From Bolinopsis microptera (Eukaryota; Ctenophora; Tentaculata; Lobata; Bolinopsidae): 64,000 nt of DNA. The DNA is taken from contig NC_087083.1 in the NCBI RefSeq assembly GCF_026151205.1, forward strand, positions 14,444,944 through 14,508,943, written 5' to 3'. Position 1 is the stretch's first letter, and each line of letters starts with the position of its first letter. This document shows, one piece after another, positions 1 to 64,000 of the stretch. The position numbers and the translations under genes were made by a program. The notes beneath the pieces were generated by a model, which saw only the letters and a list, made by a program, of their open reading frames with translations, was not told the DNA's origin and did not search any database.

Positions 1-807
1 AGAATACCTCTGTGAGCCTGCCCAGTACAAATAGAATACCTCTGTGAGCCTGCCCAGTACAAATATAATACCTCTGTGAGCCTGCCCAGTACAAATAGAA
101 TACCTCTGTGAGCCTGCCCAGTACAAATATAATACCTCTGTGAGCCTGCCCAGTACAAATAGAATACCTCTGTGAGCCTGCCCAGTACAAATAGAATACC
201 TCTGTGAGCCTGCCCAGTACAAATAGAATACCTCTGTGAGCCTGCCCAGTACAAATATAATACCTCTGTGAGCCTGCCCAGTACAAATAGAATATCTCTG
301 TGAGCCTGCCCAGTACAAATAGAATACCTCTGTGAGCCTGCCCAGTACAAATAGAATACCTCTGTGAGCCTGCCCAGTACAAATAGAATACCTCTGTGAG
401 CCTGCCCAGTACAAATAGAATACCTCTGTGAGCCTGCCCAGTACAAATATAATACCTCTGTGAGCCTGCCCAGTACAAATAGAATGCCTCTGTGAGCCTG
501 CCCAGTACAAATATAATACCTCTGTGAGCCTGCCCAGTACAAATAGAATACCTCTGTGAGCCTGCCCAGTACAAATAGAATACCTCTGTGAGCCTGCCCA
601 GTACAAATAGAATACCTCTGTGAGCCTGCCCAGTACAAATATAATACCTCTGTGAGCCTGCCCAGTACAAATAGAATATCTCTGTGAGCCTGCCCAGTAC
701 AAATAGAATACCTCTGTGAGCCTGCCCAGTACAAATAGAATACCTCTGTGAGCCTGCCCAGTACAAATAGAATACCTCTGTGAGCCTGCCCAGTACAAAT
801 ATAATAC
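1..807. repeat. 32-bp minisatellite anchored on a 5' splice site
   Basis: About 25 head-to-tail copies of a 32-bp unit containing TGCCCAGTACAAAT, with few substitutions (g/t at one position, occasional c/t). It runs off the left edge. On the minus strand each unit reads TCACAGAG followed by GTATT, which is the end of the kinesin exon at 808-919 plus its GT donor. The array therefore begins at the exon-intron junction and multiplies the donor. Confidence 0.97.
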
Positions 808-2778
808 CTCTGTGATTGCGCTGCTCCTTGGAGAGGTTCCCTTCTAATTTATCTATACTGCTATTCTTCTCGCTAACAGTATCACCCAATTCCTTGATGT
901 TCTGCTCCAAAGAAGCAATCTGAAGGGGTCAACTGTTATTGTTGGGTTTAGTAAGATTAAAGTAGAGGCAAGATAAGGTGTTAGTAGGATTAAAGTACAG
1001 GCAAGATAAGGTGTTAGTAGGATTAAAGTACAGGCAAGATAAGGTGTTAGTAGGATTAAAGTACAGGCAAGATAAGGTGTTAATAGGATTAAAGTACATG
1101 CAAGATAAGGTGTTAGTAGGATTAAAGTACAGGCAAGATAAGGTGTTAGTAGGATTAAAGTAGAGGCAAGATAAGGTGTTAGTAGGATTAAAGTAGAGGC
1201 AAGATAATGTGTTAGTAGGATTAAAGTAGAGGCAAGATAAGGTGTTAGTAGGATTAAAGTACAGGCAAGATAAGGTATTAGTAGGATTGAAGTACAGGCA
1301 AGATAAGGTGTTAGTAGGATAAAAGTAGAGGCAAGATAAGGTGTTAGTAGGATTAAAGTAGAGGCAAGATAAGGTGTTAGTAAGATTAAAGTACAGGCAA
1401 GATAAGGTGTTAGTAGGATTAAAGTACATGCAAGATAAGGTGTTAGTAGGATTAAAGTACATGCAAGATAAGGTGTTAGTAGGATTAAAGTACATGCAAG
1501 ATAAGGTGTTAGTAGGATTAAAGTACATGCAAGATAAGGTGTTAGTAGGATTAAAGTACATGCAAGATAAAGGACCACATTCTTCTCTCAGGGATGAATA
1601 TGTCACATCTCACTAGAGAAGTTAAACTGTACATGTATTGAAACTAGGAATGTGATGTTGCACCTGGTATGTACCAGTTTAATTACCGATGAGTTAATAG
1701 TATTTAATATAGTAAATATAAAATAGTATTTAATAAGAGTTTCACTAACATTAGTATCCAGTTGCTCTATATGTTGTTCCTTCCTCCGCAGTATATTGTG
1801 CACATCCCCCTTCTCTCCCCTCTCTTTCTCTAGGGTCCTCTCAATGTCACATATCTTGTTGTCTCTACTGGCTATTGTACAGTTTAGCTTCTTTATCTCC
1901 TCATTCAGTTCCTCTATCTGGGGAGATGTTACTATCACAATGCTGTCAAACAATAAGCATGACCGTGCCTCTTATACATATTATGAAACCATTAAAATAC
2001 ATCTCGATTCTCGGCTATACTCTCGGCGATACCCCGGCTAGGTTCCTAGTAAAAGTTAAACACTTTGATAGAAATCATGCAGACGTGATTAAATACCAGA
2101 ATTATCAGACTTAATTTGATGAGAGTAAATTTATATAAAATATCTTGAGACAATACTGAGCAGGGTTACGGAAAATTCCTTACTAGATAATGGATATTAT
2201 GGAAGCTACCGGTGAACTCATTGGTTAGGAAATCCAGTAATAAGTAGAATATGCAGCAAGGTTGGTGGTACAAGAAGTAAAGATTTAAAATACCTCAATT
2301 GTAAGTAGTAGTGGTAACTTAGTAATTGCAAAGGCTTCCTTGCAAAACGGAAGGAACAATAACCGAAGTGGACGGATTATGTGATCAGCTAGGTGGTACA
2401 AAGGTATGTAGTTACCAAGTCAGGCTGTGAGAGATGTTGCGACATATGATTTTCATTTCCAATTTTAACGTCTAATCCCATAATATACATAATAAGTCAG
2501 TGCACGTTCATTGGGTCCTATAATATAGCCTAGTTTCATATTGAGACCTGCAACTTTGCAGATGATATACTGTATCTACTCATTCGAGGATTCAGAGGCC
2601 CCACCCAGGTTCTAGGTCCTAGGTTTTTATCAGTCGAGATATCTGATTAATTAAACTTGCTACTTGCTAGTTGGGGAATTGTGAATAAAGTCTGGGAACA
2701 AATTTGCCACAAGCATTTCTCTGCGGGAATGCAGAATTTACAATTTTTTTAAAGATTTCACTCTCAAACTTTTGCAAA

Positions 2779-2813
<35 letters not shown>

Positions 2814-5800
2814 GGGGGCTTTTTTCAAAGCATATCAATCATACCTTCTCATTGAGTTGTCCTTCACGTTTCTTGCTCTTAACCAGCTCTTCCTCCGCCT
2901 CCTCCCTAAAATTGTTAGCTCTCCTCAAATCTCTCTCTAAATCATCTGCTCTGTTCTCTGCCTCCCTCATCTTAGACTTCGTACGGGAGAAATCTTCTTC
3001 CAGTTCATCACGCTGCACGTATATTCATTAGTTAACGACAATAACATCTAACATCAAAGTAGTTTATAGTCACAACAAAGTAAGGTAACCAGGTAACCAG
3101 GTAACCAGGTAACCAGGTAACCAGGTAACCAGGTAACCAGGTAGTTTATATTATTCCCACCTCGCGCTTTATCCGCTCATAAGATGACACCTTCTCGTTC
3201 CTCTCAATAATAGCCTCGTCTAACTTGAAGGTTTGCTCGTGACACTTAGTGTTTATCTCAGTTAGCTGCACTGTTGTCGTGCTCAAATCCTCTTTCAACT
3301 GCACGTTCTGTAGGGTACGTTACTTTAACTAAATATAAGTCAGTAAATCTACAACAGAAACCATATCTAATCTCTACAAGGATCTCCAGTCATTTCAATT
3401 TTTAATGAAACTTGGCACCATAACCAATGAAAATATGGTAGATATTGGAATATTAATTAAATTACTCGATTTGTTGTTTTCTTGTTTCGGTAGCTGGATA
3501 AACTATACACTGGCACTTTATAATTTAACTGTTAAATGCTAAAAACACTACCTCTATTTTTAACATGTACTTTATAATTTAACTGTTAAATGCTAAAAAC
3601 ACTACCTCTATTTTTACCATGTACTTTATAATTTAACTGTTAAATGCTAAAAACACTACCTCTATTTTTAACATGTACTTTATAATTTAACTGTTAAATG
3701 CTAAAAACACTACCTCTATTTTTAACATGTACTTTATAATTTAACTGTTAAATGCTAAAAACACTACCTCTATTTTTAACATGTACTTTATAATTTAACT
3801 GTTAAATGCTAAAAACACTACCTCTATTTTTAACATGTACTTTATAATTTAACTGTTAAAAGCTATAAACACTACCTCTATTTTTAACATGTCCAGGTCC
3901 CCAGTCTTCTGATTCACATCATCCTCCAACTCTACCAGCTTCTCCTCCATACTCCCCCTCTCTTCTTTCAGAGAGTTGTACAGACTTGTCACGTCTTCAA
4001 GTCGGCCTGGATAGAGAATGTTACTAGCAATGTTACTAGCAAGGAACTGTTGCTATTATTTATATCACTAGCAGTTATGTTGCTAATATTAAAAGGGGCG
4101 ACACTTGTCCCCCCCCCCCCCCCGGCCCCACACCTACCTTTAATATCCCAGGCTGCACGCTTCTTCTTGCCACTAGCAGCTGGACCTCCCTTGGTAGAGT
4201 TTCCTTTGGATACAGAAGTAGAGTTTCCTGTTTCTTTAGCTTTCCTGATAGCAGAACCACCAACTTTAGGGATGTAGTCCTTATCACGTCTAATTACAGG
4301 AGTAGCTGGAGAAGGAGTTATAACTAATTAACTAATTAACTAATTAACTAATTAACTAATTAACTATTTAACTAATTAACTAATTAATAACTAATTATAG
4401 TATAATTATTAGTAATATTTACTGGGTATGTAGAGGGGAGATGTAACTAATTGTAAACATTTAAAATTATAACATTTACAAACTGAAAATTGTTTGCATA
4501 GCAAACAATTCGCGAATTTTTGCTTCCATAAAAACTCGAAAATCTATTCCTCACGAAAATTAATGCTTTTACTTTTTCTTCTCTCATTCAATCATTCTCC
4601 TTGGAAACAAGTCATCATTGCAGTTTCAAGGTGCCATCAAATTTAGCAATATTTAATTAATCAGACTAATAGGCGATTCATACTCTAACCTAAAACGTTA
4701 CTCTACTGGGGACTCTACTCTAAAGTTACTCTACTCTAACTTTACTCTACTCTAACGTTACTCTACTCTAACGTTACTCTACTCTAACGTTACTCTACTC
4801 TAACGTTACTCTACTCTAACGTTACTCTACTCTAACGTTACTCTACTCTAACGTTACTCTACTCTAACGTAACTCTACTCTAACGTTACTCTACTCTAAC
4901 GTTACTCTACTCTAACGTTACTCTACTCTAACGTTACTCTACTCTAACGTAACTCTACTCTAACGTTACTCTACTCTAACGTTACTCTACTCTAACGTTA
5001 CTCTACTCTAACGTTACTCTACTCTAAAGTTACTCTACTCTAACGTTACTCTACTCTAACGTTACTCTACTCTAACGTTACTCTACTCTAACGTAACTCT
5101 ACTCTAACGTTATTCTACTCTAACGTTACTCTACTCTAACGTTACTCTACTCTAACGTTACTCTACTCTAACGTAACTCTACTCTAACGTTACTCTACTC
5201 TAACGTTACTCTACTCTAACGTAACTCTACTCTAACGTTACTCTACTCTAACGTTACTCTACTCTAACGTTACTCTACTCTAACGTTACTCTACTCTAAC
5301 GTTACTCTACTCTAACGTTACTCTACTCTAACGTTACTCTACTCTAACGTTACTCTACTCTAACGTTACTCTACTCTAACGTTACTCTACTCTAACGTTA
5401 CTCTACTCTAACGTTACTCTACTCTAACGTTACTCTACTCTAACGTTACTCTACTCTAACGTTACTCTACTCTAACGTTACTCTACTCTAACGTTACTCT
5501 ACTCTAACGTTACTCTACTCTAACGTTACTCTACTCTAACGTTACTCTACTCTAACGTTACTCTACTCTAACGTTACTCTACTCTAACGTTACTCTACTC
5601 TAACGTTACTCTACTCTAACGTTACTCTACTCTAACGTTACTCTACTCTAACGTTACTCTACTCTAACGTTACTCTACTCTAACGTTACTCTACTCTAAC
5701 GTTACTCTACTCTAACGTTACTCTACTCTAACGTTACTCTACTCTAACGTTACTCTACTCTAACGTTACTCTACTCTAACGTTACTCTACTCTAACGTTA

Positions 5801-6239
5801 CTCTACTCTAACGTTACTCTACTCTAACGTTACTCTACTCTAACGTTACTCTACTCTAACGTTACTCTACTCTAACGTTACTCTACTCTAACGTTACTCT
5901 ACTCTAAAGTTACTCTACTCTAACGTTACTCTACTCTAACGTTACTCTACTCTAACGTTACTCTACTCTAACGTTACTCTACTCTAACGTAACTCTACTC
6001 TAACGTTACTCTACTCTAACGTTACTCTAATCTAACGTTACTCTACTCTAACGTTACTCTACTCTAACGTTACTCTACTCTAACGTTATCCACTGTAATT
6101 ACTTGTTATGTTAATAACCTAAGTTACCAGTTTACCCCTCAATTATGAATTAACTCACGTTGGCCACGTACGCTGCGTATGCTTCTCTTCGTTGCTAAAC
6201 GAATGCTTCTCCTCATCCTATTCCGTGTTGTATTCAAGT
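808..6239 (-). CDS. kinesin-14 (KIFC1/HSET-like), tail and coiled-coil stalk; partial, motor beyond left edge
   Basis: Exons in transcript order: 6159-6239, 4138-4305, 3876-4006, 3161-3307, 2845-3012, 1750-1917, 808-919. All have AG/GT borders and consistent phases (1,1,0,0,0,0, leaving phase 1). The first exon is arginine-rich. The second is basic (Lys/Ser/Thr-rich) and ends in AAWDIKGRLED, close to the conserved AWDLKGQL segment that precedes the stalk in vertebrate KIFC1. The following exons encode an uninterrupted charged coiled coil rich in E, K, R and L. Minus-end-directed kinesin-14 motors of this type bundle spindle microtubules, with the motor at the C-terminus; that part would lie left of position 1 and is not seen. 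The first exon receives a phase-1 junction and its only ATG (near 6,216) is internal, so it probably continues from the LEM exons at 20.18-22.86 kb. A separate short start at 6,216 cannot be excluded. Identity as KIFC1-like rests on one motif plus architecture. Confidence 0.75.
948..1570. repeat. 33-bp minisatellite carrying TACTAAC branch-point motif
   Basis: About 19 copies of a 33-bp unit built on gtgttagtaggattaaag. On the minus strand (the kinesin transcript) every full unit contains TACTAAC, a perfect branch-point consensus. The array abuts the intron's own TTACTAAA, about 30 nt before the acceptor of exon 808-919. A unit length divisible by three makes long artificial ORFs on both strands. 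Confidence 0.95.
1951..2778. other. kinesin intron, nothing recognised
   Basis: Intronic, AT-rich single-copy sequence between the stalk exons at 1750-1917 and 2845-3012. I see no exon, RNA gene or transposon signature here. Confidence 0.5.
2779..2810. repeat. poly-G tract (32 G)
   Basis: Uninterrupted G run in a kinesin intron, ending 34 bp from the donor of exon 2845-3012 (a C run on the transcribed strand). Length may be imprecise because homopolymers are error-prone. Confidence 0.9.
3084..3142. repeat. 8-bp tandem repeat (ggtaacca)n
   Basis: About seven perfect copies of an 8-bp unit in the kinesin intron, beginning 18 bp past the donor of exon 3161-3307. Confidence 0.95.
3515..3892. 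repeat. 54-bp minisatellite containing exon end plus donor
   Basis: Seven copies with a period of exactly 54 bp (cactacctc recurs at 3546, 3600, 3654, 3708, 3762, 3816 and 3870). On the minus strand each unit carries ACATGTTAAAAATAGAG, the last 17 nt of kinesin exon 3876-4006, followed by the GTAGTG donor. The rightmost copy is the real exon end. Confidence 0.97.
4321..4395. repeat. 8-bp tandem repeat (taactaat)n next to a 3' splice site
   Basis: About nine copies, slightly degenerate, lying 15-90 bp upstream of the acceptor of kinesin exon 4138-4305 on the transcribed (minus) strand. Confidence 0.92.
4712..6088. repeat. 16-bp minisatellite (gttactctactctaac)n
   Basis: Roughly 85 copies of a 16-bp unit with sporadic single-base variants (acgtaac, aaagttac, tattct), filling most of the intron between kinesin exons 4138-4305 and 6159-6239. 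It is not a telomere-type or coding repeat. Confidence 0.97.
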
Positions 6240-6628
6240 CTGAAAAGGGATCTTCATTTGGTTCGCTTAATTGATTTTAAATTTATTTAAGTAATTGAAA
6301 TTCATCATCAACTTTGCTATATAAGTTGTTGCACCCCCCCTCCCCCACCTCCGGCCCTCCCCTCCCCTACCTCCGGCCCCCCCCCCCCACTCCGTTCTTC
6401 AGTTAACTGGTTTATTTTATTCCTATGTCCAGTAATAGTTAGTCTGACTGAGCCCACGCTACTAGACTGTTAACCAGATAAACCAATGTGCTGAAACGGC
6501 CAGGTGAATACAGTTTTTAATTAATTATGTTACGTTTTCCTAGACTACATGTCATATTTATATTCAACACTCAGAAGTAACACCTTCCTGACCACCAGTT
6601 TCGGCATCAAATTTAATACCTGCTATTA

Positions 6629-7866
6629 TAGATGTGGATACTGGCGGGGAGGTGATCATTGTTTGTTTACATTAATAGGGAACACATGTTCAGGAGGCTG
6701 AGGAGGTGATCATTGTTTGTTTACATTTTAGGTGGAACACATGTTCAGGAGGCTGAGGAGGTGTTACATATTTTTTATTATAGAAGGCTTGTAACACATG
6801 TAACGCCTTCTTGTTACCCCCCTTTGAGGACCCCGAATTATTTTCTGAACGAAAGCTCAAAAATAACCGAGAAATCGACCTTCTTATTAACTCATTTTGA
6901 TGACCGTTTCTAACCTAAAACTGCACGAAAAATCGATTTAGCTAGGTTTCAGAACCTATAAACACTTCCTTATCCCTCAAAATCGATGTTTTATAGTTTA
7001 GAATGCAAGCAACAAGCAACATATATTTTGATCCTTCGGTTCTACAGCTCTTGACCTAGGGCTGAAACCGAAAGATCGAGGCAATCCTAACCTTAACTGA
7101 TCGAACTTGAGCGAAGAGCAGAGTTCGACAAAACACAGCAGGTAAGCAACTCATTTTTGTGACTGTTCCTCACCTGTACAACGTTGCACGAGAAATCGAT
7201 TAAAATTGGTTTTACAGCCCAATAACGCTTCCCTTTTTCCTCAAAATTGTTGTGTTACTCAAACAAAGAACATGTTGATTCTGCAACGAAAGAACAAGGA
7301 GATTGTCTCATTAACAACTCAAACAGGTTCTATCACAATTTTCAGAGCAGAGCACGATATAGCAAAAGTCAAAAGAAACAAGTAAAGGTATATAACAATC
7401 ATTTAAATAACAACTGAATTATATTTATTCGGACAACGGGCAGCCCTGATGTGCTCCGCGTCCGTGATTTCGACCAATTGTATTAGAGGTGTTCTGTCAC
7501 GTGACGCTGATTCGTCCAATCACAACAGGAAGAGTGAGCAGAGGGACATTATATCGTATGTTTACATTTCTTATCTGTATTTGACCCTTTGTTCACATTG
7601 TTATCTCTGCCACAGGTTGGCAATTTCAAGGTGCTCTTATCTGCAGACTGCACCTCGGTACACACGCCATGATTACGTCATACAGAACTAGAAATTGTGT
7701 GAACCGTGATCATTACAATGAAACCGTGCCCACTGCCCATGTACAATGCAAACTGTTGGGGGGGGGGGGGGGGGGGGATGGGTTGGGGGTTGTTTACGAT
7801 AGTCAAACAATCTTGATAGTGTGTCAAGGTCTCTCCTCCAACTAAGAATAATAACATGATTTTTTC
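6629..7866 (+). repeat. left terminal inverted repeat arm of the Harbinger-type element
   Basis: Collinear with the reverse complement of 12,055-13,380, including a long G run near 7,757 mirrored by a C run near 12,170. An 80-aa reading frame at 7449-7691 recurs at 12255-12497 with a couple of substitutions simply because the arms are copies. Confidence 0.92.
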
Positions 7867-8215
7867 CTTTTCACCCTTTTGAAAAAAGGCAATAGTGAAA
7901 GGTTACGAATGGACGTTTTTGCAGAAAAACGTGGATTTTGGAGATAGCAGTAGGTGGGTCTGAACATGTCGTCGGTACGTACTTCCGTATGTTACCATGC
8001 AACGAAAAAGTTGCGCGCGCGAGGATTACTTGCGGAGATGTGATGTATAAATAGCCTGTGATCTATGAATGCGCGGCGCGACTGTGTTGTTTAATGTAGA
8101 CGATGTAATGTATAATATTAGGTTATAAGCCCAATTTGTACGTGGCACGCGTAGTGTACTGATGTTTCAATATTATTATTATAAGGTAAAGGAGAGCTGA
8201 TTAGAGCTTATATTA

Positions 8216-9450
8216 CCCCTAAGTTCCATGCCCGAATTTTCACTCAAATTTTTCACCCGAATAAAATTTGCCCGAATTTTTAACCCACATTTTTCGCTTC
8301 GACTGAAATATTCGGGCTAAAAAAATTCGTGAACTTGCGCACGAATTTTTTAAATTTCACTCAAATAATATAGTCGCTGCGGTTGTAATCAATACTATAA
8401 TTGCATTTCGTTGTCCTAAATGTTTCCGGGATTACCTAACGCATATCATCATAACACTAATGATAACAACGCTATTACACTACACATCGATTACACGATT
8501 AGCCATTTTATTGAGGAGCTGCAGTGAGTCATTTTCGGGTTCCCAAGAACCAATGTTTTATTATCTGATATTTAGGACGACTGAGGAGAACTGAGGAGGA
8601 TGACTGAGGAGGACTGAGGAAGAGGAGGAGGAGGACTGAGAAGAAGGGGGAGGAGGAAGAGGACTAAGGACGAGTAGGACTGAGGAGGAGGAGGACTGAG
8701 GATGAGGAGGACTTAGGAGGAGAAGGACTCAGGAGAAGGAAGACTCAGGAGGAGGACGAGGACTCAGGAGGAGGACGAGGACGAGGAGGACAAGGAGGAC
8801 TGAGAAGGAGGACGAAGGACGAGGAGGACTGAGAAGGAGGAGGAGGAGGACTAAGGACGAGGAGGACTGAGGAGGAGGAGGAGGAGGACTGAGGAGGACT
8901 GAGGAGGACTGAGGAAGAGGAGGAGGAAGCATCTAAATGTTATTTCCACAACATTCTTGTCTGTTTTTGTTCCGTTCTTGTCCGCCCTACTTTTTGTCCG
9001 TTTTGAAAATATAGGGTACCGAACGGACAAAAACGGACACAAAACATGATCCCCTCCCCAGTCCTTATATCTTTATATTAATTTAAGTTGGTCAAACATG
9101 TTAATTGCGAAGGAATTATTCTTGACTATGAAAGTTCAAACAACTTAATTTAGATATGTCAACCCTATTTTCTTAAATTTACACAAAAAAGTTTATAGAA
9201 AATATATGAAGGACACTAATTTGCTTTGCACATTGGTTGTTACACTAGTTTACGTGATGTTAACGTAATTTTCATCCTAATTTAAACTTAGGTGGTCGCA
9301 GTCTCGATCCCACCCGACGCAACCGATACGCGTATCGATTTCCGCACGCAAATTATTTGGGCATGGAACATGTCACCCGAATAAATTTTTTTCACAAATA
9401 AAATTTGCCCGAATTATTTTACCGTATTATTTGGCCATGGAACTAAGGGG
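8216..9450. mobile_element. nested TTA-flanked non-autonomous element (MITE-like)
   Basis: Ends are inverted: CCCCTAAGTTCCATG on the left and CATGGAACTAAGGGG on the right, each flanked by TTA (8213-8215 and 9451-9453). The interior has repeated subterminal motifs with TGCCCGAAT and a GGA-rich microsatellite, but no transposase. Same target preference as the host Harbinger element but different termini; probably mobilised by a related transposase. Confidence 0.85.
8575..8935. repeat. GAGGA/GAGGACT purine microsatellite
   Basis: Imperfect polypurine repeat with frequent gaggactgagg inside the nested MITE. Pro/Ser/Leu-rich reading frames over it are by-products. A similar polypurine stretch occurs at 11,396-11,516 in the outer element. 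Confidence 0.9.
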
Positions 9451-9750
9451 TTAATAGTTATAGTGAAATGGAAATCTAGCGTCCGCCAAAACGAAACAAC
9501 GGGCGCAATTCTTGTTTAGTTATAGTATGTCTAGGCTGAACTGCGGAGATAAGTACAGTTTGCTGTAATATGTACAGTTTGCTGTAATATGTGGTCGCGA
9601 TTATCAACTCAGTGGAATTTCAAATGATGAACTGTGCTTTAAGTTTACACCAACTGGAACCAAAAGAATATACCCATGAGTGCTCCCTAACTTAACTTGG
9701 ACGGTAAGTGTTTGACAATAAAAACTAGGACACGAATTCTCTGACAAGAA

Positions 9751-9905
9751 ATGTTAGCAGGTTTAAATAAAATATACCTGCAGTTAGCAGGTTTAAATAA
9801 GATATACCTGCAGTTAGCATGTTTAAATAAGATATACCTGCAGTTAGCAGGTTTAAATAAAATATACCTGCAGTTAGCAGGTTTAAATAAAATATACCTC
9901 CAACT
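9751..9905. repeat. 30-bp tandem repeat with hairpin-forming unit
   Basis: Five copies of a 30-bp unit starting gcaggtttaaata and ending acctgcagtta, inside the Harbinger element. GCAGGT and ACCTGC within each unit are complementary, so every unit can form a short hairpin. Confidence 0.93.
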
Positions 9906-9962
9906 GACTGTGGTGCTTATCGTCCAGTCAGGAACAGAATAATAACATAATTTTTTATTTAT

Positions 9963-11397
9963 TCAAGTAGCCCTGGTCATTTTTAAAAAATCGTTGTCCA
10001 CCTCCCTTAAAAAAACAGGGTTCAAATTGACCAGTTGGGCACACACGAATGCGATGTCGCTCAGATAAGGCAACATCTTCGCCACAACTTTGTTTCCCAA
10101 AATCTTGTACCGCTTCAGATAGCCAATAGAGCGTTCCACGTGGATGCGGGCGATGCTGACTTTCCTGCTGGCTGCTACTTCTTCCGGCGTGAACTGAGTC
10201 TTGCCCCACATCCCCGCTGGGATGTTTAGTGTAACTCCTGAAATTTAATTCGCTTTTTATTCCGCTTATTCTTAACTAACCGGACGATGATTAATCACTC
10301 TACACACAACTAGACTGTTACGTGACGTTTCAACACGTTTTCTAGCTGGCTCTGAAACCTTATCCACCCAGAATGACCCTAACCCTAACACAAACCCGAT
10401 TTCTAACTTAAGCGTATGCTGAAACCTTAACGAGAAATTAGAAACCATAGGTCATAGCACGTTATCTCGCGAGAGGAGCATCATTTGGGTGATTCGCAAT
10501 CAGCATACATGATACAAAATATAAATACTACGATTTAAGTTGGTTTTAACTGTTAGTGTTATAGGGGCCCGTTCAGAAAAATCTCATATTTCGAGTGTAG
10601 CACGGTTGGAACTAACCTTCGGGCAAAATGTCGTGAATGAGGAACCCCTTGTCAGCCATCACGTTGTCACCAACAGTCACCTTCTGCAGTATGGCACTAT
10701 CCACTACAATTTCCTTATCGGTTGTGCCACCAGGGTAACAGCGGCTGACATACGTGATTACCCCACTGGGCGCAATTCCGATTAGTAACTTGACTGTGTG
10801 CGTAGCTGGAGATGGAACAGAATGATTATGCAGGGGAAATTGTATGAGGTACGAAAGCAGAAGATCTGTAATTTACGTTGCAAGTTCAGCATTACTGAAA
10901 GGTATGATCTTCTGAACTTACACTTATAATGGCTGTAACATTTGGCGCTCGACTCAATGTTGGACGGAGCTTCAATTGGGACCTGTGGATTGTAGGAACT
11001 TTCAATTGCTACAACTGCAATAACAAAATGAAATTTTGAACATCACAATTCGCACCCCGCCGTAATTGTACTGCTGTAGAGAACACCAATTCACTGGTCA
11101 CGTTTAAAGTGAAATGTTGTGTCAATTTATCTATTGTGACTGTTGTAATTCTGTCTGAGCTCTAAAGTTATAGCCGCTCATTCGATTCTGGTAATGGACT
11201 CAAATCATACCTCGGTACAGTCAATCACGATCCTAGTGTTGGGATGGGAAGCGAAGCATGCGGGCTTTCTGGCACTTCGCTAGTGACGGTAGTTCGTCGC
11301 CAACCAGGGTCTTGAATTTGTTGACCATGATATCCAGCCAGGACCTCCATATCGATGTTATCTGTGATCTCGATACCTGAATTTACCTGAACTGAAG
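9963..11397 (-). pseudogene. DDE transposase of PIF/Harbinger (DDE_Tnp_4) type, degenerate
   Basis: Four exon-like blocks on the minus strand: about 11397-11211, 11014-10922, 10805-10617 and 10237-9963. Recognisable family motifs in order: NTRIVIDCTE (around the first catalytic Asp), HTVKLLIGIAP, VGDNVMADKGF (second Asp), and ARIHVERSIGYLKRYKIL with the catalytic Glu, followed by FVCAQLVNLNP and a stop at 9963. Family transposases of this kind cut TWA targets, which agrees with the TTA duplication. The block at 11.2-11.4 kb holds a one-base frameshift ahead of the first motif, and its junction phase does not fit the next block, so this copy is probably inactive. No accompanying Myb-like gene was found. 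Confidence 0.85.
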
Positions 11398-11516
11398 AGG
11401 ACATCAGGACAAGGAAGAGGGGGAGAATGGGGAGAAGGAGGAGGACTGGGGGAGGAGGAGGAGGAGGGAGGAGGAGGACTGAAGAGAACACGGAGGAGGA
11501 GGGGGACTGAGGAGGA
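11396..11516. repeat. GGA-rich polypurine microsatellite
   Basis: Imperfect gaggaggaggactg repeat inside the Harbinger element, upstream of the transposase blocks on their strand. Confidence 0.9.
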
Positions 11517-11829
11517 AAAAACGACACAAAAGTGTACGGTACAAGCTAAAATATCTGCCTGTTTCATTCAGTACAAGTAGATTTTAAATAGAAATTTTAA
11601 TAGCGTACAGCAAAGATCTGACCCATGAACCGAAATAAAATGTAGCTGGTTAACGAACTAAAGAGAGGTCCATTGAACTCGAACCATACCAATTGATATT
11701 TTGAGTTATTTGTCTAACCTGTTGAAAATAAACTGGACCATGTTGAACTGGTACTTCAATTATGGGTACAACCATGCTCGTCCTTGTGTACACCGCAAGT
11801 GCCTGCTCCTGTAACATACATTTATTGTC

Positions 11830-13380
11830 AGAGAATTCGTGTCCTAGTTTTTATTGTCAAACACTTACCGTCCAAGTTAAGTTAGGGAGCACTCATGGGT
11901 ATATTACTTTGGTTCCAGTTGGTGTAAACTTAAAGCACAGTTCATCATTTGAAATTCCACTGAGTTGATAATCGCGACCACATATTACAGCAAACTGTAC
12001 ATATTACAGCAAACTGTACTTATCTCCGCAGTTCAGCCGAGACATACTATAACTAAAAAATCATGTTGTTATTCTGTTCCTGACTGGACGATAAGCACAG
12101 CAGTCAGTTGGAGGAGAGACCTTGACACACTATCAAGATTGTTTGACTATCGTAAACAACCCCCAACCCAACCCCCCCCCCCCCCCCCAACAGTTTGCAT
12201 TTTACATGGGCAGTGGGCACGGTTTCATTGTAATGATCACGGTTCACACAATTTCTAGTTCTGTATGACGTAATCATGGCGTGTGTACCGAGGTGCAGTC
12301 TGCAGATAAGAGCACCTTGAAGTTGCCAACCTGTGGCAGAGATAACAATGTGAACAAAGGGTCAAATACAGATAAGAAATGTAAACATACGATATAATGT
12401 CCCTCTGCTCACTCTTCCTGTTGTGATTGGACGGATCAGCGTCACGTGACAGAACACCTCTAATACAATTGGTCGAAATCACGGACGCGGAGCACATCAG
12501 GGCTGCCCGTTGTCCGAATAAATATAATTCAGTTGTTATTATGATTGTTATATACCTTTATTGTGTTTCTTTTGACTTTTGCTATATCGTGCTCTGCTCT
12601 GAAAATTGTGAAAGAACCTGTTTGAGTTGTTAATGAGACGATCTCCTTGTTCTTTCGTTGCAGAATCAACATGTTCTTACTTCTTTGTTTGAGTAACACA
12701 ACAATTTTGAGAAAAAAGGAAGCGTTATTGGGCTGTAAAACCAACTTTAATCGATTTCTCGTGCAACGTTGTACAGGTGAGGAACAGTCACAAAAATGAG
12801 ATGCTTACCTGCTGTGTTTTGTCGTACTCTGCTCTTCGCTCAAGTTCGATCAGTTAAGGTTAGGATTGCCTCGATCTTTCGGTTTCAGCCCTAGGTCAAG
12901 AGCTGTAGAACCGAAGGATCAAAATATATGTTGCTTGTTGCTTGCATTCTAAACTATAAAACATCGATTTCGAGGGATAAGGAAGTGTTTATAGGTTCTG
13001 AAACCTAGCTAAATCGATTTTTCGTGCAATTTTAGGTTAGAAACGGTCATCAAAATGAGTTAATAAGAAGGTCGATTTCTCGGTTATTTTTGAGCTTTCG
13101 TTCAGAAAATAATTCGGGGTCCTCAAAGGGGGGTAACAAGAAGGCGTTACATGTGTTACAAGCCTTCTATAATACAAAATATGTAACACCTCCTCAGCCT
13201 CCTGAACATGTGTTCGACACCTAAAATGTAAACAAACAATGATCACCTCCTCAGCCTCCTGAACATGTGTTCGACACCTAAAATGTAAACAAACAATGAT
13301 CACCTCCTCAGCCTCCTGAACATGTGTTCCCTATTAATGTAAACAAACAATGATCACCTCCCCGCCAGTATCCACATCTA
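11830..13380 (-). repeat. right terminal inverted repeat arm of the Harbinger-type element
   Basis: Reverse complement of the left arm. The segment 11,830-12,054 matches 9,517-9,750, the inner part of the left arm displaced by the nested insertion. Confidence 0.92.
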
Positions 13381-13725
13381 TTAGAATATGACATTGTAAT
13401 AGTCACCGTAACAACTCACGTTGACGACTACAGAGGGACACAGAGAGAGGGACAAAAGGGAGAGAAGTAACGATGATAGTAGCCGAGCAAAGGAATAAGT
13501 GTAATAAGACAGGTTGTTATGATTGGAGTGATAGAGCTCCCACTAAAAGTAGTATAATTGCTTGCAATCCCAGTAACAGTTATTTTATTGTTGTATCTAG
13601 TTGGTGCTCCTTGTTAACATCTCAAAACTTTATCTCCCCACAATTTTACACTTATTCTAATCTGTATTAATAACGGCTCAATAGATTGGTTGATGAGAAG
13701 GACAGGAGAATGTACACAATACAGC

Positions 13726-16700
13726 ATGTTCCTACTAGTGGCCTCATGTCACGTGCTACCACTCCTCGCACAGCAGGGTCAGTCTTATCTTCAACACTTG
13801 TACACTTGTACTGCAGGTGCACTTGTACTGCAGGTGCGCTTGTACTGCAGGTGCGCTTGTACTGCAGGTGCGCTTGTACTGCAGGTGCGCTTGTACTGCA
13901 GGTACGCTTGTACTGCAGGTACGCTTGTACTGCAGGTACGCTTGTACTGCATGTACGCTTGTACTGCATGTACGCTTGTACTGCAGGTGCGCTTGTACTG
14001 CAGTTACACTTGTACTGCAGGTGCACTTGTACTGCAGGTGCACTTGTACTGCAGGTGCGCTTGTACAGCAGGTACGCTTGTACTGCAGGTACACTTGTAC
14101 TGCAGTTACACTTGTACTGCAGGTGCACTTGTACTGCAGGTGCACTTGTACTGCAGGTGCACTTGTACTGCAGGTGCACTTGTACTGCAGGTGCACTTGT
14201 ACTGCAGGTGCACTTGTACTGCAGGTGCACTTGTACTGCAGGTGCGCTTGTACTGCAGGTGCGCTTGTACTGCAGGTACGCTTGTACTGCAGGTGCGCTT
14301 GTACTGCAGGTGCACTTGTACTGCAGGTGCACTTGTACTGCAGGTGCACTTGTACTGCAGGTGCACTTGTACTGCAGGTGCATTTGTACTGCAGGTGCAC
14401 TTGTACTGCAGGAACACTCAGATGAAAGTTCTGGAAAGCTTTGTTTCTTGAGATAACATAGGTCAGGTAAGAGAAATCTATTTGTGTTTAAGAGACTGAG
14501 AGAAATAATGAAAATCAAAAGGAGCTGTAGGGCCGAGCTTAGAACTTTCTGGATTTATGTAAGTAAAACTAAAAACTGCTCTAAAGTCCTAATAGCACCA
14601 GTATGCAGTTCATAATGAGGGAGGTTTCAGGGTTCGCATATTACAACGTCAGCAGCGGAGGTGGGAGGGGGTTTGATGACGTCAGCGTAAATACCTGAAT
14701 TTTGCTCAATACCCTCCAGGTTTTTCACCAAATTCTCTCAATTATCTCAAGTAATACCCACACATCCCAGACCATACTAACCCCCCGGCCCCCCCCCCCT
14801 TATATTAGCCCAATGGCGGGAACTAATGCACACATTTCAGACAGTGGGTATTGTACTGACAAACCAGAGTTCGCTGAGAACTGCCCAGTATGGGCTGAGG
14901 CTGGGTTCTGTTTACATAGTAATATTATTCCTTTATCAAACATTCTGTTTACAATGTAACATCACTCCTTTATCAATCATTTCCGCATTTTTGTCCCCGG
15001 AATTGCCCATATTGTAGACCAACAACTTTTAAGCCATGTTTGTGATTTTAATTGATTCCTTGCATTGTGTTACATGATATTATTACAGAAAAATACGCCA
15101 CCAACGTGCGAGAAAACTGTCCAAAAAGCTGCAACGCCTGTCCTTTAGGTATGTTATCTACTTTAAGGTATGTTATCTACTTTAAGGTATGTTATCTACT
15201 TTAAGGTATGTTATCTACTTCAAGGTATGTTATCTACTTTAAGGTATGTTATCTACTTTAAGGTATGTTATCTACTTTAAGGTATGTTATCTACTTTAAG
15301 GTATGTTATCTACTTTAAGGTATGTTAACTACTTTAAGGTATGTTATCTACTTTAAGGTATGTTATCTACTTTAAGGTATGTTATCTAATTTAAGGTATG
15401 TTATCTACTTTAAGGTACGTTATCTACTTTAAGGTATTTTATCTACTTTAAGGTATGTTATCTACTTTAAGGTATGTTATCTACTTTAAGGTATGTTATC
15501 TACTTTAAGGTATGTTATCTACTTTAAGGTATGTTATCTACTTTAAGGTATGTTATCTACTTTAAGGTATGTTATCTACTTTAAGGTATGTTATCTACTT
15601 TAAGGTATGTTATCTACTTTAAGGTATGTTATCTACTTTAAGGTATGTTATCTACTTTAAGGTATGTTATCTACTTTAAGGTATGTTATCTATTTTAAGG
15701 TATGTTATCTAATTTAAGGTATGTTATCTACTTTAAGGTATGTTATCTACTTTAAGGTATTTTATCTACTTTAAGGTATGTTATCTACTTTAAGGTATGT
15801 TATCTACTTTAAGGTATGTTATCTACTTTAAGGTATGTTATCTACTTTAAGGTATGTTATCTACTTTAAGGTATGTTATCTACTTTAAGGTATGTTATCT
15901 ACTTTAAGGTATGTTATCTACTTTAAGGTATGTTATCTACTTTGAGGTATGTTATCTACTTTGAGGTATGTTATCTACTTTAAGGTATGTTATCTACTTT
16001 AAGGTATGTTATCTACTTTAAGGTATGTTATCTACTTTAAGGTATGTTATCTACTTTAAGGTATGTTATCTACTTTAAGGTATGTTATCTACTTTAAGGT
16101 ATGTTATCTACTTTAAGGTATGTTATCTACTTTAAGGTATGTTATCTACTTTAAGGTATGTTATCTACTTTAAGGTATGTTATCTACTTTAAGGTATGTT
16201 ATCTACTTTAAGGTATGTTATCTACTTTAAGGTATGTTATCTACTTTAAGGTATGTTATCTACTTTAAGGTATGTTGTCTACTTTAAGGTATGTTATCTA
16301 CTTTGAGGTATGTTATCTACTTTAAGGTATGTTATCTACTTTTAGGTATGTTATCTACTTTAAGGTATGTTATCTACTTTAAGGTATGTTATCTACTTTA
16401 AGGTATGTTATCTACTTTAAGGTATGTTATCTACTTTAAGGTATGTTATCTACTTTAAGGTATATTATCAGCTAATTTTAAAATGATTTACTTCCTTATG
16501 TTTGAGTACACAAATAGTACTGAACTTATCCTGCGAATGGTGACCGGAAGTCTGATTATTCAGTCGATATTTAACAAAAAAACTTTCACGGAATTACGAA
16601 ATAACAAAAATATAAGTGTGTGTAAATCTGGATTTTACGCAGAACATAACACATACGCCTCTGGATATTTGGCTAATCATGAAATACACAACCATTTAAT

Positions 16701-19700
16701 AAATATAACATACGATATACATTACATATAAGCGGCAAGAGAAACGCCATTTCAGGAGTAGAAGAGAGTGAGGACTCCTCAGACAACACTACAGAAGAAT
16801 CTATGTGTTTTAACGGCCCTGTAACCTACGTGGAGGGTACCGTAATAAATGAGGTACAATTCACTACTGAGGTTGAATGTGTGGAACTCTGTTATAACAA
16901 CACCACGTAAGACGTTATTTCTAGAGTCTACACATTAATATAGCAGCTTGTTCTTTTGTTAGACTGATCAGAGAAAAATAAGAAACATACCGGTTTCTAT
17001 TTTGTTTTGAAATAAGCTCAACTTCTGAGAATAATAATTAAAGGTGGGTCATGATGGTAAGGTCTAACACAAGACACTGTGATTTAGGACATTTATGGAG
17101 CGAGCTGTATCTATTTCAGGTGCGGAGCAGCAGTAATAACACCCACTACTACTACTGATACTACTACTGATACTACTACTGATACTACATCAGAACCAGT
17201 AAACGATACTAAATGTTACTCTTATTCAACTGGTTACACTTTACATGATGGTAGATTGTTGTGGGCTACAGCGGACAGAACCTGTATTGAAACATTTCTC
17301 ACATTTACAACGGGTGAGACATCTTTTTTTCTTCAGAATATTTGGATATAGTAATGGCGGGGGGGGACCCAATTGATCACTTATTGTTTCAAAATCAAAA
17401 AAGAAATATTACTGACAAACAGCTTCTTTATCATTGTATCTGTATTTAGCCATTTTGGACATGAAGGATGAAACTTGGCGGTGCTCAGAAGTGCCATTAT
17501 CAGGTTTAGAAGATGAGGATTGTTTTAAGGAAGGTTTGAAAGTTGCTGCAAGCAAGGAAATGGAACACCCCTTTACTACCCCGGAATACTGTGCTGAACT
17601 GTGTTTAAATCACACAGAGTAAGATTACCAGCCTAACCTTTCCTACTTACCCAAATGAACTTTATTTATATCAGATCCAAGTATGTTATTTATCCCGGTT
17701 ATCTTGTAGGTGACATGTGTGGCTTTATTATGTTTTTAAACCTGATCCACTGATAATGGTAGTTAGGTATTACAGGTATTACAGGTATTACAGCTCCTCA
17801 TTCTTTATTTCCTCAGCTGTAAAGCAATAGGTCTCAGCCCCGCCAATCCGCTAGAAAAAAGTAACTTTACTCTGACAAGCAACTGCAGTCTGATGTTGGA
17901 CAATTACACACTGGAATACCAAACTCTATTGAGTGTGGCTGAACGACCTTGCTTTGCAACAGGTAACTGATAACTGATAACTGGTAACTGGTAACAGGTA
18001 ACTGGTAACTGATAACTGATAACATGTAACTGGTAACATCCCCCCCCCCTACAAGATCTCTCTAACCCAACAGATGAGTGTTACGCAATAGACAAGACAT
18101 GGAGTTACGTGACAACTAACGTTACATTCCCCATAAAGACAGGAGATGTTATCTCAGTTTACTGTGACAAGACAAATAAGGAGCTTCTAGATGGAGACAC
18201 CAACATTACCTGTGTAACAGGTACTGGGTATGGTTTGGTAGCTGTGTAACAGGTACTTGGTATGGTTTGTTAACAGCATCATCTAGCTTGACTCTTATAG
18301 TCTTAGACAGAAGAGCGGTTTGTTTGAGGTTGTTTGAGGTAGTTTGAGGTTTGTTTGAGGTTTGTTTGAGGTTTGTTTTAGGTTGTTTGAGGTTTGTTTG
18401 AGGTTTGTTTGAGGTTTGTTTGAGGTTTGTTTGAGGTTGTTTGAGGTTTGTTTGAGGTTGTTTGAGGTTTGTTTGAGGTTGGGGGGGGGGGCCAACCATA
18501 TTAAAGTATATTAAAATGTAGGATTTTCCCGATTTTGACCCGGGGATATACTTTAATATACTTTAATATACCTACAATATACTTTAATATATCCCTATCC
18601 TTGGAGGCCTACATCGAAAATTGTTACCCAAAATAAGCTTGAAATGCAATTCTTAATCGATTCCAAAAAGTTCTTGAAAAAATATTGAAAACTGATAGAG
18701 TTATTTCAATTTTAATGAAGTCATTTTGGCTAGTATTCCTAACAGAGATATTATGTGCAATTTTCCCAATTTTGTTCATGGAGGTCTTTTTACTTAGTAT
18801 CCACTATATTCAACAAACACTGAGTTATATCTTTCACATAGAGTTAGTCTCATTAAAAAATATTGAAATTTTATCGAATTTGGGCAAAAGCGAATTTGGG
18901 CAAAAGCGTATGCCCAAATATGGGCATATTTTTTAAAGCTCATAGCTCAGCCAATTTTTGACCAATCTGGATGGAAATTCATGTACTAGTCCTAAAACAG
19001 GCTTATCTTGCGAATCTGAGTGAAAAATATAGTTCATCATGTAAATCTTAACGAAGAATATAAATCTTCTAATTGTAGGTATATTAAAGTATATTAAAAT
19101 GTAGGATTTTTTCCGATTTTGACCCGGGGATATACTTTAATATACTTTATTATGGTTGGCCCCCCCCCCCCCCCCCCCGAGGTTGTTTGAGGTTTGTTTG
19201 AGGTTTGTTTGAGGTTGTTTGAGGTTTGTTTGGGGTTTGTTTGAGGTTGTTTGAGGTTTGTTTGAGGTTTGTTTGGGGTTTGTTTGAGGTTTGTTTGAGG
19301 TTGTTTGAGGTTGTTTGAGGTTTGTTTGAGGTTTGTTTGAGGTTGTTTGAGGTTTGTTTGAGGTTTGTTTGAGGTTTGTTTGAGGTTGTTTGAGGTTTGT
19401 TTGAGGTTGTTTGGGGTTTGTTTGAGGTTTGTTTGAGGTTTGTTTGAGGTTGTTTGAGGCTTGTTTACTATACTGCCCACACAGGTACAACATTTAGCTA
19501 CGACAGCTTCGGTACCAGGCCTTGGTGTGGCAAAAATAAAACCGCTCGTCAACCAGGTAAAAATAAAAAATGGTATTTCTTTAATTTTATAATGATCAAA
19601 ACTTTGATAAAAAGATAAAAGTGGCTCTACAAATAGGCCTAGATACAAATTACTCTAGTATTGATTCTGTATCAGAGAGCCAGGGATTGAACTGTCTATA

Positions 19701-20088
19701 GCAGACGGAGTATATCTATACTCTGTTTGCTAAAGAAAGACATATAATAAATAATTTTAAATATTTTTGTTGTTAGACGAATTTTCCTGTTAGCTTCTAT
19801 TTCCTTGTGATGGTCTACATGTGCAAACGTTCAGGGTCAGGGCGGATCATAATAATAAACGATATGACAGTAGTGTTAGAAAGAAAGTCGTTATTCAGCG
19901 AGAGAACACAGCAGACAGACTTGTCAGATGTACAGGAGGACCTGATCAACTATCTGGTGTGCGGGATTACTTGCTTCTCCATTCTGGTCTTCACTCTTAT
20001 CTTTATAGTTCAGAGACACGGTAAAGGTAAACATGTGGATATTGATGGCAAATGGGAGTATATGTTGGAGACGGATTACGGATTCTAG
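13726..20088 (+). CDS. type I membrane protein: signal peptide, ShKT, PAN/apple-like, sushi, TM
   Basis: Ten exons, all phases consistent: 13726-13816, 14841-14918, 15089-15148, 16756-16906, 17120-17313, 17450-17618, 17817-17962, 18074-18220, 19485-19556, 19835-20088 (1,362 nt, 453 aa plus stop). Exon 1 starts MFLLVASCHVLPLLA, a signal peptide. Exons 2-3 make one ShKT domain (six Cys, CPVWAEAGFC and NCPKSCNAC). Exons 4-5 and 6-7 look like PAN/apple modules (VECVELCYNNTTCGAAV; TPEYCAELCLNHTDCKAI), with a Thr/Asp repeat TTTDTTTDTTTD between. Exons 8-9 form a sushi/CCP domain split by an intron. Exon 10 gives a TM segment (ITCFSILVFTLIFIVQ) and a 25-residue tail ending ETDYGF. It is probably a cell-surface or adhesion protein; ligand unknown. 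An in-frame ATG at 13693 would add 11 residues. An ATTAAA at 20141 may be its poly(A) signal. Five of its nine donors head tandem arrays or duplications. Confidence 0.88.
13800..14415. repeat. 17-bp minisatellite anchored on the exon 1 donor
   Basis: About 36 copies of cttgtactgcaggtgca with g/a variants. Each contains CTGCAG followed by GTGC or GTAC. The first copy is the end of exon 1 of the ShKT gene and its GT donor (exon end 13816). Because 17 is not a multiple of 3, the ORFs of up to about 280 aa in several frames are by-products. Confidence 0.96.
14911..14985. repeat. two-copy donor-proximal duplication (~38 bp)
   Basis: Sequence around the exon 2 donor (ttctgtttacata, gtaatattattcc) is repeated immediately downstream in diverged form (ttctgtttacaat, gtaacatcactcc). 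It looks like an old tandem duplication spanning the exon-intron junction. Confidence 0.75.
15149..16461. repeat. 19-bp minisatellite starting at the exon 3 donor
   Basis: About 69 near-perfect copies of gtatgttatctactttaag, beginning at the first intron base after exon 3 of the ShKT gene. Each junction reads AAG|GTATGT, a strong donor consensus, so the intron opens with dozens of potential 5' splice sites. Confidence 0.98.
17963..18035. repeat. short tandem array of gtaactg/gataactg at the exon 7 donor
   Basis: Variants of a 7-10 bp unit (gtaactg, gataactg, gtaacag) repeated about eight times from the donor GTAACT of the exon ending at 17962. A later unit reads aacaggtaac, copying the exon end AACAG|GTAAC. 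Confidence 0.88.
18211..18274. repeat. two-copy 32-bp duplication spanning the exon 8 donor
   Basis: TGTGTAACAG|GTACTGGGTA is followed 32 bp later by TGTGTAACAG|GTACTTGGTA. The last 10 nt of the sushi exon and its donor are therefore duplicated. Confidence 0.93.
18320..19462. repeat. tttgagg-type minisatellite, split by a transposon
   Basis: 10-11 bp units (gtttgaggttt / gtttgaggtt) occupy 18,320-18,480 and resume at 19,180-19,462 in the same intron. The interruption is a G-run-bounded inverted-repeat element. Confidence 0.93.
18482..19178. mobile_element. non-autonomous element with G-run terminal inverted repeats
   Basis: Left end is a G run then CCAACCATATTAAAGTATAT; right end is the inverse, ATATACTTTATTATGGTTGG then a C run. 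A second internal inverted motif (aatgtaggatttt, gacccggggatata) lies near both ends as a direct copy. Flanks gaggttg on each side fit a 6-7 bp target duplication, but the target is itself repetitive. No coding capacity seen. Confidence 0.75.
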
Positions 20089-20183
20089 CATGTTTTGCCA
20101 TAACATTGAGCTGTAAGGTTAAGTTATAATGTTTCTGATCATTAAATACTGATTAAAATAACGGCGTGAAGGGGTGAACTTAC
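20089..20183. other. 3' flank of the ShKT gene meeting an intron of the LEM gene
   Basis: Only 95 bp separate the plus-strand stop codon from the nearest minus-strand exon (20184-20320). The ATTAAA at 20141 lies here. The two transcription units must overlap antisense if the minus-strand model is right. Confidence 0.6.
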
Positions 20184-22863
20184 CGTTTTTCTTGTTAGCT
20201 GAAATAGCGCTGGCAGGTTTAACAGCGTCTTTCTTAGAGCCTTTCTTTAATGTGGAGCTTGTTCCTTTCATGTAACCTGGCGTGTTACCCATACTGAAAA
20301 TGTTACCCATGTTACCCATACTGAAAATGTAAAGGTTTAGCTGTCAATTAGCTGTCTGCTAATCGAGTTTATTTGGTATTGACATTCTGTTGAGACATTC
20401 TGAGACTTTAATGTGTTTCACTTCTAAAGAAGTACCGCAAGTCAAATATACTTAAGACAGTGAAAAGAGTGACTCACGTTACGTTCAGTTTACTGGTAAC
20501 GTTGAGTTTGTTTGTGTTAGAAAATGCAGATGTTTTGCTGGGAGCTTTAGTCTCTGATTTCGCAGCAGCATCTGGAATCAGTAAAATGTAAACTTTTGTA
20601 TGGTGTTGCTTCTTATGGTCGGTTCCAATACTAGAAGTTACTAGAATATAAACGAGAAAACCAAAGACGAAAAAGTAGCGGAATTTTTCATTCTCAAACA
20701 CTCATTTTTAAAACAATTAATGAAAAAGTTCAACAAAAATTACCAATTTTCTCCTTGAGAGTAGCAGAAGACTCGGTCACTCTAACCCCTGGGGCCCTTA
20801 AAACACCTTTCTTAGTGGTGCTGGTTACCATAGTTACACTACTTGTTACACAGACCGCTTCCTCCGCAAGCTTCTTACTGAGTGCTGTGCGCTCAATTGT
20901 GCTGCGTCGTAGTGAGGGCACTTGGTAGGTTGGGATACCTGACAAACATTCTGTGTCAGCCCGGCCCGGCTTTTAATAGCTAATACTCAAAATGTGTGCT
21001 TGATTTTTTACATACAAATGCAGAGTAACTCTGGCAACAAGTTCAAAATTGTAAAGAAAGCAGCAATTTAAAGGATTTTTACAAGCAATAAAGTCTTTGA
21101 AATTGATGTATCAAATTAATGGATGCTGATTTGAATTGTGACAGAAAGAAGTAAAGATTGACTATTGGGTGATAAAAAATAAAGCTGATTCAGAATTAGT
21201 TATTCTAATGTTGAAACGTACACGTGTGCAAACATAACAAATTGATATACAATCCGTGCTATCATTATAATATCAAGATAACAGTCTCTTTAGGATAGAG
21301 ATGCATCTCTTCTTATTCTGCTAAATCCTAGTTTAAGATTTTCATCTTTTTCGTAGTTAGGAATTATGATCAAGATGACTATACTTGTTAAATATAATCA
21401 CAATGCTACAGCATTTAAGTAAAGCTCATTACAATAAAAGGCAGCTTCAGAGTGCATCATGCAATATATTAAAGTCACTTTGTGACGGTACATTAGAACC
21501 AGACAGAAACAAAGTGTGAAGGGCCTGAATATATACATGCTCGTGAGCTGATTTTATAATTCATGTGACCTCTCATAAATCTGTACATAGCTACATTACA
21601 GCAGGGAGACTGTCACCTCTGTACATAGCTACATTACAGCAGGGAGACTGTCACCTCTGAAGCTACATTTCAGCAGGGAGACTGTCACCTCTGAAGCTAC
21701 ATTACAGCAGGGAGACTGTCACCTCTGAAGCTACATTTCAGCAGGGAGACTGTCACCTCTGAAGCTACATTACAGCAGGGAGACTGTCACCTCTGAAGCT
21801 ACATTACAGCAGGGAGACTGTCACCTCTGTACATAGCTACATTGCAGCAGGGAGACTGTCACCTCTGAAGCTACATTGCAGCAGGGAGACTGTCACCTCT
21901 GAAGCTACATTACAGCAGGGAGACTGTCACCTCTGAAGCTACATTGCAGCAGGGAGACTGTCACCTCTGAAGCTACATTACAGCAGGGAGACTGTCACCT
22001 CTGAAGCTACATTACAGCAGGGAGACTGTCACCTCTACATAGCTACATTACAGCAGGGAGACTGTCACCTCTACATAGCTACATTACAGCAGGGAGACTG
22101 TCACCTCTGAAGCGGACTCTATTGAGCCCTGAAGTGATGTTAGAAATGGGGTGAGTTGTGTCCTTTGTTGTGGGTGAGGAGTGAGGTGTCCCCACGTGAT
22201 GCCCATATAAGGAGTGAGGTGTCCCCACGTGATGCCCATATAAGGAGTGAGGTGTCGCGTCTGATATATCCTCTTCTTCCTCAACTAGTGGGTATTCACT
22301 GCTTAGATGCTTCAATCAAATGCAAAAAGGCAAGAGCTAAAGTAAAAGAGGGCATCTAGAAGTTCGAGCTTTTCCTTAATCAATCAAGGATTTGTTAATT
22401 AGAAGATAACCCAGAGGATAATTGTGGATTTCATTGTGTGCTGTAAATACCTTTCTTCTTTTTATCGTCAGGAATAGAGAAGGTGGCCTCGCACAACTTC
22501 TCATCATCAGTCAAAGTTAAGGGTGATCTCTTGAGTTTGTTGTTTCGTAGGACTGGGGTGCTAGCTGGGTCAGGTCTAGGACTCAGTATGGGGGATCCCA
22601 ACTTTACTTCTATATCCTCTGAAGAATTATAAGTTTACAAAGTCGGCTCTTATATCTTAACAGAGCAACTCTACAAGGAGTTTTCATAACCCTGACAGTG
22701 TGTTATTCAATACAAGAAAACATAGTTTACTGTATTTACCTTCTTCTAGCAGCTTTGTGTACAGTTTCTGGTAAATACTCCTAGTGGTGTTAGTCACCGG
22801 ACCGATCTGGTGGCCCTTGCTCGACAGTAGCCGCCTCAGCTCCTGGTCTGTTATGTTCTCCAT
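20184..22863 (-). CDS. LEM-domain protein N-terminus, probably the 5' part of the kinesin-14 gene
   Basis: Exons in transcript order: 22740-22863, 22451-22618, 22105-22260, 20744-20938, 20478-20571, 20184-20320; every border is AG/GT and every phase is compatible. The start ATG at 22863 lies 2 nt after a pyrimidine-rich acceptor. Residues 1-41 form a LEM domain (ITDQELRRLL then GPVTNTTRSIYQKL), the ~40-residue fold known from LAP2, emerin and MAN1 that binds the DNA-bridging protein BAF. The rest is low-complexity, Ser/Thr/Lys-rich, with a 12-residue duplication (THSLYGHHVG-like) in exon 3. No TM segment is present, unlike inner nuclear membrane LEM proteins. The last exon ends with a perfect GTAAGT donor in phase 1, matching the phase-1 acceptor of the kinesin exon at 6159-6239. 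Either this is one LEM-kinesin-14 gene or a separate gene whose terminal exon I missed. Confidence 0.75.
20293..20320 (-). other. duplicated 3' splice acceptor
   Basis: Two copies of TTTTCAG|TATGGGTAAC lie 27 nt apart at the start of exon 20184-20320. Both keep the frame, so either could be used, adding or removing nine residues. Confidence 0.75.
21581..22104. repeat. 34-bp minisatellite anchored on a LEM-gene donor
   Basis: About 15 copies of a 34-bp unit (gctacattacagcaggg plus agactgtcacctctgaa, some with gtacata inserted). On the minus strand each gives GCTTCAGAG|GTGACAGTC, the end of LEM exon 22105-22260 plus its donor. Confidence 0.97.
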
Positions 22864-22890
22864 GGCTAAAGCAGAGAAATGTTAATGTGT
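22864..22890 (-). promoter_or_regulatory. acceptor-like site directly before the LEM start codon
   Basis: On the minus strand, catttctctgctttag is followed by CC-ATG: a good pyrimidine tract and AG only 2 nt from the start codon. Confidence 0.6.
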
Positions 22891-24685
22891 TGTTCGTTAT
22901 TCCAGAAAAAACTCAGTGTTTAACGGAAATAGTGAGTCATCACGCGGGCTGTATAAAATAGAGTATCTATTCCTTTCGTCACCTAATAAAAGTTTGCGCG
23001 CGCATATTTGAAATGAGCGGGCTAGCGCGAAAAGAGAGATACTTTTTACAGCAAAATGTCGCTGGTCGTACGTATAATTGCTGCATGACATATTTTCTAG
23101 GTAAGTGTACCGAAACTGTAATTGAATCGAACCAAACAATAACTCCACATGGATAAAAACTATACAGCCCAAATACAGAATTCCACCCTTACATTAAGCT
23201 TATTGCCAATAAACCAGCAGCCTGATATAGAAGGTGTCAGGTAAAAGGTTAATCAATATTAACCCATTCTATCCATCTGATTGCAACTGCCCAAGAGCCC
23301 TTGAAAATGTTCCGTAACTTATCAGGATAGACTATAAGAGTAACCAGTAGTGCAGGGTACTAACAGTAATTTAGGACTCAAGAGTGTATCTGGGCCTTAA
23401 AAACATGCACAATCTGAACAAACAAACAAACTCCAATTTAACACGAACTCCCAAACTATCTGGGTTTGACTGTAGTCAGTAGTGTACTATAGTATGTAAG
23501 TACAGGTGTAGCCAGTCCACAACCTGGCTCCATAATATGAAACCCTTGTTTTAATTCTAAATGAAAACCTCGAGAACAGAAGAAAACGGATATGAAAATC
23601 AGACACTTTTTAAAAGAAATAAGGCAAAAAAAAGCTTTAAACTAATACAGAACTATGAATTAGTGGACTGAATTCAAGAAATCGAGAAAACAATTGAGCA
23701 GTCATAAAAACAGTTTGATAGATTTGTCAATCAATGCAAAAAACAAACAATATGACTGGGCTAACAATAAGCAATGTACGATGACACAGATATATTTATT
23801 GGAGGTACTACAGCCGAAGAGGAATTAATGTAACACACTCCTTAAATTCGTTAAAATTTAACAAGTACATGAATTTAAACAAGCTTAACATTATTGGAGT
23901 GTCAGTTGTAATATCTGCCCAGGGCTCAGCTGGTCAACTATTTGAAAGCACTTTATAAAGCACTGTATACTAATCCAGACAAATCCGTTTGAAAAATGAA
24001 TTTACCAACACACACGCGCACATGCACGTGCAATGATTGTTTTGACGTCATTTTTATCGGTTTTGTGGTATTATTACGTTACATGTTCAATGGGCTGTAT
24101 ACTCGGTTGTGACGGATATTTTTTATGTTATAAAAAATGACTACCAAAGAATACTATTAACTTCCTCCCTACCCTGCGATCACGGGCTTTCTAGTTAAAT
24201 GATAAGCTGATTATCAAAAAAAATGTAAATCATTATTAGCTCCAAAAGATTAGAGTTGCTTTATTATAAGGGAATTTGCCCAGCGAAATTCGGAATTTGG
24301 CTGCCAAATTAAAAAAGGCTTAAATCAAAATTACACTATTGAAAGCTGATTGAGTTCTCAATATTGAGCTGTTATTCGTGGAATGTGTAGTTTAGACCTA
24401 CTCTTCATATTTATTGGCTGAAATCTATAAAAATTGGTGCACCCAAATCGTGAACAGCAAAATTAATAGTAGTCCTAATTATGAGCAGTATTATAGCTAT
24501 AGGGCAAATTGCTTTAACAAGGGCCGGTAATGTACAACTACTTAAACAAGCTGCAATAACAACAGGAGTGAGATTGTATGTGCTTTGTTTGAGACTAAAC
24601 AATTACTAAATTCTCACGATTCTGCCAGTGCTATCAACACCGCCCAGTAACCAATGCTGTTTCAATGATGAATTATAATAAATAA
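22864..24685. other. 5' flank of the LEM gene; no gene recognised
   Basis: AT-rich single-copy sequence. The minus-strand acceptor-like tract directly upstream of the LEM start is at about 22864-22890. Short reading frames here have no recognisable motif. Confidence 0.5.
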
Positions 24686-24717
24686 ATGTTGACTGTAAAA
24701 TGTGCATCCCGAACTCT

Positions 24718-25335
24718 GGATCATAATCGTGATCATAGAGATCATAATCATGTGCACTACCCTAATCAGGATCATAATCGTGATCAAACTAATCATTTTC
24801 GTCGCCAGGATCAGGATCATAATCGTGATCAAACTGATCATTTCCGTCGCCAGGATCAGGATCATAATCTTGATCAAACTGATCATTTTCGTCGCCAGGA
24901 TCAGGATCATAATCTTGATCAAACTGATCATTTCCGTCGCCAGGATCAGGATCATAATCTTGATCAAACTGATCATTTTCGTCGCCAGGATCAGGATCAT
25001 AATCTTGATCAAACTGATCATTTCTGTCGCCAGGATCATGATCATAATCTTGATCAAGCTGATCATTTCCGTCGCCAGGATCAGGATCATAATCTTGATC
25101 AAACTGATCATTTCTGTCGCCAGGATCATGATCATAATCGTGATCAAACTGATCATTTTCGTCGCCAGGATCAGGATCATAATCTTGATCAAACTGATCA
25201 TTTCCGTCGCCAGGATCAGGATCATAATCTTGATCAAACTGATCATTTTCGTCGCCAGGATCAGGATCATAATCGTGATCAAACTGATCATAATCATGTG
25301 CATTACTCTCGTCAGGATCATAATCGTGATAAATT
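24718..25335. repeat. 45-bp GATC-rich minisatellite
   Basis: About 12 copies of a 45-bp unit containing gatcataatcttgatcaaac and cgtcgccaggatca, with about four GATC sites per unit. Both ends carry a shared gatcataatcatgtgca motif. Since 45 is a multiple of 3, three frames stay open for more than 210 codons on both strands. The plus frame would give a 15-residue DQDHNLDQTDHFRRQ repeat. No splice or start context supports translation. Confidence 0.95.
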
Positions 25336-25815
25336 AACAGATCAGTACAGCCTTATCAATTTCTCTTAAAGAAAATGTACCAAAGGCCGTTTGAGAACGA
25401 ACCAGCAACTGAAACTTTTTTGACTGGGTCAAATGCTTTAATGGCCTCCAAATCAGCATGAAAAAATAAAAAATTGGTCAAGGAATAGGAGTTTTAGAGC
25501 CCAAAATTTGGACCCCCAAGTGGTGTTAAAAACGCGAACTATATAGGTAATAATTATTTTATTCTTTTGAGTCTTGACACCACTTTAGGGTTATACGGGT
25601 TCCTGCTAGTTTAATTAATCTATGATTAATAAGTGGGGTTAAGATGCTACTAGTTTCCCTGATTGCCAACTCTCTCATGTCAAAAAGTACCTATATATCG
25701 TCAAAAGGATTTCAAAATGTACGACATACGTGACAGGTGTCTGGAGACAGTTTAGTCGACATAACAGTATTAATTATACGACTGTAATGGCCTTGTATTC
25801 TCGACCACCTGAGGT

Positions 25816-26124
25816 ATGGGCCCACAGGCTACCATGTTCCTTAAACGAGTAGCAACACTTCTGGCAGCCAAGACCAGCCAGGACAAAAGCCTCATTGTGG
25901 CAAGTCTAAGACGTCGTTTGCGGTTTGAGCTACTTAAGACAGTATTGATTGCAGTGAGAGGACACAGAGGACGGTATTATGAGAAAGCAATACCTGTTGA
26001 CGAACTGGACCTAAATCTCGCACACACCACCAACGATGAAGACAGGGGTGATGATGTTGATGATGAAGATGATGAAGTTGATGATGAGGCTGAAAATGTA
26101 GAGAAAGAGGTTTCAGAAGAGTGA
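25816..26124 (+). pseudogene. C-terminal fragment of the R2-like ORF
   Basis: About 102 residues from MGPQATMFLKR through an acidic tail. Collinear with 31,272-31,580 on the minus strand, with about five differences. It lies downstream of the endonuclease domain in the longer copy, so it has no catalytic part. Confidence 0.85.
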
Positions 26125-26176
26125 GCTGAAAAGAAGACAAGTTTCTATTCTAATTTATTGATTATTATATTTATTA

Positions 26177-27032
26177 TGAGTTTAGATTGAAATTGGCTAA
26201 TCTCCTCTGAATTGAATACAAATAACACACGTTATTGCCGACGTTTCGCCACCATGGCTTCTTCAAGGCGGAACAAAAACTTTGTTACATAGTGACCTGG
26301 TAAATATCCAAATTAATACATAAAACTCTGAGAAACATTAAAATAAAATGGGAAGATTCTAAGCGGTAGAAAATTTCAAAGCAAAAGATAGATGTTAGGC
26401 CAAAGAATCTAGAACTGTCCAATATTTGAGAGCTAGACCAACGTACACAAAACAGCAACAAAAATAGCTTCCTACTCCCTAAAATTTTCGGGGAAACTGA
26501 AAGGGTGCCACGTACATGTTGATGACATTTACATAATAGCCCATGTGGTCTTTTGCCACAAGTCTGCTTCAGGTGAGAGCTGAGTGTTTATTTTAGGAAG
26601 TAACTGCTTGATATACAGTGATTGCCAGATCATTCGGTCTGCATAATCCTTACATACTTTGAGGACTTCAAATTTAAATGGTTCAATAGGAATTTCTTTT
26701 ATTTCAGGGTGTGACATGAGATAATGTTTCCCCATGGCCGTCTTGTTATTTTTAAACAAGACTATCTTTTGCTTTGAAATTTTCTACCGCTTAGAATCTT
26801 CCCATTTTATTTTAATGTTTCTCAGAGTTTTATGTATTAATTTGGATATTTACCAGGTCACTATGTAACAAAGTTTTTGTTCCGCCTTGAAGAAGCCATG
26901 GTGGCGAAACGTCGGCAATAACGTGTGTTATTTGTATTCAATTCAGAGGAGATTAGACAATTTCAATCTAAACTCATAATGATAGACCCTCTGACAAGGG
27001 CAAAGCGTCATATATACGCTAGTAAACTCAAT
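26177..27032. mobile_element. Penelope-like element fragment with inverted arms
   Basis: Target duplication ATTATATTTATTA at 26164-26176 and 27033-27045. The ends are inverted copies of about 210 bp (26,180-26,390 against 26,758-26,970). Minus strand 26529-26759 encodes a GIY-YIG-region C-terminus (FKFEVLKVCKDYADRMIWQS then LPKINTQLS). Both arms carry CGAAACGTCGG next to TGAAGAAGCCATGGTGGC, a hammerhead-ribozyme-like arrangement typical of Penelope repeats. It sits inside the R2-like copy, so it is the younger insertion. Confidence 0.8.
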
Positions 27033-27115
27033 ATTATATTTATTACAATAAACATATAATATCCATTACTCCAGGAGTGATGACAGGATATACAAAAAAA
27101 AATTAATTATACGAC

Positions 27116-28032
27116 TTGAATGTTTTAGATCACATTTGTGCAGTAAAATTTAAAACCTCCTTATGCCATCAAGATGAAAAAGTTATCATGGATAGTGACT
27201 ATGCTGATGATCTGGCAGTGATGGACAGTACTGAAGAGGGGCTGCAGGAGTCCACTGATCTTATCGCTTATTACACTTCTTATGCTGGGTTAAAGATCAA
27301 CGCTAAAAAGACACAATGCATGGCGATCAGCAAGTGTGCGTCCCAGCGACCTTACACCGACAGAGACAGTATAAAGCTAACAGTGGAGGGAGAACCTGTT
27401 GAACAGGTCGGTAACTTTGTTTATCTTGGTGCCAACATCAGTGGGGATAGAACCATTGACCAAGATCTTGACATTAGGATCCAGCGTGCTAATGGTGCGT
27501 TCCATCAGCTTTGATAGATATGGAACAGTAGAACTATAAGAACGCCCACCAAAATCCGTATCTACAAGGCTGCTGTTATCACTATTCTGTTATATGGAGC
27601 TGAAGTGTGGAACACAACAAAGAAGCAGATGAAACGGTTTGAAGTCTTCCATCTGACCTCCCTGAGAAGAATCTTGAAGATAAAGTGGTTTTTCCATGTC
27701 TCCAATGAAGAAGTTCTCAGGCGTGCTGGAATTAAGTCTATTGAAACTTTCATCGGTTCGGCTAGACTAAGGTGGTACAGACACGTTGTCAGAATGCCAG
27801 AGACACGGTTTCCCAATTTTCTACTGGATTGGAAACCAAACTATGGAAAGAGACTGAGAGGACGACCCGCAAAGGCTGGATGGCCTGTGTACTTGAGGAT
27901 GCAGCTGACTTTACAGGTGTTGATAACATCAGCAGAGATGCAGTAAAACAGTTAGCTCTACAACGAGTGGAATGGAGGCACATGATACACCGTAGAAGAG
28001 ATGTGTGTGATGCAGGCCACTCCAACGACTAG
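27116..28032 (+). pseudogene. non-LTR reverse transcriptase fragment (RTE/BovB-like)
   Basis: Two blocks, 27116-27514 and 27605-27900. The first carries the RT active-site motif DYADDLAVM and GLKINAKKTQCMAIS, then VGNFVYLGANIS. The second has WNTTKKQMKRFEVFHLTSLRR and RLRWYRHVVRMPETRFP, the usual RT tail. An in-frame stop near 27,512 and frame changes after 27,880 show it is dead. It is the target into which the R2-like copy inserted or a neighbour of it. Confidence 0.85.
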
Positions 28033-28139
28033 GAGGAGACCTCTTCATGTAGCATGTAGCATGTATGCATGCCATCAACCGAGCCAATCTATACTGGGTG
28101 CCTCGATATACCGGCCTCTTCTTCTGCCTCACAATCAGA

Positions 28140-30040
28140 CTGAGTTGTACAAAAAATTTGATTTATTATTGCTCAAATCGCATTAAGTGGTTGATGTAAG
28201 AAAGTACTAAGCTGTATTCAATCACAATAAGACGCTCAATACTACTGGATGTAACAAGCTTATTATCGGATTTCTACTTATATTTATTATGATATCATTA
28301 TTCATTGTAATGGCAATAAAATTTAAATTTTGTTTTACTTAAATTTTGTTTTACTTAATACCCAGACTCGATACCCAGGTTTTTCAATAACTTGCACTTT
28401 TAGACAATTATTTAGTACAACATACACAAATAAATTCAGCAATGGTAATTGTCTTGAAACCATGCACTTTTCGTTTCCCCCGAAAGGCCCAGTGAAGAGA
28501 CTCCTAAGATGTACAATCAATTTGCTTAATCTATGAAATCTTTTAAAGCTCTTCTAAAAACTTTCCTATTTAGACTGCCCCGTAATGAACGTGTGAAAAT
28601 TTATCGAAAAAACTAGTCATATTTGGTGTAAGACCTTCAATTTTATAAATATAACCTCCTTGAATATTTCGAAATGGCCACAACCCCTTTAAATATTTTA
28701 CTTTCAATAATTCCGTCACATCTTACTAAACATTTCTAACAGTGTAATCGTAAAGGATCGATTAAACCAATTCAGTATTAACAAACTACGATAAACTATG
28801 GAGAAGATAAGAAGTATGTCACAAATTTTTTTAAATAATAAAATTATTCAAACAATATACACATAATAGAGCAATGACCCTATGTAAAATCAACCCTTTA
28901 AGAATTCAAAAAATTCCCTTAACAATCAAAAATTACCCTTGGCCTTGTGGCTCCAAGTTAAAATCTAGACTGTTCATATCAACAATGTTTTTTCTCGCAC
29001 CTCTGTCTCCACGGAGAGAAATCACTGTTGTGTATGTCACAAATAGAGCAGAAAAATAGAGGATAAAGGATATAATAAAAACGATAGGAAATAGAATGAA
29101 TGGGTACTCCACATTAATGAGAATACATGAAAACATAGTAAGTAATCAAATAACACATCAAAAAGATAACCAAATAGAGTGAAAAAGAGTTTTGAAATGC
29201 AACAATAACACTATTAGGGTATACTTGTGAGAATATGACAGTATTTGCTTTAGCGCTCGATTTTCATACTACGGTGTAAATTTTCGAAAATATGCGCGGC
29301 GCGCCTAAAATCTTGGTTCCATTTAAAATGAATTTTTGGTCAGAACTATTTTTAATATATATATAAATTAGTCGTTATTACAAGATATATGGAAAGAAAT
29401 TTCAAAATATAGCACCTAAGTACCAAAAATAAATTGCGCGCAAAAAAGCCTCAATTTGACCATCTTTTAGGATTTTTACTTAAAGAAAAATTAATAAATT
29501 TCTTTTATTTTTATACCATATTTTGCACATGCAGCTCTATTTCAGCTATCTTTGTGAAAATGTTGCTGATATACCAACAAAGTTAACTTGCTCAACATAT
29601 CAAAAAAACTTAGTCCAATCATCCCTTAATTGACGATGTCAATTCATCTCAGCTTGGCGCGGCACAATAGCGCATCTTGCCGATCTGTGAGAAGCCTCAA
29701 TGAGTGCGCGGCGCGGCACAGTAACGCATCGCGCTATAAATCATCCCAAAACCATGACTTTTTATCGATTCTACAATCAAAAATACGTCTTTTAACATTT
29801 AAGCATTAATATATAAAGTGTATTTAGGGTCCGTAGCCACTAGCGTATTGAGCAGAAAATGCCCGTAAGGACTTCTACTCAACTATTAAAATACCATCGC
29901 ACTATTTAAAATATATAATAAATATTCCCCGCACCAACATTAATTATTTTTTAAATACAATATTTAAAAAAATTTATTGATGATGTCAACCCTTCAATTT
30001 TTAAAATCGTTGGACTGCTTTTCGCATAGCAACGATCGTC
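28140..30040. other. gene-poor AT-rich stretch
   Basis: No convincing coding exon or RNA gene seen. It contains short gcgcggcg-type GC islands (29,290-29,730) in otherwise AT-rich DNA. Short reading frames have no motif. Confidence 0.5.
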
Positions 30041-30044
30041 GATT

Positions 30045-30350
30045 ATTTTGACCATTGTTAATGCATAATGGTCTGGCCCGGCGCGCGCTACTTCGTAGCA
30101 CTTGCCAACATTTCGAGAAGGAAGCGGCGCGCGCTACTTCGAAGAAATTTAGACGAGTAACATCCGTCAACGATCATCATATTTAGAAAAATTATCAAAC
30201 TTCTCAGTGGAATAAAAATTTATAAAACGCTTCTTTGCCACATAAGGTTGACGGATGTTACTAGTCTAAATTTTTTTCCTCGAAATATTGGCCCGATGCA
30301 GCAAGTGCTACAAAGTAGCGCTTGCCGGGCCAGACCATTAACAATGGTCA
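30045..30350. repeat. imperfect palindrome / foldback
   Basis: Left arm 30,048-30,168 (gaccattgttaatg, tggtctggcccggc, agtaacatccgtcaa) is the inverse of right arm 30,245-30,350 (ttgacggatgttact, gccgggccagacca, ttaacaatggtc). A spacer of about 75 bp separates them. It could be a foldback transposon; no target duplication identified. Confidence 0.75.
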
Positions 30351-30851
30351 ACACATAAGGATGAAACCAAAAATAATTGTTATGTTTCTCTTTATAACTG
30401 ACACAACTCGCTCCCTCAATCATTAATGCTTACTGAAACTTCATTAGAAATATTCCAAAAAAGCAATTGTTTGTAAAAAATAATTCATTTCCCTTGGCAC
30501 CTTAATCAGCTTGAATATTACATTTTCAACTCAACGGGCAGAAAGATTAATTTTAAATATTGATATGGTACAATTGATAGTATTTTATTTTTATGTAATA
30601 CTTTTTATATTCGCTGGATCGGTGTGGCATTGTGTGCGCTCAAGAGATAAGACCTGCTGGTTCTTAAGCAAGCATGTTAGGCTTATAAATTGAAGTTTAT
30701 AATATGATTTTGCATGTAACTATTATGATATTAATATCCAATAAAATGGGATTTTTATGCTACCTTCCAGAATTCCTTACTATGTATGCATTGGTTATTA
30801 TATTGAATATGCTATTTACCTAATAATCATATTATTAGTTCATTTACCACA

Positions 30852-31172
30852 TTGAACATTGAAACTCTCTTATTAGAAGAAGTGGTCTTTAACAGTGCTT
30901 TTAAATTTGAAGATCACGTGAGAAAGTGCATTGCTAAAGCTAATAGAACCATTGCCTGGCTTACAAGAAATATTATATTGTTCGCAGGCATGGGCTCCGA
31001 TGGCAAGGCATGGAAACTGGTCACTGATTCTTGAATTGGAAGGTGACCTCATGACCTACAGAGAGAGACTGGATAATTTGAAGCTCACAACCTTGTTAGG
31101 TGTATCTGCCTTATTTAGTCAGGATTTAACTTCCGTTTTTACTCCAGTCCAAGGCGAGATACACGATCTCTA
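30852..31172 (+). pseudogene. LINE reverse-transcriptase C-terminal remnant
   Basis: 30852-30980 encodes FKFEDHVRKCIAKANRTIAW, typical of the RT thumb region of CR1-like LINEs. After a frame change, RERLDNLKLTTLL follows. It abuts the 3' end of the R2-like element. Confidence 0.65.
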
Positions 31173-34100
31173 CATATCCTGTCATCACTCCTGGAGTAAT
31201 GGATATTATATGTTTATTTCAATAAATATGATCATCAATAAATTAGAATAGAATCTAGTCTTCTTTTCAGCTCACTCTTCTGCAACCTCTTCCTCTACAT
31301 TCTCAACCTCATCATAAACTTCCTCATCTTCATCATCAACATCATCACCCCTGTCTTCATCGCTGGTGGTGTGTGCGAGATTTAGGTCCAGTTCGTCAAC
31401 AGGTATTGCTTTCTCATAATACCGTCCTCTGTGTCCTCTCACTGCAATCAAAACTGTTTTAAGTAGCTCAAATCGCAAACGACGTCTAAGATTTGCCATG
31501 ATGAGGCTTTTGTCCTGGCTGGTCTTGGCTGCCAGAAGTGTTGTCACTCGTTTAAGGAACATGGTAGCCTGTGGGCCCATACCTCCGGTGGTCGAGAATA
31601 GAAGGCCACTGCAGGTTCCTTTTTCGATCTGTACACAGCGGTCTCCATATTTCCTTTCTTTCTCTCTCTCATGCTTCTTGTACATCTTTGCTGGGGTGTT
31701 GTGGTTAGCGTTGGATTTGGCTCCGGGGTGTAAAACCCTGATATCAAAAAATGCCATCTCCATTGGTGACCACAGACCTCTAGCTGCAATGTCAAGCCTT
31801 GCCCCATCATCCAGAATGGTACCAGGGCGAAGGCTTTCTCCAGTGCATGGCTGGAGTGTGGGCTCTACAACAACCTCATTACAGATTTTTTCTAGAATGC
31901 TTGCAATGGTGTCTCTCAGTCGGTTGTGTCTGCTGTTGACAAAGCCTCCTTTCTTGCAAATGAGAATGTGGTTGTAGGTGTTATCTTTGCCACAAATGCA
32001 TTTCTTGGCTATGTTTGCAATGGGTAGAGCATATCTCAGTGCTTATAGCGTCTTTGAACCCTTGCTTGTTCAAGACAAATCCGTACTTCTCATAAGGTAG
32101 TCCGGTCAGCCAGCTTGATGCACCTTTTTCACATGCATGTGGGATCTTCTCACTGATCAAAGGTGGTAGATCGTTCATCAGCTGGTTTTTGAGAGATTCA
32201 TGTCTCTTTGCATTTGACAGGCTAATGGCACTCTTGACCGCTTTCCCAGCCTCTCTGTTAAGGTATTGAGAGTGGTGTGTTGCTTCAGAATGTGTTCTGT
32301 AAGCTGCTGGTTAGCCATGAGTGAGTTCTTGTACTCAGTATCAGCAATTTCTACTGGATTGATTATAGCTAGTCCACCTAACTTGGCTGGGAGGGAGAAC
32401 AGACTTCGCTCAAGGTCAGACCGGATTGTGTGTCCTGTCATGTTGGGAATGAGCAAATTCCTGATCTTGTCCTCAATGGGCTGCAAGTTCACTGCTATGT
32501 CGGGGGTGGTCCTCATCAGGAAATACCATCTGCAGGAGGAGCCGTAAACAAAGGCAGCGTAAGCAAGGTGTGGCTCGTGCCGTGCAATTGAAGCCAATCC
32601 CTTGATCTCTTCTATCCATTCAACACATTTGGCTTGGATAAAATTATTCTTTCCAGTCTCTGTACCTATAAAGGAACCCAGGTATCGACAACCTTCGGTG
32701 GTGATGTTAAGGTCGGGGAAGAGAGACTTTGCTTCCTCTTGGTACTCCTCTTTAACAATAAGCCAGGTCTTGGACGGTTTGGGAAAATAGCCGTAAACAG
32801 GGCCAGATGCCTGTAGGGAATCCCACCAAATCTTCAGGGCTTTAAGCTTTCCTGCTGCTCCAGAATCATCTGCAAACCATATGTGTTTAGCAGCTTTGTT
32901 GGAGGGCTTATTTACCTCCGGAGTCCTATCTGGTGGTGTCTCAATCTTATTGTTCTCCTCTGGAGGCTTCTGGGGAGGTTTCGTGTTCTCACAGACCACG
33001 GGAGAGATATCTGGTGGCTCTGTGGGGAGTTTGTCCATAAGGGGCATCAGGCTACAGGAGTAAAATGCAGAAGCACAATTATCCCCCTGAGTAGTACCTT
33101 CTTGGGATAAAATAAACAATCCCTTGGAGTTTGGTATGTACAGTTTTGCTGCTTTTCTGTAGGTATTAACAAGATATTTATACAGCTCGGGACACATCAC
33201 ACTTGTGTTGTGGAGGGCAACTCTCCGGTTTAAACGGTTGAAGGCATTATCTGCATCAACAAGAAGGATACCATGAGTGTCTTCATCTTCATACATATTT
33301 CTAAGAGCATGAATAGCAGCTTCTACTCCACCTTCTAGGCCTGCTGACGCTTGAAGTGGTGCAGTGGCTGCTAGGATCTCTGGTTTGAGCAGAGTAGTAA
33401 CTGACTTGCCGATTATTCGGCGGAGGACTTCACCAATCCCTATTGGTCTAACACCAGGTTTCTTGTCCAAAGGAATAAGGTGGCAAGATATGAACGTTGC
33501 TAGGGGATCAGGGTCAACTAATTCAGTGCAGAGTTTCCTGGTTAGTAGGGCAACTGATTCACATAGCTCAGCACCACATGTCTTGAATGACTTAGAGCAA
33601 AGGATACGTTGCCAACCATCAGAATCTAGGCCAGAGGGGCCAGCTGATCCATTGGTGTTCTTTGCTGCCTTCTGGATTGCTTCAATATCTATGTTCTCGA
33701 ATATAACATTGTCTACTTTTTCCAAGCCAACCTTACTGAGTAGACTGCTTACAAGGAAAGATTCATCAGGCTGTGGGTCAGGATGTTTACTCTCTAGCAA
33801 CTTGATAGTTTCTGGTGTTGATTCTAGGAGGCCCCCAGCTTTATTTGTCACCCATCTGAGTGCTGCTGACACCTTTCCTTGCAGCATAAGCTTGGAGAAT
33901 ACTTTGTGGGTATGTTGGGGAGTAAACTTGCTTGATGTTAAACGCTTCTGGATAGCTTTACCTTCTTTGATGAGGCCCTTGATGTCGCCTTTCTCCCAAA
34001 GTTTGAGGCGATCTTCAAGATATCTGACGTGGTCCTTTGTTTTGGATCGTTTGGAAGGTTTTTGGAGGAGCAGGGCTGGCATAACCATAAGTGCAGTCAT

Positions 34101-34530
34101 GGCCACATTTTGAAGGGGGGAGTTGTTAACATAATAATTGATGACTTTAGAGGTCGCTTTCACATAAGCTTTACCTTGAACACCAGAAGGAACCTTGAAC
34201 AGGTTTTTCTTCCACTTGATTATTTATCATAGGCATTGTCAAATGTCTCTTTAATAACATGCCCCTTGAGCGAACCCCATGTTGCGGGTGCTGAGTCAGC
34301 TGTCTTCACAAAACTTGGGAAGCCAGGGAAAGCCTCTTTACCATAACATGAGGAACAGTACCAATATCCCTCACAAACTGCTTGATCGCTCTCTGAAAGG
34401 CATGTAACATGGAACCATTTTCCACAAACACCATCACATCCAACAACATCCCCTCCACGATCAGCTGTTGTGCTGCATATTGGGCAAAGGATTACACTAT
34501 CATCGGGTTCTTTGTGTATGTTTACACGAT
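31173..34530 (-). pseudogene. R2-like non-LTR retroelement: PHD finger, RT, restriction-like endonuclease
   Basis: In transcript order. A PHD-type zinc finger (about 34,500-34,370; CPICSTT, CDGVCGKWFHVTC, YWYCSSC, a C4HC3 pattern) opens the coding region. A 661-codon frame (34163-32178) carries RT: RPIGIGEVLRRIIGK, LLVDADNAFNRLN, SQEGTTQGDNCASAF and IWFADDSGAAG (the catalytic FADD). Downstream, CICGKDNTYNHILICKK is a zinc knuckle, and LDIAARGLWSPMEMAFFDIRV resembles the PD-(D/E)XK endonuclease of R2/CRE-type elements. The C-terminus (to 31272) is acidic. Single-base frame breaks near 34,225, 32,195 and 32,045 split it into four frames, so this copy is dead. The 3'UTR runs to about 31,173. I assign it to the R2-like group from domain order only. 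Confidence 0.85.
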
Positions 34531-34745
34531 CTCTACTGTAATTTAGGTATCATTTACAGCTGAGCATAAGGGTTAAATTTAAATTATTTCACCTTTTGGA
34601 GCTGTATAAAAATAACATTAATTTATTATTATTATAAAGGGTCTCAATAAGAGGTCTCGACTGCCTAGGCGTCAAACCTTGGCAGTCGGTAGTTTTCCTC
34701 TGGCCCGGGATCAGCTGACCCTAGGGGCCATTATTATTATTAACC

Positions 34746-35162
34746 TTGCTTGAACGTAGGGTCCGTGGGGATCTCATTGAGATGTTCAAGATCCAGGAAG
34801 GCTTTGTGGATTATGGGTTTGATTTATTTGGTCGTGCTGATAGGACTGTCTCTGCTAGGTCGAAGCCACACAGATTTACCACGAATGAGACTGACTTCTT
34901 TGCCCAAAGGGTCTTGCGCTACTGGAACAGTCTACCACCACTTGTGAAAGCTAGTGAGTCGGTTACTGGATTCAAAAGTGGATTAGACGCCTTTCGGCTT
35001 CAAGGATATCAGGCTAATAAGCTTGGCTACTACTGGGAGCTGTCATATGACATCTTTGATAGGATAGATGAGTCTGTGTCTAAAAGGAATAGTTATATAA
35101 GTTATATGAAAGAGAATCTAATGATAGCTAAGAGGAAGAAGGTTAATATCAAAGGTATTTAG
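34746..35162 (+). pseudogene. CR1/Jockey-like LINE 3'-end fragment
   Basis: The 138-codon frame reads LERRVRGDLIEMFKIQEGF, then FFAQRVLRYWNSLPPLVK and FKSGLDAF, the conserved extreme C-terminus of CR1/Jockey-type RT proteins. The rest of the RT is missing. An AATAAA-like end lies near 35,370. Confidence 0.8.
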
Positions 35163-35488
35163 TTGAATTTTTTAAAGTTTGTAATTATATGGTTTAAACG
35201 TAAATTGTACATTTTCTGTGAATATCTTGTTGAGATGCCCAGAGAGGCATTATTTATAATGTTATGTTGTGAAGAAATCTGCTTGTGTTTCAAAACTGTA
35301 GAAATGTAAAAGTTCAAACCTTGAGTACATAGCTTGTAAGGTAGCATTTCATTTCTTATTTAAACCACGAATAAAGTTAGTTACCATTCACTTGGAGAAT
35401 ACTCAGAACTTTTCTAATGTCTGAATATACGATTTTATAGTTCTTGAGTAATATTTTGAATATTAACTTCATAATCATAAGTTGCAGA

Positions 35489-38400
35489 ATGGCTCAGAAA
35501 TATTATCTTGGTTTTGATCTTAGCACTCAAGCCTTGAAGGTATTCGTTGCTGATAAGAGCCTCAATCTTCAATGTGAGGTAAGATTCAAACTTTGGACCA
35601 GCTTACCGCCATGCAAATCGAAATTATTTTGAAAATTCAGAAATCGCTGCTTTAAAGCTCGTTGATTTACTGTACTCATGATTATAATAATTACTGTACA
35701 GAATTCAGTTTTTATTATGTTGTACTACTGTCTTTTCCTAAAACACAGGTCAGTCAATGGTCTTCTATATATCATAGTTTTTGTCAATCCTTTAGAGTTA
35801 TTCTGATTAAAATGTCTCAAAAGCACCAAAAAAGAGTGTGCAAATTGTACAATACTGCCTGCGCCAAAAATGTATACCCTAGCCAAAATTCGTTTCGTAT
35901 GGGTCCCTTGAGGTGTTCCAAGTCTCTAACCTGGTGGCAAAAGTTTCATAGACAAGAATGAGAAAATCTGATTTATGCAAATTTACATCTGCAACAGCTT
36001 TGTAAGTAAAAAAGGTCGTAATTTGACTCTAAAATGGCTGATATTTTAAACAAATTTTGAACATTTAAAAAAAGAAAATTAGCGTGTATTCGATATCACA
36101 ATCTCCAATCTGGACATTTTCAGCCACACACTTAACCACTCGGCTACCAGTCAAATGAAATATTGAAATCCTTGTACATGCTCGTTTCTTGGCTGATTCT
36201 TTGTGGCTAGATGTGTGTTGAATTGCCATAGATTCCTGAATTATTCATTCCTCAATGGCGATTTCCAGGAATCTTAGGAAGTGTGTAAGAAGGATTCTAA
36301 GTGATAATTTAATGGCCAGTTTTAATGACTACCTACCAATAACAAGATCAAATTGTCTAGGGATTACATCCCTGATTTCTGTCACTGGGTTGCAGTGACA
36401 TTATTTTCACTTATTGCACTATTGAGTATCTAGTATGATGTCTGCAGATGTTTAATATAATAATTTCACTTCCTTGCATGGCAGTGTGATTAGGACAGTA
36501 TTGGACAATTTTTGAACAAATTTCGCCTTTTTTTAGTACTTAAATAATACAATTTCTAGTCACTTCAGTATGCTTGGTTCTTTCTACCTATAATAGAATT
36601 AGAAAGAACTTTCTATAGAAAGTGATAAGAAATTGAAAAATCACTATTTTATATGTATTAATTCTTTGTCATGGAACTAAACGAATTCCATAAAATTAAT
36701 CAAGTCCTGAACTCTTAATTCAGTTAACAACTCCTCTTTCCTAAGTCCAGGTTTGTGTGAAATATGAAGAAGATCTTCCTCATTATGGTTTGGCAGATAT
36801 TTTCCACAAGAGTGGCAACTCAGTTACTTGTCCTGTAGCTATGTGGATTGAGGCTTTGGACTTAGCCATGGAAAAATTGTCTCAGTTAGTGGACTTGAAC
36901 TTGGTGAGTTAGGTAAGGAATAAAAGCACCAGTCACTCTGTTTTCTTCTGATTTGATTAAGTGACATTGGATGTCTTAATAGGATGGCTTTAAAGCGTGG
37001 AATCTTTGTTGTTATAGAAGGAGCAGATGGAACTGGAAAATCGACACAAGTTCTGAAACTTACTAAACGGTTGCAGTGTGAAGGATTCCCCTGCACTAAC
37101 ATGAGGTTTTGTTGATATTTTAAAGTTATTCTGAATAAAGTACACTAACCTCATATTATCCAAGCTTAAGATTTGATAATTTGTATTTTATTACTGGAAT
37201 GAAATTGTATGATATAATTATGTTGTATAGTCGTGACTCGTGCAGTGAAAGTTATATCCTCGGTCCAGTATAGGTACATTCAAATCGAAAATCTTCGCAA
37301 CTTCTAAATTTTTGGTATGGTTTTTGAATGGTTTAAAGGCTGGAATAAATTAGTTCAAAAGGTACTGAAATCAACGATAAGTTGGTCCAGGCAACATGAA
37401 TTAAACTCAAATTTGAAATCAACAGTGATATGAAGGACCATTCAACTGACCAATTTGTTACCGGACCAACTTATAGTTATGTTTGGAAAACACGGTTGTT
37501 GGTCTTGGAACCTGTATCCGAGTGTCACCTAGTCTAGGAAGCAGAAATAGTTAGGGATCGGTTGGATCTATGTAAAGTTGACTCAGCCGAATGATTGTAG
37601 TGCAGTACTGTAAACATAGAAACAATACCAAGATATTGCTTTCCAGATTTCCAGACAGAAGCACTCAAATAGGAGGCATGATAGACAGCTATCTGCAATG
37701 CAAATCAAACATGTCTGACGAAAGTGTGCACCTTCTTTTTTCTGCTAACAGGTTCTTATTCCATTGAGATACATCAGGATCATCAAATATTCAAAAGTGT
37801 ACTTTCAATTTTCATTATAATTTATGTCATTATAATTTATGTCATAGTACTTTCAACAGACCTTTCTTGTGTTGAACACCATCAAATCTGGTTACATAAT
37901 GTTCCAAAAAGCAGGTTAATTCAGTTTTAATGTTTATAATATTTCACTGTTGCCAGGTGGGAACTAAGAAGTAAGATCCTCACCACCCTTGCCTCGGGTA
38001 CAAGCATCATTTGTGATCGCTATGCATTTTCTGGTGTAGCATACACTTCTGCCAAACCTGGCTTCTCTTTGAACTGGTGCATGGGTCCTGACCGGGGCTT
38101 GCCCAAGCCTGACAAAGTCTTGTACCTGAAAGCATCAGAAAAACTTGCAAAATCTCGTTCAGATTATGGGACTGAACGGTATGAAAAACGTGAGTTTCAA
38201 AACAAAGTTGCTGAGATGTTTGAAAAGATAAGGGCTCAGGATGATTCCCTTACTTGGACTGATTACACTGTAGAGGCTGGAATTGATCAAGTTACTAATG
38301 AACTGTTTGGGACATTAAAAGAAACTCTTAATGCTGAGCTTCATAAGGAAATTGGCCAACTATGGAGCGAGTAATTTTTGAAACCTCGATAAATTTACTA

Positions 38401-41400
38401 TCAGAAAACCTAGTTGATTTGATGTTTTTAGCACTTTTAGTAATTATTTAAATTTAAACGTGGAACAGTCTATGTTGGTATTCAACTTCTCACTTCTGGA
38501 TGAGAAATTAAAGTTTATAGGCGTAATATTTTATTTCTTTTTATTGTTTTTATCGATGCCTACTCATTGTTAAATTTAAGTTGAACTATAATTAATTATT
38601 TCATTGCTTGCACAATGCAGTTTTATTTAGTATGAACATTTTTCAAAGGATATGATTTTGTTTGCTTCATCTGTTCAATTATAAAAATGTGCGATACTTT
38701 GGTTTGTGATCAATAATCATAAAATCACTTCAACAAATTGCTAAAAATTGTAGAACCCATATCTAACTAAAAAATGTTATGAAAAAATAACCAAAGTTTA
38801 CGGAAATTAACTTAATGATTAGTTGAATCATTCCTGTCAGGTTGTGGGTATAGGAGGATGCGCACAACAACACGGCACAGTTTACACTGCACAAGGGTTT
38901 CTGGCTGCGCTCCAAACAGCTGACGTATCATTACCACTCCATACCCAGCTACAAGATTACTTCACTCTCCCTCTCTCTCCCATCTGGATGGACTCTAGTA
39001 CAGAAGAGTACTGTGAGAGGTTAGCTTTCATTACTAGATCTTTACTGAAATCTACCGCACACAGGACAAAACTCAGTTCCAATCAAGTTAACCTCGTGGA
39101 TAGACCATTTTTGAGATACTGTTATTGTATAACTATTTGCAGTACGATACGTCATAAAACCTAATAAAACTTTCATTGTTAACACCTAGTTGTGTCAGGT
39201 TAGAAGAGAAGATAGGTTCTGAAGAGCTTTGTAACAGGACTGGTTCACGGGCCCATGCTAGATTCTCTGTTCATCACATTCATAGAGTACGTCTTCTTGG
39301 CGTGTTAAAAATCTGTGTTTCATAACTTATCATAAACACAAAGCATGAAAACGCGCATTGATAATCTGTTCTTGCTAGCGCACGTGCAATATTTTATCAA
39401 TAAACCCCTCTGCAGATGGTAAATGAGAGTCCGGAACTGTACGAGTCTACAGAACGAGTACTACTTGTCAGTAACTTCCTGGGTACTCTCCTCACTGGCA
39501 AGTACATGGCTATAGACTTTAGTGACGGATCAGGTATGAACTTGTTGGATGTGTTCAGAAGAAGTGGATAAAGGAGATTAGTGGCTTTTATAATGGGGTG
39601 ATATTAGTGACAAGTTGGGAGCACCTAAACCCACCCTACAGGTAGCTACTGTGCTAGTTTATAGAGCTTTTCGAGTGAGATACAGCCGCTTGTAAAAATT
39701 ATTTAACTTTTTGTTGATGAATCAAACGTGTAATAGTTAGCTGGTTTTTTAAAGTCTATTCTTTGTGAAAATCAATACGGTAATAGTTTTACAATATGAT
39801 GGAATATACATATAATATGTTATGTCCTGTCCTCCATTCTCTCACCAACTGTCCCACTGTTAGGTGTGGTATTGGAGTTTGTGCCATCTTTATAACGAGA
39901 GGATGTTAATGTCAGTTGGTTACAATGGTCTTTTACAAATGATACACACTGATTCCAGATACAGATAACATCCTGTATAAGTTAATTGTTAGAATGTATT
40001 ATCAATGATATCATTAGATCAATCAATCACAATATGTCCTTGACACTAGGAAGCTGATGAAGTGGCTGCTACAATATCAGACTACTTGGTTACAAGATAC
40101 GGGTTTAACAAGGAATGCAAAGTATTGAGGTGTACTGGAGACAACCCTGCTACTTTAGTAGGCATGTCTTGTAGAGACCAGGACCTTATTCTATCCCTCG
40201 GTAATTAATTACTCTATAATTACTCTCTAATTACTAGTATATTAATTACTCTCTAAATACTCTCTAATTACTCTCTAAATACTCTCTAATTATTATCTAA
40301 TTAATCTCTAATTAATCTCTAATTAATCTCTAATTAATCTCTAATATGTGTTTACTTTATCATGGGAGGATTACCGATTATAATTACACAAATTATAGAT
40401 TTAAAGATTTAGAGAACTACAATAAGTAAGATGGAATGCTTTGTTTCTTAAACAGTCTGTTTAAATTTGATATTTACTTCGTATAACACAAAGTAACAAA
40501 ATAACTGCTATCAAACACTGAGCTATTGCAGGAACGAGTGATGTTCTGATTGGAGTGTCTGGTCACGTGACGCCCTCCCCTGATATACACGTGTTCTGTA
40601 ATCCCCTGAACAGTAACTCTCACATGTTCATTATCTGCTACAAGAACGGAAGTTTGGTCAGGTATACCTTCACGTCTACAGTAATTATATACTGATAGGG
40701 CAATGATAATATCATTATATTAATAAGATGCTGTTTTTTAATCGTAACACTATTAGTTTCCTATTAAAGATGTAAAATTGTGACTGATTGCTATTTGTTA
40801 GAGAAGAGTTGAAAGATAAGTATTGCGGAGGAGAGTGGGAGAGATATAACCAGATGTTATCTACACAGGATAACCCTCCCTTAGTGGGTAACTACCTGCC
40901 TCTACCTGAAACCTGCCCTGCTGGTCTGGTCGGTGCTTTCTGTTCTACTGATCCAGGTTCTTATTAAACCTACTACTACTTGGGAGTGCGGCACGGTTTC
41001 CTTGTTATTATCGTTCATTTCATCTTAAACATGTTAAATTGTAGAAGTAAAATAGCCTGACATGATACGACCTCGTTTTCCTCCGGTAGGATATAAAGTT
41101 ATTAAAACCATATTTTCAGAGAGGTTACCTTTGTCTCATCCTCCTGAAACTATAGTGCGCACTGTAACAGAAGGACAGTTTCTGAGTAAGAGGCACGATA
41201 TCTCAGCAGCTGGCTTCAAACCCACCTCTAACACTCGTCTCATTGTAGTGGGAGGAGGAAGCGTTAATAATACTTTACTAAACCTTATAAGCAACGTGTT
41301 CGGGGTAGACGTGTATCGTGCTTCCAGTGCTAATGCTGCAGCACGCGGTGCTGCGCTGCTTGCTTTTGCTGGGGTTAATGGTGTGGGGAGGATGGAGGAG

Positions 41401-41526
41401 TTGAGAACTGAATATGAGCTGGTTTCCAAGACAAACCCTGAACTGTACCACACTTACTGTGGTATGAGGGAGAATTATGTTGATTTACAGAAAGAGTATT
41501 TATATAGCTCATTACATAAAGAATAA
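35489..41526 (+). CDS. XYLB: xylulokinase (FGGY carbohydrate kinase)
   Basis: ATP-dependent phosphorylation of D-xylulose to xylulose 5-phosphate in the cytosol. Exons: 35489-35578, 36751-36903, 38841-39019, 39199-39286, 39416 to about 39,645, 40050-40200, 40532-40661, 40802-40956, 41120-41526 (an alternative last acceptor at 41089 is also in frame). Family motifs: N-terminal YYLGFDLSTQALKV, CAQQHGTVY, SPIWMDSST, IDFSDGSGMNLL, CTGDNPATLVGM, SLGTSDVLIGVSG, CYKNGSLVRE, and the FGGY C-terminal signature region VVGGGSVNNTLL and NAAARGAALLAFAG. The ATG lies 1 nt after an acceptor AG. Intron 2 contains the whole dTMP kinase gene. The exon after GMNLL reads into a stop (DVFRRSG*). A homologous frame (QKKWIKEISG) and another (DKLGAPKPTLQ) follow, so two small frame breaks at about 39,553 and 39,595 are needed. 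These may be sequence errors or real damage. Confidence 0.88.
36984..38374 (+). CDS. DTYMK: thymidylate (dTMP) kinase
   Basis: Phosphorylates dTMP to dTDP for DNA synthesis. Three exons, 36984-37105, 37647-37751 and 37957-38374 (645 nt, 214 aa, close to the ~212 of animal enzymes), with phases 2 and 2. The P-loop is EGADGTGKST at residues 12-21. FPDRSTQIGGMIDSYL holds the DR-type substrate motif. SVHLLFSANRWE, ICDRYAFSGVAYT and LPKPDKVLYL are all family signatures. The LID region has YGTERYEKREFQ. The start ATG is 1 nt after an AG acceptor (tcttaatag). Exon 2 uses an unusual GTTCTT donor, as does one XYLB exon. The gene sits wholly in intron 2 of XYLB on the same strand, with no gap in either reading frame. 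Confidence 0.93.
40201..40345. repeat. taattactctc / taattaatctc tandem repeat at an XYLB donor
   Basis: Imperfect 12-bp units (ctctaattaat, ctctaattact, ctctaaatact) begin at the GTAATTAATTACTC donor of the exon ending at 40200 and continue for about 145 bp. Confidence 0.88.
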
Positions 41527-42039
41527 GTTAACTAAAGTGATAATTTTGTGGAAATGATAAAGCCATAATTAAAGTGAAACTCCACTCAAAAAACTATTTT
41601 ATATTTCAATTTTTTAAATAACTCGTTTCATTATAATATAATTATTAGCATTAAACAAGGTTAACTCAGCAGTAAATATTTGGTCTACTAACTGGTACAA
41701 TAATATCATGATCGAGAATGAGATTTGGGGATAAAAAATGATCTGTGGTCGATTTAGCCGAACTCGATTCCCTCACTACCTCTTTGTATTTACAGTGATG
41801 ATCAATGCTGGATATAATAATATTTTAACAGGGATTGTTAAATTGCAAGTTTTAATAAAATCTATATCGCTCATTAGGGGGTATCCAATGGTGAAAAATG
41901 GTAAAAATGGTGAAAATGGTGAAATTTTACAATTTGGTTCAAAACCGATTCACCATTTTACACCATTTTAGTTTTTTTTAATTTCAAAATATCAAATTGA
42001 AATATTAAATGTGTTTTCTGGTACTATACGACAATACCA

Positions 42040-42240
42040 AGAGCTCAGTTTTGATGAACCTTACTCGCCATGTTCACTAAAAGATAAAAGTTGCCAGTTT
42101 TGATGTACCTTACTCGCCATGGTCACAAAATGTAACCAGTTTTGATGTACCTTACTCGCCATGTTCACCAAAACTAACCAATTTTGATGTACCTTACTCG
42201 CCATGTTCACCAAAAGTTACCAGTTTCGATGTACATTTCT
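42040..42240. repeat. ~43-bp repeat with tactcgccatgttcaccaaa
   Basis: About five imperfect copies of a unit with ttttgatgtacct and tactcgccatgttcacc. Related copies lie at 42,620-42,845 and again at 61,450-61,545 beyond the last zinc-finger gene. Confidence 0.85.
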
Positions 42241-42257
42241 CACCATGGCCAATGGCC

Positions 42258-42592
42258 GGGGGGGTACCAATGGCATAAATGGCAAAATGGAGAATTGGCC
42301 AATAAAAATTTCCATTTATGCCATAAAACGTATGCCATTTATGCCATTTTTGATATAATACATTTATATTTTCTTTATTTGTCATATGAATCTTTAACAA
42401 TCATTCCAAGCGTTATAAAGCATGAAACATGTCTCTTATTCAAGTACTAATAATAATTTGCGAATTTAAAGTCAAATATGAAGACCTAAATTCATGGCAT
42501 AAATGGAGAATTGGCCAATAAAAATTTCCATTTATGCCATAAAACGTATGCCATTTATGCCATTTTATGCCATTGGTACCCCCCCCCCCCCC
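42258..42592. mobile_element. small element with GGTACC-G-run termini
   Basis: Begins GGGGGGGTACCAATGGCAT and ends ATGCCATTGGTACC plus a C run. An internal ~75-bp segment (agaattggccaataaaaa) occurs twice as a direct repeat. Flanking aatggcc on both sides may be the target duplication. Confidence 0.65.
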
Positions 42593-42619
42593 CAATGGCC
42601 ATTATCACCAAAATTTATT

Positions 42620-42845
42620 AGTTTTTATTTATCTTACACGCCTCGCCAAGTTCACCAAAAGTTATCATTTTTGATGTACATTACTCGCCATGTTCACCAA
42701 AAGTTACCAGAATCAAAGTATCAATATACATACCTTTCTCACCATGTTCAGTGTTCACTAAAAGTTACCAGTTTCAATGTACCTTTTCGCCATTTTCACT
42801 TAAAGTTAGCAGTTTCCATGTACCTTTCTTACCATGTTCACTAGT
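42620..42845. repeat. second block of the tactcgccatgttcacc repeat
   Basis: Degenerate copies of the unit seen at 42,040-42,240, probably one array split by the G-run element at 42,258-42,592. Confidence 0.8.
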
Positions 42846-43010
42846 TTTGATGAAAGATGGTGATTGATAGTTTCGGTGAATCGAGTTTCTGAATTGTAAA
42901 ATCTGGACGTACTTTAAATATATAATGAAACACATGTTTAATTTATATCCTAAAAATCTGAGTTAACAGCTCGAAATATAGTTTTAGAGTGATCACACCA
43001 GTTCAAAACT

Positions 43011-43302
43011 AAAAAGGCCCCACACATATCGAAAATCCGAAAAGGGCCCTAGAAATCGGGGCTTTTTGGGGCCTTTTGACCCTGACCACCATTTGATAGT
43101 GTTTATGGACCATAATGTCCATGTAAATACATTCAAATAAACATAAAAGTACTGTGCGAGTAGTCAGATAATATCATTAAAGCACTTAGCATATATCAAA
43201 CTTGATGAAATTGAAGTTAATTCTAGGGCCCCAAAAGGCCCTACACATATTGAAAATCCAAAAAGGGCCCTAGAAATCGGGGCTTTTTGGGGCCTTTTGG
43301 GG
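43011..43302. repeat. pair of ~68-bp direct repeats (gggccctagaaatcgggg)
   Basis: Segments at about 43,011-43,078 and 43,235-43,302 are nearly identical and GC-rich. The second runs into a C run (43,308 on), like the ends of the other G-run elements. Confidence 0.8.
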
Positions 43303-43520
43303 CGTTGGCCCCCCCCCCCCCCCAAATATACTCATCGAAAAAATGGCGAAAAATGGTGAGATTTTGGAAACCTGATTCATCATTTTACACAATTGGATAC
43401 CCCCGGTTTAACTGGGCAAATATTTGTGATTTTCATTGGATAAGGCACGTTATCAATGCCAAATTCCTTTACGATCGAATTTAAATTAAATGTACAGTTT
43501 TATATTTCTCTTATAATATT

Positions 43521-43533
43521 TCAATACCTCAGA
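43521..43533 (+). promoter_or_regulatory. acceptor-like site directly before the zinc-finger start codon
   Basis: tttcaatacctcag then A-ATG. The same sequence precedes the start in all seven copies (AG ends at 43532, 47293, 52017, 54119, 56045, 57968 and 59810). It could be a 5'UTR intron acceptor or a spliced-leader addition site. Confidence 0.65.
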
Positions 43534-44259
43534 ATGTCTAAAGACTGTAAGCAAGAGATCAAATCAGAACAAGTTGAGAAACCAGAAAAGTTTGATACTT
43601 CAGATAACTTGACTGAAAAAGATCATCAGAGGACATTAGTTCTGTCTCCTAGTGAGAGTCCGCCTGTGAGACCCTTCAAGTGTTCTGAGTGTTCATATGC
43701 TACAAGACGAGCAGGCGATCTTAGGAAGCATATGAGAATTCACTCAGATGAGAAACCCTTCAAGTGTTCTGAGTGTTCATATGCTGCAAAACAAGCAAGT
43801 AATCTTTCTAGACATTTGAGAACTCACTCTGGAGAGAAACCCTTCAAATGTTCTGAGTGTTCATTTGCTGCAAGACACGCAAGTAATCTTTCTTTACATA
43901 TGAGAACTCACTCTGGAGAGAAACCTTTCAAATGTTCTGAGTGTTTATTTGCTGCAAGACGAGCAGGTCAACTTACTGAACATATGAGAACTCACTCTGG
44001 AGAGAAACCCTTCAAGTGTTCTGAGTGTTCATATGCTGCAAAACAAGCACGTCATCTTACTGAACATATAAGAATTCACACAGGTGAGAAACCTTTCACA
44101 TGTTCTGAGTGTTCGTTTGCTACAAGAAGAGCAGGTGTTATTACTAGACATATGAGAATTCACTCTGGAGAGAAACCATTCAAATGTTCTCAGTGTTCAT
44201 TTGCTGCAAGACGAGCAAGTAATCTTACTGGACATATAAAGAGAATTCATACTACTTAG
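43534..44259 (+). CDS. C2H2 zinc-finger protein, copy 1 (7 fingers)
   Basis: Single coding exon of 241 aa from MSKDCKQEIKSEQVE. I chose this ATG because a strong 3' acceptor (caatacctcag) ends 1 nt before it in all seven copies. The open frame upstream is short and differs between copies. Seven tandem C-x2-C-x12-H-x3-H fingers follow, joined by H(S/T)GEKPFKCSEC linkers, so it is a sequence-specific nuclear DNA-binding protein. Unlike copies 3-7 it lacks the two N-terminal fingers (FLCPICGAHYFSEDYF and FICPVCAEHVYSDTQL); its N-terminus goes straight from the leader to the FDTSDNLT linker. First unit of the tandem cluster, next to repeats and G-run elements. Target DNA unknown. Confidence 0.88.
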   Translation: MSKDCKQEIKSEQVEKPEKFDTSDNLTEKDHQRTLVLSPSESPPVRPFKCSECSYATRRAGDLRKHMRIHSDEKPFKCSECSYAAKQASNLSRHLRTHSGEKPFKCSECSFAARHASNLSLHMRTHSGEKPFKCSECLFAARRAGQLTEHMRTHSGEKPFKCSECSYAAKQARHLTEHIRIHTGEKPFTCSECSFATRRAGVITRHMRIHSGEKPFKCSQCSFAARRASNLTGHIKRIHTT

Positions 44260-44278
44260 TCAGAAATACAGAACTACA

Positions 44279-44520
44279 TTGCACCTTATCACCGGACACT
44301 GTGGGTTATTAAACAAACACCTTCGTACCATCTGCAAAACTAGCATCAGTGCATATCCGATATGTGACCACGAGGAAGAGACCGTCTCATATTTTCTAAG
44401 ACAGTGTTCTCGTTCCCATCTATTACTCAACTTAGAGGGCAATATTTTCAGGATTATTATCTCCCTGTCAACTATATCTTCTACAACCATCACATAACTA
44501 CTCTTGTCAACTTTGCAACC
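44279..44520 (+). pseudogene. LINE ORF C-terminal fragment in the 3' flank of zinc-finger copy 1
   Basis: Reads LITGHCGLLNKHLRTICKTS then CDHEEETVSYFLRQCSRS, the zinc-knuckle and tail region found at the C-terminus of RNase H-bearing LINE proteins. The same fragment follows every zinc-finger gene (48290, 53259, 55190, 57116, 58955 and 60881), so it was captured before the cluster expanded. Confidence 0.75.
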
Positions 44521-45082
44521 TACAACAAGCACCATTAGTAACATATTTCAATTCCACTTTTATTATCTGGTAAACTTTGAATAAGGATAATTGGGTAAAT
44601 TATGAAATGGGAATATTCAAACTGCAAATAATGTGCATGTTTTTAGACAATATGTATTATGATTCAAATTAGTGAAAAACGATGAAGATAATACAGAATA
44701 TGTTGCATGTCATTACCTTCTCAAGCACTATCGCTATCATTAATGATTTTTCTTTTATTGGATGTATTGTTTTATCACTGTTATTCTAGTAAGACTGAAA
44801 CTTGTCACCGATAAAAATGTCAGACATAAGAACCACTCTATTTTGATATCTTTTAGCCCTAAAGTCTACATTTTCTGGTAGTGATATTATATTTTAAAAT
44901 TGATTGCAATGAAATACTTTGAAGCTTTAGTGTCAAGAACTGCTTCCGATTGGTGTTCCTCAATCAATGAAAAATCAGTGATGTTAATTTAATGATAATC
45001 TAAGTTTATCTTTTGGTTTAACTGGGCAAATATTTGTGATTTTCATTGGATAAGGCACGTTATCAATGCCAAATTCCTTCAC

Positions 45083-47227
45083 TTGATTTCTCTTGGAGAA
45101 TTTCTCTTTAGACTCTTAACTTGCGAACAAATTGAAGCAGCAAACTTTAGGCTAGAAACTTTATTGAATTGAAATAATCATTCCACGTAACAACGTCTTC
45201 TTCAGTTCTGTAATAAAATTGTTAAACATGTGTAAAAATTAACGACGGAAAGAAATTTAAAATAACATTAAAACAAAAACAGAGAAATAAAATTTACGAA
45301 ATATGACCCAAAAATGTAATTGCAAAAAATGTCAAAACAACAAAAAATACGACAAGAAGAAATGTAAGCTAATACAACTAAATACTGTACTACTCATGAT
45401 ACTAAACTAATTAGTAAACGTAAAACTGGTTGTTCAGAATTCACAGTTCATGTGTAAAAACTAATGATAAAATCAGCACTTAAGCAACGATAACTCGGTT
45501 GTCATGGTTACTATCCAAGATAGTCCTATCAATACATTATTTACTAGTTAAACATCGACTAAATATTTGTACAAATAACTCAACTCAGAACGATCATTCA
45601 TTTCAGGACTTAATCTCAATATATACATCGCTTCTACAATCTTTCTACGAACAGTTTTACTCTGTAAATCAAGTAACTTAAAAGATAAAACTGGTGTTCG
45701 GTTAGGATGTAGAGATGCGTAGTGCTGTCCAACCCCATTCTCTGGATGTGCTCTAGGATTCCTAGCAGCCTGTCTGTGCTCCATCAGACGAGCATGGAGG
45801 CTTCTCTCACTCGATCTCCCACTTGATCCCGATAACAGAATCAAGTGGGAGATCGAGTTCCCGTCTACACCTGCGGATTTTGTCCCCTTCCTGAGTACGG
45901 AAATCCGGATCGATGAGGAAGGAAAAGTGCACCACAGATTCTACAGGAAAACCCAGAACAAGGGGATAACATTACACCAGAAGTCACACCACCCGGACTC
46001 AGTGAAGGAGGAGTGTAAGAAGAACTTCTACCGTAATGCCACCATTGCTTCCTCAGGACCCCAGGAACTCGATCATTCAGTTAAGATCATCGATGATCTC
46101 TTAAAGAAAAATGGACACCAACCTCTGAGTCATAACGCAAGGAACAGGAGGACTAGGAGAAGACGTCAAACCACACCTGACTCTGTCCCACTCACCTTAC
46201 CATTCATCTCTGGAACAGTTTGTAATAAGATTCGCAACTACATCAAATCTAACAAACTCCCCATCAGAGTTATTTTACACCTGGTAAGAAGTTACAGGAC
46301 ATCTTCTGCCGCTCTCGTCCACTGGATAAGAAGACTTGTGACCTTGGTAACCCTAACAATTGTGAGATCTGCCCTAGACTCACAGGAACAACATGCTCAA
46401 CAAAAGGAGCTATTTACTTAGTTACTTGCGAGTTATGTGGTAAGAGATACTGTGGGGAAACTTGAGAGAAGCCTCCATGCTCGTCTGATGGAGCACAGAC
46501 AGGCTGCTAGGAATCCTAGAGCACATCCAGAGAATGGGGTTGGACAGCACTACGCATCTCTACATCCTAACCGAACCCCAGTTTTTATCTTTTAAGTTAC
46601 TTGATTTACAGAGTAAAACTGTTCGTAGAAAGATTGTAGAAGCGATGTATATATTGAGATTAAGTCCTGAAATGAATGATCGTTCTGAGTTGAGTTATTT
46701 GTACAAATATTTAGTCGATGTTTAACTAGTAAATAATGTATTGATAGGACTATCTTGGATAGTAACCATGACAACCGAGTTATCGTTGCTTAAGTGCTGA
46801 TTTTATCATTAGTTTTTACACATGAACTGTGAATTCTGAACAACCAGTTTTACGTTTACTAATTAGTTTAGTATCATGAGTAGTACAGTATTTAGTTGTA
46901 TTAGCTTACATTTCTTCTTGTCGTATTTTTTGTTGTTTTGACATTTTTTGCAATTACATTTTTGGGTCATATTTCGTAAATTTTATTTCTCTGTTTTTGT
47001 TTTAATGTTATTTTAAATTTCTTTCCGTCGTTAATTTTTACACATGTTTAACAATTTTATTACAGAACTGAAGAAGACGTTGTTACGTGGAATGATTATT
47101 TCAATTCAATAAAGTTTCTAGCCTAAAGTTTGCTGCTTCAATTTGTTCGCAAGTTAAGAGTCTAAAGAGAAATTCTCCAAGAGAAATCAAGTTCAAATGC
47201 GACTCATAAATATAGCCCCCTTGAACT
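45083..47227. mobile_element. Penelope-like retroelement, inverted-arm copy
   Basis: Bounded by AAATTCCTTCAC at 45071-45082 and 47228-47239; sister units carry the uninterrupted site. The left ~750 bp are the reverse complement of about 46,475-47,195. Each arm carries the element's 3' end, including an ACTGAAGAAGACGTTG motif near the ends that resembles a hammerhead core but has a diverged GAAA box. It interrupts the promoter side of zinc-finger copy 2, 50-70 bp from its start. Confidence 0.85.
45845..46725 (+). pseudogene. Penelope-like RT C-terminus and GIY-YIG endonuclease, broken
   Basis: 45927-46421 encodes the end of the RT domain (HHRFYRKTQNKGITLHQKS, HHPDSVKEECKKNF). A frame change then gives CEICPRL and CELCGKRYCGET, the cysteine motif and GIY-YIG-like core. 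46534-46725 encodes SFKLLDLQSKTVRRKIVEA with the conserved EA...N end. Several frame breaks and loss of the RT front part make it inactive. The inverted arm at 45548-45844 repeats the endonuclease end. Confidence 0.82.
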
Positions 47228-47294
47228 AAATTCCTTCACGATCGAATTTAAAATAAATGTACTTTATATATCTCTTATATTTCAATACCTCAGA

Positions 47295-48270
47295 ATGTCT
47301 AAAGACTGTAAACAAGAGATCAAATCAGAACAAGTGGAGAACCCAGAAAAGTCAAACGGTTTCCTCTGCCCAATGTGTGGAGCACATTACTTTTCCGAAG
47401 CACATTACTTTTCCGAAGCACATCAAAGAACATAAAACAATATCAAATTGTACAATAAAACAAGAACTTACATTTGAATCAGATAAACGGTCATCAGTTT
47501 TTATCTGTCCAGTTTGTGCTGAACATGTTTACTCAGACACTCAGTTAATAGAACATGTAAAGCAGCACCACGATCATAGCAGCCCAGAAGTACCTGACTA
47601 CTTTGATACTTCAGATAACTTGACTGGAACAGATCCTCAGAGGACATTAGTTCTGTCTCCTAGTGAGAGTCCGCCTGTGAGATCCTTCAAATGTTCTGAG
47701 TGTTCATATGCTACAAGACGAGCAGGTGATCTTAGGAAGCATATGAGAAGTCACTCAGGTGAGAAACCCTTCAAATGTTCTGAGTGTTCATATGCTGCAA
47801 AACAAGCAAGTAATCTTTCTAGACATATGAGAAGTCACTCAACTGAGAAACCCTTCAAGTGTTCTGAGTGTTCATTTGCTGCAAGACACGCACGTCATCT
47901 TACTGAACATATGAGAACTCACTCAGGTGAGAAACCCTTCAAGTGTTCTGAGTGTTCATATGCTGAAAGACGAGCAGGTGATCTTACTGTACATATGAGA
48001 ACTCACTCTGGAGAAAAACCCTTCAAGTGTTCTGAGTGTTCATATGCTGCAAAACAAGCAAGTAATCTTTCTAGACATATGAGAAGTCACTCAACTGAGA
48101 AACCCTTCAAGTGTTCTGAGTGTTCATTTGCTGCAAGACACGCAAGTAATCTTTCTAGGCATATGAGAACTCACTCTGGAGAGAAACCCTTCAAGTGTTC
48201 TGAGTGTTCATATGCTGCAAGACGAGCAAGTAATCTTACTAGACATATAAAGAGAATTCATACTACTTAG
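47295..48270 (+). pseudogene. C2H2 zinc-finger gene, copy 2, leader frame disrupted
   Basis: The leader MSKDCKQEIKSEQVENPEK is intact at 47295. A duplicated ~19-bp block (gcacattacttttccgaa twice, about 47,381-47,418) replaces part of the first degenerate finger and shifts the frame, so translation from the usual start ends near 47,435. Downstream, the second N-terminal finger (FICPVCAEHVYSDTQL) and seven canonical fingers stay open to 48270. That stretch could be used only from another start: the frame is open back to 47257 through a different leader frame. The Penelope-like insertion lies just upstream, so its promoter is also altered. Confidence 0.75.
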
Positions 48271-48289
48271 TCAGAAATACAGAACTACA

Positions 48290-48510
48290 TTGCACCTTAT
48301 CACCGGACACTGTAGGTTAAACAAACACCTTCGTACCATCTGTAAATCTAGCATCAGTGCATATCCGATATGTGACCACGAAGAAGAGACCGTCTCATAT
48401 TTTTTAAGACAGTGTTCTCGTTCCCATCTATTACTCAACTTAGAGGGCAATATTTTCAGGATTATTATCTCCCTGTCAACCATATCTTCGACAACCATCA
48501 CATAACTACT
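48290..48510 (+). pseudogene. LINE ORF fragment in the 3' flank of zinc-finger copy 2
   Basis: LITGHCRLNKHLRTICKSS then YFLRQCSRSHLLLN; sister of the fragment behind copy 1. Confidence 0.72.
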
Positions 48511-48930
48511 CTAAACTCTTGTCAACTTTGAACCCTATACCAAGCACCATTAGTAACATACTTCAATTCCACTTTTATTATCTGGTAAACTTTGAATAAG
48601 GATCAATGGGTAAATTATGAAATGGGAAGATTCAAACCGCAAATAGTTTGCATGTTTTTAGATAATACATTATGATTCAAATTAGTGAAAAACGATGAAG
48701 ATAATACAGATATAATGTGTTTCATGCCATTACCTTCTCAAGCACTATCGCTATCATTAATGATTTTTCTTTTATTGAATGTATTGTTTTATCACTGTTC
48801 TTCTAATAAGGCTGAAACATGTCACCGATAAAAATGTCAGACATAAGAACTACTCTATTTTGATATCTTTTAGCTCTAAAGTCTACATTTTCTGGTAGTG
48901 ACTAGTGATATTATATTTTAAAATTGATTG

Positions 48931-51770
48931 CTCTCTCTCTCTCTCTCTCTGTTCTGGTCAACGGTTTCTGGCCTCTTACGATAAAGATGGAGGCCTTCTC
49001 GCCGTGCCCACAGAATGCAACTCCTGCTAGCTGCATTCCAGGACTCCCAAAGTATATACGAAATCATAAAATAATAAATATCAATGCAACAGACCTCTGG
49101 AGTCTTGAAGCTGTCACTACCTGTCTCAGAGCAAACCCACTTCGGTTGTGGTACTTCGGTGGGCAGACAAGGGACTTCCGAGCCAGGTCATCTCCTGGAA
49201 TTGGTGCTATTATTAGTTTTCCTGGGAGTGGGTTATTTCCTGATGTTGTTTTCCTGAAATTGTGTTATTTCCTGGTGTTAAATCCTAGTAGTTTACCCAA
49301 AGAGATCTTCCTTGTCTAGTCTTTTTGACTGTTCCACAAACTTTATGATGTGGTTGAGTTTACTGTTGATAATTTCCTCCATTGTGAGTAAAGGTTTACC
49401 AAATATCCTCAGTCTGATAGTCATCAGCTGTACACATTCGCAGAGGAAATGTTGTGATGTTTCTGCTTCCCCTGGGCAGTGTTTGCAGTCTTGTGTCTCA
49501 AAGTTGACGTTGTTGGCCCTAGTCTGAAAGTAAGCTAGTGGGCTGTGCCCTGATAGTAGCCATGTTAGCCATCTGAGGTGAGTTCCTGTGATATTAATAT
49601 TCCTGTATTTGTATGTGTTAAGGAATAGTCCAAGAGGGATTTTCCCTTTATCACTGAGGTCGACCTGTCGGTATGCGTTGAGGTGTAGTTTGAATAGGTA
49701 CTCATCGATTGCGTTGTTGATGATTCCTTCAGGTAGTGGGAGGAATGGTTCAGGTCCTATGGGGATACTGCTGGATTCCTCTCTTGCGAGTTCATCGGCA
49801 AGTTCGTTACCGTGTACTCCTTCGTGTCCTGGGACCCACCTAAGTTCTACTCGGTGGGAGGTACCTAATGTATTAAGTTGGTCTACGATGTCCAGTACTA
49901 TTCTGGAGCTAATGCTAGTGCTGGTAAGCGCTTTAAGCGAGGCCTGGGAATCTGAGAAAAAGTTAATGGTAGCTGGTAACCCTATGTTATCATTGATCCA
50001 GATACTTGCCATGTGGATCGCAAAGAGCTCGCATTGGTAGACTGTTGCCAGCGTGCCAAGTTGATAGCTGACTCTGTGGTACTCTTGTGCTGCTTTGATG
50101 ACACAGAATCCCGCTCCTGTAATTCCACTTGCTTTCGAGCCGTCTGTAAAGATCTGCCAGATGTAGGGAGGAAGATTATCGATGTAGTTGATGGCAGCTT
50201 TCCTTTCTTGTATAATTACCTTGAAACGTCTGTCCAGCATGGTAACCTTGGGGATATTGTCCTGAAGTGTGCATCCTGTGTAAGTTATGTTAGTTATCAT
50301 TTTCTCGACGTTGTAAGCGTGTGATTTACAGTGTCTTCGCTGGTTGTAATGGTACTGTTTATTCCATGTTCCTTGTAATTTAAGTCTCATTGCCGACTTA
50401 ATTGCTAGAGATTTAAGTTTAAGGCTGATGGGACGGATTCTAGCTAGGATCTCCAGGTTAGGAGTGGGAGTACTTTTCAGTCCTCTAGTGATCATGAGAC
50501 CTGCTTGGCGTTGAACTGTTTCCAGTCTGACAGAGATGTAGTGTCTGTCTGTTGAGTGTTGCCAAACTATCGCTGCATAACCTAGTGAGGGGAGAATGAC
50601 TTGGTTATAGATCCATCTCACACCCGCCGGTGAGATGCCCCAGATTTTTCCTACAGCTTGTTTACAAGCGTGAAGTTGTCCTATGGCCTTATCACATTTT
50701 TTAAGTTTGTGAGTACCCCAATTAAGTTTCTGGTCGAAAGTAACCCCTAGATAGACTGTACTATTAACTGTGGGAACTGTAGTTCCGTCAACTGTTAGCG
50801 GGGAGTCTAGATTATTGTCCTGTTTGGTGGTGAATAGGATTGCTGTACTCTTGACTCCACTGAGTTTTAATCCTTTGCTCGTGCACCAGTTGCTGATGTT
50901 CTGTAGCTGTTGCTGGGCTATGTCTCTGATCGTGACTTTACAGATGCCTTGACGAGGATTACCAAGTCGTCTGCGAATGCCTGTATAAAGTTATTGTGGA
51001 TCCCTAGGCTGCTAAGGAAGGTGTTAAGAGTTAGATTCCATAATAGTGGTGACAATACTCCTCCTTGAGGGCTACCTTTAGTAGCTTTTTTAGTGATACT
51101 GAACTCGCAATACGTAAGAGTAATGTGCCTGTTACTTATCATGAAGTAGATCCATTCTGAAATGGTTGGAGGGATGTTGGCTTCCAGCAGAGCTCCTTTG
51201 ATCGCTGTGAAGCTGACTGCGTCAAAAGCCTGTTCAATGTCTAGGAACACTCCTAAAGCGTAGTTCCCTGTTGCCATCGCATCTTCGATCCTGCGGGTTA
51301 ACAGGTGGATCGCTGATTCCGTAGATTTACCTTTCCTAAAACCGTGTTGGTTTTTAGTGAGTTTAGCTGGAATTTTAAGGTCTAACTCAAGGTGCCAGAG
51401 TATGAGCCTTTCTAATAATTTTTGGAAACTGGATGTCAGTGAGATTATCCTGAATGCCCTAGGGTTAGTGTAGTCCGGTTTGAGGGGTTTTGGTAGAATA
51501 CAACCTGTGGTATGATGCCAGGATTCTGGAGTAATTCCTAGTGCCAGTAAGTTGTGAAAGATCATACGGACTGGATCTTTAATGTGGTCCCAAGCTTTGA
51601 GTATCATTTCGTTCCTTATATCATCAGGTCCTGCAGCTTTGTTGAGCTGTAGTTCGCGAACTGCCCTGTCAACTCTGTTTGGAGCTGTGATTTGGATTAT
51701 GGTTTCTGGATCTCCTCCTTCGTATGGCGTCCGGTTTGTCCCTGTACCATCGCTCGGGATGAGTATGCAT
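48931..51770 (-). mobile_element. I-type LINE insertion, 5'-truncated, GA-repeat tail
   Basis: Target duplication AAAATTGATTG at 48920-48930 and 51771-51781; sister zinc-finger units show the unoccupied site (ttaaaattgattgcaat). The element reads on the minus strand and ends at its 3' end in ten AG dinucleotides (48931-48950) instead of poly(A). It separates copies 2 and 3 of the zinc-finger cluster. Confidence 0.92.
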
Positions 51771-51784
51771 AAAATTGATTGCAA
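49293..51784 (-). pseudogene. LINE RT plus RNase H protein (I clade), frameshifted
   Basis: The frame ending at 50918 carries RT: LNKAAGPDDIRNEM, HGFRKGKSTESAIHLL, GVFLDIEQAFDAV, SPQGGVLSPLLWNL and the catalytic FADD (QAFADDLVILV). One-base slippage near 50,945 shifts it. The frame 50621-49293 continues with the RT tail and a full RNase H domain: FTDGSKASG, ELFAIHMA, FFSDSQASLKAL and RWVPGHEGVHGNELADELA. It ends with a zinc knuckle (CKHCPGEAETSQHFLCEC). RT followed by RNase H points to the I group. The N-terminal endonuclease is missing through 5' truncation. Confidence 0.88.
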
Positions 51785-52018
51785 TGAAATGCTTTGAAGC
51801 TTTTAAAGTGTCAAGTACTGCCTCCGCTTGGTGTTCCTCAATCAATCAAAAATCAGTGATCATGTTCATTCAATGATTGACCTAGTTTATCTTTTGGTTT
51901 AACTGGGCAAATATTTGTGATTTTCATTGGATAAGGCACGTTATCAATGCCAAATTCCTTCACGATCGAATTTAAAATAAATGTACTTTATATATCTCTT
52001 ATATTTCAATACCTCAGA

Positions 52019-53239
52019 ATGTCTAAAGACTGTAAACAAGAGATCAAATCAGAACAAGTGGAGAACCCAGAAAGGTCAAACGGTTTCCTCTGCCCAATAT
52101 GTGGAGCACATTACTTTTCAGAAGACTACTTTGTTGAGCACATCAAAGAACATAAAACAATATCAAATTGTACAATAAAACAAGAACTTACATCTGAATC
52201 AGATAAACCATCTGTTTTTATCTGTTCAGTTTGTGCTGAGCATGTTTACTCAGATACTCAGTTAATAGAACATGTAAAACAGCACCATGATCATAGCAAC
52301 CCAGAAATTCCTGACTACTTTGATAATTCAGATAACTTGACTAGAACAGATCCTCAGAGGACATTAGTTCTGTCTCCTAGTGAGAGTCCGCCTGTGAGAC
52401 CCTTAAAGTGTTCTGAGTGTTCATATGCTACAAGACGAGCAGGCGATCTTACGAACCATATGAGAACTCACTCAGGTGAGAAACCCTTTAAGTGTTCTGA
52501 ATGTTCATTTACTGCAAGACACGCAAGTAATCTTTCTGTACATATGAGAACTCACTCTGGAGAGAAACCCTTCAAATGTTCTGAGTGTTCATATGCTACA
52601 AAACAAGCAGGTGATCTTACGAAGCATATGAGAACTCACTCAGGTGAGAAACCCTTTAAATGTTCTGAATGTTCATTTACTGCAAGACACGCAAGTAATC
52701 TTTCTGTACATATGAGAACTCACTCTGGAGAGAAACCCTTCAAGTGTTCTGAGTGTTCATATGCTACAAGACGAGCAGGCGATCTTACGAACCATATGAG
52801 AACTCACTCAGGTGAGAAACCCTTTAAATGTTCTGAGTGTTCATATGCTGCAAAACAAGCAAGTCATCTTTCTAGACATTTGAGAAGTCACTCAGGTGAG
52901 AAACCCTTCAAGTGTTCTGAGTGTTCATATGCTACAAGACGAGCAGGCGATCTTACGAACCATATGAGAAGTCACTCAGGTGAGAAACCCTTTAAATGTT
53001 CTGAGTGTTCATATGCTGCAAAACAAGCAAGTCATCTTTCTAGACATTTGAGAAGTCACTCAGGTGAGAAACCCTTCAAGTGTTCTGAGTGTTCATATGC
53101 TACAAGACGAGCAGGCGATATTATGAAGCATATGAGAACTCACTCTGGAGAGAAACCCTTCAAGTGTTCTGAGTGTTCATTTGCTACAACACGAGCAAGT
53201 AATCTTACTAGACATATAAAGAGAATTCATACTACTTAG
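52019..53239 (+). CDS. C2H2 zinc-finger protein, copy 3 (10 + 2 fingers)
   Basis: 406 aa from MSKDCKQE, start 1 nt after the cctcag acceptor. Two divergent N-terminal fingers (FLCPICGAHYFSEDYF with H-x4-H spacing and FICSVCAEHVYSDTQL) precede an acidic linker (DYFDNSDNLTRTDPQ). Ten canonical fingers with SGEKPFKCSEC linkers follow. Fingers alternate between a few modules, for example RAGDLTNH, HASNLSVH and QASHLSRH. This is the longest array in the cluster; modules 2 and 4, and 6 and 8, are near duplicates, so it grew by internal duplication. Predicted nuclear DNA-binding protein; no KRAB-, BTB- or SCAN-like effector domain seen. Confidence 0.9.
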   Translation: MSKDCKQEIKSEQVENPERSNGFLCPICGAHYFSEDYFVEHIKEHKTISNCTIKQELTSESDKPSVFICSVCAEHVYSDTQLIEHVKQHHDHSNPEIPDYFDNSDNLTRTDPQRTLVLSPSESPPVRPLKCSECSYATRRAGDLTNHMRTHSGEKPFKCSECSFTARHASNLSVHMRTHSGEKPFKCSECSYATKQAGDLTKHMRTHSGEKPFKCSECSFTARHASNLSVHMRTHSGEKPFKCSECSYATRRAGDLTNHMRTHSGEKPFKCSECSYAAKQASHLSRHLRSHSGEKPFKCSECSYATRRAGDLTNHMRSHSGEKPFKCSECSYAAKQASHLSRHLRSHSGEKPFKCSECSYATRRAGDIMKHMRTHSGEKPFKCSECSFATTRASNLTRHIKRIHTT

Positions 53240-53258
53240 TCAGAAATACAGAACTACA

Positions 53259-53480
53259 TTGCACCTTATCACCGGACACTGTGGGTTAAACAAACACCTT
53301 CGTACCATCTGCAAATCTAGCATCAGTGCATATCCGATGTATGAGCACGAAGAAGAGACCGTCTCATATTTTCTAAGACAGTGTTCTCGTTCCCATCTAT
53401 TGCTCAACTTAGAGGGAAATATTTTCAGGATTATTATCTCCCTGTCAACTATATCTTCTACAACCATCACATAGCTACTC
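53259..53480 (+). pseudogene. LINE ORF fragment in the 3' flank of zinc-finger copy 3
   Basis: LITGHCGLNKHLRTICKSS then YFLRQCSRSHLL; same fragment as after the other copies, with a MYEHEEET variant. Confidence 0.72.
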
Positions 53481-54120
53481 TTGTCAACTTTGCAACCTAC
53501 ACCAAGCACCATTAGTAACATACTTCGATTCTACTTTTATTATCTGGTAAACTTTGAATAAGGATCAATGGGTAAATTATGAAATGGGAATATTCAAACC
53601 GCAAATAGTGTGCATGTTTTTAGATAATACATTATGATTCAAATAAGTGAAAAACGATGAAGATAATACAAATATATGTTGTATGCCATTACCTTCTCAA
53701 GCACTATCGCTATCATTAATGATTTTTCTTTTATTGAATGTATTGTTTTATCACTGTTCTTCTAATAAGGCTGAAACTTGTCACCGATAAAAATGTCAGA
53801 CATAAGAACTACTCTATTTTGATATCTTTTAGCCCTAAAGTCTACATTTTCTGGTAGTGATTAGTGATATTATATTTTAAAATTGATTGCAATAAAATGC
53901 TTTGAAGCTTTAGTGTCAAGTACTGCCTCCGATTGGTGTTCTTCAATCAATCAAAAATCAGTGATGTTCATTCAATGATTGACCTAGTTTATCTTTTGGT
54001 TTAACTGGGCAAATATTTGTGATTTTCATTGGATAAGGCACGTTATCAATGCCAAATTCCTTCACGATCGAATTTAAAATAAATGTACTTTATATATCTC
54101 TTATATTTCAATACCTCAGA

Positions 54121-55170
54121 ATGTCTAAAGACTGTAAGCAAGAGATCAAATCAGAACAAGTGGAGAACCCAGAAAAGTCAAACGGTTTCCTCTGCCCAAT
54201 GTGTGGAGCACATTACTTTTCAGAAGACTACTTTGTTGAGCACATCAAAGAACATAAAACAAAATCAAATTGTAAAATAAAACAAGAACTTACATCTGAA
54301 TCAGATAAACCATCTGTTTTTATCTGTCCAGTTTGTGCTGAACATGTTTACTCAGATACTCAGTTAATAGAACATGTAAAACAGCACCATGATCATAACA
54401 GCCCAGAAATTCCTGACTACTTTGATACTTCAGATAACTTGACTGGAACAGATCCTCAGAGGACATTAGTTCTGTCTCCTAGTGAGAGTCCGCCTGTGAG
54501 ACCCTTAAAGTGTTCTGAGTGTTCATATGCTACAAGACGAGCAAGTGATCTTAGAAATCATATGAGAATTCACTCAGGTGAGAAACCCTTCAAATGTTCT
54601 GAGTGTCCATATGCTGCAAACCAAGCAAGTAATCTTTCTAGACATTTGAGAAGTCACTCTGGAGAGAAACCCTTCAAGTGTTCTGAGTGTTCATATGCTA
54701 CAAGACGAGCAGGAGATCTTACGAAGCATATGAGAAGTCACTCAGGTGAGAAACCCTTTAAGTGTTCTGAATGTTCATTTACTGCAAGACACGCAAGTAA
54801 TCTTTCTGTACATATGAGAATTCACTTAGGTGAGAAAGCCTTCAAGTGTTCTGAGTGTTCATATGCTGCAAGACGAGCAGGCGATCTTACGAATCATATG
54901 AGAACTCACTCAGGTGAGAAACCCTTTAAATGTTCGGATTGTTCATATGCTGCAAAACAAGCAAGTCATCTTTCTAGACATTTGAGAATTCACTCAGGTG
55001 AGAAACCCTTCAAGTGTTCTGAGTGTTCATATGCTACAAGATTAGCAGGCGATCTTACGAAGCATATGAGAACTCACTCTGGAGAGAAACCCTTCAAGTG
55101 TTCTGAGTGTTCATATGCTACAAGACGAGCAAGTAATCTTACTAGACATTTGAGAATTCATACTACTTAG
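54121..55170 (+). CDS. C2H2 zinc-finger protein, copy 4 (8 + 2 fingers)
   Basis: 349 aa from MSKDCKQE with both N-terminal divergent fingers, the DTSDNLTGTD linker and eight canonical fingers. The final one ends HLRIHTT directly before the stop. Finger 4 is joined to 5 by a variant HLGEKAFKC linker. The finger array (residues from about 130) is identical to copy 5. Copy 4 differs only in the leader region (for example EHKTKSNCKIKQ for EHKTISNCTIKQ). Confidence 0.9.
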   Translation: MSKDCKQEIKSEQVENPEKSNGFLCPMCGAHYFSEDYFVEHIKEHKTKSNCKIKQELTSESDKPSVFICPVCAEHVYSDTQLIEHVKQHHDHNSPEIPDYFDTSDNLTGTDPQRTLVLSPSESPPVRPLKCSECSYATRRASDLRNHMRIHSGEKPFKCSECPYAANQASNLSRHLRSHSGEKPFKCSECSYATRRAGDLTKHMRSHSGEKPFKCSECSFTARHASNLSVHMRIHLGEKAFKCSECSYAARRAGDLTNHMRTHSGEKPFKCSDCSYAAKQASHLSRHLRIHSGEKPFKCSECSYATRLAGDLTKHMRTHSGEKPFKCSECSYATRRASNLTRHLRIHTT

Positions 55171-55189
55171 TCAGAAATACAGAACTACA

Positions 55190-55450
55190 TTGCACCTTAT
55201 CACCGGACACTGTGGGTTATTAAACAAACACCTTCGTACCATCTGCAAATCTAGCATCAGTGCATATCCGATATGTGACCACGAGGAAGAGACCATCTCA
55301 TATTTTCTAAGACAGTTTTCTCGTTCCCATCTATTGCTCAACTTAGAGGGAAATATTTGTCAGGATTATTATCTCCCTGTCAACCATATCTTCGACAACC
55401 ATCACATAACTACTCTTGTCAACTTTGCAACCTACACCAAGCGTCATTAG
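55190..55450 (+). pseudogene. LINE ORF fragment in the 3' flank of zinc-finger copy 4
   Basis: 86-codon open frame: LITGHCGLLNKHLRTICKSS, EEETISYFLRQ, then DYYLPVNHIFDNHH and NFATYTKRH before a stop. Copies behind genes 4-6 keep this longer frame open, whereas those behind copies 1-3 stop earlier. Confidence 0.75.
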
Positions 55451-56046
55451 TAACATACTTCGATTCCACTTTTATTATCTGGTAAACTTTGAATAAGGAT
55501 CAATGGGTAAATTATGAAATGGGAATATTCAAACCGCAAATAGTGTGCATGTTTTTAGATAATACATTATGATTCAAATTAGTGAAAAACGATGAAAATA
55601 ATACAGATATATGTTGCATGTCATTACCTTCTCAAGCACTATCGCTATCATTAATGATTTTTCTTTTATTGAATGTATTGTTTTATCTCTGCTCTTCTAG
55701 TAAGACTGGAACATGTCACCGATAAAAATGTCAGACATAAGAACTCTACTCTATTTTGATATCTTTTAGCCCTAAAGTCTACATTTTCTGGTAGTGATAT
55801 TATATTTTAAGATTGATTGCAATGAAATGCTTTGAAGCTTTAGTGTCAAGTACTCCGATTGGTGTTCCTCAATCAATGAAAAATCAGTGTTGTTCATTTA
55901 ATGATAAACTAAGTTTATCTTTTGGTTTAACTGGGCAAATATTTGTGATTTTCATTGGATAAGGCACGTTATCAATGCCAAATTCCTTCACGATCGAATT
56001 TAAAATAAATGTACTTTATATATCTCTTATATTTCAATACCTCAGA

Positions 56047-57096
56047 ATGTCTAAAGACTGTAAACAAGAGATCAAATCAGAACAAGTGGAGAACCCAGAA
56101 AGGTCAAACGGTTTCCTCTGCCCAATATGTGGAGCACATTACTTTTCAGAAGACTACTTTGTTGAGCACATCAAAGAACATAAAACAATATCAAATTGTA
56201 CAATAAAACAAGAACTTACATCTGAATCAGATAAACCATCTGTTTTTATCTGTCCAGTTTGTGCTGAACATGTTTACTCAGACACTCAGTTAATAGAACA
56301 TGTAAAGCAGCACCATGATCATAACAGCCCAGAAATTCCTGACTACTTTGATACTTCAGATAACTTGACTGGAACAGATCCTCAGAGGACATTAGTTCTG
56401 TCTCCTAGTGAGAGTCCGCCTGTGAGACCCTTAAAGTGTTCTGAGTGTTCATATGCTACAAGACGAGCAAGTGATCTTAGAAATCATATGAGAATTCACT
56501 CAGGTGAGAAACCCTTCAAATGTTCTGAGTGTCCATATGCTGCAAACCAAGCAAGTAATCTTTCTAGACATTTGAGAAGTCACTCTGGAGAGAAACCCTT
56601 CAAGTGTTCTGAGTGTTCATATGCTACAAGACGAGCAGGAGATCTTACGAAGCATATGAGAAGTCACTCAGGTGAGAAACCCTTTAAGTGTTCTGAATGT
56701 TCATTTACTGCAAGACACGCAAGTAATCTTTCTGTACATATGAGAATTCACTTAGGTGAGAAAGCCTTCAAGTGTTCTGAGTGTTCATATGCTGCAAGAC
56801 GAGCAGGCGATCTTACGAATCATATGAGAACTCACTCAGGTGAGAAACCCTTTAAATGTTCGGATTGTTCATATGCTGCAAAACAAGCAAGTCATCTTTC
56901 TAGACATTTGAGAATTCACTCAGGTGAGAAACCCTTCAAGTGTTCTGAGTGTTCATATGCTACAAGATTAGCAGGCGATCTTACGAAGCATATGAGAACT
57001 CACTCTGGAGAGAAACCCTTCAAGTGTTCTGAGTGTTCATATGCTACAAGACGAGCAAGTAATCTTACTAGACATTTGAGAATTCATACTACTTAG
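56047..57096 (+). CDS. C2H2 zinc-finger protein, copy 5 (8 + 2 fingers)
   Basis: 349 aa, start and acceptor as in the other copies. Its array matches copy 4 finger for finger. The repeat unit (start to start) is 1,926 bp from copy 4 and 1,923 bp to copy 6, including nearly unchanged intergenic sequence, so the duplication is very recent or homogenised by gene conversion. Confidence 0.9.
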   Translation: MSKDCKQEIKSEQVENPERSNGFLCPICGAHYFSEDYFVEHIKEHKTISNCTIKQELTSESDKPSVFICPVCAEHVYSDTQLIEHVKQHHDHNSPEIPDYFDTSDNLTGTDPQRTLVLSPSESPPVRPLKCSECSYATRRASDLRNHMRIHSGEKPFKCSECPYAANQASNLSRHLRSHSGEKPFKCSECSYATRRAGDLTKHMRSHSGEKPFKCSECSFTARHASNLSVHMRIHLGEKAFKCSECSYAARRAGDLTNHMRTHSGEKPFKCSDCSYAAKQASHLSRHLRIHSGEKPFKCSECSYATRLAGDLTKHMRTHSGEKPFKCSECSYATRRASNLTRHLRIHTT

Positions 57097-57115
57097 TCAG
57101 AAATACAGAACTACA

Positions 57116-57373
57116 TTGCACCTTATCACCGGACACTGTAGGTTAAACAAACACCTTCGTACCATCTGCAAATCTAGCATCAGTGCATATCCGATATGTG
57201 AGCACGAAGAAGAGACCGTCTCATATTTTCTAAGACAGTTTTCTCGTTCCCATCTATTGCTCAACTTAGAGGGAAATATTTGTCAGGATTATTATCTCCC
57301 TGTCAACCATATCTTCGACAACCATCACATAACTACTCTTGTCAACTTTGCAACCTACACCAAGCGTCATTAG
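57116..57373 (+). pseudogene. LINE ORF fragment in the 3' flank of zinc-finger copy 5
   Basis: 85-codon open frame equal to the one behind copy 4 except for a lost Leu codon (CRLNKHL) and CEHEEETV. Confidence 0.75.
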
Positions 57374-57969
57374 TAACATACTTCGATTCCACTTTTATTA
57401 TCTGGTAAACTTTGAATAAGGATCAATGGGTAAATTATGAAATGGGAATATTCAAACCGCAAATAGTGTGCATGTTTTTAGATAATACATTATGATTCAA
57501 ATTAGTGAAAAACGATGAAAATAATACAGATATATGTTGCATGTCATTACCTTCTCAAGCACTATCGCTATCATTAATGATTTTTCTTTTATTGAATGTA
57601 TTGTTTTATCTCTGCTCTTCTAGTAAGACTGGAACATGTCACCGATAAAAATGTCAGACATAAGAACTCTACTCTATTTTGATATCTTTTAGCCCTAAAG
57701 TCTACATTTTCTGGTAGTGATATTATATTTTAAGATTGATTGCAATGAAATGCTTTGAAGCTTTAGTGTCAAGTACTCCGATTGGTGTTCCTCAATCAAT
57801 GAAAAATCAGTGTTGTTCATTTAATGATAAACTAAGTTTATCTTTTGGTTTAACTGGGCAAATATTTGTGATTTTCATTGGATAAGGCACGTTATCAATG
57901 CCAAATTCCTTCACGATCGAATTTAAAATAAATGTACTTTATATATCTCTTATATTTCAATACCTCAGA

Positions 57970-58935
57970 ATGTCTAAAGACTGTAAACAAGAGATCAAAT
58001 CAGAACAAGTGGAGAACCCAGAAAGGTCAAACGGTTTCCTCTGCCCAATATGTGGAGCACATTACTTTTCAGAAGACTACTTTGTTGAGCACATCAAAGA
58101 ACATAAAACAATATCAAATTGTACAATAAAACAAGAACTTACATCTGAATCAGATAAACCATCTGTTTTTATCTGTCCAGTTTGTGCTGAACATGTTTAC
58201 TCAGACACTCAGTTAATAGAACATGTAAAGCAGCACCATGATCATAACAGCCCAGAAATTCCTGACTACTTTGATACTTCAGATAACTTGACTGGAACAG
58301 ATCCTCAGAGGACATTAGTTCTGTCTCCTAGTGAGAGTCCGCCTGTGAGACCCTTAAAGTGTTCTGAGTGTTCATATGCTACAAGACGAGCAAGTGATCT
58401 TAGAAATCATATGAGAATTCACTCGGGTGAGAAACCCTTCAAATGTTCTGAGTGTCCATATGCTGCAAACCAAGCAAGTAATCTTTCTAGACATTTGAGA
58501 AGTCACTCTGGAGAGAAACCCTTCAAGTGTTCTGAGTGTTCATATGCTACAAGACGAGCAGGAGATCTTACGAAGCATATGAGAAGTCACTCAGGTGAGA
58601 AACCCTTTAAGTGTTCTGAATGTTCATTTACTGCAAGACACGCAAGTAATCTTTCTGTACATATGAGAATTCACTTAGGTGAGAAAGCCTTCAAGTGTTC
58701 TGAGTGTTCATATGCTGCAAGACGAGCAGGTCATCTTTCTAGACATTTGAGAATTCACTCAGGTGAGAAACCCTTCAAGTGTTCTGAGTGTTCATATGCT
58801 ACAAGATTAGCAGGCGATCTTACGAAGCATATGAGAACTCACTCTGGAGAGAAACCCTTCAAGTGTTCTGAGTGTTCATATGCTACAAGACGAGCAAGTA
58901 ATCTTACTAGACATTTGAGAATTCATACTACTTAG
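57970..58935 (+). CDS. C2H2 zinc-finger protein, copy 6 (7 + 2 fingers)
   Basis: 321 aa. Otherwise identical to copy 5, but one finger is missing: fingers 5 and 6 of copy 5 are fused inside the recognition helix to give RAGHLSRHLRIH (front of RAGDLTNH, back of QASHLSRH). The loss is exactly 84 bp, in frame. The hybrid helix therefore has a new contact set. Confidence 0.9.
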   Translation: MSKDCKQEIKSEQVENPERSNGFLCPICGAHYFSEDYFVEHIKEHKTISNCTIKQELTSESDKPSVFICPVCAEHVYSDTQLIEHVKQHHDHNSPEIPDYFDTSDNLTGTDPQRTLVLSPSESPPVRPLKCSECSYATRRASDLRNHMRIHSGEKPFKCSECPYAANQASNLSRHLRSHSGEKPFKCSECSYATRRAGDLTKHMRSHSGEKPFKCSECSFTARHASNLSVHMRIHLGEKAFKCSECSYAARRAGHLSRHLRIHSGEKPFKCSECSYATRLAGDLTKHMRTHSGEKPFKCSECSYATRRASNLTRHLRIHTT

Positions 58936-58954
58936 TCAGAAATACAGAACTACA

Positions 58955-59215
58955 TTGCACCTTATCACCAGACACTGTGAGTTATTAAACAAACACCTTC
59001 GTACCATCTGCAAATCTAGCACCAGTGCATATCCGATATGTGACCACGAAGAAGAGACCGTCTCATATTTTCTAAGACAGTTTTCTCGTTCCCATCTATT
59101 GCTCAACTTAGAGGGAAATATTTGTCAGGATTATTATCTCCCTGTCAACCATATCTTCGACAACCATCACATAACTACTCTTGTCAACTTTGCAACCTAC
59201 ACCAAGCGTCATTAG
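58955..59215 (+). pseudogene. LINE ORF fragment in the 3' flank of zinc-finger copy 6
   Basis: 86-codon frame, LITRHCELLNKHLRTICKSS through NFATYTKRH, with a few private substitutions. Confidence 0.75.
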
Positions 59216-59811
59216 TAACATACTTCGATTCCACTTTTATTATCTGGTAAACTTTGAATAAGGATCAATGGGTAAATTATGAAATGGGAATATTCAAACC
59301 GCAAATAGTGTGCATGTTTTTAGATAATACATTATGATTCAAATTAGTGAAAAACGATGAAAATAATACAGATATATGTTGCATGTCATTACCTTCTCAA
59401 GCACTATCGCTATCATTAATGATTTTTCTTTTATTGAATGTATTGTTTTATCTCTGCTCTTCTAGTAAGACTGGAACATGTCACCGATAAAAATGTCAGA
59501 CATAAGAACTCTACTCTATTTTGATATCTTTTAGCCCTAAAGTCTACATTTTCTGGTAGTGATATTATATTTTAAGATTGATTGCAATGAAATGCTTTGA
59601 AGCTTTAGTGTCAAGTACTCCGATTGGTGTTCCTCAATCAATGAAAAATCAGTGTTGTTCATTTAATGATAAACTAAGTTTATCTTTTGGTTTAACTGGG
59701 CAAATATTTGTGATTTTCATTGGATAAGGCACGTTATCAATGCCAAATTCCTTCACGATCGAATTTAAAATAAATGTACTTTATATATCTCTTATATTTC
59801 AATACCTCAGA

Positions 59812-60861
59812 ATGTCTAAAGACTGTAAACAAGAGATCAAATCAGAACAAGTGGAGAACCCAGAAAGGTCAAACGGTTTCCTCTGCCCAATATGTGGAGC
59901 ACATTACTTTTCAGAAGACTACTTTGTTGAGCACATCAAAGAACATAAAACAATATCAAATTGTACAATAAAACAAGAACTTACATCTGAATCAGATAAA
60001 CCATCTGTTTTTATCTGTCCAGTTTGTGCTGAACATGTTTACTCAGACACTCAGTTAATAGAACATGTAAAGCAGCACCATGATCATAACAGCCCAGAAA
60101 TTCCTGACTACTTTGATACTTCAGATAACTTGACTAGAACAGATCCTCAGAGGACATTAGTTCTGTCTCCTAGTGAGAGTCCGCCTGTGAGACCCTTCAA
60201 GTGTTCTGAGTGTTCATATGCTACAAGACGAGCAGGCGATCTTAGAAATCATATGAGAATTCACTCAGGTGAGAAACCCTTCAAATGTTCTGAGTGTCCA
60301 TATGCTGCAAACCAAGCAAGTAATCTTTCTAGACATTTGAGAAGTCACTCAGGTGAGAAACTCTTCAAATGTTCAGAGTGTTCATTTGCTACAAGACACG
60401 CAAATTATCTCTCTGTACATATGAGAATTCACACAGGTGAGAAACCCTTCAAATGTTCTGAGTGTTCATTTGCTGCAAGACGAGCAGGTCATCTTACTGA
60501 ACATATGAGAATTCACTCAGGTGAGAAACCCTTCAAGTGTTCTGAGTGTTCATTTGCTGCAAGAATAGCAGGTCATCTTACAAAGCATATGAGAATTCAC
60601 TCAGGCGAGAAACCCTTCAAGTGTTCTGAGTGTTTATTTGCTACAAAACAAGCAAATAATCTTTCTGTACATATGAGAATTCACTCAGGTGAGAAAGCCT
60701 TCAAATGTTCTGAGTGTTCATTTGCTGCAAGACACGCAAATAATCTTTCTGTACATATGAGAACTCACTCTGGAGAGAAACCCTTCAAGTGTTCTGAGTG
60801 TTCATATGCTACAAGACGAGCAAGTAATCTTACTAGACATTTGAGAATTCATACTACTTAG
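59812..60861 (+). CDS. C2H2 zinc-finger protein, copy 7 (8 + 2 fingers)
   Basis: 349 aa. The leader and N-terminal fingers are those of copies 5-6, and fingers 1, 2 and 8 are close to theirs. Fingers 3-7 are different modules (HANYLSVH, RAGHLTEH, IAGHLTKH, QANNLSVH, HANNLSVH). The array looks like a recombinant that kept the ends and swapped the middle. Last gene of the cluster. Confidence 0.9.
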   Translation: MSKDCKQEIKSEQVENPERSNGFLCPICGAHYFSEDYFVEHIKEHKTISNCTIKQELTSESDKPSVFICPVCAEHVYSDTQLIEHVKQHHDHNSPEIPDYFDTSDNLTRTDPQRTLVLSPSESPPVRPFKCSECSYATRRAGDLRNHMRIHSGEKPFKCSECPYAANQASNLSRHLRSHSGEKLFKCSECSFATRHANYLSVHMRIHTGEKPFKCSECSFAARRAGHLTEHMRIHSGEKPFKCSECSFAARIAGHLTKHMRIHSGEKPFKCSECLFATKQANNLSVHMRIHSGEKAFKCSECSFAARHANNLSVHMRTHSGEKPFKCSECSYATRRASNLTRHLRIHTT

Positions 60862-60880
60862 TCAGAAATACAGAACTACA

Positions 60881-61065
60881 TTGCACCTCATCACCGGACA
60901 CTGTGGGTTATTAAACAAACACCTTCGTACCATCTGCAAATCTAGCATCAGTGCATATCCGATATGTGAGCACGAAGAAGAGACCATCTCATATCTTCGA
61001 CAACCATCACATAACTGCTCTTGTCAACTTTGCAACCTACACCAAGCGCCATTAGTAACATACTT
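60881..61065 (+). pseudogene. truncated LINE ORF fragment in the 3' flank of zinc-finger copy 7
   Basis: Shorter than its sisters: about 95 bp are deleted after EEETISY, so the frame skips FLRQ...NHIF and ends soon after. Confidence 0.7.
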
Positions 61066-61449
61066 CGATTTCACTTTTATTATCTGGTAAACTTTGAATA
61101 AGGATCAATGGGTAAATTATGAAATGGGAAGAGTCAAACCGGAAATAATGTGCATGTTTTTAGATAATACATTATGATTCAAATTAGTGAAAAACGATGA
61201 AGATAATAAAAATACAATATGTTGCATACCATTACCTTCTCAAGCAGTATCGCTATCATTAATGATTTTTCTTTTATTGAATGTATTGTTTTATCACTGT
61301 TCTTCTAATAAGGCTGAAACATGTCACCGATAAAAATGTCAGACATAAGAACCACTCTATTTTGACATCTTTTAAGCTTTAGTCCTAAACTCTACATTTT
61401 CTGGTAGTGATATTATATTTTAAAATTGATTGCATTGAAATACTTTGAA

Positions 61450-61545
61450 GATTTGATGTTTCTTACTCACTATGTTCACTAAAAGTAACCAATTTTTATG
61501 TAGCTCATAACTCGCCATGTTCACCAAAAGTTACCAGTATCAATA
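61450..61545. repeat. tactcgccatgttcacc-type repeat at the right edge of the cluster
   Basis: Two copies (ctcactatgttcactaaaagt, ctcgccatgttcaccaaaag) of the repeat found left of the cluster at 42.0-42.8 kb. Confidence 0.8.
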
Positions 61546-61549
61546 TTTT

Positions 61550-64000
61550 TTTTATTTTATTTCAAAATTCAAATAAACTTTACATCAATGTATTACAGTT
61601 ATATTCAATAAAAAGACCACAATATCTCCTGTGAAGCAAAAACATGGAAAAAGAGAGCTAGAAAAATATTCATGATACTCAACACTACCAGACTCAGCTG
61701 GAGTGAGAAACAATATGTAAAAACATCAAGGTAAAATTTATTTCGGCTGAACCAAAACACGGTGGCAAGACCATAATTACATTGGTGCCGACCCTACATA
61801 AAATCATTAATAAATAATCAAGAGAACAAATTTAAATGTATACGATACCTTTTTGCTACTACTCCACAAACATACACGACAAAACAACAAAATAACATAA
61901 TTAAATAATATTATAATAGAACAATCTATAATCTAGCCACTCACGTACTGCGTGACGCGCCATTGTTTCGGGTTGTTTCATAAGAGTAAAAACGGCGCGT
62001 TCTACTGCAGGTGCGAGGGGCAAATTATAGAGAGTATGACATTCATAAAGTAAAATATATATATAATAATATTCCATGATGGGCTGTCTAATCAGGCCAG
62101 CATACGTCAGAAGACCAGAGAAATTCAGTTAGCTTTGTTTTGAAAATAGAAATTTTCTCAGTCTGTCTAACATAGGCTGGCAGTGCATTCCACAGAAGCA
62201 TTGTTCTATAAAAGAAGCTGTTTCTGAAACTATCGCAGTTTGGTACAATAGAGCAGGTATATGTGCTGGTGTCAAGTCCTTCAATGACTGATGCCGTGCT
62301 CCTTGTGTACCTCATTGTTTCAGCTTCAACAACAGTAATATATTCAGGTAGAGATATACTTACCAAATCATTTACTATTTTATAGAAGAGCGTAATTGAA
62401 TTATGGATGAACTTAGATCTAATGGGTAGAATTTAAAGCTCCTTCTGCTTCTCATAGAATACAATATCACTATAATGATCAAACTGTTGTCCATTGATCC
62501 ATTTGATCGCTCTTTTCTGGATTGCCTCAAACTTCGACATGTGTGTCGATCGCTGAGGACACCATATAACTGAGCAATGTTCAAAGATTGATCTTACAAT
62601 GGTAAGGTAGAAAGCCCTCTTTTGGCGTTTATCCATGGTAAAATGACAGGTTCTCTTTAAGAGCCCAAGCTTCGAGCTTGCTTTAGATATCAATTGATCA
62701 CAATGTGCACCCCACAGAAACCTGTTGTTCATTATTACACCAAGATCTGTATGGGATGCCACATAATCAATTATGACTTCATTAAGATTATACCAATAAA
62801 TATTAAAAGGAAGATTGTCTAATACATTTCTTTGCAGAGTTACAGATAACACCTTACACTTAGAAGGGTGAAAAGTCATTTTGTTATCGATTGACCAGGC
62901 AAACAACCTGTCTATATCTCCTTGGAGAATATAGTGGTCTTCAAAGCATTCGATGACCCTCCAAATTTTGGTGTCATCTGCATACAATGCTACATTTGTA
63001 TCCTCCGAAACACACGAGAACATGTCGTTGATGAATAGAACAAACAGAAGTGGTCCCAGAATAGATCCCTGGGGCACTCCTGATTGCACGGGAAGCATGC
63101 TTGAGACAGCTCCGCCTACAACAACCTGCTGTCGTCTGTCTTGTAAATACGACTTTAAAAATCTAAGCATCAGACCATCAATACCATATAAATTTTTTAG
63201 CTTGCGAAGGATTAAGTCATGTGATACACTGTCAAATGCCTTAGCAAAATCAAAATAAACAATGTCGGATCTTGACTTATTGTTCAGGGCCAGTGCAAGG
63301 TTGTCTGTGAATGGGACCATCTGGGTAGTGCAAGACTTCCCATTCACAAAACCTTGTTGTCTACAGTCGATTAACCCTTCACAAGCTGCGAGCAACTCTT
63401 TCGAAATACAACGTTCAAAAACTTTCATAACTAAGCATGTCAGTGAGATGGGTCTGTAATTTTCAACAGATCCTTTTTCACCCTTCTTGTGTACCGGAAC
63501 AACAGAAGCAAGCTTCCATTCCTCCGGCACACATCCAGTCACAAAAGAGCTGTTGAAAATAATGGTTAGAGGCTTTGCAAGAGTGCTCGCACAATTTTTT
63601 AACACAGTGCCATGGATACCATCTGGACCTGCGGCTTTACCCGGTTTAACCCCTTTCAAAATTAACAAAACATCCAACACGTGAAATCTCAAATCCATAA
63701 AATTGTTACTGGAGCTCATGTCGATGTCAATGTCATATGAGCTACTTGAGGAGAATTGTTGATAGAAGTATTCATTGAATAAGCTAGCCTGTTCAACTGG
63801 TGTGTTCCTAAAACGATCACCGTATCGGACCGTTTCAGGTATCCTAGTCGACTTAGACTTTGATTTCACGTGTGTCCAAAACTTTTTGGAAATAAGGGCA
63901 GAATCAGAATCATCTTCGACACTGAGTCTCATCTTTTCGTTCATTATGCGTTTAAAATCTTTGCGGTACTGACGGAACTTTTCAAGATCAGACTCATTGC
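61550..64000 (-). mobile_element. CR1/Jockey-like LINE, 3' part, running off the right edge
   Basis: Minus-strand LINE with RT ORF (below), a ~0.5 kb 3'UTR, and an A-rich 3' end (aaataaaataaaaaaaa on its strand) at about 61,550. The 5' end with the AP endonuclease would lie beyond 64,000. Confidence 0.85.
62088..63944 (-). pseudogene. LINE reverse transcriptase (CR1/Jockey type), one premature stop
   Basis: The frame 63944-62433 has the whole RT core: GVKPGKAAGPDGIHG, ENYRPISLTCLVMKVFER, QQGFVNGKSCTTQM, VYFDFAKAFDSVSH, SGVPQGSILGPLLF and the catalytic YADD (NVALYADDTKI). A TAA at 62433 interrupts the tail. The same frame then continues without loss (ILPIRSKF) to the normal C-terminus (62366-62088: SFRNSFFYRTMLLWNALP, FKTKLTEFLW). 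One nonsense base is the only lesion visible, so this is a young copy. The frame is also open upstream of 63944 toward the window edge. Confidence 0.88.

Follow-up and report, generated by a model that had tools for sequence, protein, structure and literature searches.

Candidate 'mirage'-type minisatellites over splice sites of a ctenophore genome

Tandem arrays of six different unit lengths (54, 32, 37, 19, 7 and 34 bp) lie over exon ends and 5' splice sites of three genes in a 64-kb stretch of the Bolinopsis microptera genome (the whole stretch that was analysed, hereafter the window). We think it likely that they are minisatellites of the 'mirage' type, that is, random tandem duplications over splice sites that were tolerated and later expanded inside the intron. 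A preliminary description of the window had proposed a more specific idea, namely that minisatellites nucleate exactly at the donor site, and the data presented here bear on both readings.

Results

Two of these arrays belong to a KIFC1-like kinesin gene on the minus strand. The 32-bp array (1..815; TRF, boundaries, intron table) covers the donor of intron 6, with the last exon base at 808 and an exon overlap of 8 nt (TCACAGAG|GTATT); it has 25.5 copies within the window and 32.5 in total, a further 223 nt lying to the left, and its junction is gapless against Mnemiopsis. The 54-bp x 7 array (3515..3892; TRF, intron table, Mnemiopsis alignment) covers the donor of intron 2, with the last exon base at 3876 and an overlap of 17 nt (ATAGAG|GTAGTG). 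A counter-example stands between them: the 33-bp x 19 array at 948..1570 (minus strand; TRF, intron table) ends 28 nt upstream of the intron 5 acceptor and is therefore interior to the intron.

On the plus strand, TRF and the intron table place a 19-bp x 70 array (15143..16469) over the donor after 15148, with an exon overlap of 6 nt (CTTTAG|GTATGT). A 34-bp x 15 array on the minus strand (21589..22113; TRF, intron table) spans a donor of a gene that we take from its motif to be LEM-domain-like, with the last exon base at 22105 and an overlap of 9 nt (TTCAGAG|GTGACAG). These four were among five main arrays which the preliminary description had put at exon-intron junctions, and all four do span the donor of an in-frame gene model. 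The fifth, a plus-strand 17-bp x 36 array (13803..14412; TRF, direct reading), is ambiguous: it either spans a donor (CTGCAG|GTG) or lies just 3' of another one (CAGG|GTCAGT, last exon base 13777, by direct reading), and because this upstream donor leaves the phase unchanged, the array may sit entirely within the intron.

The four smaller cases put forward at the same time, all on the plus strand, fared unequally. TRF and the intron table confirm a 37-bp x 2.1 duplication (14906..14981) over the donor after 14918, at the end of what is presumably, from its motif, a ShKT-like domain exon, and a 7-bp x 11.4 array (17958..18037) over the donor after 17962, with an overlap of 5 nt (CAACAG|GTAACT). 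The two-copy 32-bp duplication at 18210..18269, with the exon end GTAACAG|GTACT, is seen by direct reading and is absent from the TRF list. The last case, an 11-bp array at 40206..40345 (TRF), starts 5 nt past the predicted donor in a xylulokinase-like gene and excludes the exon end. Another 11-bp array (18317..19466, plus strand; TRF, intron table) lies inside the intron 18221-19484 and is cut in two by an inverted-repeat element with G/C-tract ends at 18481-19170.

Exon ends at the array junctions agree with protein homology. When the exon-proximal sites are used, the KIFC1 model reads through 683 aa without a stop and with 15 GT-AG junctions, and its product is 83% identical to that of Mnemiopsis (94% for MED27, the host being a ctenophore). 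In this single gene both 5' and 3' boundaries are affected, arrays spanning the donors of introns 2, 6, 7 and 15 and, to the left of the window, the acceptors of intron 8 (71-bp x 20) and intron 13 (26-bp x 112); the six array-bearing junctions are all gapless against the Mnemiopsis protein. The donor of intron 8 was re-picked in the light of that protein, the alternatives being a first choice that leaves a gap against Mnemiopsis and a second that is a GC site. MED27 is likewise gapless across the junction of its 37-bp x 39.5 array, in the alignments with both Mnemiopsis and P0055. These protein alignments are consistent with splicing at the exon-proximal site.

The curated set on which placement was counted comprises 105 introns and 55 arrays, of which 87 introns and 37 arrays lie outside the window. 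Dynein introns were picked regardless of arrays; the 33 introns from random stretches were kept by judgement after their arrays were known, weak or unrecognised exons being dropped, their annotation is partly ab initio, and four stretches (R12, R20, R24 and R28) contributed none. A permissive gene model over-predicted tiny exons and was replaced by stricter runs and hand curation. TRF arrays with a period below 5 or a score below 50 were excluded, and three array pieces separated by inserted elements were merged. Left out of the counts were one dynein pair with an unplaced exon (L042); two donor-spanning arrays with unmapped acceptors (18 bp x 3.8 in the dynein gene L041 and 33 bp x 5.1 in a PEPD-like gene in R26); the duplication at 18210 and the 17-bp array; and, within the window, the introns of the xylulokinase and thymidylate kinase genes, in which no donor-spanning array was seen.

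It had been suggested to test whether array edges fall at donors more often than at acceptors or random intron positions. An excess is seen in the full set, where 11 arrays span a donor, 2 an acceptor and 42 neither, uniform placement predicting 3.30 per end (P = 0.0002), but it weakens outside the window, where 5 donor and 2 acceptor arrays face an expectation of 2.23 (P = 0.06). The two window genes other than KIFC1 give 4 donor arrays in 12 introns against 0.51 expected (P = 0.0004), in a region that the preliminary description had itself picked out. The dynein set alone gives 2 against 0.66 (P = 0.13), and the dynein, random and all KIFC1 introns together give 7 against 2.79 (P = 0.016). 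Among introns with a collapsed length of at most 400 nt the figures are 7 against 2.67 (P = 0.011) with the window genes and 4 against 2.25 (P = 0.18) once window-only genes are removed. Donor-spanned introns amount to 3 of 78 in the dynein and random sets and to 5 of 87 outside the window. Interior arrays cluster by acceptors, with 9 at 30 nt or less against 3.6 expected (P = 0.005). Terminal sites counted by hand (9/109 versus 2/108) give P = 0.06 in a Fisher test, a result on which no weight is placed. The counts argue only weakly for a particular tie of arrays to donors.

Discussion

We infer that a segment of 7-71 bp would have been tandemly duplicated, at an arbitrary place and through ordinary replication or repair error, in a ctenophore gene rich in repeats and introns. 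If a splice site lay within the segment, the copy nearest the exon would retain an undamaged exon end together with its splice site, so that the mRNA and the protein could stay as they were and the duplication could persist; the surplus copies would turn into intron and then grow or contract by slippage or unequal exchange, with selection on the coding sequence presumably fixing the exon side of the array. A two-copy case (55 bp x 2.0) in the dynein gene L042 looks like the starting step of such an array. Arbitrary breakpoints are favoured because, in the curated set, the 11 arrays that span a donor have starts scattered 5-53 nt into the exon (0.25-0.96 of a unit), none beginning at the junction, and the proposal that arrays start exactly at the donor has to be given up. 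Donor duplications would be tolerated better than acceptor ones, since the exon-adjacent donor is directly usable and the choice of acceptor tends toward the first AG past the branch point. The nominally significant donor excess (in the full set, in the dynein, random and KIFC1 introns, and in short introns with the window genes included) is not predicted by random placement alone, and the crowding of interior arrays near acceptors is left unexplained by this scenario.

The residual excess (11 versus 3.3 in all introns, 5 versus 2.2 outside the window) may be real, and one may ask whether duplications start more often at 5' splice sites, through AG|GT microhomology, co-transcriptional R-loops or breaks at paused spliceosomes. 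We consider this unlikely. The ratio of 11 donor to 2 acceptor arrays speaks for it, as do the two uncounted donor-spanning cases in L041 and the PEPD-like gene. Units scored with a general metazoan splice matrix carry a donor-like motif in 15 of 39 cases at the looser cut, against 6.5 ± 2.7, and in 5 of 39 in each of the reversed and complement controls; acceptor-like motifs reach 10 units against 6.4 ± 2.3, and at the stricter cut the donor figure falls to 4 against 2.0 ± 1.3 and the lean to donors is gone. Against donor-directed nucleation stand the variable start offsets, the P values of 0.06 outside the window and 0.18 for short introns without window-only genes, and the spanned KIFC1 acceptors, which contradict the donor as common factor; superior survival of donor duplications could, moreover, yield the same asymmetry. 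On a broader proposal, minisatellites would be born at 5' splice sites as mutational hot spots, both in the lineage of this ctenophore and, independently, in that of lancelets, with transcription or splicing itself seeding duplications in which each unit retains the donor and the end of the exon. This strikes us as unlikely.

The remaining rival explanations fare worse than tolerated random duplication. In the Rogers/Hellsten model of intron gain, an exon segment that contains AGGT is duplicated in tandem, and the array would have made the intron. This requires units holding exon sequence and AG|GT, as these do, but the acceptors of donor-spanned introns fall outside the arrays. In the one case checked, moreover, the intron with a 65-bp array in the dynein gene L038 coincides in profile position (174.0) with an intron of its paralogue L033 that has no array, so that the array entered an existing intron; we regard intron gain as very unlikely. 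Selection for spare donors that safeguard splicing is still more improbable. GT is kept in 158 of 161 parsed copies, which is expected anyway in homogenised arrays, and changes fall at AG|GT about as often as elsewhere in the unit (9/644, 1.4%, versus 66/4037, 1.6%; P = 0.87) in the 8 of 11 donor arrays parsed, the others being two with fewer than three copies and that of L038, and gapless parsing covering 16 of the 39 copies in MED27 and, in the 33-bp array of KIFC1, 5 of 52. The idea that deeper donor copies are used in coding was considered and rejected, as periods divisible by 3 are not in excess (3 of the 11 arrays over donors). A mobile repeat that targets donors, or a satellite derived from a transposon, seems to us scarcely credible, although inverted-repeat elements with G/C-tract ends adjoin or interrupt two arrays. 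That no single mobile repeat is involved had already been stated in the preliminary description, and it agrees with a genome-wide search that passes over simple and very common words: the 32-bp (1..815), 54-bp (3515..3892) and 34-bp (21589..22113) units match only in their own introns, which rules a mobile repeat out for these three within that search, and the 19-bp unit (15143..16469) has, besides its own intron, a few relatives of 82-84% on C1 and C2. The four units searched thus differ between loci and are not one repeat family.

Comparison with known systems

In the literature searched, boundary-spanning minisatellites have so far been portrayed as a lancelet peculiarity, and none was found for ctenophores. 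Their presence at several percent of donors in an animal remote from chordates suggests that they may form generally wherever a genome is rich in introns and has a strong turnover of minisatellites. Introns that naturally carry dozens of identical donors also offer a system for asking which donor is used, and whether tandem duplication is drawn to splice sites or simply tolerated there.

The best reading is that the ctenophore arrays are of the same kind as the amphioxus 'mirages', which are described as minisatellite-like tandem duplications of exon/intron boundaries (in Adh3, TnC, the globins BflGb6/9 and PGBD5) whose units differ by gene, carry AG/GT signals in many copies, hit 5' and 3' boundaries and reportedly leave regular splicing undisturbed (PMC3087553, PMC3902484). 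By that account the two share the spanning of boundaries, 5' as well as 3', locus-dependent units, and exon sequence with a splice signal in the unit. They differ in the host and in copy number, which here rises to 70 for an array over a donor and to 112 for one over an acceptor, and in that the ctenophore rates are estimated partly on introns picked regardless of arrays (dynein). Splicing of the amphioxus mirages is documented there by RT-PCR and mRNA, whereas for the ctenophore the evidence is protein continuity with Mnemiopsis; length polymorphism and somatic instability are mirage traits, whereas the ctenophore arrays are known from one assembly.

In the AGGT tandem genomic duplication model of intron gain, a segment with AG|GT is duplicated and the peptide is unchanged (PMC4974935). 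The ctenophore duplications likewise carry AG|GT and would keep the peptide but, to judge from the one dynein case, overlie the splice site of a prior intron. Finally, the arrays resemble ordinary intronic minisatellites in being homogeneous and locus-specific, and 42 of the 55 are exactly such; it is a minority that, unlike these, takes in exon sequence and a splice site.

Results

Arrays across exon-intron boundaries

Tandem-repeat arrays that cross exon-intron boundaries recur in Bolinopsis microptera. On the minus strand, the window begins within a gene for a KIFC1-like kinesin-14, which we followed for 20 kb to the left of the window; our model has 16 exons and does not reach the gene's 5' end. 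Joined through exon-proximal splice sites, these exons give 683 amino acids without a stop, 571 of which are identical in a Mnemiopsis leidyi protein. Arrays including the exon end span the donors (5' splice sites) of introns 2 (54 bp), 6 (32 bp), 7 (60 bp) and 15 (33 bp x 52), as well as two acceptors (3' splice sites) that the preliminary description did not contain, those of intron 13 (26 bp x 112, G000:C12:14430586-14433496, with 3 nt of exon) and intron 8 (71 bp x 20, C12:14436782-14438203, with about 65 nt of exon). Intron 6, which runs from the region left of the window into positions 1-807, is 6.0 kb long and holds eight TRF arrays, among them a CT-rich one of 13 bp x 244; its collapsed length is about 0.8 kb.

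Within the window, TRF recovers every array previously listed but one, the two-copy duplication at 18210. At 13.8 kb the array of 17-bp units is present, but it may lie wholly in the intron and its spanning of a donor is in doubt; the array at 40.2 kb begins 5 nt within the predicted intron and leaves out the exon end. In a plus-strand gene with domains that we take, from their motifs, to be ShKT- and PAN-like, three of the eight donors are spanned (units of 37, 19 and 7 bp) and a fourth is covered by a two-copy duplication, while a LEM-like minus-strand gene has an array over one of its four donors. At 22177-22256, an exon of the latter gene also contains a tandem repeat of 33 bp, which is in frame and lies directly upstream of that exon's donor array.

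The B. microptera genome is described as having 265 Mb, 13 chromosomes and 346 scaffolds (PMC11797021, Table 1), with 97.23% of bases in 13 scaffolds (PMC10232365). Twelve dynein heavy-chain AAA_6 regions, selected by profile hits only, gave 45 introns defined through profile continuity, with 2 donor, 0 acceptor and 19 interior arrays. Ten random 20-kb stretches (from 30 seed-drawn) gave 33 introns, chosen by curation from ab initio gene predictions in which coding exons could be recognised, and 1, 0 and 4 arrays, respectively; their genes presumably include HUWE1, NUP98, RNMT and PEPD. The corresponding counts are 4, 2 and 15 for the 15 KIFC1 introns and 4, 0 and 4 for the 12 introns of the other window genes.

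Splicing at these junctions

The KIFC1-like protein aligns without gaps to that of Mnemiopsis at all six array-bearing junctions. The intron 8 donor, CC|GTGAGT, was our third choice, set after this comparison, and fits both phase and protein (the first choice gave a gap, the second was a GC site). In MED27, from a random stretch on contig C8, a 37-bp x 39.5 array includes 28 nt of exon, and the protein, 94% identical to its M. leidyi match, is gapless over the junction against both Mnemiopsis and a relative's protein (P0055). The matching Mnemiopsis proteins are annotated as hypothetical. This continuity of predicted proteins supports splicing at the exon-proximal copy.

Is the donor special?

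Our null model collapses each array to one unit and places it uniformly within its collapsed intron. The donors observed, against those expected per end, are 2 against 0.66 for dynein (P = 0.13), 1 against 0.45 for the random stretches (P = 0.38), 4 against 1.67 for KIFC1 (P = 0.08) and 4 against 0.51 for the other window genes (P = 0.0004). Dynein and random stretches together give 3 against 1.11 (P = 0.09), and with KIFC1 added 7 against 2.79 (P = 0.016). All sampled introns together give 11 against 3.30 (P = 0.0002), an apparent excess that would be overstated wherever insertions later than the birth of an array had lengthened the intron; outside the window (37 arrays, 87 introns) there are 5 donors against 2.23 expected (P = 0.06), and 2 acceptors. 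For collapsed introns of at most 400 nt, the figures are 4 against 2.25 without the window-only genes (P = 0.18) and 7 against 2.67 with them (P = 0.011).

Among interior arrays that cross no splice site, 9 end within 30 nt of acceptors in the curated introns, against 3.6 expected (P = 0.005); the same test finds 6 near donors (P = 0.13). When splice motifs in the units are counted independently of annotation, a loose cut gives donors in 15 of 39 against 6.5 and acceptors in 10 against 6.4; a strict cut shows no lean to donors. We consider a special role for the donor suggestive.

Origin of the arrays

The preliminary description had arrays nucleating exactly at donors. We find instead that they start inside exons: the overlaps of the 11 donor arrays are 53, 53, 17, 8, 17, 26, 13, 6, 5, 9 and 28 nt, and since they scatter over 0.25-0.96 of a unit, the breakpoints look arbitrary. 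Across the 8 parsed arrays, 9 of 644 AG|GT sites are changed, as are 66 of 4037 in the remainder of the units (P = 0.87). In the dynein locus L042, a 55-bp two-copy duplication over a donor looks like an early stage of an array. The intron with a 65-bp array in dynein locus L038 has the same profile position (174.0) as an array-free intron in its paralogue L033, and the array therefore arrived in a pre-existing intron. Three of four units searched in the genome had no match elsewhere; the fourth has relatives of 82-84% on contigs C1 and C2.

Other features

At 18481-19170, within an 11-bp minisatellite, lies an element whose terminal inverted repeats start in long G/C tracts, with 40-nt arms that are 93% complementary and, on direct reading, an apparent 6-nt target duplication (GAGGTT). 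Its inner sequence has at least 40 genomic matches including itself, at 96-100% (40 of 701 candidates scored). A similar block, bounded by a G-tract and a C-tract, interrupts the 32-bp array of KIFC1 intron 6 to the left of the window. G-tracts at the ends seem atypical of a DNA transposon.

At 35489-41526, an intron of a xylulokinase-like (FGGY) gene, whose exon 1 we assume to be such, apparently encloses a thymidylate kinase gene at about 37.0-38.4 kb; both are on the plus strand. A tandem cluster at 43444-60861 comprises at least seven C2H2 zinc-finger open frames that closely resemble one another and contain finger repeats of 84 bp. Two dynein heavy-chain genes (G000:C3:8954112-8955092 and G000:C1:6100405-6101388) each lie in one uninterrupted open frame, 3357 and 3703 residues long, against about a dozen intron-rich paralogues; retrocopies or wholesale intron loss are possible explanations.

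Comparison with amphioxus

Our literature search found no report of boundary-spanning minisatellites in ctenophores. The "mirages" of amphioxus are described as minisatellites that span boundaries at both the 5' and the 3' side while splicing stays regular; units measure 10-72 bp in Adh3, whereas those of the globins have 150-160 bp (PMC3087553; PMC3902484). The ctenophore arrays are the same kind of object, that is, tandem repeats across exon-intron boundaries; they are real and recurrent, and it is the phylum that is new for a kind already known.
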